Shown: one piece after another, positions 1 to 41,026 of the stretch
Layout of the letters: the number at the start of each line of letters is the position of its first letter
How positions within the stretch are numbered: position 1 is the stretch's first letter
Source of the DNA: Nanobdellota archaeon
Lineage (GTDB): Archaea; Nanobdellota; Nanobdellia; Pacearchaeales; GW2011-AR1
Assembly (NCBI GenBank): GCA_030647965.1
Contig: JAUSIT010000004.1
Location: forward strand, 1-41,026
Reading direction: 5' to 3'
DNA length: 41,026 bases
Made by a program: the position numbers and the translations under genes
The notes under the pieces: model-generated
What the model was told of the DNA's origin: nothing
Seen by the model: only the letters and a program-made list of their open reading frames with translations
Database searches by the model: none

Positions 1-218
1 TTTACTCTTAAACTATGGGGGCTTACATAAACTGCATTTTCTGTTTCATAAAAATCTTTTATTAATAAATCTTGAGATTTTTCTTTATTCAGTAAATAAT
101 ATGAAACTCCTGCTCCAGAGATTGCTCCCATAATTAAGGAGATTACTATAATTATAAAAAATTCCTTTCCAATTTTATTATTCTTAGGAATTTCATTTAA
201 AAATTTAACTTCTTCCAT
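1..218 (-). CDS. Membrane-anchored protein, N-terminal part only (possibly rhodanese-like)
   Basis: The reading frame starts at the ATG at 218 and runs off the left edge of the window, giving about 72 residues. After a polar N-terminus there is one hydrophobic segment (about residues 22-45) and then a polar stretch that ends in VYVSPHSLRV. In some membrane proteins a similar SPHxLR stretch precedes a rhodanese domain, so a rhodanese-like sulfurtransferase is possible, but the catalytic part is not in the window. It is the last visible gene of a minus-strand metal-handling operon, and its leader carries the double-hairpin element at 304-372. Confidence 0.6.
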   Translation of the reverse strand, partial: MEEVKFLNEIPKNNKIGKEFFIIIVISLIMGAISGAGVSYYLLNKEKSQDLLIKDFYETENAVYVSPHSLRV

Positions 219-303
219 TTTTTATTCTATCTTATAACCTAATTGTTTAATTCCTATTTTTTTCATCTTCAGATTTCCCTTATGTTTAAATGTTCTTCTT
301 TTG

Positions 304-372
304 AACAGACAGAAAATCTATAATTTTCTGTATTTCCAACTCTCTTTAATATTTTGAATTAGAGTTGGAATC
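304..372 (-). repeat. Double-hairpin leader element, copy I
   Basis: Two consecutive hairpins: 309-317 pairs with 323-331 (ACAGAAAAT/ATTTTCTGT) and 334-343 pairs perfectly with 361-370 (TTCCAACTCT/AGAGTTGGAA). The same pair of hairpins in the same order and spacing is found at 8741-8808 and 10138-10204, in each case in the minus-strand leader of a downstream gene. Here it lies between the stop at 403 and the start at 218. The rest of 219-402 holds no gene that I can see. Confidence 0.75.
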
Positions 373-402
373 ACTTTTTATACTTCCTCACAATTATTTC
401 TA

Positions 403-579
403 TTAATGGCATTTTCCATGATTTTTATGCATATCTCTCATCATAAGATAATGTAATATAGGGCATAATAACATTATAGCAAGAAGAGCATATGTCTTAA
501 ATCCAAAATAATATAAGGCTCCTGCTATAATTATTGGGACTAAACAACAAACTATCATTACCATTATATGTTTTTTCAT
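403..579 (-). CDS. Small DUF2933-like membrane protein
   Basis: A 58-residue protein starting at the ATG at 579. It has two hydrophobic segments (about residues 5-24 and 30-47), a CC pair at 11-12, a Cys-Pro at 39-40 and a His/Met-rich tail (HYLMMRDMHKNHGKCH). This layout matches the small DUF2933 membrane proteins that often sit beside copper and heavy-metal genes. It lies 34 bp after the HMA chaperone stop, in the same operon. The Met/His/Cys tail suggests metal binding; the exact role is not known. Confidence 0.7.
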   Translation of the reverse strand: MKKHIMVMIVCCLVPIIIAGALYYFGFKTYALLAIMLLCPILHYLMMRDMHKNHGKCH

Positions 580-613
580 CTTCTGTTTTAAATTTTTAAT
601 ATTTCTATTAAAT

Positions 614-811
614 TTAATTTACTGAATATCCTGCTTCTTTTATCGTTGCTTTTATCTTTTCAAGAGTTATTTTAGTTTCATCGAATTCAAGTGTTGACTT
701 TCCTGTTTCATGATCTATGTCAGCATTAACTCCCAAGTCTTCAAGATCGCTTTTTATGAGCATGCTGCAACTTTTGCAGTGCATTCCGCTAATTTGTATT
801 ATTGTTTTCAT
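614..811 (-). CDS. Heavy-metal-associated (HMA) domain metallochaperone, CopZ-like
   Basis: A 65-residue stand-alone HMA domain. The metal-binding motif GMHCKSC is at residues 9-15 (Cys12, Cys15), and the size and beta-alpha-beta-beta-alpha-beta pattern fit CopZ/Atx1-type soluble chaperones that carry Cu(I) or a similar soft metal. The gene starts 6 bp after the stop of the HMA/DsbD-like/cupredoxin fusion, so the two are co-transcribed and the chaperone probably exchanges metal with it. Confidence 0.85.
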   Translation of the reverse strand: MKTIIQISGMHCKSCSMLIKSDLEDLGVNADIDHETGKSTLEFDETKITLEKIKATIKEAGYSVN

Positions 812-817
812 GTTAAT

Positions 818-2272
818 TTAACCCCCACATCCACAGCCCCCACCACCACTACCCATATTACAAGTACTTCCTTTTGCAGGTGTTGCTGCCTTAACTTCTT
901 GTTGTGATGCTATTCCACTATCAGTTACAATAAAACTTCCCCTGATCATGCCCATACCACAGCTAAATCCAAAAGTTCCTGTTTTATCTGGAGTAAACTC
1001 AAAAGTGTTTAATCCTTGTTTTAATCTTGCATTAACATTATACTCATTTGAAACTAATTCTGAATTACATCCTGTCAATTGTTTTACATTTACATTCCAT
1101 TTTACAGGCACTCCTTTTTTCAAGACAAAAGAGTTTGGAGAATATCCAGAGCCACTTACTTCCATATTTACTTCCTGAATTCCATTATTTATAACAACAT
1201 TATTGCTATTGCTAGTGATTGCATTATTTGAAACCCCAAAGACTTGAGCTTTTATTGAATCATAATTATAATTGCTTCCTGTTAAAGTCAAACCCCTGTT
1301 TAACATTACTAGGCCTAAAATTAAAACAATTATTGCAGATATTTTTAGTATTTTTTTAGTTGTTTTATGACTTATTACAGTTGTTAAACTTCCAAATCCA
1401 AGCATAATTGGTAAAGTTCCTAAACCAAAAGCCATTAAACTTGTTGCTCCTGAAATAAAACTTCCTGTTCCTGCAGCATAAATATACATTGCTTGCAATG
1501 GCCCGCATGCAATAAATAATCCATTTAATAATCCTGTTGCAAGAGGTCTTGAATATGCCCCATTATATTTACTTGATTCACTATTAGCAATTTTTGATAA
1601 AAATTTAGGATTAAATTGGAATTTCTTAAAAAATCCAATTCCAAACATACCTAATGAATAAAATATCATAAATAAACCTGCTAAAATTGCAACCCATCCC
1701 CTTAATCCAATTGAAAAAGCAAATATTCCTCCAATTAAACCAAAAATTCCTCCGATAATAGTATAAGATATAACCTTACTTCCACCATAAACTAAATGCT
1801 GTGTAAAGCTTTTATGCCCGTTAATTGCATTTTTTGCAGTATAAGAAACAACAAATCCTCCGCACATTGCAACACAATGAAATCCTACTAAAAGTCCTGC
1901 AAGAAATAATAGTACAAGACCAACATTATCCCCTACTTGAGGAACTTGTATTTCTGGAAGTGAAATATTATTAAAAAATAAAAAATATGCAACTACAAGA
2001 AATAATAAAATAGAACCTATCATAAAATAAAATCCAATATTATCAGATTCTTTATTTTCTTTTTTATCAGCTATAACTTCATACCCTAATTTTCCTATTC
2101 GCTTAATTATTTCTTTTTCAGAGATTCTACTAGGATCAAAATCTATTTCTGCTTTTCCATCTGCATAACTTGCTTTTATCTTATTGACTTCTTTACCAAA
2201 TTCTTTTTCAATCAGCATAGCGCATGAATTGCAGTGCATTCCTTTTATCTTGAAAACTTTTTTGACATTCAT
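818..2272 (-). CDS. HMA domain + DsbD/SafE-type membrane domain + cupredoxin fusion
   Basis: A 484-residue protein. Residues 1-68 form an HMA domain with GMHCNSC (Cys14, Cys17). Residues about 78-325 hold seven or so hydrophobic helices of the DsbD_2/UreH-like (TauE/SafE-annotated) membrane family, with the family motif HCVAMCGG at 132-139 and a second Cys at 256. Residues about 358-450 form a cupredoxin-like domain with Cys402 and a CGMGM loop (Cys438, Met440, Met442). The C-terminus is a Gly/Cys-rich tail with four cysteines. Family knowledge links this architecture to heavy-metal/copper handling across the membrane. A minus-strand TATA box at 2294-2303 is about 24 nt from the ATG, so the transcript is probably leaderless and heads the operon down to position 1. 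Confidence 0.88.
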   Translation of the reverse strand: MNVKKVFKIKGMHCNSCAMLIEKEFGKEVNKIKASYADGKAEIDFDPSRISEKEIIKRIGKLGYEVIADKKENKESDNIGFYFMIGSILLFLVVAYFLFFNNISLPEIQVPQVGDNVGLVLLFLAGLLVGFHCVAMCGGFVVSYTAKNAINGHKSFTQHLVYGGSKVISYTIIGGIFGLIGGIFAFSIGLRGWVAILAGLFMIFYSLGMFGIGFFKKFQFNPKFLSKIANSESSKYNGAYSRPLATGLLNGLFIACGPLQAMYIYAAGTGSFISGATSLMAFGLGTLPIMLGFGSLTTVISHKTTKKILKISAIIVLILGLVMLNRGLTLTGSNYNYDSIKAQVFGVSNNAITSNSNNVVINNGIQEVNMEVSGSGYSPNSFVLKKGVPVKWNVNVKQLTGCNSELVSNEYNVNARLKQGLNTFEFTPDKTGTFGFSCGMGMIRGSFIVTDSGIASQQEVKAATPAKGSTCNMGSGGGGCGCGG

Positions 2273-2293
2273 ATTTTTTCCAGAAGAAAGAGG

Positions 2294-2303
2294 ATTATAT
2301 ACT
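2294..2303 (-). promoter_or_regulatory. TATA box of the metal-handling operon
   Basis: On the minus strand this reads AGTATATAAT and lies 22-31 nt before the ATG at 2272, the spacing of an archaeal TATA box for a leaderless transcript. I see nothing else of note in 2304-2388. Confidence 0.55.
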
Positions 2304-2388
2304 CTTTGATGAAACTAGTTACATAAATGGATTTTTACATAAATCTGATTATATTTAATTGTAATATGTAATAAATCTAAAGTAAGGT

Positions 2389-2790
2389 TTATTTCTTGAA
2401 AACTTTTATTGCATCAACAGGCACATTACCACTCTTATCACTTGAGAAACAAGGGATGCCATTAGGATTCGTCTGAACCCTTATACTATCTCCAATTTCA
2501 ATTTCCTGTGCTAAATTATCTAAAGTTTTCCCAAATGTTCCACCAAATACATTAAGAATATATTTTCCATCTTTTGTTTCAACTAGTAAATTATAATTTT
2601 TATTTCCAATATTTCCAAATGTAAAAGTTTCATTTCCAAAAAGAAAATCATTGGATTTTACAATAGTACCTGTTTCCTTTATCACTTTTCCTTCTAAGTA
2701 TTGTGGTTTATAATCGTTACAACCACCTAAGGTTAGTGCAAGTACATAAATTCCAAAGAGGTTTTTTAATCTGTTCATTTTATTTTCCAT
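2389..2790 (-). CDS. Predicted lipoprotein of unknown function
   Basis: A 133-residue protein with a short charged N-terminus, a hydrophobic segment and a lipobox-like LGGC at 21-24, so it is probably lipid-modified at Cys24 and exposed outside the cell. The mature part is polar and beta-rich, with Gly-rich turns and a single further Cys. The first ATG (2790) is supported by TTTATAAA at about 2812-2819, about 26 nt upstream; an internal Met at residue 5 is the alternative. I do not recognise the family. It is transcribed alone, divergently from the MNT/HEPN island. Confidence 0.7.
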   Translation of the reverse strand: MENKMNRLKNLFGIYVLALTLGGCNDYKPQYLEGKVIKETGTIVKSNDFLFGNETFTFGNIGNKNYNLLVETKDGKYILNVFGGTFGKTLDNLAQEIEIGDSIRVQTNPNGIPCFSSDKSGNVPVDAIKVFKK

Positions 2791-2919
2791 AATATTATAA
2801 TAATCCTTTCATTTATAAATCCTTCTATTTTGTTACTACTAATAAGATACACTATAAAATAACAATATACCCCTTTTTAATTAATAGTACTTCGTACGTA
2901 ATGAGGATTTTCTCACAGA

Positions 2920-2973
2920 ACATTACATTAAATTTTAATCTCCCATCACAACAACATTATTCAATTCTCTTTT
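2920..2973 (-). pseudogene. Displaced 3' tail of the winged-helix regulator gene, copy 1
   Basis: The minus-strand frame over 2944-2967 reads LNNVVVMG, a decayed version of the last residues (MNNVVVLRD) of the regulator at 6355-6828. The core ACAACAACATTATTCA is identical to copy 3 at 4982-5017, and the match to copy 3 continues leftward through AACATTACATTAA (about 2920-2932 and 4964-4976). No upstream coding sequence accompanies it, so it is a leftover gene end or a recombination-site copy. Confidence 0.6.
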
Positions 2974-2984
2974 TTGGCAAAACC

Positions 2985-2992
2985 TTTATAAA
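2985..2992 (+). promoter_or_regulatory. TATA box of the MNT/HEPN pair
   Basis: TTTATAAA centred about 26 nt before the ATG at 3015. It decides the start of the next gene: an in-frame ATG at 2901 lies upstream of this box and would not be on the transcript. Confidence 0.7.
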
Positions 2993-3014
2993 CTTAAGTT
3001 TACATGAATTAACT

Positions 3015-3563
3015 ATGGTAAATATATATAAAATAAAGTTAACAAACCTCCAGCAAGAAATTTTAAGGTTATTATTTGTAAAAGCAGGAGAATCTTTAAA
3101 TCAAAGAACAATTGCAAGAGCATTAAAAGTCTCTCCCCCTGCAGTAATGAAAGCTCTTCCTAATTTAGAAAAAGAATCTTTAATCAAATTAATTCAGGAT
3201 AAAGAATCAAAAAGATGGGCTGTTGAATTAAACAGAGAAAATCATAAAGTTATGCAATTAAAAAGAGCAGACAATTTAAAATTAATATATGAATCAGGAT
3301 TAGCAGATTTTCTTGAAAAAGAATTTGCAGGAGCCACAATTATTCTTTTTGGAAGCTATTCAAGGGGGGAAGATACAAACAAATCAGATATTGATATTGC
3401 AGTAATAGGAAGAAAAGATAAATTAATTAAATTGGAATTATTTGAAGCTCTTCTTGAGAGAAAGATAAATATTAATTTTTACAACTCATTTAAGGATATT
3501 CATAAAAATTTAAAAGAAAATTTATTTAATGGTATTATCCTTTTTGGGGGGATTGAAATATGA
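3015..3563 (+). CDS. Winged-helix + minimal nucleotidyltransferase (MNT) fusion, probable antitoxin
   Basis: A 182-residue protein from the TATA-supported ATG at 3015. Residues about 5-75 form a winged helix (TIARALKVSPPAVMKALPNLEKE, with a helix-turn-helix). Residues about 90-180 form a Pol-beta-type nucleotidyltransferase with the GSYSRG motif at 113-118 and catalytic Asp125 and Asp127. The next gene, overlapping by 4 bp, is a HEPN protein. In characterised MntA/HepT pairs the nucleotidyltransferase AMPylates the HEPN toxin and so silences it. The fused DNA-binding domain suggests that this antitoxin also represses its own promoter (inference). Confidence 0.82.
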   Translation: MVNIYKIKLTNLQQEILRLLFVKAGESLNQRTIARALKVSPPAVMKALPNLEKESLIKLIQDKESKRWAVELNRENHKVMQLKRADNLKLIYESGLADFLEKEFAGATIILFGSYSRGEDTNKSDIDIAVIGRKDKLIKLELFEALLERKININFYNSFKDIHKNLKENLFNGIILFGGIEI

Positions 3564-4000
3564 AAGGAATAAGAAATTTTAAAGAATTTATTAAAGCAGG
3601 TATTGTTAAAATACAAACTCCAGATAAATCTCGTGCAGAATTTTTAATCAAAGAAGCAGAACAGGGCTATAATTATTTATTAGAAGTAATAGAAAAAATA
3701 GGTATTAAAAATGAAAATGCAAACGACTATATTAAAAGATGTTATGATATTCTTATGGAATTAGTTAGAGCAAAAATGTTAGTTGATGGATATAATGCTT
3801 CAGGATACGGGGCACATGAAGCAGAAGTCTCTTATCTAAGAACCTTGGATTTTAGAGAAATAGATGTGCAGTTTGCAGATCAAATGAGATTTTTTAGAAA
3901 TGGTATGCTTTATTATGGAACAATCTTGGACAAAGAATATGCCGAAAAGGTAATCAAATTCACAAAAGAAAATTATTTGAAATTAAAAAAAATGTCTTAA
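3560..4000 (+). CDS. HEPN-family protein, probable toxin partner of the MNT
   Basis: A 146-residue all-alpha protein overlapping the nucleotidyltransferase by 4 bp. The HEPN signature region is RFFRNGMLYYG at 110-120. In the RNase-type HEPN motif (RX4-6H, in HepT RX4HXY) the position after R113-X4 would be His; here it is Tyr118, followed by Tyr119. The tyrosines could be the AMPylation target while RNase activity is altered or lost. Genetic context strongly supports an MNT/HEPN module; toxicity itself is not shown by the sequence. Confidence 0.75.
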   Translation: MKGIRNFKEFIKAGIVKIQTPDKSRAEFLIKEAEQGYNYLLEVIEKIGIKNENANDYIKRCYDILMELVRAKMLVDGYNASGYGAHEAEVSYLRTLDFREIDVQFADQMRFFRNGMLYYGTILDKEYAEKVIKFTKENYLKLKKMS

Positions 4001-4005
4001 CTGAT

Positions 4006-4191
4006 ATGAACTTCAATCTAACAACCACAAAAACACTTGTATCTTTGTCAATGCCAATTTGGATTGCAATATACTTTAATATTATATTAACACATTGCAT
4101 AGGAATATATTGTTATTCAAATCCAATAACTATCCTAGGAATTCCTTTGCTTTTAGCAGTATATATTATCTGGAGTTTATTTGAGAAATAA
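4006..4191 (+). CDS. 61-residue membrane protein, copy 1
   Basis: Two hydrophobic segments (about residues 13-30 and 40-57) joined by a short loop with HCxGxYCY cysteines. It is nearly identical to the protein at 6169-6354, and the DNA similarity carries on past both stop codons for about 35 bp into the tail of a minus-strand gene, so this is a segment duplication of roughly 220 bp. It starts 5 bp after the HEPN stop. Function unknown. Confidence 0.6.
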   Translation: MNFNLTTTKTLVSLSMPIWIAIYFNIILTHCIGIYCYSNPITILGIPLLLAVYIIWSLFEK

Positions 4192-4227
4192 TTAATCCCT
4201 CAGAACCACAACATTATTCATTCCTAT
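4192..4227 (-). pseudogene. Displaced 3' tail of the winged-helix regulator gene, copy 2
   Basis: The minus frame reads IGMNNVVVLRD followed by a stop at 4192-4194, the same ending and the same tail-to-tail abutment with the 61-residue gene as the intact regulator at 6355-6828. Directly upstream, the sequence changes to an unrelated RelE-like gene, whose stop (4228-4230) lies in the same frame. Only the last 11 codons survive. Confidence 0.7.
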
Positions 4228-4485
4228 TCAATCATAAACCTTATCTCTTTTGTCTATTTTAACAATAATAATCCTCTTTTCATTATAATTAATTCTGTAA
4301 AGGGCACGATATTTTCCAATTCTAATTCTGAATGTTGGTAACTCATAACCAACTGCTCTTTTTGAATCAGGAGGTACATGATTTTGTTTTAAGTTTTCAA
4401 GTTTTTCAGAAATCCGCTCAAAAATTTCATTTTCGCACTTACTAAGAAAGTTTTCAGGCTGTTTATCAAACTTTATTTCGAACAG
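4228..4485 (-). pseudogene. RelE/ParE-like toxin lacking a normal start codon
   Basis: The minus frame encodes 85 residues that run (L)FEIKFDKQPENFL... and end ...IIIVKIDKRDKVYD, with the RelE core FRIRIGKYRALYRINY near residues 52-67. Length and layout are those of a full RelE toxin. The codon where Met is expected is CTG (4483-4485) and an in-frame TAA lies two codons further upstream, so there is no ATG, GTG or TTG start. The break falls about 10 bp from the edge of the structured element at 4495-4686, which separates it from its antitoxin (4656-4859). Either the toxin was silenced by the insertion or it uses a rare CTG start. Confidence 0.7.
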
Positions 4486-4494
4486 TTTTTATTT

Positions 4495-4686
4495 TCAAAT
4501 CTAGGTTTAATACTCCACAGCTTACTGTGATAGTAAGATTTGAAACCGGGAAAATCTATAGATTTTCAAGGCCCAGAAAAATTAAGGATTTTTCTTGGAG
4601 ACTAAAATTGCTGGTCGCGAAGCGAAAAATTTCGCGGAAAATACTCCGTAGCTTGCTACTGAGATAACGAAATTTTAGGCAATTTT
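4495..4686. repeat. Modular multi-hairpin element, copy A
   Basis: Ordered hairpins: 4495-4502/4536-4543 (TCAAATCT/AGATTTGA) enclosing 4516-4520/4525-4529; a perfect palindrome at 4550-4567; 4572-4582/4589-4599; then an outer stem 4604-4611/4679-4686 (AAAATTGC/GCAATTTT) enclosing TCGC-GAA-GCGA at 4615-4625, 4626-4634/4668-4676 (AAAATTTCG/CGAAATTTT) and 4644-4651/4656-4663. The copy at 36460-36715 has the same linkers and order with different but still complementary stems. It is placed between antitoxin and toxin; its right arm supplies the last residues (about PKISLSQ) and stop of the antitoxin, so it arrived after the operon existed. Confidence 0.85.
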
Positions 4687-4859
4687 TTTATTGCCTCTAA
4701 AGAAACCAAATCCCCAGATTTTTCATGTTCAACACTTTCATTCAACATTCTTTTTTCTTCTTCTGTAATTATAATATCTGTATCAATCATATTTTCTTGT
4801 ATATACTTTAATGCCTTCTCTATTCTATCTAAACGATTAATAATATTTTGTTGTTCCAT
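4656..4859 (-). CDS. RelB-like antitoxin
   Basis: A 67-residue acidic protein with the archaeal RelB-type layout: a leading helix with IDRIEKAL-like character (residues 8-18), then IITEEEKRMLNESVEHEKSGDLVSLEAIKK. The family usually ends near LVSLEEIKK plus a few residues; here the last seven codons lie inside the structured element, giving an altered C-terminus (PKISLSQ). It is encoded on the same strand as, and upstream of, the RelE-like frame at 4228-4485. AT-rich sequence with TATA-like TATATAG lies at 4860-4890. In 4860-4963 I see no gene. Confidence 0.68.
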   Translation of the reverse strand: MEQQNIINRLDRIEKALKYIQENMIDTDIIITEEEKRMLNESVEHEKSGDLVSLEAIKKLPKISLSQ

Positions 4860-4963
4860 ATTGATATATAGATATTTAACCTATATAAAATTTTCTAATG
4901 CACACAGACAGATCTAATAAATAAAACTATAATCTCAAACAATTTTAAGTTTTTTGACTTTGT

Positions 4964-5017
4964 CCAACATTACATTAATATTCAATCCCTAAGTACAACA
5001 ACATTATTCATTCCTCT
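4964..5017 (-). pseudogene. Displaced 3' tail of the winged-helix regulator gene, copy 3
   Basis: Minus frame 5017-4982 reads RGMNNVVVLRD and ends in a stop (TGA), matching the intact regulator's last 11 residues exactly. It follows immediately on the stop of the 96-residue gene at 5017-5307 in another frame. To its left the AACATTACATTAA block is shared with copy 1. Confidence 0.7.
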
Positions 5018-5307
5018 TATTTTCCTTTCATAGCTTTCTTAATTCTGAGCAATTTGGTGTGCTCATCAATGACTAATCTAGTTAATACTCTATGGGGGAA
5101 GTCTGGAATCATCTCAGAAGATTTTCTAAAACTAATTAATGTTCCTCTAAAATTAAAATTATTTTCAATTTTATCTATCAAATTCAAAAGTAATTCAGAA
5201 TATTCTGGAAATCCCCCCAATTCGACATGTTTATCTCTGTCGTCATCCCCAAATACTCTATCTGCATAATACATTCCATCTGCCTTATAAATTTCATATT
5301 TTCCCAT
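5017..5307 (-). CDS. Hypothetical 96-residue protein
   Basis: A charged soluble protein starting at the ATG at 5307 (MGKYEIYKADGMYYADRVFG...). There are no cysteines, no membrane segments and no motif that I recognise. It is divergent from the TrmB gene and sits in a segment bounded by two copies of the regulator tail (4982 and 6355). The ORF is convincing by length and composition, but its function is unknown. Confidence 0.5.
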   Translation of the reverse strand: MGKYEIYKADGMYYADRVFGDDDRDKHVELGGFPEYSELLLNLIDKIENNFNFRGTLISFRKSSEMIPDFPHRVLTRLVIDEHTKLLRIKKAMKGK

Positions 5308-5404
5308 TTTCTTGTATTATTTTTATATTTTTAATTACTATTTAGTAGATGTCAACTAGTTTATAAATAATTGTAGTCTTAATTAAGATGACAAAATAGA
5401 AAGA

Positions 5405-5413
5405 CTTAAATAT
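5405..5413 (+). promoter_or_regulatory. TATA box of the TrmB-family gene
   Basis: CTTAAATAT centred about 25 nt before the ATG at 5435, consistent with a leaderless transcript. Confidence 0.5.
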
Positions 5414-5434
5414 TGATTTTTATTAAATAATCCT

Positions 5435-6172
5435 ATGGCAGAACGAGAAATACTGGAAGAGCTTGGTTTATCAGAAACAGAAGCAAGAGTTTATCTTGCA
5501 TTAATAGATACAGGTTCCAGTCTAGCAGGTCCAATAATTAAAAAAACAGGGCTTCATAGAGGAACCACATACCAGATTTTACAGAGATTAAAAGAAAAAG
5601 GCCTTGTAAGTTCTATTATTCAAGGGAAAAAACAATATTTCCAACCAGTAAATCCAGAAAGATTAATGGATATTTTAAAACAAAGACAAGAAAAGTTAGA
5701 AGAAATACTTCCAAATCTTAAGGCAAAATTAAAAGCAAGTGAGGAAAAGCAGGAAGTTACTGTTTATTCAGGTGTTAAAGGAATAAGATCACTAATGGAT
5801 AAAATCTTGGAAGATTTAAACCCAGAAGGAAAATATTATGATTTTGGTGTTTCTGGTTTATTCAAGGAAATTATGAAAGAGTATTGGGATATATGGCAAA
5901 AAAAGAAAAGAAAATACAAAATAAAGTCTTATGTTATTTTTAATGAAGAAGTAAAAAAGAAGAACCCTCAATTGCTGAAAGATTATTATGGTGAAGCAAG
6001 ATTTCATCCAAAAGAATATTCAAGTATAACCGATACAATAATTTACAAAGATTTTGTCATCCTTTTTATTTGGACAGCAAAACCCCCCATAGCAGTTGTA
6101 ATTAAAAATAAAGGAAATGCAGATTCTTATAAAAATCAATTCAAACTGATGTGGAAATATTCTAAAAAATGA
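5435..6172 (+). CDS. TrmB-family transcriptional regulator
   Basis: A 245-residue protein. Residues about 4-75 form the TrmB winged helix, with the family's LGLSETEARVYLALI start and a recognition helix around GLHRGTTYQILQRL. A short coiled coil follows at about 80-100 (ERLMDILKQRQEKLEEILP), then a C-terminal regulatory domain (about 106-240, starting VTVYSGVKGIRSLM) of the type that follows many archaeal TrmB DNA-binding domains. It overlaps the following 61-residue membrane protein gene by 4 bp (ATGA), so the two are co-translated. Confidence 0.85.
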   Translation: MAEREILEELGLSETEARVYLALIDTGSSLAGPIIKKTGLHRGTTYQILQRLKEKGLVSSIIQGKKQYFQPVNPERLMDILKQRQEKLEEILPNLKAKLKASEEKQEVTVYSGVKGIRSLMDKILEDLNPEGKYYDFGVSGLFKEIMKEYWDIWQKKKRKYKIKSYVIFNEEVKKKNPQLLKDYYGEARFHPKEYSSITDTIIYKDFVILFIWTAKPPIAVVIKNKGNADSYKNQFKLMWKYSKK

Positions 6173-6354
6173 ACTTCAATCTAACAACCACAAAAACTCT
6201 TGTATCTTTATCAATGCCAATTTGGATTGCAATATACTTTAATATTATTTTAAAACACTGCGTAGGGATATATTGTTATTCAAATCCAATAATTATATTA
6301 GGAATTCCTTTGCTGTTAATTGTTTATCTTATTTGGAGCTTGTTTGAGAAATAA
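6169..6354 (+). CDS. 61-residue membrane protein, copy 2
   Basis: A near-identical duplicate of the protein at 4006-4191, with two hydrophobic segments. Its ATG overlaps the TrmB stop, and its own TAA (6352-6354) directly abuts the stop codon of the minus-strand regulator at 6355. The same junction is preserved at 4189-4194. Sequence divergence between the copies is mostly at third codon positions, which suggests that both are or were under selection as proteins. Confidence 0.6.
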   Translation: MNFNLTTTKTLVSLSMPIWIAIYFNIILKHCVGIYCYSNPIIILGIPLLLIVYLIWSLFEK

Positions 6355-6828
6355 TTAATCCCTAAGTACCACCACATTATTCATCCCTCTTCTCTTTCTT
6401 TCAATAAGTTGTTTTGCTTCTAATTTATCTAAAAGTCTTGTTATTCCAACTTTTCCAATCCCTAGTTTTTCCATTAAGCTCGCTTGAAACATGGTTCCAT
6501 TTTCACTTTGAAGCAAATCAATAGTTTTTCTTTCATAATTATCTAATCCTGTTAAATCCAATTTCTTTTTATGTTCTTTTATTTTTTTAATAACAATTCT
6601 TTCAGGTTCTTTTGCAAAAACAAAAAATAATCCAATTAAAAAAACCAAACCAGCAATTGCCAAGCTAATATCTGTTTGAGTTGAAATTGTCCCATACATT
6701 GAACAAGAAGGCCCATGAGTACATGTTTGAGCAACAATATTTTTTAAAGCATTATTAAATATAAAAATTATAATTGCAATTACAACTGCGATTCCGCTAA
6801 TTAAATATCCTACTTGTTTGTTTTTCAT
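6355..6828 (-). CDS. Membrane-anchored winged-helix regulator
   Basis: 157 residues. Two membrane helices (about 6-28 and 57-73) flank a short external loop with Cys36 and Cys42. After a basic stretch, a MarR/IclR-like winged helix (about 92-150) contains LMEKLGIGKVGITRLLDKLEAKQLIERKRRGMNNVVVLRD as its recognition helix and wing (split here: helix at GKVGITRLLDKLEA). Such proteins occur widely in archaea as putative membrane-tethered regulators. Its start region is repeated in tandem upstream (6816-6980), and its last 11 codons recur at 4192, 4982 and, decayed, 2944. Confidence 0.78.
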   Translation of the reverse strand: MKNKQVGYLISGIAVVIAIIIFIFNNALKNIVAQTCTHGPSCSMYGTISTQTDISLAIAGLVFLIGLFFVFAKEPERIVIKKIKEHKKKLDLTGLDNYERKTIDLLQSENGTMFQASLMEKLGIGKVGITRLLDKLEAKQLIERKRRGMNNVVVLRD

Positions 6829-6893
6829 GTGTCTTGTTCGTTGAAAAATAAATGCTCAAAAATCCAGAGATTTTTGTTGTGTTTGTTTTTCAT
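6825..6893 (-). CDS. Upstream ORF 2 (22 residues), overlaps the regulator start
   Basis: Reads MKNKHNKNLWIFEHLFFNEQDT and then TGA; the stop overlaps the regulator's ATG (ATGA at 6828-6825), which would allow translational coupling. It begins in the second copy of the repeated start region. It could equally be a by-product of the duplication. Confidence 0.35.
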   Translation of the reverse strand: MKNKHNKNLWIFEHLFFNEQDT

Positions 6894-6901
6894 GTGTCTT
6901 T

Positions 6902-6958
6902 TCAGTTGAAAAATAAATGCTCAAAAATCCAAAGATTTTTGTTGTGTTTGTTTTTCAT
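6902..6958 (-). CDS. Upstream ORF 1 (18 residues)
   Basis: Reads MKNKHNKNLWIFEHLFFN and then TGA, from the outermost copy of the repeated start region. It is the first ATG downstream of the TATA box at 7005-7013, so ribosomes on this transcript would meet it first. Confidence 0.3.
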   Translation of the reverse strand: MKNKHNKNLWIFEHLFFN

Positions 6959-7004
6959 GTGTCTTGTTCGTTGATTATTAAGTAATTAATGTCCTAAATC
7001 ACGC

Positions 7005-7013
7005 CTTATAAAG
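7005..7013 (-). promoter_or_regulatory. TATA box of the membrane winged-helix regulator
   Basis: On the minus strand CTTTATAAGG; the predicted transcription start near 6980 would put all three repeated start regions on the mRNA. Confidence 0.5.
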
Positions 7014-7025
7014 TTTATGAAATCA

Positions 7026-7325
7026 TCATCTAATTAAAGTTAATAAAAAAGAAGTATTTTCAATTGCTTTTAATGAATGAACAGCATTTTCTTTCATATT
7101 AATTAAAACCCCTTCTTTCATTATTATATTTTCTCCTTCTAAATTAAAAACGCCATTTCCTTCAAGAACATGAATAATCCCTTCTTTAGTTGAAGTATGT
7201 TCTGACATTTCTGTTCCTTTAGCCATGCAAAATAAAGTTATATCTATCTTTTCATCTTTTAGGATTTCTTTGCTAATAATTCCTTTTTTAGGATATTCTA
7301 TTTGATTTTTTAAATTTGTATTCAT
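7026..7325 (-). CDS. Small cupin-domain protein
   Basis: A 99-residue single cupin domain: the first motif lies around GTEMSEHTSTKEGIIHVLEG (residues about 37-56, with His43 and Glu48) and the second around MKENAVHSLKAIENTSFLL (His83). Only part of the usual metal-ligand set is present, so a metal-independent or weakly binding cupin is possible. It is the last gene of the Fe-S/stress operon, 1 bp after the ferredoxin-type gene. The substrate is unknown. Confidence 0.75.
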   Translation of the reverse strand: MNTNLKNQIEYPKKGIISKEILKDEKIDITLFCMAKGTEMSEHTSTKEGIIHVLEGNGVFNLEGENIIMKEGVLINMKENAVHSLKAIENTSFLLTLIR

Positions 7326-7326
7326 T

Positions 7327-8160
7327 TTATTTTTTTCCTCCTTGAATTGTTATAATATTCTGTCTCAAAAGAATTATTTTTCCGGAATTTTTTATTGCAT
7401 TTTCAGCAATTCTTTGCAGTCCGAAACAACAAGGGACCTCCATATTAACTAGATTAATTGCCTTTATATTGTTATTTTTTAAAATATCTGTCAATTTTTG
7501 TTCGTAAAATTCTGCATCATCTAATTTAGGGCAACCTATAATTAAAGCCTTGTTTTTTAAAAAATCTGAATGAAAATTTGCGTATGCAAATGGAACACAG
7601 TCAGCCACCAATAATAAATCAACATTCTTAAAATAAGGAGCATTTGAATTCACAAGTGATAACTGAACAGGCCATTGCCTTAATTCTGATTCTTGCCGTG
7701 AATTTATATCCTGCTTTTTGTCCATTTTCTTATTCCTAAAATCTATCATCTTAGAACCAGGACATCCACAAAATTCTTTTTCTGTTTTTTTGCTACCCTT
7801 CTTTTCTAATGGGTTCTTAATATTCTTTTCTTTTAGATATTTAATAGCTTCATTCAAATAATTAGTTTCTCCATGCTCTTTTAAATGCTCTAAATGAGCT
7901 TTTATTGTGTTTTTTCCCTGCTCCACGATGTTATTCATAACTTTTTTCTCATTATAAGGTTCTGCTTCTCTTTCTTCAATTTTAATTGCTCCTTTGGGGC
8001 AGTGCCCAATACAAGCTCCTAAACCATCACAAAATAAATCACTAACAAGTCTAGCCTTTCCATCTATAATCTGTAAAGCTCCCTCTGGACAGTTAGGAAT
8101 ACATAAACCGCATCCATTGCATTTTTTTTCATTTATCTTTATAATTTTCCTTTTTGCCAT
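7327..8160 (-). CDS. 4Fe-4S ferredoxin-type protein with large C-terminal domain
   Basis: 277 residues from the ATG at 8160 (an in-frame ATG further upstream would lie inside the hemerythrin gene). A complete cluster motif, CNGCGLCIPNC, has Cys14, 17, 20 and 24. A second, CDGLGACIGHC, has only three Cys (44, 50, 54), with Leu where the second Cys is expected; in my recollection this is normal for the family. The C-terminal domain holds WPVQLSLVNSNAPYF, a membrane-free VADCVPFAYANFH region and an IGCPKLDD motif. This family is found with hybrid-cluster/nitrosative-stress genes in anaerobes. It starts 10 bp after the hemerythrin gene. Probable role: electron transfer or redox enzyme partner. 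Confidence 0.8.
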   Translation of the reverse strand: MAKRKIIKINEKKCNGCGLCIPNCPEGALQIIDGKARLVSDLFCDGLGACIGHCPKGAIKIEEREAEPYNEKKVMNNIVEQGKNTIKAHLEHLKEHGETNYLNEAIKYLKEKNIKNPLEKKGSKKTEKEFCGCPGSKMIDFRNKKMDKKQDINSRQESELRQWPVQLSLVNSNAPYFKNVDLLLVADCVPFAYANFHSDFLKNKALIIGCPKLDDAEFYEQKLTDILKNNNIKAINLVNMEVPCCFGLQRIAENAIKNSGKIILLRQNIITIQGGKK

Positions 8161-8170
8161 ATTAATTATT

Positions 8171-8701
8171 TCATTTTTTGCCTGATTCTTCAGCAAATTT
8201 AATATATCTCTCAATTTCTTTTTCTCTTTCTTTTGCAATTTTTTCATATTTTTCTAACATTTCTGATTTAGTTTTCTTACTTAAAGCATCTTCACTCATG
8301 GGATATAATATATTATCTTCTTTGAATATGTGCTCATGAATTAACTGAGAATATCCTCTTGCTCCATAAACTAATTTCTTTTTATCATTACTTTCCAATC
8401 CCTCAGTCATTAATTTCACACTTGCCCTACCTTCATCATGTTCAACTAACATTTGTTGAATAGGATTACAATGAGTACATCCTTCTTCAGCAGATTTATT
8501 GAATTCATAAAATAAAATATCTTCTTCTTTTGCATGATGAAATTTATCTGCATAATTTTTTATAAAATCAATAGCATTTATAAAAAAGGTTTGGTCAATT
8601 TCTTTTCCAGTTTCAATTGCATTACACTCTCTTTCAAGCACACCTACTAGTTTTAAGATATTTTTATGTTCATCAACAAGTATTTTTGTAATTTCTTCCA
8701 T
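8171..8701 (-). CDS. Hemerythrin-like (HHE) iron protein
   Basis: 176 residues from the ATG at 8701, set by a GGAGG ribosome-binding site at about 8712-8716; upstream in-frame codons belong to the leader element. Candidate iron ligands of the four-helix bundle are His12, His55/His56, Glu59/Glu60, His88, Glu90, His122, His124 and Glu128. A CTHC pair at about 75-78 could be redox active. Hemerythrins bind O2, NO or iron; next to desulfoferrodoxin and Fe-S genes, a role in oxygen/NO sensing or in supplying iron for Fe-S repair (as for RIC/YtfE-type proteins) is likely, but that is inference. Confidence 0.82.
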   Translation of the reverse strand: MEEITKILVDEHKNILKLVGVLERECNAIETGKEIDQTFFINAIDFIKNYADKFHHAKEEDILFYEFNKSAEEGCTHCNPIQQMLVEHDEGRASVKLMTEGLESNDKKKLVYGARGYSQLIHEHIFKEDNILYPMSEDALSKKTKSEMLEKYEKIAKEREKEIERYIKFAEESGKK

Positions 8702-8711
8702 TTTTTTAATT

Positions 8712-8808
8712 TCCTCCAAGTTTCCTTGGAAATTTAAAAGACAGAAAATCAGAGATTTTCCGTATTTCCAACTCATTCAATCCAATAGGCAAACAATAAT
8801 TGTTGGAA
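8712..8808 (-). repeat. Double-hairpin leader element, copy J, with RBS hairpin
   Basis: On the minus strand, in order: GTTGGAA/TTCCAAC (8802-8808 with 8766-8772), ACGGAAAATC/GATTTTCTGT (8754-8763 with 8741-8750; one G-U pair), then CCAAG-GAAA-CTTGG (8716-8729), a GNRA-type hairpin directly followed by GGAGG and the hemerythrin ATG. It fills the gap between desulfoferrodoxin and hemerythrin. The same arrangement is at 10061-10204. A role in controlling translation of the downstream gene is plausible. Confidence 0.75.
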
Positions 8809-8809
8809 T

Positions 8810-9193
8810 TCATTTAGACCCCCACAATCCATGAACATTACAATATATTCTCGCAGTAATTTTATTTGCATTTACACAAAACTCTGCTTCTGGTTTCATG
8901 CCAGGTTTTAAAAATTTCTTAAAACTAATTCCATCTGCAATAACCTCTATCCATTGAATATAATGCTTTTCTTCCATTGGATGCTCTATACTTCCTACTT
9001 TAACCTTAATGCCCGTCTTTGTTTTTTCTATAATAGGAACATGCTTTTCTTTTCCAACATCTTCTTTTTTTTCTACAAGAAGTTTCATTGGCTGGCCGCA
9101 GCAAACTAATTCCCCACCACCAACATTTAATACTTCAACAATATTCCCGCATATTTCGCATTTGTAAACTTGATTTATGTCTTTAACTCCCAT
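8810..9193 (-). CDS. dfx: Desulfoferrodoxin (superoxide reductase, two-iron type)
   Basis: 127 residues. The N-terminal desulforedoxin-like centre has Cys12, Cys15, Cys31 and Cys32. The catalytic SOR centre has His51, His71, His77, Cys118 and His121, the complete His4-Cys ligand set, with the family's KHYIQWIEV context. It reduces superoxide to hydrogen peroxide without making O2, typical of anaerobes. It overlaps iscU by 11 bp, so the two are translated together. Confidence 0.93.
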
Positions 9194-9605
9194 TTTTTAC
9201 TCCTTTTTTCTTTTTTTCATAATCCTTAATGGCCTCATTCAAAGCATCTGCAGCTAAATTAGAACAATGCATTTTTATTGGAGGTAATCCCTGAAGAGAT
9301 TCAGCAACATCATTTCTTGTAATTTTCTTTGCTTCTTCTAGTGTTTTTCCTTTTGCTAATTCAGTAATCATTGAAGAAGTTGCAATTGCAGCTCCGCATC
9401 CCATTGTCTGAAATTTAATATCTTTAATATATTCCTCTTCTTTGTTATTAATTTTTTTCTTTCCAACTTTAATATAAAGTTTCATGACATCTCCGCAGTA
9501 AGGGTTCCCCACACTTCCAGTTCCATCTGCATCATCAATTTTCCCAACATTTTTAGGATGTTGAAAATACTCTTGAACTTTTTTGCTATACATTTCTAAA
9601 CTCAT
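9183..9605 (-). CDS. iscU: Fe-S cluster scaffold protein IscU/NifU-like
   Basis: 140 residues with the scaffold ligands Cys37 and Asp39 (in YCGDVM), Cys70 (in MGCGAAIA) and Cys114 (in KMHCSNLA). The assembly site is complete. Together with the cysteine desulfurase at 11515-12654 it makes a minimal ISC system in the same operon. Its stop lies inside the desulfoferrodoxin start region, and its start is 1 bp after the DUF1858 gene. Confidence 0.92.
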
Positions 9606-9606
9606 T

Positions 9607-9840
9607 TTATTTCTTCCCCTTCTTATTTAATTCCTTAACTAATTCATCAGGATTAACTCCATGGGCCAAAGCACCTTGTTCAATTGTTTCTTGCATTGCC
9701 ATAGGGCATCCACAACACATCATTCCTCTTTCAGAAAGTTTCATTGCAGCACCCCTATCATTTTGAATTAATTCTGCAAAAGTCATTTTCTTGTTTACTT
9801 TTCCTTTTTCAGTTTTTTTTGTTTGTTTTTTTGTTTTCAT
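9607..9840 (-). CDS. DUF1858 domain protein (redox-disulfide type)
   Basis: 77 residues: a Lys-rich N-terminus, then a DUF1858 domain from Met19 with the conserved MCCGCPMA motif (Cys42, Cys43, Cys45) and the AHGVNPDELVKELN ending. These domains are found alone or fused to hybrid-cluster or Fe-S enzymes and probably act in thiol/redox handling. It overlaps the upstream gene's stop by 4 bp. Confidence 0.85.
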   Translation of the reverse strand: MKTKKQTKKTEKGKVNKKMTFAELIQNDRGAAMKLSERGMMCCGCPMAMQETIEQGALAHGVNPDELVKELNKKGKK

Positions 9841-10052
9841 TTTTTGCTCGTCCTCCTTTTTGCTTTTACTTCTAAAATTGCTTTACTTTTTCCTGCAAGT
9901 GGTGGAAGTATATGTGATAACACTTGCTCTGCAGTCATTGGAAAAAAATTTCCTTTTGCACTTTTTTGCATCCATCCTTTTTTAGTTTTGTATATGGTTT
10001 GCACTATTTTGTTTTTGCTTTTTGCATAAATTATACATTCGTCGTTTTTCAT
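9837..10052 (-). CDS. Hypothetical 71-residue basic protein
   Basis: Starts at the ATG at 10052, preceded by TTGGAGGAAATT; codons further upstream in frame translate the leader hairpin and are not protein. The product is basic, with one Cys and a Lys/Arg-rich C-terminus, and has no motif that I recognise. It is translationally coupled to DUF1858 (ATGA overlap) and so is probably part of the Fe-S/stress response. Confidence 0.6.
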   Translation of the reverse strand: MKNDECIIYAKSKNKIVQTIYKTKKGWMQKSAKGNFFPMTAEQVLSHILPPLAGKSKAILEVKAKRRTSKK

Positions 10053-10060
10053 CTTGAATT

Positions 10061-10204
10061 TCCTCCAAGTTTTTTTGGAAACTTTAAATCTCATTTGGAG
10101 TTTAAAGGCCAGAAATCTTAATTTCTGGATTTAAGAGACAGAAAATTCTTAATTTTCTGTATATTCAACTCTTTGTATCCTGTAAACGAGTAATAAAAGT
10201 TGAA
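10061..10204 (-). repeat. Leader element, copy K, with an extra hairpin module
   Basis: Minus-strand order: AGTTGAA/TTCAACT arms at 198-204 and 164-170 of 10,000, ACAGAAAATT/AATTTTCTGT arms (10138-10147, 10151-10160), an extra hairpin CCAGAAAT/ATTTCTGG (10109-10116, 10121-10128) within CTTTAAA/TTTAAAG (10082-10088, 10101-10107), then the CCAA/TTGG hairpin and GGAGG before the ATG at 10052. Compared with copy J (8712-8808) the first stem has lost one base on both sides, so pairing is kept, and about 45 bp of extra hairpin is inserted. Confidence 0.75.
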
Positions 10205-10212
10205 TTTCATAT

Positions 10213-10971
10213 TTATTTTATCGCCTCAATTTTAATACTCTCAAGAGCTATTCCTTTATATTGCCTTTTGCTTATATCTTTATCTTCAGACATAATACTA
10301 ACCCTAAATCCTACTTTTTTTATTTTATTAATATAATCTTCTTTTTGCAAAGCTCCTGAAACACATCCAGATAATAATTCATTATTATTTTTTTGTTCTT
10401 TTGTTAAATCTCCAAGCAAAACAATATCTGAAACATACATTTTTCCACCTTTTTTCAAAATTCTATATGCTTCTCTAAAAACCTTGTCTTTATCTGGAGC
10501 AAGATTTATTACACAATTGCTGATAATAACATCAGAACTATTGCTCTCAACAGGTAAACTTTCAATATCCCCTAATCTAAATTCAACATTACTAAAATTA
10601 TATTTTTTTGCATTTTGTTTTGCTTTTTTAATCATTTCTTCGGTCATGTCTATTCCAATAACTTTTCCTTTTTCTCCAACTTTTTTTGAAGCAATAAAAC
10701 AATCTAATCCTGCTCCACTTCCAAAATCAACAACAACATCCCCTAATTTTATTTTAGAGAATGCAGTAGGATTCCCACAACCAAGACCTAAATTAGCTTC
10801 TGGAACAATTTTTAATTCTTCATCAGAATAACCTATTGATTTCGCAATTTTTTCTTGCATTGAACTTGAACAACTACAACACCCACAAACTTCTCCAGAA
10901 TTGCGATTACTTTTTTTTGCAATTTCACTATAGCTTTCTTTCACAATTTTTTTAATATCTTGTTGTTTCAT
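10213..10971 (-). CDS. arsM: Arsenite S-adenosylmethionine methyltransferase-like protein
   Basis: 252 residues. The Rossmann SAM-binding site is [14 protein letters not shown] at 81-94, with an acidic residue of motif II in IGIDMT. The three cysteines that bind As(III) in ArsM are matched by Cys65 (LGLGCGNP), Cys153 ([11 protein letters not shown]) and Cys203 ([13 protein letters not shown]). An N-terminal CGCCSC cluster at 29-34 is an extra. The reaction would be stepwise methylation of arsenite. In an operon whose other genes deal with cysteine, Fe-S clusters and oxygen, arsenic may be one of several thiophilic stresses. It overlaps cysE by 4 bp. Confidence 0.85.
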
Positions 10972-11513
10972 TTTGATTTAATATCCTTTAATTTAATACT
11001 AACCTTTTTGCCGTTAAATTTTACAATTCTTCCAGGAGTTCCAACAACAGTACAATCACTTGGAACATCTTTATTAATTATAAGAGTGTCTGCACCTATT
11101 TTAACATTACTTCCAATAGTTATTGGCCCGAGAATAATTGCTCCTGTTCCTATTAAAACATTATTTCCAATTGTTGGGTGTCTTTTGCCTTGGTGTTTTC
11201 CTGTTCCTCCCAAAGTAACATTATGAAATATCATGCAATTTTCTCCTATTTCTGCAGTTTGTCCTATAACAACACCCATTCCATGATCAATAAAAAATCC
11301 TTTTCCAATTTTCGCTCCAGGATGAATTTCTATTCCAGTTAAAAACCTCATTATTTGTGAAATTAATCTTGGAATAAAAGGTATTTTAATTGTATAAAGA
11401 AAATGTGAAATATATTTATGAACAATTATAGCATATAACCCTGGGTAGACTAAAAATTCTATATTCTTTATAGAAGGGTCATTTTTATAAATTGCTTTTA
11501 TATCTTCAAACAT
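10968..11513 (-). CDS. cysE: Serine O-acetyltransferase
   Basis: 181 residues: a short helical N-terminus and a left-handed beta-helix of hexapeptide repeats from about residue 60 ([22 protein letters not shown]). The catalytic His of IDHG and the second His near [11 protein letters not shown] are present, with the QGKRHPTIG loop typical of CysE. It makes O-acetylserine, the precursor of cysteine, which the desulfurase encoded just upstream consumes. No O-acetylserine sulfhydrylase is visible in the window. The gene is shorter than the enterobacterial enzyme but normal for short CysE forms. Confidence 0.88.
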
Positions 11514-11514
11514 T

Positions 11515-12654
11515 TTATTTAAACGGGCTTATTTCCCTTAGTTGTTTTACAACTTTATTTAATTTATCTAATAAAAAATCAATTTCTTTTTTAGTAGTAT
11601 ATCTTGAAATTGTAATTCTTATTGAACTATTTGCCCCTAAATGAGAGCTACCAATTGCCATTAAAACATAACTTGGTTCTAAAGTATGTGAAGAACATGC
11701 AGAACCTGTTGAAACACAAATCCCATAATTATTCAAATAACCTGCAATAGATTCTCCCTCTATATTGCTAAAACTTATATTAATATTATTGCATAATCTA
11801 TTTTCCAAAGAACCATTTAATTTAGTATTTGGAATTTTCAATATTTCTTTTATAATATAATCTCTTAATTTTTCCATTTTTTCAATGTCTTTTTTATCTG
11901 AAATTTTTACAGCTTCTGCAAAACCAATAATTCCAGAAATATTTTCTGTCCCGCTTCTTAATCCTTTTTCATGTCCGCCACCATGAATTAAAGGAGAAAT
12001 ATTAACTCCTTTTTTTATATATAAAACCCCAACACCTTTTGGGCCATGAATTTTATGAGAATTTAATGTAACTAAATCTAAATTTTGTTTTTTTACATTA
12101 ATATCTGTTTTTGTATAACTCTGACATGCATCTGTATGAAAATAAACTCCTTTTTTTCTGCATATTTTTCCTATTTCTTCAATATTTTGGATTGTTCCTA
12201 TTTCATTATGGCCATGAATCACAGAAACAAGAGCAGTATTATCTCTGATTAATAATTCAATATTTCTAGGATTTACAAAACCATTTCTGTCTACTTCAAT
12301 ATAACTAACTTCAATACCTTGTTCTTCAAGCCATTTGCATGTGTTTAAAACACAAGCATGTTCTATTTTAGTTGTTATAATATGTTTTTTATTAGGATTT
12401 GCAAATATAATTCCCTTTAGTGCGAAATTATTAGCTTCTGTTCCTCCAGAAGTAAAATATATTTCTTCAGGTTCAGCATTAATTGATTTTGCAATTATTT
12501 CTCTGCTTTTTTCAAGAGCTTCTTTTGCTTCAAAACCAATATGATGAACAGAAGATGCATTTCCATATTTTTCAGAAAAATAGGGTATCATTGCCTTTAC
12601 AACTTTATCATCTACTGCAGTTGTTGATGCATTATCAAAATAAATTGTTTTCAT
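11515..12654 (-). CDS. iscS: Cysteine desulfurase (IscS/NifS family)
   Basis: 379 residues, a PLP enzyme of fold type I. The PLP lysine is Lys201 in SHKIHGPKG, with His99 in the IEHAC region stacking on PLP, and the catalytic Cys320 is in the STGSACSS loop typical of group I desulfurases. It moves sulfur from cysteine to the IscU scaffold encoded in the same operon. It starts inside the end of the PHP gene (4-bp overlap). Confidence 0.94.
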
Positions 12655-13472
12655 TTTTTTGTTTTTATTAATTTTAATTTATTTACAATCTCTTCATCAC
12701 AATTATTTGCTCCAAGTTTATGTTCATTAGACATAAGGGAGGAATCTCCGTGATAATCGCTGCCAGAAGTTAAAATTAAATTGTATCTTTCAGAAAATTT
12801 ATTAATTTTATCTAATGAACAAGCTCTTTCTTCACCCATTCCACCATTATCTATTTCTATTCCTTTTAACCCTATTTTAACCAACTCTTTAATCCTAACC
12901 TCATTCAAGAATGTTTTAAAATACCAGGGATGGGCTAAAACTGCTATCCCCCCAGCATTATTAATAATTTTAATAATTTCTTCTGTTGAATAATGTAGCT
13001 TAAATAAATCTCCTTTCATAATCTCTTTAACTTCTTTAATACTTATTTGATTCTTGTTTTTCAAAAATTTAAAAAGATAAGCGGTCAATGTATTATTTCT
13101 TTTTAGTTTAGTATCTAAAACTTCACTGGATTTAACAATTATTCCTCTTTTACTAAGTTCCTTTATAGTATTTTCAAAGACTTCTTTACTTCTATTTTGG
13201 ATTATTTTAACTTTTTTAATAAACTCTTCATTCTTAAAATCAATGAAATATCCTAACACCTCTCCTTCTTTTGACCTCAATTCTATTCCAGGAATAAGAT
13301 TAATATCTTGTTTTTTAGCTTCTTTTTGAGCTTCGATTATTCCTTGAAATGAGTTATGGTCTGTTAATGCTAAATTCTTTATTCCTTTTTCTTTTGCTTT
13401 TCTTACAATCTCTGCAGGAGAAAAAATACCATCAGAATAATAACTATGGACATGTAAGTCTGAATTTTTCAT
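12651..13472 (-). CDS. PHP-domain phosphoesterase
   Basis: 273 residues. The PHP metal site is visible: HVHSYYSDG (His7, His9, Asp14), TDHN (Asp and His near 37-38), the ELRSKEG Glu, AHPWYF and the C-terminal SDYHG. This is the RNase AM/TrpH-like layout, which acts on 3',5'-nucleoside bisphosphates or RNA 5' ends. A pAp-clearing role would fit sulfur metabolism but is inference. It overlaps both neighbours by 4 bp. Confidence 0.85.
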   Translation of the reverse strand: MKNSDLHVHSYYSDGIFSPAEIVRKAKEKGIKNLALTDHNSFQGIIEAQKEAKKQDINLIPGIELRSKEGEVLGYFIDFKNEEFIKKVKIIQNRSKEVFENTIKELSKRGIIVKSSEVLDTKLKRNNTLTAYLFKFLKNKNQISIKEVKEIMKGDLFKLHYSTEEIIKIINNAGGIAVLAHPWYFKTFLNEVRIKELVKIGLKGIEIDNGGMGEERACSLDKINKFSERYNLILTSGSDYHGDSSLMSNEHKLGANNCDEEIVNKLKLIKTKK

Positions 13473-13804
13473 TTTTTACTCCCACACTTTTCAGCACAAC
13501 ACTTGCATTTGCAATAGTCTTTTGCATGTTTATCAATCAAGTTTAACATCGGGAGAATTGTTTTTTTATTTAGAGAATAAATTCTTTCCTTACCATTTTG
13601 TTTTACAGAAACAATATTACATAATTTTAAAGAAGCTAATGCATGAGAAACTTTGCTTTGCTCAACACCAAGTTCATTAGAAATTTCACCAACATTTTTG
13701 TCTTTTTGTCTTAAACTTAAGATTATATCTATTTTTAAGGAATTTGCAAGATTTGTAAAGAATACATTATACTTATTATTTTTATTATTTGAAGACTGTT
13801 TCAT
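13469..13804 (-). CDS. ArsR-family regulator with Cys-rich tail, operon head
   Basis: 111 residues. Residues about 12-85 form an ArsR winged helix (EISNELGVEQSKVSHALASL as recognition region). The usual alpha3 CVC arsenic site is absent; instead the C-terminus has Cys98, Cys100, Cys102, Cys103 and Cys107 in HAKDYCKCKCCAEKCG. These could bind arsenite, another soft metal or an Fe-S cluster. It leads the 12-gene operon, and a perfect palindrome covers its own start, so it very probably represses itself. Confidence 0.87.
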   Translation of the reverse strand: MKQSSNNKNNKYNVFFTNLANSLKIDIILSLRQKDKNVGEISNELGVEQSKVSHALASLKLCNIVSVKQNGKERIYSLNKKTILPMLNLIDKHAKDYCKCKCCAEKCGSKK

Positions 13805-13833
13805 ATGAAAACATATTCATATGTGTTTATAAA
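13802..13833 (-). promoter_or_regulatory. Operator palindrome and TATA box of the Fe-S/stress operon
   Basis: TTTATAAA at 13826-13833 is about 26 nt before the ATG at 13804. Immediately downstream, CATATGAA (13802-13809) and TTCATATG (13816-13823) form a perfect 8+8 inverted repeat with a 6-nt spacer. It overlaps the start codon and the predicted transcription start, where a bound repressor would block initiation. The rest of 13834-13890 shows nothing further. Confidence 0.75.
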
Positions 13834-13890
13834 GGTTATGAAACACTAATTTATAAAAATAAAGTATTTTCTTGGCTATTTTAATAGCCA

Positions 13891-14652
13891 TTATTTATCA
13901 CTCAATACTGAAAATAATCTAATAAATTTATTTATATCTCTTTCAAATTGACTTTTGTCCAGAGAGTTAATTGGAACAAACTTTAATTCTTTTTTTTCAT
14001 ATACTGCAGAATTTTTTGTTAATTCCTTGCTAACACATTTTTTATATTCTTTAAAAGCAGAGTCTTCAAATTCTTTATTAAAAAAGGTTACTATTACTTT
14101 ATCATAAGCTGGAATAGCTGTTATTTCTCCAAATGAACCTATTGGAAAAGCGAGATTTCTAATAGAATCACTATAAAGGTCATTAGTTTTTACAACCCTT
14201 ATCAAATCCCCAAAGTCCAATTCTCTATTATTATCTTCTTTAGACATTGATTCTAAATAATCTTCAAAACATCCCCTAAAAAGAAAATAAATATTATCAG
14301 GAATTTTAGAACGAAGATGTTTTCCAAGGAATGTATTAATATCATTTTTTAATTCTTTTTGATTTTCTTCAAAAAAACCATTCATATTTTTTAAATAGTC
14401 ATAAGCTCTTTTATAAGAAACTCTTGAAGTTAAGAGATAAAAAAAACTATTAACTATTGGTTCAACAATATTTTCTGAATTATTTGTTCTTACTAATATC
14501 TCAGGCAATGTAAAAACCTTAGATACTTTAATATCTCTTTGTTTTTCTTCTTTTATTTCATTAAGCAAACTTGAGAGATTTCTACCTCCAACACCTATTG
14601 CTTCAAAATATCTTGAATCTACTTCATTTTTTTCATCTGTTTCTTCAGCCAT
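13891..14652 (-). CDS. Hypothetical 253-residue protein
   Basis: A charged soluble protein with an acidic N-terminus and no membrane segment or recognised motif. It has three scattered cysteines and a central helical region. It starts 3 bp after the stop of the next minus-strand gene upstream (14656-15303), so the three genes from 15694 to 13891 form one operon. Function unknown. Confidence 0.65.
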   Translation of the reverse strand: MAEETDEKNEVDSRYFEAIGVGGRNLSSLLNEIKEEKQRDIKVSKVFTLPEILVRTNNSENIVEPIVNSFFYLLTSRVSYKRAYDYLKNMNGFFEENQKELKNDINTFLGKHLRSKIPDNIYFLFRGCFEDYLESMSKEDNNRELDFGDLIRVVKTNDLYSDSIRNLAFPIGSFGEITAIPAYDKVIVTFFNKEFEDSAFKEYKKCVSKELTKNSAVYEKKELKFVPINSLDKSQFERDINKFIRLFSVLSDK

Positions 14653-14655
14653 TAT

Positions 14656-15303
14656 TTACTTTTCCACCCATTTATTTCCGTCATATATCAAATTATACTT
14701 AGGTTTATTCTTTTTCAATTCTAATTTTCTATTTCTAAAAAGTTCATATATTCCTGAAACAACACATGTACCTAAGGGCAGTAAATATCCTTGCCAAGGC
14801 CGATTATCAACTAAAGAACTATACAAAATTGCATTTAAGCCCAATGAATATGCTGCAGAACCAAAATAACTAAGAGCCGCAATATCCTCATCATCCCGAA
14901 AATCATATTTTGTTTTATTTTTTTCTAAAGATTGTCTGGCAAATGTTGGCAAGCTATAAGTTAATTTTAAAGAACCCCAAGCAAATTTTGGCAATGCACA
15001 AACCAATTTTACAGCAGATTTTGCAACTCCTTTTGAAACAAATTTCGCCCCATTTCCTAAATCCCTGCCAAACGAATTAACAATTTCTAATGTAGAAATT
15101 TCATAAGGGTCAACAACTTTTTCCAATTTCTTTGGTTTTTCTAGTTTTTGTATAACAACGGGCAATTCAACAGGATTTGATTCTTTTACTCCTAATTGTT
15201 CTTCTAAATTTGTAGATCTTTTTCCGTCTTCTGCAAGTATTTGTTTCAAAGATTTTTCATTAACTAATTCTCTATAAAAATCAGTTGGTTGTTCGTCTGC
15301 CAT
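14656..15303 (-). CDS. Hypothetical membrane-associated protein with MxDEQPxDFY start
   Basis: 215 residues from the ATG at 15303. The N-terminus MADEQPTDFYRELV closely matches the next gene's MVDEQPNDFYARELD, also at DNA level, which points to duplication of the 5' end. After a Lys/Glu-rich linker there are amphipathic or hydrophobic stretches, with likely membrane segments near residues 150-190 (LSYFGSAAYSLGLNAILYSS and GYLLPLGTCVVSGIY). Function unknown. Confidence 0.62.
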   Translation of the reverse strand: MADEQPTDFYRELVNEKSLKQILAEDGKRSTNLEEQLGVKESNPVELPVVIQKLEKPKKLEKVVDPYEISTLEIVNSFGRDLGNGAKFVSKGVAKSAVKLVCALPKFAWGSLKLTYSLPTFARQSLEKNKTKYDFRDDEDIAALSYFGSAAYSLGLNAILYSSLVDNRPWQGYLLPLGTCVVSGIYELFRNRKLELKKNKPKYNLIYDGNKWVEK

Positions 15304-15304
15304 T

Positions 15305-15694
15305 TTAATAATCATACTCCCCAGATTTAGATTTTGGAATTAAAGCTGTTCCAGATGCACTAAAAAGTGAACTATATTTATTGCTAATTATAGATACTTT
15401 ATAATCAACAATAACTTCTGCTTCAGGAACTATTTTCATAACTTCACTTAACATTTGTTTATGAATAGAATTAACCCCCTCAAAATAATTATTCATATTT
15501 ACTCCTTTTGCATTATAAAAATTAAGATTACGACCCTGGGTGTCACAATAATCTCTTGCAGACATTGTTAATATCTCTATTTCTTTAAGTTCTTTTAGAG
15601 GTTCTTTTGCCTTAATTTCCAACTTCCCCAATTTACTTAAATCAATCTTATCTAATTCCCTTGCATAAAAATCATTTGGTTGTTCGTCTACCAT
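15305..15694 (-). CDS. Hypothetical 129-residue protein with MxDEQPxDFY start
   Basis: First gene of the operon 15694-13891. It shares its first about 14 residues with the downstream neighbour. The C-terminal half (about 55-125) ends in a SASGTALIP-type stretch that recalls small YbjQ-like beta-alpha proteins, a weak resemblance. A minus-strand TTTAAAAAG near 15715-15725 may be the promoter. The interval 15695-15781 has no gene. Confidence 0.6.
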   Translation of the reverse strand: MVDEQPNDFYARELDKIDLSKLGKLEIKAKEPLKELKEIEILTMSARDYCDTQGRNLNFYNAKGVNMNNYFEGVNSIHKQMLSEVMKIVPEAEVIVDYKVSIISNKYSSLFSASGTALIPKSKSGEYDY

Positions 15695-15781
15695 TAAGAA
15701 TTACCTAACAAAATCCCTTTTTAAATTTTTAGTTTTTAGTAACTATAAAGTGATACTATTTCCCATAATTAGTTTAAATTT

Positions 15782-15961
15782 TTACTTAATAGAAATCGCA
15801 TTAACAGGGCATGAATCAGATGCTTCTTTTTCACAAGTTAGTGCTTTTGGTTGTTGTTTTACAAATGCTATATTATCTTTTAAACCAAAAGTTTTATCAC
15901 AAACAGCTTCGCAAGCCCCACATCCAATGCATTTAGCCTTATCAATACTAATTTTTATCAT
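15782..15961 (-). CDS. Single-cluster 4Fe-4S ferredoxin
   Basis: 59 residues. Cys11, Cys14, Cys17 (CIGCGAC) and Cys51 (in SCPVNAI) make one [4Fe-4S] site. Cys21 and Cys43 are left over, in the positions that form a disulfide in Pyrococcus/Thermotoga-type ferredoxins. The gene begins 6 bp after the DsbA-like thioredoxin stop, so the two are probably co-expressed. Confidence 0.88.
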   Translation of the reverse strand: MIKISIDKAKCIGCGACEAVCDKTFGLKDNIAFVKQQPKALTCEKEASDSCPVNAISIK

Positions 15962-15967
15962 TTGAAT

Positions 15968-16369
15968 TTAACATCCAGAAAGTTTTTTTAATTCATCTAT
16001 TGATTGTTCACCAGGATATGCCTGTCCATTAATAATCCAAGTAGGATAACCAGTAATTCCTGCTTGCTGGCATTTATCTACCTGAGCATTAGGACTATTA
16101 GCATCACATTCAATATAAGGTAAAGATTTTGCTGCATCTCCAAACATTGCTTTTTGATTTGTACAATGTCCACACCATGAAGCACCATACATTTGAGCCC
16201 CTTTTTCAGATAAACATATAGCAATTTTTTCTAAATCAGCATTTTGATCTGTTGTATCAAAAATAGTTGAACCTGTTAAATAAGAGATTTTACTTGCTAC
16301 AAAAAATAAAATAATAGTAAATACTATTACACCAACAGCGATTATTACTACTTTTGTTTTTCTATCCAT
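15968..16369 (-). CDS. Membrane-anchored thioredoxin-like protein (CGHC)
   Basis: 133 residues: one N-terminal membrane helix (about 8-30), then a thioredoxin fold with the active site WCGHC (Cys66, Cys69) and the cis-Pro region GYPTWIING. Additional Cys52, Cys88, Cys99 and Cys133 resemble thioredoxin-like domains that work with VKOR. The domain probably faces outward and exchanges disulfides; no VKOR gene is in the window. The start at 16369 precedes an AT-rich region. Confidence 0.82.
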   Translation of the reverse strand: MDRKTKVVIIAVGVIVFTIILFFVASKISYLTGSTIFDTTDQNADLEKIAICLSEKGAQMYGASWCGHCTNQKAMFGDAAKSLPYIECDANSPNAQVDKCQQAGITGYPTWIINGQAYPGEQSIDELKKLSGC

Positions 16370-16488
16370 ATAAAATAAACATTAAACCTATTTTTAAATC
16401 TTGTGAAAAAATCATTTCTTAGTTAGTTAAAATAATTTCAACTTTTTGCAATTTGTTTTTATAATGGGAAGTATATTTGACCTATTAA

Positions 16489-16567
16489 TTTATTAATAAA
16501 TCGTAATTCAAAAAGTTTTGCTCTTACAATAGGTAATGTAAGATAAAAGAGCAAAACTTTTTGTCGC
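16489..16567. repeat. S-type hairpin element, copy C
   Basis: A perfect 16-bp stem: 16510-16525 (AAAAAGTTTTGCTCTT) with 16547-16562, and a 21-nt loop starting ACAATAGGTAATGTAAGA. It is preceded by ATTTATTAAT (about 16490), as in copies D and E, and followed by GTCG. It lies between the divergent DsbA-like and LemA genes. Apart from this element and the TATA box, 16370-16653 shows no gene. Confidence 0.85.
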
Positions 16568-16624
16568 CAGAAGATTCCATTAATCTTGCCAAAGGCACAT
16601 CCTTTAAAACGATAAATAAAAACC

Positions 16625-16632
16625 TTTATAAA
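16625..16632 (+). promoter_or_regulatory. TATA box of the lemA-htpX operon
   Basis: TTTATAAA, 22-29 nt before the ATG at 16654. This rules out an in-frame start near 16561, which lies inside the hairpin element. Confidence 0.65.
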
Positions 16633-16653
16633 TCAAATTTTGCTATTAAATAT

Positions 16654-17211
16654 ATGAATTTACTACTATGGATTACACTAGGGGCAGTTGTAGTAATTGC
16701 TTTAGTTTTCTTTATATTTTATAATCGATTTGTAAGATTAATTAACCAAATTGAAAACTCTCTAGCTCAAATAGATGTTCAATTAAGAAAAAGAGCAGAT
16801 TTAGTTCCAAACTTAATAGAAGCTGTTAAGGGTTATATGAAACATGAAAAAAGCATATTTACAGAAGTAAATAATGCAAGAAAAGCTCTTGTTGGAGCAA
16901 AAGACATTGTCTCTAAAGTAAAAGCAGGAGATAAACTACAATCTGCTTTAGGCTCAATATTTGCAATAGCAGAAAACTATCCAAATCTAAAAGCAAATGA
17001 AAATTTCTTACAATTACAAACAGAACTTTCTGCAATAGAAGACAAAATAGCCTACGCAAGACAGTATTACAATGACGGCATAATGTCCTACAATGTTACA
17101 ACAACTACATTGCCTGGAAAATGGTTTGCATCACTATATGGATTTAAGAAAAGAGATTATTTGCAAATCCCAGAATCCTCTAAAGCAATTCCTAAATTAA
17201 AATTTGATTAA
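16654..17211 (+). CDS. lemA: LemA family membrane protein
   Basis: 185 residues: an N-terminal membrane helix (about 3-22) followed by the LemA helical bundle, with the family signatures VRLINQIENSLAQIDVQLRKRADLVPNL (residues about 26-53, given here only as a guide) and YNDGIMSYN near the C-terminus. LemA often sits beside HtpX, as here (6 bp apart). Its function is unclear; a role in membrane stress with HtpX is inferred from context. Confidence 0.9.
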   Translation: MNLLLWITLGAVVVIALVFFIFYNRFVRLINQIENSLAQIDVQLRKRADLVPNLIEAVKGYMKHEKSIFTEVNNARKALVGAKDIVSKVKAGDKLQSALGSIFAIAENYPNLKANENFLQLQTELSAIEDKIAYARQYYNDGIMSYNVTTTTLPGKWFASLYGFKKRDYLQIPESSKAIPKLKFD

Positions 17212-17217
17212 AAATCA

Positions 17218-18108
17218 ATGCAACAAGAGAACAGATTATCTTTCTATGATGAAATAAGAAAAAACAAAATTTATTCTATTATTTTAATGTTTATTGTTTT
17301 TTCATTGCTAGTTATATTTGGATATATAATTTCATATTTATTTGATAAAAGTTATTTTTTCATTATAATGATTTTCTCTATAATTTTTTCACTAAGCTAT
17401 ATTTTATTTGGCTACTATCAATCAGATAAAATCTCTATTGCATCTGTAAATGCAAAATTAGCTCCAAGAGAAAAATATAGGCAGTATTATGATTTAGTTG
17501 AAGGCTTAACTCTTGCCTCTGGACTTCCTATGCCTAAATTATACATAATGGAAAACTCTCAGATAAATGCATTTGCATCAGGAAGAGATCCAAAACACGC
17601 TGTTATTTGTGTTACAACAGGAGCTTTAGAAAAGCTAGATAAAAGAGAGTTAGAAGGAGTTTTATCTCATGAACTAAGCCATATTGCAAACTACGATATT
17701 AGATTTATGACTTTAGTTGCTGTTTTAGTTGGAATGATTGCAATTCTTTCTGAAGTATTTTTAAGAAGTTTATGGTTTAAAAGCAGTGATAATAATGATA
17801 GCAAAGCTTCTATTATTTTAATGATAGCAGGAATTATATTTGCAATTTTAGCACCAATAGCAGTTCAGCTAGTTCAATTAGCAATTTCAAGAAAAAGAGA
17901 GTTTGCAGCAGATAGTTCTGCAGTAAAATTCACAAGAACTCCTACTGGTTTAATTGGAGCTTTAGAAAAAATAAAAAAGAACTCTGAAATGAAGGTTTCA
18001 GGTGCAGTATCTCCTTTATTCTTAGCAAATCCTTCTTCAAAACTAAAGAGCTTGTTTCAAACACACCCACCTTTAGAAGTTAGAATTGACAAGCTAAGAA
18101 GAATGTAA
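17218..18108 (+). CDS. htpX: HtpX-like membrane zinc metalloprotease
   Basis: 296 residues. Membrane segments at about 18-42 and 46-66 and again at about 162-185 and 196-222. The HEXXH site is HELSH at 151-155, with the third zinc ligand Glu in the KREFAADSSAVKF segment near 228. It is an M48-family protease that removes damaged membrane proteins. Operon with lemA. The C-terminal THPPLEVRIDKLR motif is typical for the family. Confidence 0.93.
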   Translation: MQQENRLSFYDEIRKNKIYSIILMFIVFSLLVIFGYIISYLFDKSYFFIIMIFSIIFSLSYILFGYYQSDKISIASVNAKLAPREKYRQYYDLVEGLTLASGLPMPKLYIMENSQINAFASGRDPKHAVICVTTGALEKLDKRELEGVLSHELSHIANYDIRFMTLVAVLVGMIAILSEVFLRSLWFKSSDNNDSKASIILMIAGIIFAILAPIAVQLVQLAISRKREFAADSSAVKFTRTPTGLIGALEKIKKNSEMKVSGAVSPLFLANPSSKLKSLFQTHPPLEVRIDKLRRM

Positions 18109-18167
18109 TCTCTAAAAAATTGATTCTTACTAGAAAATTATTTAAACTATCTTAAACTAAAGCAAAC

Positions 18168-18323
18168 ATGGAAATGATAAAAATACCTAAAGAAGAATAT
18201 GAAAAAATGCTTGGACAAATAAGAATATTAAGAGAAATAGAAAAAATAGATATAGATTTAGTCAGGCAATTCACAAATAGTCTAGAAGATGTAAAAACTG
18301 GAAGAATAATAAGAGTCGCTTAA
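18168..18323 (+). CDS. Small archaeal antitoxin (RelB/VapB-like)
   Basis: 51 residues: MEMIKIPKEEYEKM at the start and LVRQFTNSLEDVKTGRIIRVA at the end. This KEEY...SLEDVKxGRIxRV pattern is a common archaeal antitoxin that partners RelE-like toxins. TTTAAA at 18141-18146 lies about 24 nt upstream of the ATG. Its last 4 bp overlap, tail to tail, with the toxin on the other strand. Confidence 0.72.
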   Translation: MEMIKIPKEEYEKMLGQIRILREIEKIDIDLVRQFTNSLEDVKTGRIIRVA

Positions 18324-18640
18324 ATTCTAGATTTTATTGCTTGTTCTATATACTCTTTGTATTTAGGCAAATATTTTATTATATAATCTATCGTTTCTTG
18401 TTGAATTTTCTTCCCACTAATTGAAACAATCAAAACAGCAGAAAGTTCATCATAAATCAAAAAATATAGTCTTTTCTCCCTAATTCTCTTTTCACGAAAA
18501 AACCTATACCTCAAAGCATCTCCCACATAAGGATTATCTTTAAGTTGAAGATAAATCTTTTGAATTATTTCTTTATCACTTGAAGAAAGTTTTGATATCT
18601 CTTTTTCAAAGCTTTCAGTTGTATAAACTGTATAAGCCAT
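18320..18640 (-). CDS. RelE/ParE-like toxin, convergent to its antitoxin
   Basis: 106 residues. The core LRYRFFREKRIREKRLYFLIYDELSAVLIVSIS with KKIQQETIDYI (split motifs) is the archaeal RelE-like family whose members are strongly basic in the middle. A minus-strand TATA (TTTTTATATTT, about 18660-18670) fits the ATG at 18640. The usual layout of this pair is antitoxin followed by toxin on one strand; here the two converge and overlap by 4 bp. Confidence 0.72.
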   Translation of the reverse strand: MAYTVYTTESFEKEISKLSSSDKEIIQKIYLQLKDNPYVGDALRYRFFREKRIREKRLYFLIYDELSAVLIVSISGKKIQQETIDYIIKYLPKYKEYIEQAIKSRI

Positions 18641-18728
18641 AATTTGTCTAAAGAAGAGAAATATAAAAAGTCTTGTGAGTAGGTTATTAAATATTGTGTA
18701 ATTCTAAAGTAGTTACAAAATAGTAAAA

Positions 18729-18737
18729 CTTATAAAT
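18729..18737 (+). promoter_or_regulatory. TATA box of the phosphoribosyltransferase gene
   Basis: CTTATAAAT about 25 nt before the ATG at 18758; leaderless spacing. Confidence 0.5.
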
Positions 18738-18757
18738 CCTTTTTCTATGTTTTTCTC

Positions 18758-19519
18758 ATGTCAAAACACTATAAAGAATATACAAAATCTGAAAAAATTA
18801 GTGAGGGTGAATTTAAAAGTAATATTTTTAATGTAAATTATTTTATAACTTATGATTCTGATATTAAAGATCTTTTAAAAAATATTGAAAAAAATAGTGA
18901 CCCTAGAAATTTTAAAGAAGCATTATTAAGAATAAATCAATTATATTATGATGGGCTTATTGAACTTGAAAAACAGGAAAACTGGGAAGAGCAAGAAGAA
19001 ATACTAAAAAAACTAATAAATACTAGCAGTGAATTTATAGGGCAATTTTATAGAAATTTTAATTATGTTCCTATTAAAAAAACCAGAGAAATTATTCTTC
19101 CACTTGAAGAAAGTTTAATTAAATACAGCTCAAAACTAAAAGCAAAACCAAGACATTTATCCGGTGAAGAATGTAATATTAGAGATTTTGCAAATAATCT
19201 TGAAGAAAAATTAAAACATGAAAATATTGATTTAATTATTCCTATTATGTCCGGAGGTTTTGAACCTGCAGCACTTTTAAAAGATTGGCTTGCAATAGAT
19301 CAATTTCTTCCAATAAGATATTCTTCTCGTACTAAAAAAGATGATTCTGTTTTAGTTCCTGCACTAGCTCCAGAGGATTATATTAAAGAGCAAATTAAAG
19401 GGAAAAATATTTTATTAATAGATGATATTAAAGCTAGTGGCAAGACTCTACATGATGTTAACCAATTTTTAAAACAAAACTTTCCAAAAAAAATACGTTG
19501 TGAAATAGTTAAGCCTTAA
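18758..19519 (+). CDS. Phosphoribosyltransferase-domain protein
   Basis: 253 residues. The C-terminal half (about 135-250) is a type I PRTase fold with the PRPP loop ILLIDDIKASGKTLHDV near 215-231 and an upstream IIPIMSGGFEPAAL segment. The N-terminal half (about 1-130) is helical, Lys/Glu-rich and not recognised. The substrate base is unknown; it resembles the stand-alone PRTases that in archaea act on purines or in regulation. The short gap to trxB (19520-19582) is AT-rich and contains T-runs on both strands, suitable for termination of these convergent genes. Confidence 0.75.
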   Translation: MSKHYKEYTKSEKISEGEFKSNIFNVNYFITYDSDIKDLLKNIEKNSDPRNFKEALLRINQLYYDGLIELEKQENWEEQEEILKKLINTSSEFIGQFYRNFNYVPIKKTREIILPLEESLIKYSSKLKAKPRHLSGEECNIRDFANNLEEKLKHENIDLIIPIMSGGFEPAALLKDWLAIDQFLPIRYSSRTKKDDSVLVPALAPEDYIKEQIKGKNILLIDDIKASGKTLHDVNQFLKQNFPKKIRCEIVKP

Positions 19520-19582
19520 TCAAAATCCAAAACAATCTTTATATTTCATCATGCCGTTATACTTTCATAAAAAACTGCATTT

Positions 19583-20542
19583 TTATAATGTCTTAACATA
19601 ATCATTAGCAGACTTAGCAGCAATTGCACCTTCTGCAGCAGCAGTTATAACTTGTTTTAGCTTATTATTAGTATTATCCCCTGCAGCAAAAACTCCTTTA
19701 ACATTTGTCTTTGCTTCTTTATCAGTAATAATATAATTATTATCCACATTTATTTTCAAATCTTTTATAACTTCTGAAGTAGGAGTAGCTCCAATCTCAA
19801 TAAAAATCCCATCAACATCTAATTTAATTTTTTTAGATTTCCCATCTTTTTGAAACTGTTCAATTTCAATTTGCTTTACAACTTTATCTCCTAAAATTTT
19901 TAATGGCTCTGAGTTATAATAAATTTCTATATTTTTCTTTTCAGAAATTTTTTTTAATGAAATTGGTTCACATCTCATTTCATTTTTTCTATAAACAATA
20001 TAAACTTTTTTTGTTATTTCAGCTAAATATAATGCAGCTTTTGCAGCAGCATCTGCCCCGCCAATAACCATTACTGTTTTATTTCTAAAAAAATTACCAT
20101 CACAAATTGCACAATAGCTGACTCCTTTTCCTAAAAATTCTTTTTCACCTTCAATATTTAACTTTCTATGCTCTGTTCCTAATGCTAAAATCAAACTTTT
20201 TCCATGTATTTCTTTGTCTTGAATCTCAAAAACAAAACCATTATTATCTTTTCTTATTCTATTAACTTCTACTTGTAAGAATTTTGCTCCAAATTTTTCT
20301 GCTTGCTCTTTAAATTTCTTAGTTAATTCCATCCCAGAGCCAATAAAACCTGGCCAGTTTTCTATTTCTCCTGCTAAATTTGCAGTTCCACCAAATGATT
20401 TTGCAATAACTGCTGTTTTCAAATTAGATCTACCAGCATAAATAGCAGCAGTAAGTCCTGCAGGCCCTGCCCCAAGAATCAAAACATCATAATGTTCAAT
20501 ATTCTCATGCTTTTCCCCTTTTTTATAAATATATTTCACCAT
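19583..20542 (-). CDS. trxB: Thioredoxin reductase
   Basis: 319 residues. The FAD-binding GAGPAG is at 24-29, the redox pair CAIC at 144-147 (Cys144, Cys147), the NAD(P)H-binding VIGGADAA at 159-166 and the C-terminal FAD motif GVFAAGDNT near 282-290. It reduces thioredoxin-like proteins, presumably including those in this genome. The start at 20542 has a clear ribosome-binding site (AAGGAG, 20549-20554) and a TATA box at 20575-20582. Confidence 0.93.
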   Translation of the reverse strand: MVKYIYKKGEKHENIEHYDVLILGAGPAGLTAAIYAGRSNLKTAVIAKSFGGTANLAGEIENWPGFIGSGMELTKKFKEQAEKFGAKFLQVEVNRIRKDNNGFVFEIQDKEIHGKSLILALGTEHRKLNIEGEKEFLGKGVSYCAICDGNFFRNKTVMVIGGADAAAKAALYLAEITKKVYIVYRKNEMRCEPISLKKISEKKNIEIYYNSEPLKILGDKVVKQIEIEQFQKDGKSKKIKLDVDGIFIEIGATPTSEVIKDLKINVDNNYIITDKEAKTNVKGVFAAGDNTNNKLKQVITAAAEGAIAAKSANDYVKTL

Positions 20543-20574
20543 TTTTATCTCCTTAAATAATTTTGTTATGCTTC

Positions 20575-20602
20575 TTTATAAATTTTAGCAATGTTTAAAT
20601 AT
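20575..20602. promoter_or_regulatory. Divergent promoters of trxB and tyrS
   Basis: TTTATAAA at 20575-20582 serves trxB on the minus strand with a short leader carrying AAGGAG. GTTTAAATAT at 20593-20602 serves tyrS on the plus strand, about 26 nt before its ATG at 20623. Confidence 0.55.
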
Positions 20603-20622
20603 CTAATTCTTTTTACTAAAAT

Positions 20623-21756
20623 ATGGATGCAAAAGAGAAGTTTGAATTAATAAAAAGAAATACTGAAGAGATTATGACTGAAGAAGATTTAATGACTCTT
20701 CTTAAAAATAAGGAAAAATTAAAACATTATATTGGTTTTGAAATTTCTGGAAAACCTCATTTAGGCCATGGCTTGGTTTGCATGAGTAAAGTTAAAGATT
20801 TTGTTGATGCAGGAGTTGATTGTTCTATTTTTTTAGCAGATTGGCATTCTTGGATTAATGATAAACTTGGAGGAGATATGAAAATAATAAAAGGAATAGG
20901 GGTAAATTATTTCAAAGAAGCTCTAATTGCTGGCTATAAATGTGTTGGAGGAAATCCTAAAGATTTAAAATTTGTCCTAGGAAGTGATTTATATCATAAT
21001 AATGATAAGTACTGGGAAACAGTTATTGATATAAGCAAAAATACAACCCTTGGAAGAATAGAAAGATCAATAACGATAATGGGAAGAAAAGAAGGAGAAT
21101 CTGTTGATTTTGCAAAATTAATCTACCCCCCAATGCAAGTTGCAGATATTTTTGTTCAAGGAATAAATCTTACTCATGCAGGCCTTGATCAAAGAAAAGC
21201 TCAAGTAATTGCAAGGGATGTTGGATTAAAACTAAAAACCTCCCCACTTTTAGATAAAAAAGGAGAAAAAATAAAACCAATTGCAATTCACGGCCATCTT
21301 ATTCTTGGTTTACAAAAACCTTCTGTTTGGCCTGTTCCAAAAGAAAATATGCAGGAATTATGGGGCCAGATGAAAATGAGTAAGTCCATACCTTCTTCAG
21401 CAATATATATGACAGATAGTGAAGAAGAAATTAAAAAAAAAATAAAGGATGCTTTCTGCCCAGAAGGAGAAATAGAATTTAATCCATTATTAGATTGGGC
21501 AAAATATATTGTATTTATGAATGCAAAATCTCTTTTACAAATAAAAAGGCCGGACAAATTCGGCGGGAATAAAACCTATCAAAGCTATGAAGAATTAGCA
21601 AAAGATTTTGCAGATAAAAAATTGCATCCAATGGATTTGAAAAGTGCAATGGCAGATAAACTTGTTGAAATTATGAAACCAGCAATGGAACATTTCGCAG
21701 ACCCAAAAATTAAAAAATTAAAAGAAGAAATGGATAAATTGATTATTACAAGATAA
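20623..21756 (+). CDS. tyrS: Tyrosyl-tRNA synthetase, archaeal type
   Basis: 377 residues, class I aminoacyl-tRNA synthetase. The HIGH motif is HLGH at 46-49 (GKPHLGHGLV) and the KMSKS loop is KMSKS near residue 250. The Tyr-specific DxxK-like LTHAGLDQRKAQVIARDV helix is present. The anticodon-binding C-terminal part is short, as in archaea and unlike bacteria. It charges tRNA-Tyr. Monocistronic or followed by the unknown gene at 21823. Confidence 0.95.
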   Translation: MDAKEKFELIKRNTEEIMTEEDLMTLLKNKEKLKHYIGFEISGKPHLGHGLVCMSKVKDFVDAGVDCSIFLADWHSWINDKLGGDMKIIKGIGVNYFKEALIAGYKCVGGNPKDLKFVLGSDLYHNNDKYWETVIDISKNTTLGRIERSITIMGRKEGESVDFAKLIYPPMQVADIFVQGINLTHAGLDQRKAQVIARDVGLKLKTSPLLDKKGEKIKPIAIHGHLILGLQKPSVWPVPKENMQELWGQMKMSKSIPSSAIYMTDSEEEIKKKIKDAFCPEGEIEFNPLLDWAKYIVFMNAKSLLQIKRPDKFGGNKTYQSYEELAKDFADKKLHPMDLKSAMADKLVEIMKPAMEHFADPKIKKLKEEMDKLIITR

Positions 21757-21822
21757 AACTTTTCTAAATCCCTTAAAGACAACATCGAAATTCTTAAAAA
21801 CTCTATTTCTTAAAGATAAAAC

Positions 21823-22482
21823 ATGAAAACCATTGACAGTTTAATGAATGCAATTATTTCCAAAACTCCTAGAGAAAAACTTGTAAATCTTGCAGGGAAT
21901 ATTGCTTGGAATGATTTCTGTATGAACGGTCATGAAGGTGCTAAATATGCCTATGAAATGAGCCGTATGTCTCCAAATGGTAGTCCAAATGTTCCTAGAG
22001 AGCTTTCTTTAAAAGAAAAAATTAATGATACTTATTATAGTTTCGTAAAACAATATATTCCTAAAGATATTTTAAAAGAAGGAGCAGAAATAAATCATGA
22101 AGAAATGAGCAAACCAATAGGCCATATCCCTGCCCCATGGACTCCTGCTTATTTCCTTAAGCATCAAAAAGAAATTATCAACGGAAAAGAAATTGAATTT
22201 TATTTCATGCCAAATGAAAAAGAATCTATGAAATTTTATTCACATAATACTTTACATGAAGATACAGAAAGTCTTTTATTATATCTCCCAGAATTTTTAT
22301 TTGGAAAATTAGCATATTCATTAGATTTATTAAATCAAAAAATTAAAAATGAACACTTAATTTCTGAATTTAAAGAAGATCCAAAATATCACTCAAAAAA
22401 TATAAGCAAAGTTCTTTTTTTCAATGATAAAATGTTATTTGATTCTGAGGTAGATAGAATCTTAAATGATATCTATAAATAA
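21823..22482 (+). CDS. Hypothetical 219-residue protein
   Basis: A soluble protein with several His and Trp residues (WNDFCMNGHEGAKYAYEMSR near the N-terminus and SHNTLHEDTESLLLYLPEF in the C-terminal half) but no motif that I can name. It starts 66 bp after tyrS with CTTAAAAAC about 22 nt upstream. The remainder of 22483-22879 contains the element at 22537-22687, a possible 29-residue ORF and otherwise AT-rich sequence without a gene. Confidence 0.62.
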   Translation: MKTIDSLMNAIISKTPREKLVNLAGNIAWNDFCMNGHEGAKYAYEMSRMSPNGSPNVPRELSLKEKINDTYYSFVKQYIPKDILKEGAEINHEEMSKPIGHIPAPWTPAYFLKHQKEIINGKEIEFYFMPNEKESMKFYSHNTLHEDTESLLLYLPEFLFGKLAYSLDLLNQKIKNEHLISEFKEDPKYHSKNISKVLFFNDKMLFDSEVDRILNDIYK

Positions 22483-22536
22483 TTAAAAACATGTTAAGTA
22501 AACCTCTAAACATTACATACAACTTCGTTGAATTGG

Positions 22537-22687
22537 TTTATTCAATTGAATAAAGATAAAATGATTGCCTGGCGACAATCACGATTTATTAATAGATAGT
22601 AGGAGACGCAAAAAGTTTTACTCTTACAATAGAAACGAAAAAGATAAGAGCAAAACTTTTTAGTCGACTTAATATTTCTGCGAAGCA
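22537..22687. repeat. Modular multi-hairpin element, copy D
   Basis: In order: an 18-nt perfect palindrome TTTATTCAATTGAATAAA (22537-22554); hairpin GATTG/CAATC (22563-22567, 22576-22580) with loop CCTGGCGA; linker GATTTATTAAT; GGAGACGC; S-type stem 22610-22625 with 22646-22661 (one mismatch in 16); TCGAC; and the triloop hairpin TGC-GAA-GCA (22679-22687). Copy E (34243-34407) has the same blocks with altered but complementary stems. Confidence 0.85.
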
Positions 22688-22766
22688 CAATATTATATGA
22701 GGTTAAATTAGAAGGTTTACTTTTAACAACAGCAAAATTTATATACTAGCTCTGCTTTAATTTTCT

Positions 22767-22856
22767 ATGGACGCACAAAAAGGGATGATTGAAATATGGA
22801 ATTCTAGAGTCAATTATTCAGCATGTGGTCTAACCTTATTTAATATTAAACACTAA
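22767..22856 (+). CDS. Possible 29-residue peptide
   Basis: MDAQKGMIEIWNSR... ending FNIKH. TTTATATAC at 22738-22746 lies at leaderless distance from the ATG. There is no homolog that I recognise; it may be spurious. Confidence 0.25.
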   Translation: MDAQKGMIEIWNSRVNYSACGLTLFNIKH

Positions 22857-22879
22857 ATAACGGCGTTGTTTTTTTTCTC

Positions 22880-23284
22880 ATGGGAAAATTTAATGCCGTT
22901 GTGCAGGCTCCTTTAATTGAAAAATTTCACACTGATTGTTTGAATTGCAGAGAACCAATTTTTAATCCTTTATGTCCTGAATGTTTAACAAAAGCATTTG
23001 AACAATGGATATTAAAATATCCTGAAGCCAAAGAAAAAACTCTTGCAAATATAAAAGAATTTTTAAAAAGAAATAGAAAATTCAATAATAATTCGCAAAA
23101 ATGTATTGTATGTAAAAGAAAAAGTGTTTATCTATGTCCCTATTGTTTTACAGAATTTTTATTACAAACTCTTAAACAAACAAAAGTAAGCAAAAATATA
23201 CTTGGAGAATTTTTGTTTTTGTTTAATTTTGATTTTAATCATAATGGGTACTACAAGGAGGGAGAAAAACTAGGAGTTTTCTAA
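22880..23284 (+). CDS. Hypothetical zinc-ribbon-like protein
   Basis: 134 residues with two CxxC...CxxC units: Cys20, Cys23, Cys32, Cys35 and Cys75, Cys78, Cys86, Cys89. Each unit is followed by a hydrophobic helix with the same spacing (LTKAFEQWIL and FTEFLLQTLK), so the protein is an internal duplication of a zinc-binding helical module. It is first in a plus-strand run of Cys-rich genes leading to the PP-loop enzyme. Function unknown. Confidence 0.68.
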   Translation: MGKFNAVVQAPLIEKFHTDCLNCREPIFNPLCPECLTKAFEQWILKYPEAKEKTLANIKEFLKRNRKFNNNSQKCIVCKRKSVYLCPYCFTEFLLQTLKQTKVSKNILGEFLFLFNFDFNHNGYYKEGEKLGVF

Positions 23285-23291
23285 TGAAAAA

Positions 23292-23465
23292 ATGATTCGG
23301 CATGAAAAAACAATAGAAGAGCTTTTAGGTATAATGGAAAGTGAAGATCGTCCGAGCTTTATTCAATTATTAGTTTGTTCTGATTATCTTTCCAAGTATA
23401 AAGGACCAGACAAAACTATATATGTTGAGAAATACAATCAATTATACCAAAAAACTTTTGGTTAA
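23292..23465 (+). CDS. Hypothetical 57-residue protein
   Basis: Starts 7 bp after the zinc-ribbon gene (ATG 23292): MIRHEKTIEELLGIMESEDR..., ending ...YNQLYQKTFG. It is small and helical with one Cys. Tight spacing on both sides supports it as a gene of this operon. Confidence 0.5.
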   Translation: MIRHEKTIEELLGIMESEDRPSFIQLLVCSDYLSKYKGPDKTIYVEKYNQLYQKTFG

Positions 23466-23484
23466 AAACTATAAGGAAGCAAAA

Positions 23485-23673
23485 ATGGAAAATTTATATG
23501 AAGAAAGAAAAGCAACTCTTTATTTGTCAAAAAATGGAAGATGTTTTTATAACGGAGATCCATGTATGACCCCAAATATAGATTGTGGGAATTGTACAAA
23601 TATGGATCGTTTTAACAGCCTTATTAAAAAAATTACAGAAGAAAAAAATAAAAAGAGAATATATAATATTTAA
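23485..23673 (+). CDS. Hypothetical Cys-rich 62-residue protein
   Basis: Starts at the ATG at 23485 (an earlier in-frame ATG would overlap the preceding gene). It contains Cys20, Cys27, Cys34 and Cys37 (CFYNGDPC and CGNC), possibly a zinc or Fe-S site, and a Lys-rich tail. It ends 24 bp before the PP-loop gene. Confidence 0.55.
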   Translation: MENLYEERKATLYLSKNGRCFYNGDPCMTPNIDCGNCTNMDRFNSLIKKITEEKNKKRIYNI

Positions 23674-23697
23674 AAACAAAACTTTTCTTTGTTTTGA

Positions 23698-24597
23698 ATG
23701 GAAAACAAAAAAGCACTAGTCTTATTTTCGGGCGGCCTAGATAGCCTGCTAGTTATAAGATTATTACATGAACAAGGATTTGATGTTGAAGCTTTGCACT
23801 TTAAGCTCCCATTTTCATGTTCTTCATCTGCAGAATATTTTTTTAATGAAAATTTTAAAAATTTTAAAAATATAAAACTAACAGTTTTTAGTCTAAAAGA
23901 AAAAGATTTATTTAATGAATATTTTAAAGTTCTTAAAAGTCCAAAATATGGCCGTGGAGTTGGAATGAATCCTTGCATTGATTGCAAGGTATTTATTTTC
24001 AAAAAAGCAAAGCAATATGCTGACAAAAATAATATAAAAATAATTGCAACAGGAGAAGTTTTAGGTGAAAGACCTATGTCCCAAACAGCCCCAGCACTAA
24101 AAAAAATAAATGATGAAATAGGTTTTGAAATTTTAAGGCCTTTATCAGCAAAACTTCTAAAAGAAACACAGCTTGAAAAAGATAAAATAGTAAATAGAGA
24201 AAATCTTTTAGCTATTGAGGGCAGACAGAGAAAAGTTCAAATGGCTTTAGCTGAAAAATTTAATTTAAAATATCCAACGCCTGCAGGGGGTTGTATTTTA
24301 TGTGATAGAATAGTTGGTAAAAGAATAAAATTACTTATGGATAAAAATCTAGTACATGAAAAAAATCTTGATTTAATGACTATTGGAAAACATTTTATTA
24401 TTAATGATAATTGGTTTATTGTAGGAAGAAATGAAAAAGAAAACATAATAATCGAGAAATATCCTAATTCTTTAGAATCAGATAAAGGAAAACCTGCAAT
24501 ATATTTTAATAACCCTGATGAAAAATCAAAAGCTCTTGAAATACAAAAAGCTTATGAACATAAAAACACTGAAGATTTTGAGGTGTTTAAATTATGA
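23698..24597 (+). CDS. PP-loop ATPase, probable tRNA thiolation enzyme
   Basis: 299 residues. The ATP pyrophosphatase loop is SGGLDS at 11-16. Two Cys pairs follow: Cys93/Cys96 (NPCIDCKVF) and Cys199/Cys202 (GGCILCD), with the MSQTAPAL substrate loop near 127-134. The layout recalls MnmA/TtuA-type enzymes, which adenylate a tRNA uridine and insert sulfur; the Cys residues may hold an Fe-S cluster or a persulfide. The C-terminal domain (about 205-299) looks like a small RNA- or substrate-binding domain. A sulfur source (IscS) is encoded at 11.5-12.7 kb. The precise tRNA position is unknown. Confidence 0.75.
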   Translation: MENKKALVLFSGGLDSLLVIRLLHEQGFDVEALHFKLPFSCSSSAEYFFNENFKNFKNIKLTVFSLKEKDLFNEYFKVLKSPKYGRGVGMNPCIDCKVFIFKKAKQYADKNNIKIIATGEVLGERPMSQTAPALKKINDEIGFEILRPLSAKLLKETQLEKDKIVNRENLLAIEGRQRKVQMALAEKFNLKYPTPAGGCILCDRIVGKRIKLLMDKNLVHEKNLDLMTIGKHFIINDNWFIVGRNEKENIIIEKYPNSLESDKGKPAIYFNNPDEKSKALEIQKAYEHKNTEDFEVFKL

Positions 24598-24622
24598 GGC
24601 TATTTCAGAGGAAGATTAAGCG

Positions 24623-24677
24623 AAAAAATTTTACTCTTGCAAATGAAAATAGAAATATCAAAAGAGCAAAATTTTTT
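24623..24677. repeat. S-type hairpin element, compensated copy
   Basis: Stem 24623-24638 (AAAAAATTTTACTCTT) with 24662-24677 (AAGAGCAAAATTTTTT). Relative to copy C, the G-C pair at stem position 6 has become A-T, changed on both sides. It lies between two co-oriented genes. Confidence 0.8.
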
Positions 24678-24700
24678 AAGAAACCAGGGGTGTCTTCGCT

Positions 24701-25213
24701 ATGACTTGCACAAACTGCACTAAAAATTCTGTCTGGGAATTTACAAATCAAACAAAACTATGTAAAAAATGTTTTATTGATTATTTTGAAAGAAAAATAT
24801 TCAGAACAATAAGAGAATTTCATATAATTAAGGGAAAAAGTGTTATTTATCTTAAAAAAGAAAATAGTTTAAATAATAATGTTTTAAAATTTGTTCTTAA
24901 AAATAAGTTTAGTATAAAATTCTCAAATAATCCAGATTTTTCATCTGAAAATTTATCAGAACTTGCAGAAAATAATTTTGCAGAAATACTTAAAGGAAAT
25001 TTTAAATTATTAAAATCTAAAAAACAAAATTTATTTTTTCCATTGCAGAATGCTTCTGATAAAGAAATTGAGTTATATGCTGAATTAAACAAAATATCTG
25101 GCAAAAAAAGAAAGGAAAACAAAGGAATAAGGGAGTTATTTGAAAGATTTATGAAGAAAAACCAAGATTTAGAACATAATATAATCAATGCTTCAGAACA
25201 ATTAGAATTATAA
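24701..25213 (+). CDS. Zinc-finger protein resembling the N-terminus of TtuA/Ncs6
   Basis: 170 residues. Cys3, Cys6, Cys21 and Cys24 form a zinc finger followed by FIDYFERKIFRTIREF, the pattern seen at the N-terminus of TtuA/Ncs6/TtcA thiolases. Where those proteins have the SGGxDS loop, this one has KSVIYLKKENSLNNNVL and no PP-loop, so it cannot activate tRNA by itself. It may be a tRNA-binding partner of the PP-loop enzyme just upstream (inference). The C-terminal half is Lys-rich and helical. Confidence 0.6.
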   Translation: MTCTNCTKNSVWEFTNQTKLCKKCFIDYFERKIFRTIREFHIIKGKSVIYLKKENSLNNNVLKFVLKNKFSIKFSNNPDFSSENLSELAENNFAEILKGNFKLLKSKKQNLFFPLQNASDKEIELYAELNKISGKKRKENKGIRELFERFMKKNQDLEHNIINASEQLEL

Positions 25214-25843
25214 TTTATTCAACTTCTTCAAAACTCTTTCTAACCCATAAAAATCTTTTATAATAAAATCAGGTTTTTGTTTCTTAATTTGAGAAAGGCT
25301 TGAATAAGAACACTTATTATGTATTGCAATTGAATAACATCCTGCTTTTTTTGCAAAACTAACATCACTATCTCTATCCCCAATATAAACTGCTTCTTTA
25401 GGTTTTATTTTATATTTTTTAAAAAGTTTTTTTAGTTCTGTGCTTTTATCTAAAAAATGCTCTGCAGTATAAAATTTCTCAAATAAATCATAAACCTTAA
25501 GTTTTTTTGCAGCAGTTAAAGTAAATGAAGCCTCTGCATTTGAAATTACCATAAGTTGATAATCTTTCTTTAAAGCATACAAAGGTTTAACAGAAACACA
25601 TAAATTTAATTGATTTAAACCTTTATTTAATTCTTTATAAAATTCTTTTCTAATAACTCCAACATTTGCTCTAATGCCTAATTTTTCTATGATTTCCTGC
25701 ATTTTTAAGCCCAATAAGGGCATTATTTTATTTTTATCAGTAAAATGTCCGTGTTTCTGAATAATCCTCGCTAAAGTGTTATATTGAAGATTTAAAGCAT
25801 TATTAATTGTTCCATCAAAATCAAAAAATAGAATTTTAATCAT
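25208..25843 (-). CDS. HAD-superfamily phosphatase (phosphoglycolate phosphatase-like)
   Basis: 211 residues. Motif I is DFDGT with Asp8 and Asp10; motif II VISNAEAS; the motif III Lys is near ELKKLFKK and motif IV is GDRDSDVSFAKKAG. The small alpha-helical cap lies between motifs I and II, as in the Gph/PGPase subfamily. The substrate is uncertain. It converges on the zinc-finger gene with a 6-bp overlap, and its start is 2 bp after the stop of the cyclase-like gene. Confidence 0.86.
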   Translation of the reverse strand: MIKILFFDFDGTINNALNLQYNTLARIIQKHGHFTDKNKIMPLLGLKMQEIIEKLGIRANVGVIRKEFYKELNKGLNQLNLCVSVKPLYALKKDYQLMVISNAEASFTLTAAKKLKVYDLFEKFYTAEHFLDKSTELKKLFKKYKIKPKEAVYIGDRDSDVSFAKKAGCYSIAIHNKCSYSSLSQIKKQKPDFIIKDFYGLERVLKKLNKL

Positions 25844-25845
25844 TC

Positions 25846-28071
25846 TTAAAAATTATTTCTTTTTAATAAATCTGCTAATCTTGCTTGATTTTCCCTTTCA
25901 TCAAGAACATTATTTACAGAATAAACAGCATTATTTCCAATCATACTTACTTTTTCTGATTTTAAATTTCTCATTAATTTTCCTTTTATTGCTTCAGAAA
26001 CAAGAAGTTTATCTCTATCTAGATCAGCCATTTTTTTAGCCAATAAAATAGTATTCCCCATTCCAGTATATTTTAATTTATTTCCTTCAAAAGCTATTAA
26101 TAAATCTCCTGAATGCACCCCAAGATTAAATATAATCTTATTAACTGATTTTCTATTATACTCTTTAAATTCTTTTAACATATCAAAAGCAACACTTGCA
26201 GCAACAGGTTCATTATTTGCATTTCTAGTTATTTCAGGAGTAAAAATTATCATAGTATAATTTTCTCTAGAATCAACAACTCCTTTTTTATCTTTTGAAA
26301 TAGAAATTATTCTATTTAATTCTTGTTTAGCAAGGGTATTTAATTCATAATAGTTGCTTACTTTTAATGAAATAACACTTGATTTTTCTTGTTTTCCTTT
26401 CATTACAAAAGAAGATTCTGCACTGCTAACCCAAGTTGGTTTTGACATATCTACCATATCTTTTTTTCCATAAGATGGTCTTGCATTATTTTCTAAAAAA
26501 GATAAATCTTTTACTTTTTGTATTTTTTCATCTCCCCTATTTTGAATAGAAGCTGTTTTTATTGGAATTGCTGAAGGAGTATATGGTGAAAATGGTAGTG
26601 ATGAAGACTGTCTAGATGCTAAATTAGAAGTTTGTTTTGAAGCAAATGAAGATGTTTGTCTTGAAACTGATTGATTTGAAGATTTTGGTGAAGGTTTTGA
26701 TGGGGATGCAAATGAAGCAGGTCCTGAATCATATTTTTCTCTTTTTCTAAATTTTAAAATTAAAAATACAATTATAAAACTTAACACAATAATCCCAATA
26801 ATTAAAAAAACCAATGGAGAAACCTCTCCTAAAAAATCAATATTTGAAGGATCGCTTATGGAAAATGCTGCTTCACCAGTTAATAACAAAGTTTTTTGTG
26901 CAAAACTTGTTCCATCATTAACAGAAACATCATACTCTCCACTTGGAGCCCTTAATTTAAATTTTCTTTCTTCTCCAACCTGTAAATTCAAGGTAATCTG
27001 TTGAGTTTCATTATCTCCAATATTTACATCTATTGTTTTATTATAAACATCATTACCAACATTTTTTACTAATAATATTGATTTATCTAAAAATTCAAAT
27101 TCAATTCTTGGAACAGATTTAACACTAATTTCCTGTTCATCACTTACGCCCTGAAAAGTTGAAATTATTTTCCATTTTCCAGGTGTTGCATTAACTGGAA
27201 ATTTTAAAGTTCCTATGCCCCCGGAAGTTATACTCATTTGTGTTTCAGATTCAATAGGAGAAATAACTAAAACAGAAATACTCCCATCCATTTTTTTGCC
27301 AGACTGATCAAATAATTCTAGTGTAAAACTAGATTCATTTCCAGGCCCTACTTCACTAGACTGCAAAGTTGTTAAAATAAAAGTTGGAACCTGATTTATA
27401 TTAAAAGAAACTTCTGCTTGACCAGTATTCAATTGTTCTCCATCTTTTCCATTTTCAAAAACAGATAAATTTATTTTATACTCTCCTGCTTCTGTTGTTT
27501 TTGGCATTGCAAATGTTTCTGATGCATTGCCACCAATTATTGCTTTATCAAATTGTGTTACTCCAGAAGCTTTTACAAATCCATCTAATTTATATCCATT
27601 TTCTTTTATTGCAGAAATACTCAAAGCAATTGTTTCACCAGGATCATAATTTTGCTTGTTTAAATCTACTTTAACACTAACAAAATCAGATATTCTAAAA
27701 TTTTTTGAAGAAATTTGTTCATCACTTAAACTAACAACTAGATTACATAATCCAACTAAAACTTTAATATCCTTTAATTCTAATTCCTCTTTAGATAATT
27801 CAACATAAGGTAATGAATAAGTATGCTCTTCTCCAAGAGGAAAAGCTCTTGCAGGAGTTTTAACAAGGTTAACGCTTTGATTATTGCATACTAAATCAAT
27901 TTTAAAATTTCCAGAAATTGAAACAGGAGTTGCAGTTACACTAACATATAATTTATCACCCAAATTATAAATTTCCTTTGGTTCTGTAATCACAATTTTT
28001 GCACTTGCAAGATTTAAAATTAAAACTGAAAAGATTAATGCAAAAACTAGAACTAATACACCCTTTTTCAT
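25846..28071 (-). CDS. Signal-peptide + Ig-like ectodomain + TM + class III cyclase-like domain
   Basis: 741 residues. A signal peptide (about 1-24) and an ectodomain (25-415) of several beta-sandwich repeats with lines such as DPGETIALSISAI and GPGNESSFTLELFD; one membrane helix at about 418-440; a Ser/Pro/Gln-rich linker (450-510) with SSFASKQTSNLASRQSSS-type repeats; and a cytoplasmic domain (about 565-720). The last contains FNLGVHSGDLLIAFEGNKLKYTGMGNTILLAKKM (split: GVHSGD, YTGMGN), the pattern of class III nucleotidyl cyclases. The metal-binding Asp residues of true cyclases are not seen, so it may bind a nucleotide without catalysis. Extracellular sensing with an inner nucleotide-binding output is the simplest reading. 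Confidence 0.75.
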   Translation of the reverse strand: MKKGVLVLVFALIFSVLILNLASAKIVITEPKEIYNLGDKLYVSVTATPVSISGNFKIDLVCNNQSVNLVKTPARAFPLGEEHTYSLPYVELSKEELELKDIKVLVGLCNLVVSLSDEQISSKNFRISDFVSVKVDLNKQNYDPGETIALSISAIKENGYKLDGFVKASGVTQFDKAIIGGNASETFAMPKTTEAGEYKINLSVFENGKDGEQLNTGQAEVSFNINQVPTFILTTLQSSEVGPGNESSFTLELFDQSGKKMDGSISVLVISPIESETQMSITSGGIGTLKFPVNATPGKWKIISTFQGVSDEQEISVKSVPRIEFEFLDKSILLVKNVGNDVYNKTIDVNIGDNETQQITLNLQVGEERKFKLRAPSGEYDVSVNDGTSFAQKTLLLTGEAAFSISDPSNIDFLGEVSPLVFLIIGIIVLSFIIVFLILKFRKREKYDSGPASFASPSKPSPKSSNQSVSRQTSSFASKQTSNLASRQSSSLPFSPYTPSAIPIKTASIQNRGDEKIQKVKDLSFLENNARPSYGKKDMVDMSKPTWVSSAESSFVMKGKQEKSSVISLKVSNYYELNTLAKQELNRIISISKDKKGVVDSRENYTMIIFTPEITRNANNEPVAASVAFDMLKEFKEYNRKSVNKIIFNLGVHSGDLLIAFEGNKLKYTGMGNTILLAKKMADLDRDKLLVSEAIKGKLMRNLKSEKVSMIGNNAVYSVNNVLDERENQARLADLLKRNNF

Positions 28072-28139
28072 ATATCATCTAAAAATTTTTAGTATTTAAA
28101 CATTATTATAGGGATGAATTATTGAATAAAAATAAGAAA

Positions 28140-29234
28140 TTATCTTTTTCTTTGAAGATTTTTCATCATAATCATATGTTCTCTTAAAAATTCAGAATTA
28201 GTAAGACGATTATTTTCTGCAAAAAAAGATAATTCTGTATCAATAACTGCCCTTTCATATCTTTCTAATGTTTTTTGGTTTGAATTAATAAATTTCAAAA
28301 AATTATGCCTGAATCCAACATACTGAAGAACACTATATTCTTCTCTTCTTATAGCTTCTGCAGTAAGGATAAGGTCTGTCAGTGAAAAAGTTCCATTTCT
28401 ACTTGTTTTATGATACCAGATCCCTTCCTTCCCAGCACAACCATTTCCATGACTTCTTGCATCATCTGCAAATATACTATTTGGAGATAGATGATTAGCC
28501 ATATAATTTCTGTCAAGATAATATTTATCCTCTTTCTTAATCCATCTAAATTGTACATCTGAATCCCTTTTATTTGAAGGAAATAAAATTCCTTGTTCTT
28601 GCTGAAAATCAGAAATTTCTTCAGGAGCGTATTCTGGATATTTTTTTATTAATTCTTCAGAAGAATTAAACTTTTCTATTTGTGTATCAAATTCAATTAC
28701 TCTTGCAATAAGCTTTTGATTTACAAAAAGACTATCAAATGCTTCTTCTTCTATTTCGGTTTTAAGAACTTCTGTTACCTGAAATTCAGCCCCTCTAAAT
28801 TTCTTTTCTAAAGGCATATTTCTAATATAATCGATATAATCTCCTTTTTTATATCCTTCAAAAATATTTAATGAAGAAACATTTTCCATTGTATCTAAAA
28901 CAATTCCTTCTTCCAATATTTTATGAGATTTTCTTTCAATAGTCAAATTAGGCCCATCATTAAAATTATTAAAAAATAAATGTTCTCTTAATTTATAATA
29001 ACATAAATCATCATCCCAATTTAATTTTAAAAGATTATTATATCTCTCAGTATTTTTTAAATTTAAAACCACTGCTGCACCATATAATCCTTTAGGATAA
29101 GATGTAAAAGGTAATGAAATAGGATTTAATTTTTCTATAGACTTATCTAGTCTATATGCTAATTCTTCTTTAGTAATCCCAGAATAATCATAAAGAATTG
29201 CTACAGGAATAAGTTGACAACAAGGGCCGCCCAT
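28140..29234 (-). CDS. Hypothetical 364-residue protein
   Basis: Begins MGGPCCQLIPVAILYDYSGIT and has no predicted membrane segment. It is rich in aromatic and charged residues (for example HSNGCAGKEGIWYHKTSRNG-like loop near residue 255, with DDARSHGNGCAGKEGIWYHK in the sequence). I cannot assign a family. The 68-bp gap to the cyclase-like gene shows nothing. It is divergent from trpS, with a multi-hairpin element (29285-29417) between them. Confidence 0.6.
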   Translation of the reverse strand: MGGPCCQLIPVAILYDYSGITKEELAYRLDKSIEKLNPISLPFTSYPKGLYGAAVVLNLKNTERYNNLLKLNWDDDLCYYKLREHLFFNNFNDGPNLTIERKSHKILEEGIVLDTMENVSSLNIFEGYKKGDYIDYIRNMPLEKKFRGAEFQVTEVLKTEIEEEAFDSLFVNQKLIARVIEFDTQIEKFNSSEELIKKYPEYAPEEISDFQQEQGILFPSNKRDSDVQFRWIKKEDKYYLDRNYMANHLSPNSIFADDARSHGNGCAGKEGIWYHKTSRNGTFSLTDLILTAEAIRREEYSVLQYVGFRHNFLKFINSNQKTLERYERAVIDTELSFFAENNRLTNSEFLREHMIMMKNLQRKR

Positions 29235-29284
29235 AAATTTAGATTATTAAAATAGCTTAAAAGCATTATGGCATTATAATGACA

Positions 29285-29417
29285 TCAGAAAAACCTTTTT
29301 GTTTATCTATCGGGTTTTTGGGATGCAAGAAAATTTCATAGAGAAATTTTCGGCACAGAAAATCAGTGATTTTCTTGTGCTCAGAAATGCCACAATTTTA
29401 ACAGCATTTCTGACATC
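29285..29417. repeat. Modular multi-hairpin element, copy F
   Basis: A GATG/CATC closing pair (29322-29325, 29414-29417) encloses three hairpins: GAAAATTTC/GAAATTTTC (29329-29337, 29343-29351), GCACA...TGTGC around an AAAATCAGTGATTTT core (29353-29380), and TCAGAAATGC/GCATTTCTGA (29381-29390, 29404-29413). To the left, ATCAGAAAAAC (29284-29294) can pair with GTTTTTGGGAT (29314-29324). Copy G (reverse orientation) and copy H carry the same frame without the first two inner hairpins. Confidence 0.85.
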
Positions 29418-29423
29418 AACACT

Positions 29424-29431
29424 TTTATAAA
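29424..29431 (+). promoter_or_regulatory. TATA box of trpS
   Basis: TTTATAAA 22-29 nt before the ATG at 29453; it begins only 7 bp after the end of element F. Confidence 0.65.
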
Positions 29432-29452
29432 TCTCTAATTATTTAATAAAAT

Positions 29453-30532
29453 ATGAACGAAAAAGAGATAATCGATCCATGGAGTTCTAATCTTCCTGAA
29501 AATTATAGGGATATTATAAATAATTTTGGATTAGAAAAATTTAATGTTCATGATTTTCCAGAACCCAATTTATTAATGCGAAGAGGAATTATATTTGCAG
29601 GAAGAGGTTTAGGGATTATTTCAAAATCAATAAAGCAAAAAAAGAAATTCTATATTTTAACAGGAATAATGCCAACTGCAGATAAAGTTCATTTTGGAAC
29701 AAAATCAGTAATTGATATGGCTGTTTATTTTCAAAAACACGGCGCTGAAACATATGTTTTAGTTGCTGACTTAGAAGCAGCTGCAACAAGAGGAGTTGAT
29801 TTACAAACAGCAAAAAAAAGAGCTTTAGAAATTCATATCCCATGTTATGTTGCACTTGGCCTAGATTTAAAAAAAACAAAATTTTATTTTCAATCTTCAA
29901 ATCAAGATGTTACAAATCTTGCTTTTGAAATATCTAATAAAGCAACTTTAAATGAATACAAAGCAATTTATGGAAATGCAGAACCTTCAAGAATAATGTC
30001 TTCTTTATTGCAAGTTGCAGATATTTTACATCCTCAATTAAAAGAACAAATGCCAGGAATAATTCCAATAGGAATAGACCAAGACCCCCATATGAGATTA
30101 GCAAGAGATATTGCCTCGAGAGCATCAAAATTCAAATTTATTTTACCATCTTCAATAAATCATAAATTTGTTCCTTCATTAACAGGAGATTTAAAAATGT
30201 CCAAATCAGAAGGAAATTCATTATTTTTATTAGATAGTGATAAAGAAATAAAAGATAAAATCTCAAAAGCCCTTACAGGCGGGCAAAAAACACTAAAAGA
30301 ACAAAAAGAACTTGGCGGAAATCCAGACAAAGATATGATCTTTGAATTGTTTAGACAGCATTTAATTGAAAATGATAGTGAACTTAAAAAAAGAGAAGAA
30401 GATTATAGAAATGGTAAAATTTTAGATTCAGAAAATAAAGAATATGCAACAAAACTTTTAATTGAATTTATGAATGATTTTAGAAAAAAATTTGAAAAAG
30501 CGCAAAAAGAAGTCAAAAAAAGTTTTGATTAA
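29453..30532 (+). CDS. trpS: Tryptophanyl-tRNA synthetase, archaeal/eukaryotic type
   Basis: 359 residues, class I. The start has the DPW signature of archaeal TrpRS (IIDPWSS, residues 6-12). The HIGH equivalent is VHFGTK near 79-84 in ILTGIMPTADKVHFG and the KMSKS loop is KMSKSEGNS near 250. The tail is Lys-rich. It charges tRNA-Trp. Short but full-length for the small-genome archaeal form. Confidence 0.94.
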   Translation: MNEKEIIDPWSSNLPENYRDIINNFGLEKFNVHDFPEPNLLMRRGIIFAGRGLGIISKSIKQKKKFYILTGIMPTADKVHFGTKSVIDMAVYFQKHGAETYVLVADLEAAATRGVDLQTAKKRALEIHIPCYVALGLDLKKTKFYFQSSNQDVTNLAFEISNKATLNEYKAIYGNAEPSRIMSSLLQVADILHPQLKEQMPGIIPIGIDQDPHMRLARDIASRASKFKFILPSSINHKFVPSLTGDLKMSKSEGNSLFLLDSDKEIKDKISKALTGGQKTLKEQKELGGNPDKDMIFELFRQHLIENDSELKKREEDYRNGKILDSENKEYATKLLIEFMNDFRKKFEKAQKEVKKSFD

Positions 30533-30552
30533 CTAAATCTTAGTAAAAATAT

Positions 30553-31452
30553 TTATCTTTGAAGTTGTTGCGGGCTAGTTTGTGTTTGTTGTTGAGCAGG
30601 AACACTAGGAGATATTGCTCTTAATTGGGTTGTTTGAGTTTGAGGCATACTCGCTTGCTGAACTGGTTTTGAAGCTGGTTGTTGTGGTTTTTGAGATTGC
30701 TGTTGAGGCATTTGAGAAGGCATTGCCATTGCTTGCATTTTTTCTTCAGGAGGAAAAATTTCTATTCCTTTTGATGTAATTCTCATTCCAATTAAAGTTC
30801 TTGCATGATTTGTTCTTCTCATTTTTGAAATTCTTAAAGCCCTATCCCCAACACCAGATAAACCAGATTCATATAAATTAGTTACAGAATCTGCTAAAAA
30901 TTTCATTATATCTGTTTTATTTAAATTTGTAACATCACTGCCTGTTAAATTCTGACTTTCTAAAGATTCATCAGCTAAAATACTTGTTACATTTAATCTT
31001 TTCATTAAAGAAGAAAGTTCAAATACCATTTCCCTTATTTTTCCTTCATCATTAATATTTAATGCTAAAACAGAAACAGGATCTAAACAAACTCTTTGAA
31101 TACTATATCTTGAAATTAATCTTGTTAATTCATTTTTCAAATCTTCAATAGAAGTTCTTGGTGAAAATTTCAAAAATTTAACTCTGTCTTGTTCATTTAA
31201 TTTTGTAAAATCCCATCCATAAGACATTGCATCTTTTAGAGTTTCAACAATATCTGGCTCAAAACTGCAATATAATCCATTTTCATTAAACTTTGTTGCC
31301 CCATTCCATAAAAACTGCAATAAAAAAGTTGTTTTCCCAAAACCAGGCCCGCCTGTTAAAATATTATCAGAATTTCTTACAAAACCACCTTGAGTAATTT
31401 TATCAAAACCAGGAATTCCTGTCGGACACCTCTCTATTGGAACCATCACCAT
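30553..31452 (-). CDS. KaiC/RadA-like RecA-fold ATPase with Gln-rich tail
   Basis: 299 residues from the ATG at 31452 (MVMVPIERCPTG); TTTAAATA at about 31476-31483 gives leaderless spacing to it, whereas a Met five codons earlier is too close. Walker A is GGPGFGKTT, Walker B region RVCLDPVSVLAL, with the family's start CPTGIPGFDKITQGGF. There is a single KaiC domain (about 1-240), not the double form, followed by a Gln/Pro-rich low-complexity tail (about 245-299). Such proteins are common in archaea and are linked to signalling or surface structures; the partner is unknown. Confidence 0.87.
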   Translation of the reverse strand: MVMVPIERCPTGIPGFDKITQGGFVRNSDNILTGGPGFGKTTFLLQFLWNGATKFNENGLYCSFEPDIVETLKDAMSYGWDFTKLNEQDRVKFLKFSPRTSIEDLKNELTRLISRYSIQRVCLDPVSVLALNINDEGKIREMVFELSSLMKRLNVTSILADESLESQNLTGSDVTNLNKTDIMKFLADSVTNLYESGLSGVGDRALRISKMRRTNHARTLIGMRITSKGIEIFPPEEKMQAMAMPSQMPQQQSQKPQQPASKPVQQASMPQTQTTQLRAISPSVPAQQQTQTSPQQLQR

Positions 31453-31488
31453 TATTATATTATTCATTATAGATATTTAAATGTTATG

Positions 31489-31607
31489 TCAGAAATGTGG
31501 TTAAAACCGCACCCTTCGAGGTGCTGCATTTCTGAGCATCCCAAAAACAAGTGCCAATCAAACAAAAAGTTTTGCTCTTATCTTTTGCGTTCCATTGTTT
31601 TTCTGAT
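31489..31607. repeat. Modular multi-hairpin element, copy G (inverted relative to F)
   Basis: TCAGAAATG/CATTTCTGA (31489-31497, 31527-31535) encloses GCACC/GGTGC (31509-31513, 31520-31524). Next, ATCCCAAAAAC (31538-31548) can pair with GTTTTTCTGAT (31597-31607) and encloses an S-type arm AAAAAGTTTTGCTCTT (31564-31579) with its usual loop sequence, although the second S arm is missing. It lies between the divergent KaiC-like and ThrRS genes and is in reverse orientation to copy F. Confidence 0.8.
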
Positions 31608-31636
31608 CTAAGTATATTTCACCAACTATAATTAAT

Positions 31637-31644
31637 TTTATAAA
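31637..31644 (+). promoter_or_regulatory. TATA box of thrS
   Basis: TTTATAAA 22-29 nt before the ATG at 31666; selects this start over the in-frame ATG at 31651. Confidence 0.65.
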
Positions 31645-31665
31645 CATCTCTTGTTTCTTGTATTT

Positions 31666-33432
31666 ATGAAAATACTATCTTTACACTGCGATTACCTAAA
31701 ATTCAAAGCAGGAAAAAAGGCAATAAAAGAACCAGAAGAACTTTCTGAAAAAGAAAAAAAAGAAATTGAAATAAAAGAACCTCTTGTAATATTTACTGCT
31801 GTTGAAAAAACAGATGAATCAGATCCAAAAAAAATAACAGAACTTCTTGTTGAAAATGTTTTAGATTTAATGAACAAAGTTGGAGCTAAAAAAATTATAT
31901 TGTATCCTTATGCACATTTATCTTCAAATTTATCTTCTCCAGCTATTGCTTTAGAAGTTTTAAAAAATGCAGAAGCAGAATTAAAAAAGAAAAAAATAGA
32001 TGTTAGCAGAGCACCATTTGGATATTACAAAGAATTTGAATTAAAATGCAAAGGCCATCCTTTAGCAGAATTATCAAGAGAAATACTAATTAATGGGAAA
32101 TTGAAGCCACAAGAAACCGAAAGTGCCTTAGGCAAATCCCAAGAAATAACCAGCATTATAAATAAAGATGAAAAATACGACCCTGTTCAATTATTAAGAC
32201 AAATTTCAAAAACAAAATTAGATACTTCTAAATTAAAAGAAAATGACCATAGAATTTTAGGTAATAAATTAGATTTATTTTCATTTAATGAAACAGCTCC
32301 TGGAATGGTTTTCTGGCATAATAATGGTTTGATAATTTATAATGAACTAGCAAATTATTGGAGAGAAGAACATAGAAAAGCAAATTATGAAGAAGTTTCA
32401 ACCCCTCAAATCTTAGATAGAAAATTATGGCAAATTTCAGGACACTGGGAAAAATACAAAGATAATATTTTTTTAACAAAATATGAAAATAGAGATTTTG
32501 CAGTAAAACCAATGAGCTGTCCAGGAGGAATGTTAATATTTAAATCAAAACAAAGATCTTATAAAGAAATTCCTTTAAGAATGGCAGAGCTTGGAGTTGT
32601 TCACAGGCAAGAGCTATCTGGAACTCTAGCAGGATTATTCAGAGTTATAAGAATCACACAAGATGATGCACACATATATTGTACAGAAAAACAATTAGAA
32701 ATTGAAATAACAAATATAATTGAAATGATTAATAAATTCTATAAAAAATTTAATTTACCCTTTGATCATGTTGAGCTTTCAACACGTCCTGAAAAAAGAA
32801 TAGGGGATGATAAAATATGGGATAAAGCAGAAAAAATACTTGAAGATGTTTTAAAAAAGAAGAAAGTAAATTATAAAATCAACAAGGGAGATGGTGCTTT
32901 TTATGGTCCTAAAATTGATTTTCATGTTAAAGATTCACAGGGAAGAACCTGGCAATTATCAACAATTCAATTAGATTTTGCAATGCCTGGAAGGTTTGAA
33001 CTAGAATATATTGGAGAAGATAATCAAAAACATCAACCAATTATGCTTCATAATGTTATCTATGGTTCTTTAGAAAGATTTATTGGAATTTTACTTGAAC
33101 ATACAAATGGAAATCTTCCAGTATGGCTTTCTCCAATTCAAGTTAGAGTTTTAAGTTTTACAGATAGAAATAACAAAGCATGTGAAAAACTAGTGGAAAA
33201 ATTAAAACAAGAAGGAATAAGGGTAGATATTGATTTAGAATCAACAACAGTAAATGATAAAGTAAGAAATGCTGAATTGTTAAAAATTCCATATATAATT
33301 GTTTTAGGAGATAAAGAAGAACAAAATAAAACACTAGCACTAAGACAAAGAGGAGAAAAACTAAAGTTTGGAGTTAAAGAAGAAGAATTTATTCAAGATT
33401 TAAAAGAAAAAATAAATAATAGGGAAGATTAA
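31666..33432 (+). CDS. thrS: Threonyl-tRNA synthetase, archaeal type
   Basis: 588 residues. The N-terminal about 140 residues form the archaeal DTD-like editing domain (MKILSLHCDYL start, YPYAHLSSNL, RAPFGYYKEF). The class II catalytic core follows, with the zinc ligand Cys in KPMSCPGGM, motif 2 around HRQELSGTLAGLFR, motif 3 around GSLERFIGILLEH, and a C-terminal anticodon-binding domain (from about 490, LPVWLSPIQVRVL). It charges tRNA-Thr and edits Ser-tRNA-Thr. First gene of an operon with the two small genes that follow. Confidence 0.96.
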   Translation: MKILSLHCDYLKFKAGKKAIKEPEELSEKEKKEIEIKEPLVIFTAVEKTDESDPKKITELLVENVLDLMNKVGAKKIILYPYAHLSSNLSSPAIALEVLKNAEAELKKKKIDVSRAPFGYYKEFELKCKGHPLAELSREILINGKLKPQETESALGKSQEITSIINKDEKYDPVQLLRQISKTKLDTSKLKENDHRILGNKLDLFSFNETAPGMVFWHNNGLIIYNELANYWREEHRKANYEEVSTPQILDRKLWQISGHWEKYKDNIFLTKYENRDFAVKPMSCPGGMLIFKSKQRSYKEIPLRMAELGVVHRQELSGTLAGLFRVIRITQDDAHIYCTEKQLEIEITNIIEMINKFYKKFNLPFDHVELSTRPEKRIGDDKIWDKAEKILEDVLKKKKVNYKINKGDGAFYGPKIDFHVKDSQGRTWQLSTIQLDFAMPGRFELEYIGEDNQKHQPIMLHNVIYGSLERFIGILLEHTNGNLPVWLSPIQVRVLSFTDRNNKACEKLVEKLKQEGIRVDIDLESTTVNDKVRNAELLKIPYIIVLGDKEEQNKTLALRQRGEKLKFGVKEEEFIQDLKEKINNRED

Positions 33433-33636
33433 ATGACAAAAGAATATAGTTCAGGTTTAGCAATAAGAAGATACACAACAAAAGAAAGAGCATATGCTCT
33501 TTTAGAGGACATTAACAGAAATAATACTACAGAATTTGTAAATCCATTAAGAACTCAAGTAGTAAAAATAGAAACAGGGAGAGATTTAGAGAATAATCCT
33601 AAATACGAATATGAAGTCTATGTAACTCTAAGATAA
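33433..33636 (+). CDS. Hypothetical 67-residue protein
   Basis: Its ATG directly follows the thrS stop with no gap. It is a small soluble protein with LAIRRYTTKERAYALLEDIN at its start and no motif that I recognise. Operon position suggests co-expression with ThrRS. Confidence 0.55.
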   Translation: MTKEYSSGLAIRRYTTKERAYALLEDINRNNTTEFVNPLRTQVVKIETGRDLENNPKYEYEVYVTLR

Positions 33637-33638
33637 AA

Positions 33639-34145
33639 ATGACAGAACAAACAATTACTCAATTATTTTCAGAACTAAAGCAAAAAGACTTTTACAATAA
33701 ATTTATTAAAGAAAATCCAGATGCATTTTTAGCAGCAGGCTTTTTTGTTCTTGATTTAGAAAATAATTATAATAAATATCAATTAGATTTTTTTATACCA
33801 CAATTAAATAAAATTGCAATAGCAGAATATCCATTTAAAGAAATTAAAATTCAAGAAGATGAAATAACAGAAGCACAAATTTTAAATGAAAACCCTTTAG
33901 TTGATTTAGATGATTTAATTGACGAAATAAATAAACTTAAAATTAAAAATGATTATGATAAAAAAACAAACAAGATTATAGCAATCTTAAAAGATAATTT
34001 TTGGAGCTTAACCTGTATGTCTATTACATTTGATATATTAAAAATAAGAATAAACTCTCTTACAGGAGAGTGCGAAAAGTTTGAAAAAGCAAATTTAATG
34101 AATTTTATAGACATCAAAAAAAAAACCATTAGTTCTTCACTTTAA
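33639..34145 (+). CDS. Hypothetical 168-residue acidic protein
   Basis: An acidic soluble protein starting 2 bp after the previous gene (MTEQTITQLFSELKQKDFYNKF...). An N-terminal helix is followed by a beta-rich part and a helical C-terminus with one CMS Cys. No family is recognised. It ends just before element H. Confidence 0.6.
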   Translation: MTEQTITQLFSELKQKDFYNKFIKENPDAFLAAGFFVLDLENNYNKYQLDFFIPQLNKIAIAEYPFKEIKIQEDEITEAQILNENPLVDLDDLIDEINKLKIKNDYDKKTNKIIAILKDNFWSLTCMSITFDILKIRINSLTGECEKFEKANLMNFIDIKKKTISSSL

Positions 34146-34167
34146 AATTCTTAGAGCGGTTTTTTAG

Positions 34168-34211
34168 GATGATCAGAAATGAACTTCAAATTTTATATCA
34201 TTTCTGACATC
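34168..34211. repeat. Modular hairpin element, copy H (minimal form of F/G)
   Basis: GATG/CATC (34168-34171, 34208-34211) and TCAGAAATGA/TCATTTCTGA (34173-34182, 34198-34207), the same frame as copy F but with no inner hairpin and with the last stem pair changed from C-G to A-T on both sides. Confidence 0.8.
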
Positions 34212-34242
34212 AAAAAAAAGAAATAAGTGTTTTATTGAAAAA

Positions 34243-34407
34243 GTCCTTTGGACAAATTATGCTAAAGCAAGATTTATGGAATTTTCTAGCGAAAATTATG
34301 ATTTATTAATTAATTGTGGGAGATGCAAAAAGTTTTGCTCTTGCAATAAGTAACGCAAGATAAAAGAGTAAAACTTTTTCTAATCGACCTAATATCTCCA
34401 CGAAGTG
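34243..34407. repeat. Modular multi-hairpin element, copy E
   Basis: GTCC/GGAC (34243-34246, 34250-34253); AATTTT/AAAATT (34280-34285, 34292-34297) with loop CTAGCG; linker GATTTATTAAT; GTGGGAGAT near 34316-34324, which can pair with ATCTCCAC at 34394-34401; S-type stem 34327-34342 with 34364-34379 (one G-T pair); and the triloop hairpin CAC-GAA-GTG (34399-34407). Block order is as in copy D. Other than elements H and E and a TATA-like CTTTTAAATG at 34481-34490, 34146-34516 holds no gene. Confidence 0.85.
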
Positions 34408-34516
34408 CAAATTATAATAAACAAACACATTTTTCCTCCAAAAACCCTAAAAAAGAACTATATAATACAAATCCATAATTCTTTTAAATGGATTTTTTCT
34501 ATTAAATTTGATTAAA

Positions 34517-34792
34517 ATGTCAATTCGAGATGTAGACCATATAAAACCTGTTGTAGATTACATAAAGAGAAATATGCATAAAGGTTATGACCTGAATTCT
34601 TTAAAATGGGCTCTTATTAAACAAGGACACTCTAAAACAGAAGTTGAAAGAGCATTGAGTATTGCAAAAGACGAATTTGATAGAGAAAGACCAAGACAAT
34701 CAGAGCCAGCAGTTCAAATTGAAGAACCAAAAACAGAAGTAATACCTGATGAAAAAAAAGGTATGTTCAAAAGACTTTGGGATTGGCTTTAA
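34517..34792 (+). CDS. Hypothetical 91-residue protein with amphipathic C-terminus
   Basis: Starts at the ATG at 34517 (MSIRDVDHIKPV). The N-terminal half is helical, with a GYDLNSLKWALIKQGHSKTEVERAL segment (a helix pair of the kind seen in small archaeal UBA/SHOCT-like domains). A charged linker leads to a C-terminal amphipathic helix KKGMFKRLWDWL that could bind the membrane. Function unknown. Confidence 0.6.
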   Translation: MSIRDVDHIKPVVDYIKRNMHKGYDLNSLKWALIKQGHSKTEVERALSIAKDEFDRERPRQSEPAVQIEEPKTEVIPDEKKGMFKRLWDWL

Positions 34793-34799
34793 ATAAAAG

Positions 34800-35177
34800 A
34801 TTAACATAGTCATTGATAGCTATCAAAAACAATATATTATAATAGAATCACTATTCAGACTTCAAAATTCTAAGACATTTCATTCAGATGATGCAAAAAT
34901 TCATACTGCATTTTTTACATTAAAAAAAGATTATCCAGAATATTTTAATCGTTTAAAATTTGATGAAAATGGACATTCTCCAATAAGCGAAGATTTAGAA
35001 GACATTTTTACAGATTTTTTAATTTGTGGTTTTATTAACTATGACCTTAACTCAAAAAATGCATACATATCAACAAATAATGAAGAAACATATAAAAAAA
35101 GAATGAATAAATATCTCTTAAATATTAATCAAAAAGAATTAAAAACTATTTCAAAAGAACTATCAGAATTATTATAA
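34800..35177 (+). pseudogene. Hypothetical protein frame without a start codon
   Basis: An open frame of 125 codons reading ...YQKQYIIIESLFRLQNSKTFHSDDAKIH... and ending ...ISKELSELL. It contains no ATG before residue about 101 and no in-frame GTG or TTG near the N-terminus; the previous in-frame stop is at 34794-34796. Codon composition is like that of its neighbours, so it was or is coding. Either the 5' end was lost or an ATT/ATA start is used. Confidence 0.5.
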
Positions 35178-35178
35178 T

Positions 35179-35670
35179 TTATTCTTCAATCTCTAAATCT
35201 TTTCTCATTAAAAATCTTTCAACATTTTCAGATTCATAAGAAATGCTACCTAAATTTTCAAATCCTAAATGATAATAAACATTTATTGCATTATCATTAT
35301 TTTCATCTACTGTTAAAGAAATATAATCAGCTTTTTTATTAACTGCAATTTGTTCTAACTTATCAAAAAGTTTTCTAAAATTTCCAGCATGAGGTTCATA
35401 AGACTCAGCTAAATCAATAAATAAAAAAGACCTATTTAATTCATCTTTATCAAAATAAAAATTAAGATATGCTATTTCTTGTTCTTTTCTTTTTAAAATT
35501 AAACTTGTATCTCTTTCTTCAATTCTTTCGTCAATTTCTCCATCCAAATCTAAATCACATCCAAAATCAATTCTTCCAAGTGCTTTTGTTCTTAATTCTG
35601 CTTCTGTGTTTGTTAAGCTACCTGCAAGCAATTCATCTGCAATTCTTTCTAATTCAATTCTTTTATTCAT
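35179..35670 (-). CDS. GNAT-family N-acetyltransferase
   Basis: 163 residues. The C-terminal part carries the GNAT core: a LDKLEQIAVNKKADYISLTVDENNDNAINVYYHLGFENLG stretch (motif A/B area, with NDNAINVYYHLGF as the clear signature). The N-terminal part is acidic and helical, and the canonical Q/RxxGxG/A acetyl-CoA loop is degenerate (PHAGNFRKLF). The substrate is unknown. It converges on the start-less frame at 34800-35177. Confidence 0.72.
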   Translation of the reverse strand: MNKRIELERIADELLAGSLTNTEAELRTKALGRIDFGCDLDLDGEIDERIEERDTSLILKRKEQEIAYLNFYFDKDELNRSFLFIDLAESYEPHAGNFRKLFDKLEQIAVNKKADYISLTVDENNDNAINVYYHLGFENLGSISYESENVERFLMRKDLEIEE

Positions 35671-35728
35671 TTTAATTCTTACAAAAATTCATACCTTATA
35701 AAGGTTATTACCTTTTAATGACGCAAGT

Positions 35729-36418
35729 CTACTTCTGTACAACCGCATTAATATTTTTACCTTCAGTTATGCTTAAAACTTTAAATCCAACTTTTTTCAG
35801 CAATTTTTCAAATTCATCTTTATCATAAATATAAGTATATCTTTGGTATTTTTTTCCCTTTACTGTCCAAGGAATAAAACTTTCCTTTGGCTTATTTTTT
35901 ATCCTCATATTATTTCTGCTCCATACTAAAACAAGTGCCTTTGCTTTTGGTTTTAAAACCCTATATAATTCTTTAAGTGTTTTTTCTCTTTTTTCAGAGC
36001 TTTCAATACAATGAAGCATAGCCACACAAATTGCAGAATCAAAAAAATTATCTTTAAACTGAAGTTTTGTTGAATCAGAAATAAAAAATTCTGCATTTAT
36101 CTTTTCTTTTTTTGCTTTCTTTTTTGCATATTCAAGCATTTCTTCTGAAAAATCAACAGCATAAATTACTCTTTTACTTTCTTTATTTTTTATAAAATTT
36201 CTCCCGCTTCCACATCCAAAATCAAGTATATTTCCTTTTTTGTCTTTTAAAAATTCAATAACCTCTGGAGAAGAAGCAGTTCTAACTTCATTCCATTTAG
36301 GAGCAATATTATTCCATACTTGCTTCTGATCTATTTTCAAATCTGAGTTCAAGCCCTCATCACTTACCAACATAGATTTGAAAAGACTGAAATTAGGTAA
36401 TTTCTTTATTTTTTTCAT
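35729..36418 (-). CDS. SAM-dependent methyltransferase, Trm9/ALKBH8-like
   Basis: 229 residues. Motif I is ILDFGCGSGRN near 68-78; post-I YAVDFSEEML; motif around CVAMLHCIESSEKR; and KPKESFIPWTVKGKKYQRYTYIYDKDEFEKLL in the C-terminal part (key piece KPKESFIPW). This combination is typical of the Trm9/ALKBH8 family that methylates modified wobble uridine in tRNA. In the same window Elp3 (39725 on) makes the cm5U-type intermediate that Trm9 uses. Trm112, the usual activator, is not visible. Confidence 0.8.
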   Translation of the reverse strand: MKKIKKLPNFSLFKSMLVSDEGLNSDLKIDQKQVWNNIAPKWNEVRTASSPEVIEFLKDKKGNILDFGCGSGRNFIKNKESKRVIYAVDFSEEMLEYAKKKAKKEKINAEFFISDSTKLQFKDNFFDSAICVAMLHCIESSEKREKTLKELYRVLKPKAKALVLVWSRNNMRIKNKPKESFIPWTVKGKKYQRYTYIYDKDEFEKLLKKVGFKVLSITEGKNINAVVQK

Positions 36419-36459
36419 TAATAACTAAAGAAAAAGAGGTTTATAAAAATAATTTATTT

Positions 36460-36715
36460 TCAAATCGAGGTTTAATACAAAATGTTTTGTTCTTACAATA
36501 GGAACGCAAAATAATAAGAACAAAACATTTTTCCGCAGCTTGTGGTGATAGTAAGATTTGAAACCGGGAAAATCTATGGATTTTCAAGGCCTAAAAAAAT
36601 CAGTGATTTTTTTTGGAGACTGAAATTGCTAGTGCGAAGCAAAAAATTCATGAATACTCCAGAACTTGCTCTGGAACATTAGCGAACAATAGGATCATGA
36701 ATTTTTAAGCAATTT
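36460..36715. repeat. Modular multi-hairpin element, copy B (with inserted S hairpin)
   Basis: The same frame as copy A: TCAAATC/GATTTGA (36460-36466, 36555-36561); CCGCA/TGTGG (36533-36537, 36541-36545); GAAAATC/GATTTTC (36568-36574, 36579-36585); 36590-36616 hairpin; outer stem AAATTGCT/AGCAATTT (36623-36630, 36708-36715) enclosing TGC-GAA-GCA (36633-36641), AAAAATTCATGA/TCATGAATTTTT (36642-36653, 36695-36706) and CCAGA/TCTGG (36659-36663, 36670-36674). A 17-bp S-type stem (36479-36495 with 36515-36531) is inserted at the spot where copy A has TACTCCACAG. It begins or ends 2 bp from the MTAP-APRT stop. Confidence 0.85.
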
Positions 36716-36717
36716 CT

Positions 36718-38001
36718 TTATTCTCCTTCAAAATTAACTATTGTAAAAATAGGCCATTTTACTAATTTTTCTCTGCCTTTTAATTCAGGCAATTCAACAA
36801 TAAAAGCACACTCTACTATTTTTCCTTCGAGTTTTTCAATTAAATTACATGCAGCCATCATGGTCCCCCCGGTCGCAATCAAATCATCAATAAGTAAAAC
36901 CCTTTGACCAGGAGAAATTGCATCTTTATGAATTTCAATGCTGTCTTTACCATATTCCAAATCATACTCTTCTTTTATTGTTTCAAAAGGCAGTTTTCCC
37001 TTTTTTCTTATTGGAACAAATCCTGTTTTTAATCTTTCAGCTAAAATTCCCCCAATAATAAAACCTCTTGATTCAATTCCTGCAACAACATTTATTTTTT
37101 TATCCTTATATCTTTCATATAAAACATCAATTGCTTTTTTCATACCTTCACCATCTTTTAATAAAGTTGTAATATCTCTAAACATAATACCTGGTTTTGG
37201 AAAATTTGGAATAGTTCTTATTTTACTTTTAATAAAATCAATATCATCTTTATTTACTTCTTGTTTTCCTAATTTCTGCAAAGCATATAAAATTAATTTT
37301 TTTACTTTGTCTGCATTTTCAGCCATTATCTGCTTTACTTTTTCAAAAGTTACAGGTTCTTCATCATTTTTCCAACAATCATAATCAGTAGACATTGCAA
37401 TAGAAATATATTCAATTCCAGCTTCTCTTGCTAAAGCACATTCTGGAAAAGTAGTCATCCCAATAATATCTGCAAAATTTTTAAACATAAAACTTTCAGC
37501 TCTTGTTGAAAATCTCGGCCCTTCAACAACCACTATTGCAGCTTTTGGATGAAATTTTAAATTTAATTCTTTTGAACATGAAATAAATAAATCTCTTAAA
37601 AAATTTGAAAATGGGTCTGCTAAAGAAGTATGAACAACTTCCCCAATTTTATCATAAAAGGTATTTTTTCTTTGTTTTGTAAAATCAATAAACTGGTCAG
37701 GGAAAACTAAATCTCCAGGCATAATCTCTTCTCTTAAGCTTCCTACTGCACTTGTAGCTATAATATGAGTACATCCAAGAACTTTTAATGCAGCAATATT
37801 TGCTCTGAAATTTACCTGACTTGGGGGAATTTCATGTTTTAAGCCGTGTCTAGATAGTATGCAAACTTCAAGGTCATGAATCTTACCACAAATAATAGGG
37901 GAAGAAGGCTTTCCAAAAGAAGTTTCAACTTCTTTTTTTTCATAATTTTCAAGAAGTTCTGGTCTATCTAATCCACTACCACCAATTATTCCTATTTTCA
38001 T
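36718..38001 (-). CDS. MTAP-APRT fusion: methylthioadenosine phosphorylase + adenine phosphoribosyltransferase
   Basis: 427 residues. Residues 1 to about 248 are a purine nucleoside phosphorylase of MTAP type: phosphate site GGSGL (7-11) and RHG (51-53), [16 protein letters not shown] (183-198) and STDYDCW (204-210), whose Asp206 and Asp208 mark 6-aminopurine (adenine) specificity. Residues about 253-427 are a complete adenine phosphoribosyltransferase: [32 protein letters not shown] and the PRPP loop [13 protein letters not shown] (369-381). Together they would turn methylthioadenosine into adenine plus MTR-1-phosphate, and adenine plus PRPP into AMP. It overlaps the upstream small gene by 4 bp. 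Confidence 0.93.
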
Positions 38002-38273
38002 AATTTCTCTCCTTCAAAATCATCTATAAATGTTAAAGCTTTTTCAAGTTGCGATTTACCAACCAAACTTCCAACTAAAATTTCATTTTTTTTCGTTAAA
38101 ACAATTGCAAGAGAATATGGATAATAGGTCGCTAGTGTATTATTTTTTGCCACTATTGCATAATCTCTAATTTTAGATATTTTAAAAAATCCAGAACAAC
38201 CATCTACTTCATTTTCAAAAAATAAAAAATCTCCCTCACTAACATTGGTTTGATCAGGTTTAAAGTATACCAT
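37998..38273 (-). CDS. Hypothetical 91-residue protein (paralog of 38580-38939)
   Basis: A small soluble protein. Its middle and end ([31 protein letters not shown]) align with the 119-residue protein of the same operon (LYPFQHLNQAIIVKEDDSILVGEAVDKTLLEEV), suggesting a shared fold. It overlaps the MTAP-APRT start (ATGA), so it is translated with that gene. Function unknown. Confidence 0.6.
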
Positions 38274-38275
38274 AT

Positions 38276-38500
38276 TTATCTATGAAAACCAACACCATAT
38301 AAAAAGTTTAGTTTAGAATCTAAAACATAAAAAGTACTTATTGAGAATTTTTTCAAAAATTCCTTTTCTTGCCTTACTATTGTTATATCTATTGCATTCT
38401 TTCTGTCTGTAAAATCACCATCTGAAAAAATTTGATTTGAATCCTGTCTAAAAATTCTAAATGTTCCTTGAGGAATATTAAATACTTCTTCTAAAACCAT
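38276..38500 (-). CDS. Hypothetical 74-residue protein
   Basis: Starts at the ATG at 38500 (MVLEEVFNIPQG); an earlier in-frame Met at 38518 is less likely because of its hydrophobic, untypical lead. Also of the small beta-rich type (ISTFYVLDSKLNFLYGVGFHR at its end). It is 2 bp from the next gene. Function unknown. Confidence 0.55.
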   Translation of the reverse strand: MVLEEVFNIPQGTFRIFRQDSNQIFSDGDFTDRKNAIDITIVRQEKEFLKKFSISTFYVLDSKLNFLYGVGFHR

Positions 38501-38579
38501 ATTAATTAAAAAAATCAAATCTTTAAAAGAATTCTTTCTCTTTAATATATATAATAAACTATCTATCTAAACTATTTTA

Positions 38580-38939
38580 TTAATAAGGATAACCTGTTAA
38601 ATTTTCTTGTTGGATTAAATCAATTTCATAATGTGCTCTTTTAATTAAATGAGATACTTCTACTCTCTTAACTACTTCTTCTAATAAAGTTTTATCTACT
38701 GCTTCTCCAACTAGTATAGAATCATCTTCTTTTACAATAATGGCTTGGTTTAAATGTTGAAATGGGTATAAACATCTAAAATTTTGGTCTTGAGATAGTG
38801 CAATAATACTCTTATCAGTTTTATCAATAACATTAAGATATCTTGCTTGTCCTTCCATTTTCTGGACTAAAACATCACGTACAGAAACGTTTTCCTTGCT
38901 AGGTCTTTCATATAATGCATTATCCATCCCTAATTCCAT
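38580..38939 (-). CDS. Hypothetical 119-residue protein
   Basis: An acidic soluble protein with LYPFQHLNQAIIVKEDDSILVGEAVDKTLLEEV in its centre, paralogous to 37998-38273. The start may be the Met at 38939 or the Met five codons in. First gene of the operon 38939-36718, preceded by TTTAAAAATA about 20-30 nt upstream. Function unknown. Confidence 0.58.
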   Translation of the reverse strand: MELGMDNALYERPSKENVSVRDVLVQKMEGQARYLNVIDKTDKSIIALSQDQNFRCLYPFQHLNQAIIVKEDDSILVGEAVDKTLLEEVVKRVEVSHLIKRAHYEIDLIQQENLTGYPY

Positions 38940-39005
38940 AAAAATAGCTTTAAAAATATTGTTTTACTTGAGTATATAGAATAAAATAAGAAAATAATCG
39001 AATAA

Positions 39006-39611
39006 TCAAATATTCATAGGTTCTCTGCATCTTCTATATTCTTCAACTCTTTCTTCAAGTTTTGCAACAGGATTCACTAAAACAGATAATGAATTAATAG
39101 GAATATTATAATCTGACATTCTTATTGATTTTATATCCCCAAAAATATCCTCACAAGGTTTATAGAGAAAATCATAAGCAATTCTTAAGCACTGAACATC
39201 CTTTTCTTCTTCCATTTCTTCTGGAACTTGAAAATTACCCCTAAAATCAATATCGCACGAAATCCATGCACCTAAAATTTTTAATTTATATCTTTCACCA
39301 GTAAAATTTGGATTTGCATAATTTATAAATCCATTATCAAAAGTTTCAGTTATATTTGGATTTAATTCTCTTGCAATTGAATCAATACAAGAAGCCATAT
39401 AATTAATATAGCCTAACCAAGAATTATCATAATTATCAACTCCCCCAATATCTGAATTAATTTTGGGATTTTCTAGAGTTTTTATTAAGTTTTCCACTTC
39501 AATTTCAGGAACAAAACTTAGTTTTTCAGGATTTATTGAACTATAAACTTGTTTAAGTTTTTCAGAGATTATTATTATCTTTTCAGATTTTTCTGTAAAT
39601 ATTTGGGGCAT
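39006..39611 (-). CDS. Hypothetical 201-residue protein
   Basis: A soluble acidic protein with an N-terminal helix and several aromatic residues. MASCIDSIARELNP and WISCDIDFRGNFQVPEE are its most structured-looking parts; no family is recognised. CTTTTAAAAG at 39633-39642 gives leaderless spacing to the ATG at 39611. The 113-bp gap to elp3 has no gene. Confidence 0.58.
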   Translation of the reverse strand: MPQIFTEKSEKIIIISEKLKQVYSSINPEKLSFVPEIEVENLIKTLENPKINSDIGGVDNYDNSWLGYINYMASCIDSIARELNPNITETFDNGFINYANPNFTGERYKLKILGAWISCDIDFRGNFQVPEEMEEEKDVQCLRIAYDFLYKPCEDIFGDIKSIRMSDYNIPINSLSVLVNPVAKLEERVEEYRRCREPMNI

Positions 39612-39724
39612 AATTATGCCTTAGAAATATGACTTTTAAAAGATTTCTATTTATATCACTCAGAGATAACAACTAAAATACAAGAAAATATTAATTTAAT
39701 AAACCCTTTTTGAATAGGATATTA

Positions 39725-41026
39725 ATGTTAATCCAGAAAAAACCTACAAAAACAATTTCAGGAGTTACTCCAATTGCAATAATGCTTCCTCCTAAAAAAT
39801 GCAAGCATGGAACTTGTTTATATTGCCCTAGTTTAAATGCTCCCCAGTCATATACTCCTGAAAGTCCTGCTGTTTTAAGAGCAAAAAAAGTAAAATATGA
39901 CCCTGAAGAACAAATGAAAGAAAGATTAAGCTCTTTAACTGCAATAAATCACCCAACAGACAAAATAGAACTAATTATCATGGGGGGGAATTTCTTAAAT
40001 TTTTCAGAAAAATTTCAGTTTGATTTTATAAAAAAATGCTATGATCGCTTAAATGAAAAAACTTCAAAAAGTCTAGAACATGCAAAAAAAATAAATGAAA
40101 CAGCAAAACACAGATGTGTTGCTTTATGCATTGAAACACGGCCTGATTTTATTAATGAAATAAATCTTACTAATATTTTAAAATTCGGAGCAACTAGAAT
40201 TGAACTAGGTGTTCAGGCAATTGATAATAAAATCTATGAACTAGTTAATAGAAAACACACTGTACAAGATGTAATTGATGCAACAAAAAAGCTTAAGCAA
40301 GCAGGATTTAAAATAGGATACCATATTATGCCAGGAATTTTAGGCTCAAATCCAAAAAAAGATATTCAAATGTTTAAAAAAATATTTTCTTCTCAAGACT
40401 TTAAACCAGATCAGCTAAAAATATATCCTTGTCAGGTTCTAAAAGGTGCACAATTAGAAAAATTATATTATGAAGCAAAATACAAACCATATGACAAAGA
40501 ACAAACAAAAGAATTAATTATAAAAATGTTAAGACTAACTCCTGAATATTGTAGAGTTATGAGAATAATGAGGGAAATTCCCCCATCTTTTTTAATTGCA
40601 GGAATTGTTAATATTGATTTAAGAAAAGATATTGAAGATGAAATAAGAAAAAAACACTACAAAGTAAAAGAAATAAGATTTAGAGAAATAGGATTTGAAC
40701 TAAGAGACAAAAGAAAAATAAATCTTGATTTAAAAATAAAAAAGCTAGAATACAAAGCTTCTGATGGAAAAGAAATATTTTTACAAGTAGTAAACAAAGA
40801 CAATATTTTATTTGGCTTGCTAAGATTAAGATTAGAAAAAGATAAAAATCTTCCTGCAACAATAAGAGAATTGCATATTTATGGCCCATCACTTAAATTG
40901 CTAGAGCATGATGAAGAAAAATACCAACATAAAGGCCTTGGAAAACAGCTAATGCTAAAAGCAGAAGAAATTGCTAAAAAAGAAAAAAGAAAAATAATAA
41001 GAGTAATTTCAGGCGTTGGAGTAAGG
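39725..41026 (+). CDS. elp3: Elongator-like Elp3 (radical SAM + acetyltransferase), 3'-truncated by the window
   Basis: 434 codons are visible and the frame runs off the window. The radical SAM cluster motif CKHGTCLYC has Cys26, Cys31 and Cys34. IMGGNFLNF, RIELGVQAI and KIGYHIMPGILGS (radical SAM core) and, near the end, RELHIYG and YQHKGLGKQLMLKAEEIA (start of the GNAT domain) follow. It catalyses the cm5U-type modification of tRNA wobble uridine. The cluster lies only 26 residues from the Met; archaeal Elp3 usually has about 70-100 residues before it, so this form lacks the N-terminal extension. The frame is open upstream only to 39695, so a longer N-terminus is not possible. Confidence 0.93.
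   Translation, partial: MLIQKKPTKTISGVTPIAIMLPPKKCKHGTCLYCPSLNAPQSYTPESPAVLRAKKVKYDPEEQMKERLSSLTAINHPTDKIELIIMGGNFLNFSEKFQFDFIKKCYDRLNEKTSKSLEHAKKINETAKHRCVALCIETRPDFINEINLTNILKFGATRIELGVQAIDNKIYELVNRKHTVQDVIDATKKLKQAGFKIGYHIMPGILGSNPKKDIQMFKKIFSSQDFKPDQLKIYPCQVLKGAQLEKLYYEAKYKPYDKEQTKELIIKMLRLTPEYCRVMRIMREIPPSFLIAGIVNIDLRKDIEDEIRKKHYKVKEIRFREIGFELRDKRKINLDLKIKKLEYKASDGKEIFLQVVNKDNILFGLLRLRLEKDKNLPATIRELHIYGPSLKLLEHDEEKYQHKGLGKQLMLKAEEIAKKEKRKIIRVISGVGVR

Follow-up and report, generated by a model that had tools for sequence, protein, structure and literature searches.

Two elements of 199 and 264 nt and a third, minimal copy, all on the + strand of the window (the whole stretch of DNA that was analysed, 41,026 nt of Nanobdellota archaeon contig JAUSIT010000004.1), are very probably non-autonomous palindrome-associated transposable elements (PATEs) of one family, which is akin to IS200/IS605 and presumably moved in trans by a Y1 TnpA transposase. 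Copies of the family are dispersed in many genomes of the class, tiny DPANN archaea that live as symbionts, with precise ends and no target duplication, each end carries stems that are kept by pairing and hardly by sequence, and insertion sequences with matching ends were found in relatives.

Copies in the window

Copy A occupies positions 4493–4691 (+; 199 nt including the right-end TTTAT), with its ends taken from comparison of dispersed copies. It is preceded by a TTTAT at 4488–4492 (+), the presumed target and left cleavage site, and finishes in the TTTAT at 4687–4691 (+), the presumed right cleavage site. Its left-end module (4493–4545, +; assigned by folding) is made of stem S1, with arms TTTCAAATC (4493–4501) and GATTTGAAA (4537–4545), around GGTTTAATAC and the left near-terminal palindrome (4512–4535). 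An optional middle module of two hairpins, missing in many relatives, follows at 4546–4598 (+). The right-end module (4604–4686, +; assigned by folding and pair counts) is bounded by the arms of S2 (4604–4612 and 4678–4686), the long enclosing stem formed by AAATTGCT and, at the right end, AGCAATTT / GGCAATTT; inside S2 lie the triloop hairpin TCGC-GAA-GCGA (4615–4625, +), stem S3 (4626–4634 and 4668–4676, +) and the right palindrome with AATAC (4640–4663, +). A covariance model (R1), built from seven aligned copies, matched copy A at 4493–4545 and 4589–4691.

Copy B (36458–36721, +; 264 nt) has TTTAT directly before it (36453–36457) and was matched by R1 at 36608–36721. It carries an extra 17-bp hairpin (36479–36531, +; arms 36479–36495 and 36515–36531) between AATAC and the left palindrome, the middle two-hairpin module (36564–36616, +) and a right-end module (36622–36716, +) with S2 arms at 36622–36630 and 36708–36716, the triloop hairpin at 36633–36641 (+), S3 arms at 36642–36653 and 36695–36706 (+) and the right palindrome at 36654–36677 (+). 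The minimal copy (36335–36409, +; R1 match with E 2.7e-6) has the outer two stems only, namely S1 (36335–36343 and 36375–36383, +) and, after the linker AGACT (36384–36388, +), a short S2 (36389–36394 and 36399–36404, +); its left flank is TCTAT and it ends in TTTAT (36405–36409, +). Folding as single-stranded DNA beat shuffled sequences with z = −6.3 for copy A and −8.4 for copy B.

All the ordered blocks that the original prediction had quoted as common to A and B were found where it placed them, as was the extra hairpin of copy B; the enclosing stem S2 had been described only in part, and in a count of two copies the minimal one had been overlooked. The statement that the stems differ on both sides between A and B holds for the quoted S3 and triloop-hairpin differences and fails for S1, which has the identical sequence in both; the bulk of the evidence for compensatory change was found in other genomes.

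Copy A lies between a ParE/RelE-type toxin ORF (4228–4488, −; Pfam PF05016, E 3.6e-8), which abuts its left side, and an ORF (4656–4880, −) without a Pfam match that is presumed from its position to encode the antitoxin; the last codons of this reading frame are now read from copy A, and its end is thereby altered.

Distribution, mobility and candidate parents

R1 gave about 100 matches in 21 of the 180 genomes of the window genome's family and, in a phylum-wide sample of 279 genomes, matched 24, all carriers being in the window genome's class. In the window's own 0.98-Mb genome it matched eight places, so that the search for further copies proposed by the original prediction returned at least eight and not two alone; a DNA search likewise found further copies there and in relatives. 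Many matches were counted in G188 (Nanoarchaeota C20_maxbin.123; about 20), G147 (17) and G023 (16), and the carriers named by a pattern scan were Pacearchaeota, Nanoarchaeota and Woesearchaeota MAGs. Presence in many genomes of the class makes this a wide family and not a local duplication. Viral contigs gave no match to one exact 22-base pattern, a weak test since copy B and many other copies lack that exact pattern.

The elements are 84–314 nt long and hold no transposase ORF. Twenty-six full copies were parsed in one common scheme, in which the left part reads flank pentamer, S1 5′ arm, GGGTTTAATAC with the left palindrome (often ..AGCTTGCT..), S1 3′ arm and a short linker (AGACT, ATTA or TTC), and the right part reads S2 5′ arm, triloop hairpin, S3 with AATAC and the right palindrome inside it, S2 3′ arm and TTTAT. 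A near-terminal palindrome with AATAC just before it thus stands at each end, the right one being missing in minimal copies. Two features are optional: the middle two-hairpin module, which one of two copies in a single genome has and the other lacks (L174, at 1042 and 6808), and extra hairpins close to the palindromes (in copy B, in the C14 copy, in G176 C34 and, as a related insert, in L041). Together they account for the complexity seen in the window copies.

Near-identical copies were found in unrelated flanks, at least 12 in JAUYDD and four in G147. With end patterns that were read off the sequences before being counted, the left flank pentamer was TTTAT in 17 of the 26 parsed copies and ended in AT in 24 (the others being TTGAT, TTAAT, TATAT and the like), and the right end was TTTAT in all 26. 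This asymmetry of a variable left and a fixed right pentamer is expected if the left site is chosen as target and the right site is borne by the element. The gene flanking one G023 copy was uninterrupted in four other genomes, which belong to other genera and are not sister strains; at the insertion point these empty sites hold TTTAT or CTTAT once, and no target duplication was seen at the compared empty sites or copies. Terminal inverted repeats were absent, the termini TTTCAAATC... and ...GCAATTTCTTTAT not being inverted copies of each other. Insertions were located at gene starts, at gene ends and inside dispensable genes, including a hicA-like gene in G023 (named from the neighbouring gene, weakly HicB-like in a relative) and, in G176, a HEPN gene (homologue PF05168), and many copies were intergenic. 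In every clear case the gene at the insertion point lay on the strand opposite to the IS strand, a bias that plausibly arises because TTTAT reads ATAAA on an A-rich coding strand.

Candidate parents were found in G150, which holds three near-identical, single-gene IS copies with a Y1 TnpA (NF033573, E 4.7e-35), and as relatives in G194, G184 and G213. The G150 TnpA scored 113 bits with the IS200 model (cut-off 55) and only 19.3 bits with the REP model (cut-off 80), so that it is not a REP-type TnpA. In the IS of G150, G194 and G184 the left end, TTTATTCC..GGGTGAATACCCCGCAGCTTGCTGCG, corresponds to the left module of the elements and the right end, ATATCCCGCAGC..GATGGGTTGTTTAT, to the right one; parent left ends read TTTATTCCTCACTGGGTGAATACCCCGCAGCTTGCTGCG and similar, parent right ends have the same palindrome type and finish in GGGTTGTTTAT or a TTGAT variant, and the left end of G303 elements, TTTATTCCTCGCTGGGTCTAATACCCCGCAGCTTGCTGCGG, is only a few bases from that of the G150 IS. 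Two other groups were rejected as parents: IS608-like Y1 elements (G023, G163, G176, G284, G267, G297, G389), whose readable ends differ, with a right end around GATGTCAC / GGTCAC, and a second TnpA clade (G034, G116, G119 and others), whose ends are TTCAC and not TTTAT.

From these observations the following course of movement is proposed. The + strand would fold when single-stranded and each end would display its near-terminal palindrome; AATAC, immediately 5′ of the foot, would act like a guide. Ends of IS200/IS605 elements are recognised through a guide tetranucleotide that lies on the 5′ side of the hairpin foot (PMC6006769). A trans-acting Y1 (HUH) transposase, of the TnpA type known from IS200/IS605, would cut 3′ of TTTAT at each end, and the element would leave as single-stranded DNA to be rejoined 3′ of another TTTAT-like pentamer. 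S1 and S2, the stems specific to the family, would make each end a single compact module, at whose base the cleavage site lies. A copy with an unfolded end would no longer move, which would explain why pairing is required and sequence nearly free. S1–S3 flank both presumed cleavage sites and only their pairing is conserved, which suggests that they may serve recognition of the single-stranded DNA.

A resident transposase was rejected as the mover in the window's genome (85% complete), where a Y1 search with PF01797 gave no match. There was also no Y1 match in G249 (99% complete, 4 copies), G229 (99%), G270, G280 or G303 (7 copies), most carriers, several of them nearly complete, were without a TnpA of the matching clade, and R1 found no element in the genomes with the matching TnpA (G150, G184, G194). 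TnpB above the family cut-off was likewise absent from 20 genomes, most of them carriers, with control genomes matched. As most carriers have no matching TnpA or TnpB, we can only infer the mobilising enzyme. It may have been lost after a burst, may be missing from the MAGs because repeats break assemblies, may be supplied from outside, or may be an unknown one; according to the available text of PMC3119063, insertions of Haloquadratum PATEs were seen though nearly all tnpA copies were broken. Possible, if doubtful, is a class-wide folded-DNA family whose ends are covarying stem modules, moved not by a resident TnpA but by a HUH-type or host enzyme that has gone unrecognised, or by enzymes passed from cell to cell, with S1–S3, and not the palindromes alone, as the recognition feature. 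The matching ends tie the family to IS200/IS605, a tie that does not by itself make the matching enzymes its movers.

Pairing of the stems and its interpretation

In a MAFFT column alignment of S1 the 3′ arm was off by one base between linker types, and pairs were therefore counted on stem-only composites. Across 18 distinct stem sets 98.0% of cells were paired, double changes were present in 16 of the 28 pairs (64 such cells; shuffles gave 15.9), and the covariation score was 0.403 against 0.155 for shuffles and 0.03–0.10 for slid partners, in counts that placed the hairpin and the 5′ arms of S1 and S3 by best pairing and that include related, non-independent copies. For S1 the values over the 18 stem sets were 98.8% paired and double changes in 6 of 9 pairs. 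In a second test the left arms were set by their position before GGG, and so not by best pairing; 46 of 60 copies then matched their own downstream sequence 8/8, compared with 5.1% for the arms of other copies. Pairing of S2 was also kept in distant families (GAAATTCC/GGAATTTC and GAAAATCG/CGATTTTC, arms found by best pairing). The sequence of S1 and S2 is nearly free and their pairing is required. Compensatory stem evolution, which the original prediction had read from A and B, is thus borne out by copies in other genomes, and the covarying pairs that it proposed to seek are there; of its wording 'structured RNA or folded single-stranded DNA element' the second half is upheld and the first found no support.

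A structured non-coding RNA (riboswitch, ribozyme, 3′-UTR element or small RNA) that is merely repeated would also account for strong covariation and conserved linkers, and RNA folding of copies A and B beat shuffles on either strand (z = −3.6 to −5.7). This reading is quite unlikely: covariation cannot tell RNA from single-stranded DNA, no Rfam family was matched above its gathering threshold and only chance-level matches up to E 1 were obtained, and the copies lie in unrelated gene contexts, also inside genes, with precise TTTAT ends and empty sites. Wobble counts gave no clear preference for the opposite, gene-sense strand; G·T and A·C in S1 stood at 14:5 cells, from few independent events, and neither strand was clearly marked as selected.

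Instead of selection for folding, template-switch correction acting on imperfect palindromes at replication could maintain the stems, with mobility a separate matter. S1 was indeed swapped wholesale between otherwise alike copies of one genome (G176 C34 and C51), as such correction would produce, but nested stems with different partners stay perfectly paired while loops and linkers are conserved, and the fixed stem positions relative to TTTAT are left unexplained, which makes this account quite unlikely.

It is very improbable that the elements are omega-RNA carriers, that is, non-autonomous IS605-type elements whose right-end structure guides a TnpB acting in trans, with TTTAT as transposon-adjacent motif. 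The right-end stems covary and the structure stops exactly at TTTAT beside a variable flank, and omega-RNAs at IS605 right ends likewise stop next to variable flank; the TnpB search described above and the single gene of the IS200-type parents speak against it. An IStron-like element removed at the RNA level, so that gene insertions are harmless, would suit the copies inside genes (G023 hicA-like, G176 HEPN) and the altered antitoxin frame at copy A but is extremely improbable, as it requires a group I intron, none of which was among the Rfam matches, and as host genes run opposite to the IS strand, an orientation plausibly due to the TTTAT/ATAAA bias, and many copies are intergenic.

Comparison with known elements

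Small DPANN genomes are usually regarded as poor in mobile DNA, and the PATE-kind elements described here seemingly add a transposase-less family for these archaea; no earlier description was found in the literature searched, most subscription papers being outside that search. Stem sequence and pairing are separable over about 60 natural copies, a ready-made mutational experiment on the recognition of folded ends by single-stranded DNA transposons. The family also sharpens the Haloquadratum puzzle of PATE movement in the absence of intact transposases, and it cautions against taking strong covariation as proof of RNA.

The IS200/IS605 parents (IS200 group with a single tnpA; G150, G194 and G184) share the TTTAT-type site and the AATACCCC and AGCTTGCT palindromes with the elements, which differ in having no tnpA, whereas the parents have no clear S1, S2 or S3. 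REP/REPIN/BIME sequences with TnpA_REP (RAYT) have in common short palindromes, a guide tetranucleotide and non-autonomous spread, but the TnpA kin here is IS200-type (NF033573), there is no GTAG-type guide, and the element is a single precise unit with TTTAT ends. IStrons (a group I intron with IS605) likewise combine IS605-type mobility with conserved secondary structure, whereas no intron family, tnpA or tnpB was detected in the elements. MITEs are also short, without transposase and mobilised in trans; the present elements differ from them by the absence of terminal inverted repeats and of target duplication.

Closest are the PATEs of Haloquadratum walsbyi, which, in the available text of PMC3119063, share the absence of transposase, terminal inverted repeats and target duplication, near-terminal palindromes of IS605-type kin, a conserved terminal or targeting oligonucleotide, great sequence variability everywhere but in the palindromes, small inserts next to these and a poor match with intact local transposases. 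The defining features of PATEs were looked for in the elements and were found, except that minimal copies have no right palindrome. The elements differ from what that text covers in their archaeal phylum, in the TTTAT target and in their conserved linkers and optional middle hairpin modules, and their palindromes are enclosed by the further stems S1 and S2/S3 with compensatory change, none of which it describes. The PATE kind of element is already known; the enclosing, covarying stems S1–S3 with their linkers are new.

Copies and neighbouring genes in the window

A putative type II toxin–antitoxin operon (window 4228-4880), consisting of a ParE-type toxin and a presumed antitoxin, is split by copy A of the element (4493-4691), which replaces the final codons of the presumed antitoxin frame. 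A third, minimal copy, comprising the enclosing stem S1, the AGACT linker, a short S2 and the right end TTTAT, was located at 36335-36409 within the predicted start region of a methyltransferase ORF (35729-36418); the real start of this gene probably lies further downstream than predicted.

Related elements, flanks and target specificity

TTTAT ends as in the main element are also carried by a different short element of simpler palindrome structure, TATTGTAATACCCCACAGCTTGCTGTGGGG...GTTAATACCCGTTTAT, present in genome G034 as four identical copies at unrelated sites (L070, L087, L098 and L099). The right end is likewise TTTAT in a second subfamily with the pattern CTCCAAATGGG..CCATTTGGAG GC TTAAAGAATC..GATTCTTTAT, found at loci L008, L038/L105, L100 (own genome), L107 (G118, which holds two near-identical copies) and L073 (G021). 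Right ends of a second clade of the same TnpA transposase family (L226-L233, several genera) finish in TTCAC, so closely related TnpA clades of these archaea have undergone a switch in target specificity. Two copies in Nanoarchaeota C20_maxbin.123 (L175 and L177) share an identical right-hand flank, GTCGGAAATTGAAAACCTCATC..., and thus both adjoin another repeated mobile element.

Component hairpins

Genomes from other families of the same order that lack the remainder of the element contain its middle hairpin, CC(C)AGAAAAATC..GATTTTTCTTGG, by itself in intergenic positions (L011, L014, L020, L022 and L025), and this hairpin may therefore represent a small repeat in its own right. Hairpins related to the extra hairpin of copy B (window 36479-36531) were found in two further copies of the own genome (L002 and L041), and the loop carries GTTCCTATTG in either orientation. 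Hairpins of this type are reminiscent of SMR-A, the small mobile repeats of Haloquadratum whose targets are PATE palindromes.

Follow-up and report, generated by a model that had tools for sequence, protein, structure and literature searches.

In bacterial leader-peptide attenuators of the trp and erm type, short ORFs and hairpins are located in the leader of the regulated gene. Intergenic tandem repeats with variable copy number constitute the VNTR type, and in CRISPR arrays the repeats are separated by unrelated spacers. In archaea, termination-reinitiation of overlapping ORFs has been described in Haloferax volcanii (PMC6728339, PMC10666635). In this species, overlaps and very short gaps couple the two ORFs, reinitiation is ~60% lower at a gap of 13 nt, and it is abolished at 22 nt (PMC10666635). 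Within the papers that were available to it, our literature search for archaeal leader peptides, start-region repeats and intergenic repeats of Pacearchaeota found no precedent.

The window, i.e. the whole stretch of 41,026 nucleotides that was analyzed, corresponds to contig C29 in a draft genome of 982 kb (45 contigs, 85% complete), a MAG that is the only genome available for its species. The nearest orthologs of the regulator gene studied here are found in Pacearchaeota and Nanoarchaeota MAGs, which identifies the source as an uncultured DPANN archaeon of this group. The 157-aa regulator matched Pfam PF24034 (DUF7343) with E=3e-9, above the cut-off, and MarR models slightly below it. The hydrophobic segments of the protein were read by eye from the sequence, and it appears to be membrane-bound. 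Between these segments, C36, C42 and M44 are invariant in 38 of 38 aligned regulator sequences. This pattern suggests that the winged helix is connected to a sensor of metals or thiols outside the cytoplasm.

Tandem Repeats Finder (TRF) detected an array over the upstream and start region of the regulator gene (6815–6974, minus strand) with a period of 65, 2.5 copies, 94% matches and a score of 297. No other array in the window scores as high, and of the 77 arrays found in 316 kb of the genome, a sample composed of the window and 15 further stretches (L092–L106), one alone has a higher score; chance can therefore be excluded. The 65-bp tandem repeat reported in the preliminary description is thus real, although the bounds given there, 6816–6980, had to be corrected. 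On the minus strand the blocks follow each other in the order A(29)-H1(36)-B(29)-H2(36)-C(29), so that two 36-bp hairpin blocks alternate with the 29-bp blocks (Table 1). All three of the expected 29-bp blocks are present and contain ATGAAAAACAAACA, but only the first and the third are identical; in block B, CGAACAAG is changed to CTGAAAAG at three positions. H1 and H2 are identical at 35 of 36 positions, and each holds the stem-loop CAAAAATC-YYTG-GATTTTTG with a perfect stem of 8 bp and a loop of 4 nt. A naive detector might take three 29-bp repeats with two 36-bp "spacers" for a CRISPR mini-array, a reading that we rejected because the "spacers" are nearly the same sequence and the repeat contains the start codon of a conserved gene.

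Table 1. Positions of the features at the regulator locus and of the dispersed elements (window coordinates unless a stretch is named)
Feature	Position	Strand	Description
Predicted promoter	7005-7012	-	TATA-like element TTTATAAG, from sequence
Block A, 29 bp	6945-6973	-	Holds uORF1 start codon; identical to block C
Hairpin block H1, 36 bp	6909-6944	-	Perfect 8-bp stem and 4-nt loop at 6922-6941
Block B, 29 bp	6880-6908	-	Holds uORF2 start codon; differs from A and C at 3 positions
Hairpin block H2, 36 bp	6844-6879	-	Hairpin at 6857-6876; 1 difference from H1
Block C, 29 bp	6815-6843	-	Contains true regulator start; most orthologs begin M[EK]NKxVG at the same codon
uORF1, 18 codons + TGA	6902-6958	-	MKNKHNKNLWIFEHLFFN; translated by reading
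uORF2, 22 codons + TGA	6825-6893	-	MKNKHNKNLWIFEHLFFNEQDT; ATGA overlap with regulator
Regulator, 157 aa	6355-6828	-	Two hydrophobic N-terminal segments and C-terminal winged helix (DUF7343/MarR-like)
el2 copies in window	22506-22703, 34265-34410, 16487-16568	-	Dispersed intergenic family
el2 copies elsewhere	L105 17727-18046, L093 17381-17590, L106 680-891, others		
el1 copies	L115 1440-1660, L116 1440-1660, L082, L118, L117, L080		

The two upstream ORFs of 18 and 22 codons and the ATGA overlap with the regulator are present in the sequence exactly as first described. The TGA of uORF1 is separated from the next ATG by a gap of 8 nt, and uORF2 shares the 4 nt ATGA with the regulator, which starts at 6828. 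Because the start reads ATGA and the period of 65 equals 2 modulo 3, a unit that stays open necessarily ends in an ATGA overlap with the next one. When random 36-bp inserts were simulated with the 29-bp blocks and the period fixed, 39% of them yielded the identical overlap. The overlap therefore stems largely from the geometry of the repeat, and we rejected it as a sign of design. The one difference between the units that could report on selection of the uORF peptide is synonymous (CTT/CTC) and hence uninformative.

To place the start of the transcript, we used the TATA boxes of the genome itself as a ruler, scoring 8-mers with at least 7 of 8 matches upstream of 161 first-of-operon genes. In 48 of the 161 the 8-mer begins exactly 29 nt before the start codon, and 38.5% of first genes carry it at -32 to -27, compared to a background of 6%. 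This peak indicates that leaderless mRNAs are probably common in this genome, and among the 52 regulator orthologs about 17 likewise have their best TATA between -27 and -31. With the same spacing of 29 nt, transcription of the regulator is predicted to start at about 6983, 25 nt before the start of uORF1 and 155 nt before that of the regulator. A leader of ~155 nt would be unusual where promoters of the leaderless type dominate. An mRNA from the predicted promoter would carry both uORFs, a proposal of the preliminary description that the ruler makes plausible. A bacterial-type scan called promoters no more often than in shuffled sequences. The Shine-Dalgarno motif (GAACAAGACACATG or TGAAAAGACACATG) is absent before all three ATGs and, given also the leader of ~25 nt, uORF1 may be translated inefficiently.

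In the ATGA overlap and the 8-nt gap the locus is similar to the coupled ORFs of Haloferax. The stop-start distances of +8 and -4 nt are within the coupling range of about -8 to +10 nt (PMC10666635), so that both uORF junctions are expected to be permissive. In contrast, the Haloferax pairs are real genes, whereas here the upstream members are predicted ORFs of 18 and 22 codons that arise from repeat geometry. If the predicted promoter is used, the regulator is probably translated by termination-reinitiation, which would dampen its expression.

The explanation that we prefer, and hold to be reasonably probable, is a lineage-specific tandem duplication around a hairpin with the likely consequence of reduced or buffered expression through reinitiation after the uORFs, rather than a switch that responds to a ligand. 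In this view, the 29-bp start region of the regulator came to flank a short hairpin segment on both sides, and the 65-bp unit thus formed underwent a further tandem duplication, for which slippage or template switching at the hairpin is the probable mechanism. The true start codon would thereby have been displaced by 130 bp from the promoter, leaving two short ORFs ahead of it. If the mRNA starts from the TATA box at 7012–7005, ribosomes would translate uORF1, stop 8 nt before uORF2 and reinitiate; as uORF2 ends on the start codon of the regulator, a second reinitiation would follow at the ATGA overlap. The predicted outcome is constitutively lower or buffered expression of the regulator, and a ligand-responsive switch would require more than the sequence displays. 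If the uORF chain is translated, the locus would represent a natural case in which one tandem duplication turned an archaeal gene with a short leader into a uORF-controlled one, and it would test the range over which ribosomes are handed on without Shine-Dalgarno motifs.

The origin by a recent duplication is favoured by comparison with relatives. Neither the repeat nor an array of coupled short ORFs was found in any of 52 distinct upstream regions of orthologs from Pacearchaeota and Nanoarchaeota. A leader-peptide attenuator would be expected to show a conserved short ORF upstream of the orthologs, and no comparable array was detected in these 52 regions. A set of 55 related genomes contained no close DNA match to the repeat, the best foreign match being 31 bp, and no relative of the uORF peptide better than E=0.026. 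Likewise, no second copy of the repeat or of the hairpin block was found in the genome itself, the 55 relatives, viral contigs or related loci. Arrays that overlap gene starts are not enriched in the 316-kb sample (2 of 77, 3.6 expected), and a general mechanism of start-region duplication was rejected on this ground. The absence of the repeat in orthologs, a peptide with no convincing relative, an overlap explained by geometry and unenriched starts together favour a recent tandem duplication specific to this lineage. Most likely, the repeat is a private mutation of one lineage with a modest effect. Two further weak arrays over gene starts in the window (8682–8718 and 9786–9845), which had suggested such a general duplication of start regions, consist of A-rich low-complexity sequence.

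With regard to the origin of the hairpin block, it may be a decayed fragment of a dispersed element that was inserted in the start region, with the 29-bp repeats as by-products. We regard this as possible though clearly less probable than not having such a source; it concerns origin and is compatible with our preferred explanation of the effect. Of the 24 bases in the element-I hairpin CAAAAATTTACGAATTTTTGAGCA (L105 6380–6403, E=0.48 in the sample), 20 are shared by the sequence CAAAAATCTTTGGATTTTTGAGCA of the block, and both have a trailing AGCA. A degenerate pattern of the hairpin gave 9 forward and 13 reverse matches, compared to 0 and 1 in the control, and the remaining five hairpins of the sample that are followed by GAGCA are all part of the dispersed elements. 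On the other hand, profile models of the two dispersed families, el1 and el2, do not match the repeat, a search for dispersed partners of the repeat region gave none at E<=1e-3, and the flanks of block and element differ beyond the 24 bp. Of the proposed insertion of a hairpin module with a 29-bp target duplication, the module is thus possible in view of the 20 shared bases, whereas the target duplication is a weak part of the claim, as we judge 29 bp to be very long for known transposition.

Hairpin-unit tandem arrays also occur at the unrelated intergenic sites L102 14017–14312 and L098 7961–8068. Among five non-coding arrays, three have a unit stem of at least 7 and two do not (stems of 6 and 3). 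The other hairpin-unit arrays fit slippage provoked by hairpins, with five arrays being a small sample. An array at L102 13960–14312 has three copies of 99 bp with hairpins and a repeated GATTCGAACC, which resembles a tRNA T-arm; no tRNA was called there.

A second possibility, which we consider unlikely, is that the duplication is neutral because the transcript starts within the innermost copy or shortly ahead of it, or comes from the upstream operon, and the regulator is translated independently. A weak TATA-like sequence, TTTATTTT, does lie at -24 of the regulator start with 6 of 8 matches, as read from the sequence, and genes for a cupin, a ferredoxin-like protein, a hemerythrin, a desulfoferrodoxin and a NifU-like protein are located upstream on the same strand. 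However, the TATA boxes of this genome have their peak precisely at -29, and no box with at least 7 matches was seen in the 75 nt before the start of the regulator.

According to the preliminary description, the layout would suit a leader-peptide switch. In such a switch, translation of the uORFs would control hairpin folding and thus tune the regulator; each hairpin could hide a start codon or act with a T-tract as a terminator. The short ORFs and leader hairpins are indeed shared with the trp and erm attenuators, and the predicted folding is in line with the idea. Each 65-nt unit is predicted to form a longer, imperfect hairpin in which UUUAUUUUUCA is paired to the unit's own AUG and the bases just behind it (-9.2 kcal/mol; z of -2.1 and -2.6 for the two units). 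The UUUAUUUUUCA arm can alternatively pair with the start region that follows (-1.6 kcal/mol), and folding of the whole leader is more stable than that of shuffled sequences (z = -3.4). However, most of this folding excess is expected when a palindrome is present twice, and duplicating any palindrome in tandem automatically creates competing pairings. In contrast to attenuators, the uORF peptide shows no run of regulatory codons, a clear terminator or antiterminator is missing (the bacterial-type scan called no terminator), and conservation is lacking in both orthologs and peptide. Together with the geometric overlap and the missing Shine-Dalgarno motifs, this leaves the switch unsupported beyond its layout, and we regard it as improbable.

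Slightly more improbable still is a stepwise translational damper, in which near-identical, self-overlapping mini-ORFs precede the regulator and the number of 65-bp units sets expression like a rheostat. The array resembles a VNTR in having a 65-bp unit in 2.5 copies near the promoter, the number of which could in principle change. Differently from a VNTR, a change in copy number here would not shift the gene frame, and the comparison is based on one genome. Gain or loss of one unit would alter the number of uORFs and leave the frame of the regulator intact; for this reason on/off phase variation is not expected.

That the array is an artefact of metagenome assembly is very improbable: although the genome is a single, incomplete draft MAG in many contigs and another array, at a contig end (L092 1–125), is a perfect repeat, the copies here differ at 1 and 3 positions, which is not the usual product of assembly errors, and their position is internal to a contig of 41 kb.

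Several other repeats were observed in this genome. The ends of L106 (1–417) and of the window (40610–41026) have 417 bp in common at 95% identity, and this repeat probably broke the assembly. A 195-bp stretch that includes a 61-aa ORF (6169–6354) is present in the window in two copies of 90% identity, at about 4006–4200 and 6169–6363. Perfect hairpins (stem >=7, loop 3–5; counted in the 316-kb sample) are about three times as frequent as expected in non-coding DNA (129 vs 44), whereas their number in coding DNA agrees with the expected one (176 vs 187); they are often grouped with a spacing of about 26 bp. The Rfam search of the window had no match, nor did el1 or el2 match Rfam in the loci scanned. 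Members of el2, a dispersed intergenic family, reach a length of about 280 bp; the el2 profile matched 40 times in the 316 kb and had no match in about 350 kb of related loci. Its long stem GAAAAAGTTTTGCTCTT...AAGAGCAAAACTTTTT carries compensatory changes at several pairs, and el2 could be either a MITE-like element or a structured RNA. The second family, el1, is about 190 bp long, with at least 6 copies that are about 85–92% alike. It forms several nested hairpins with compensatory changes (TCAARAATYTACGRATTYTTGA) and has short partial matches in three related genomes.

Finally, the ortholog loci point to a site that is likely to be the regulator's operator: 21 of the 39 carry an exact copy of the palindrome GAAACTAGTTTC, in most cases no more than about 75 bp away from the regulator gene (for example at L045 4942, L057 4948, L069 4937 and L037 5495). 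It is missing at the regulator's own promoter in the window. With one mismatch it is found at 2311–2322 of the window, 39 bp upstream of the gene at 2272–818, which encodes heavy-metal-binding and DsbD-like domains. In addition, two copies of TAAACTTATAGTTTATATAAC at L102 13802–13841 stand immediately upstream of an ORF beginning ATGAAAAACAAA and look like a tandem palindromic operator-like site.
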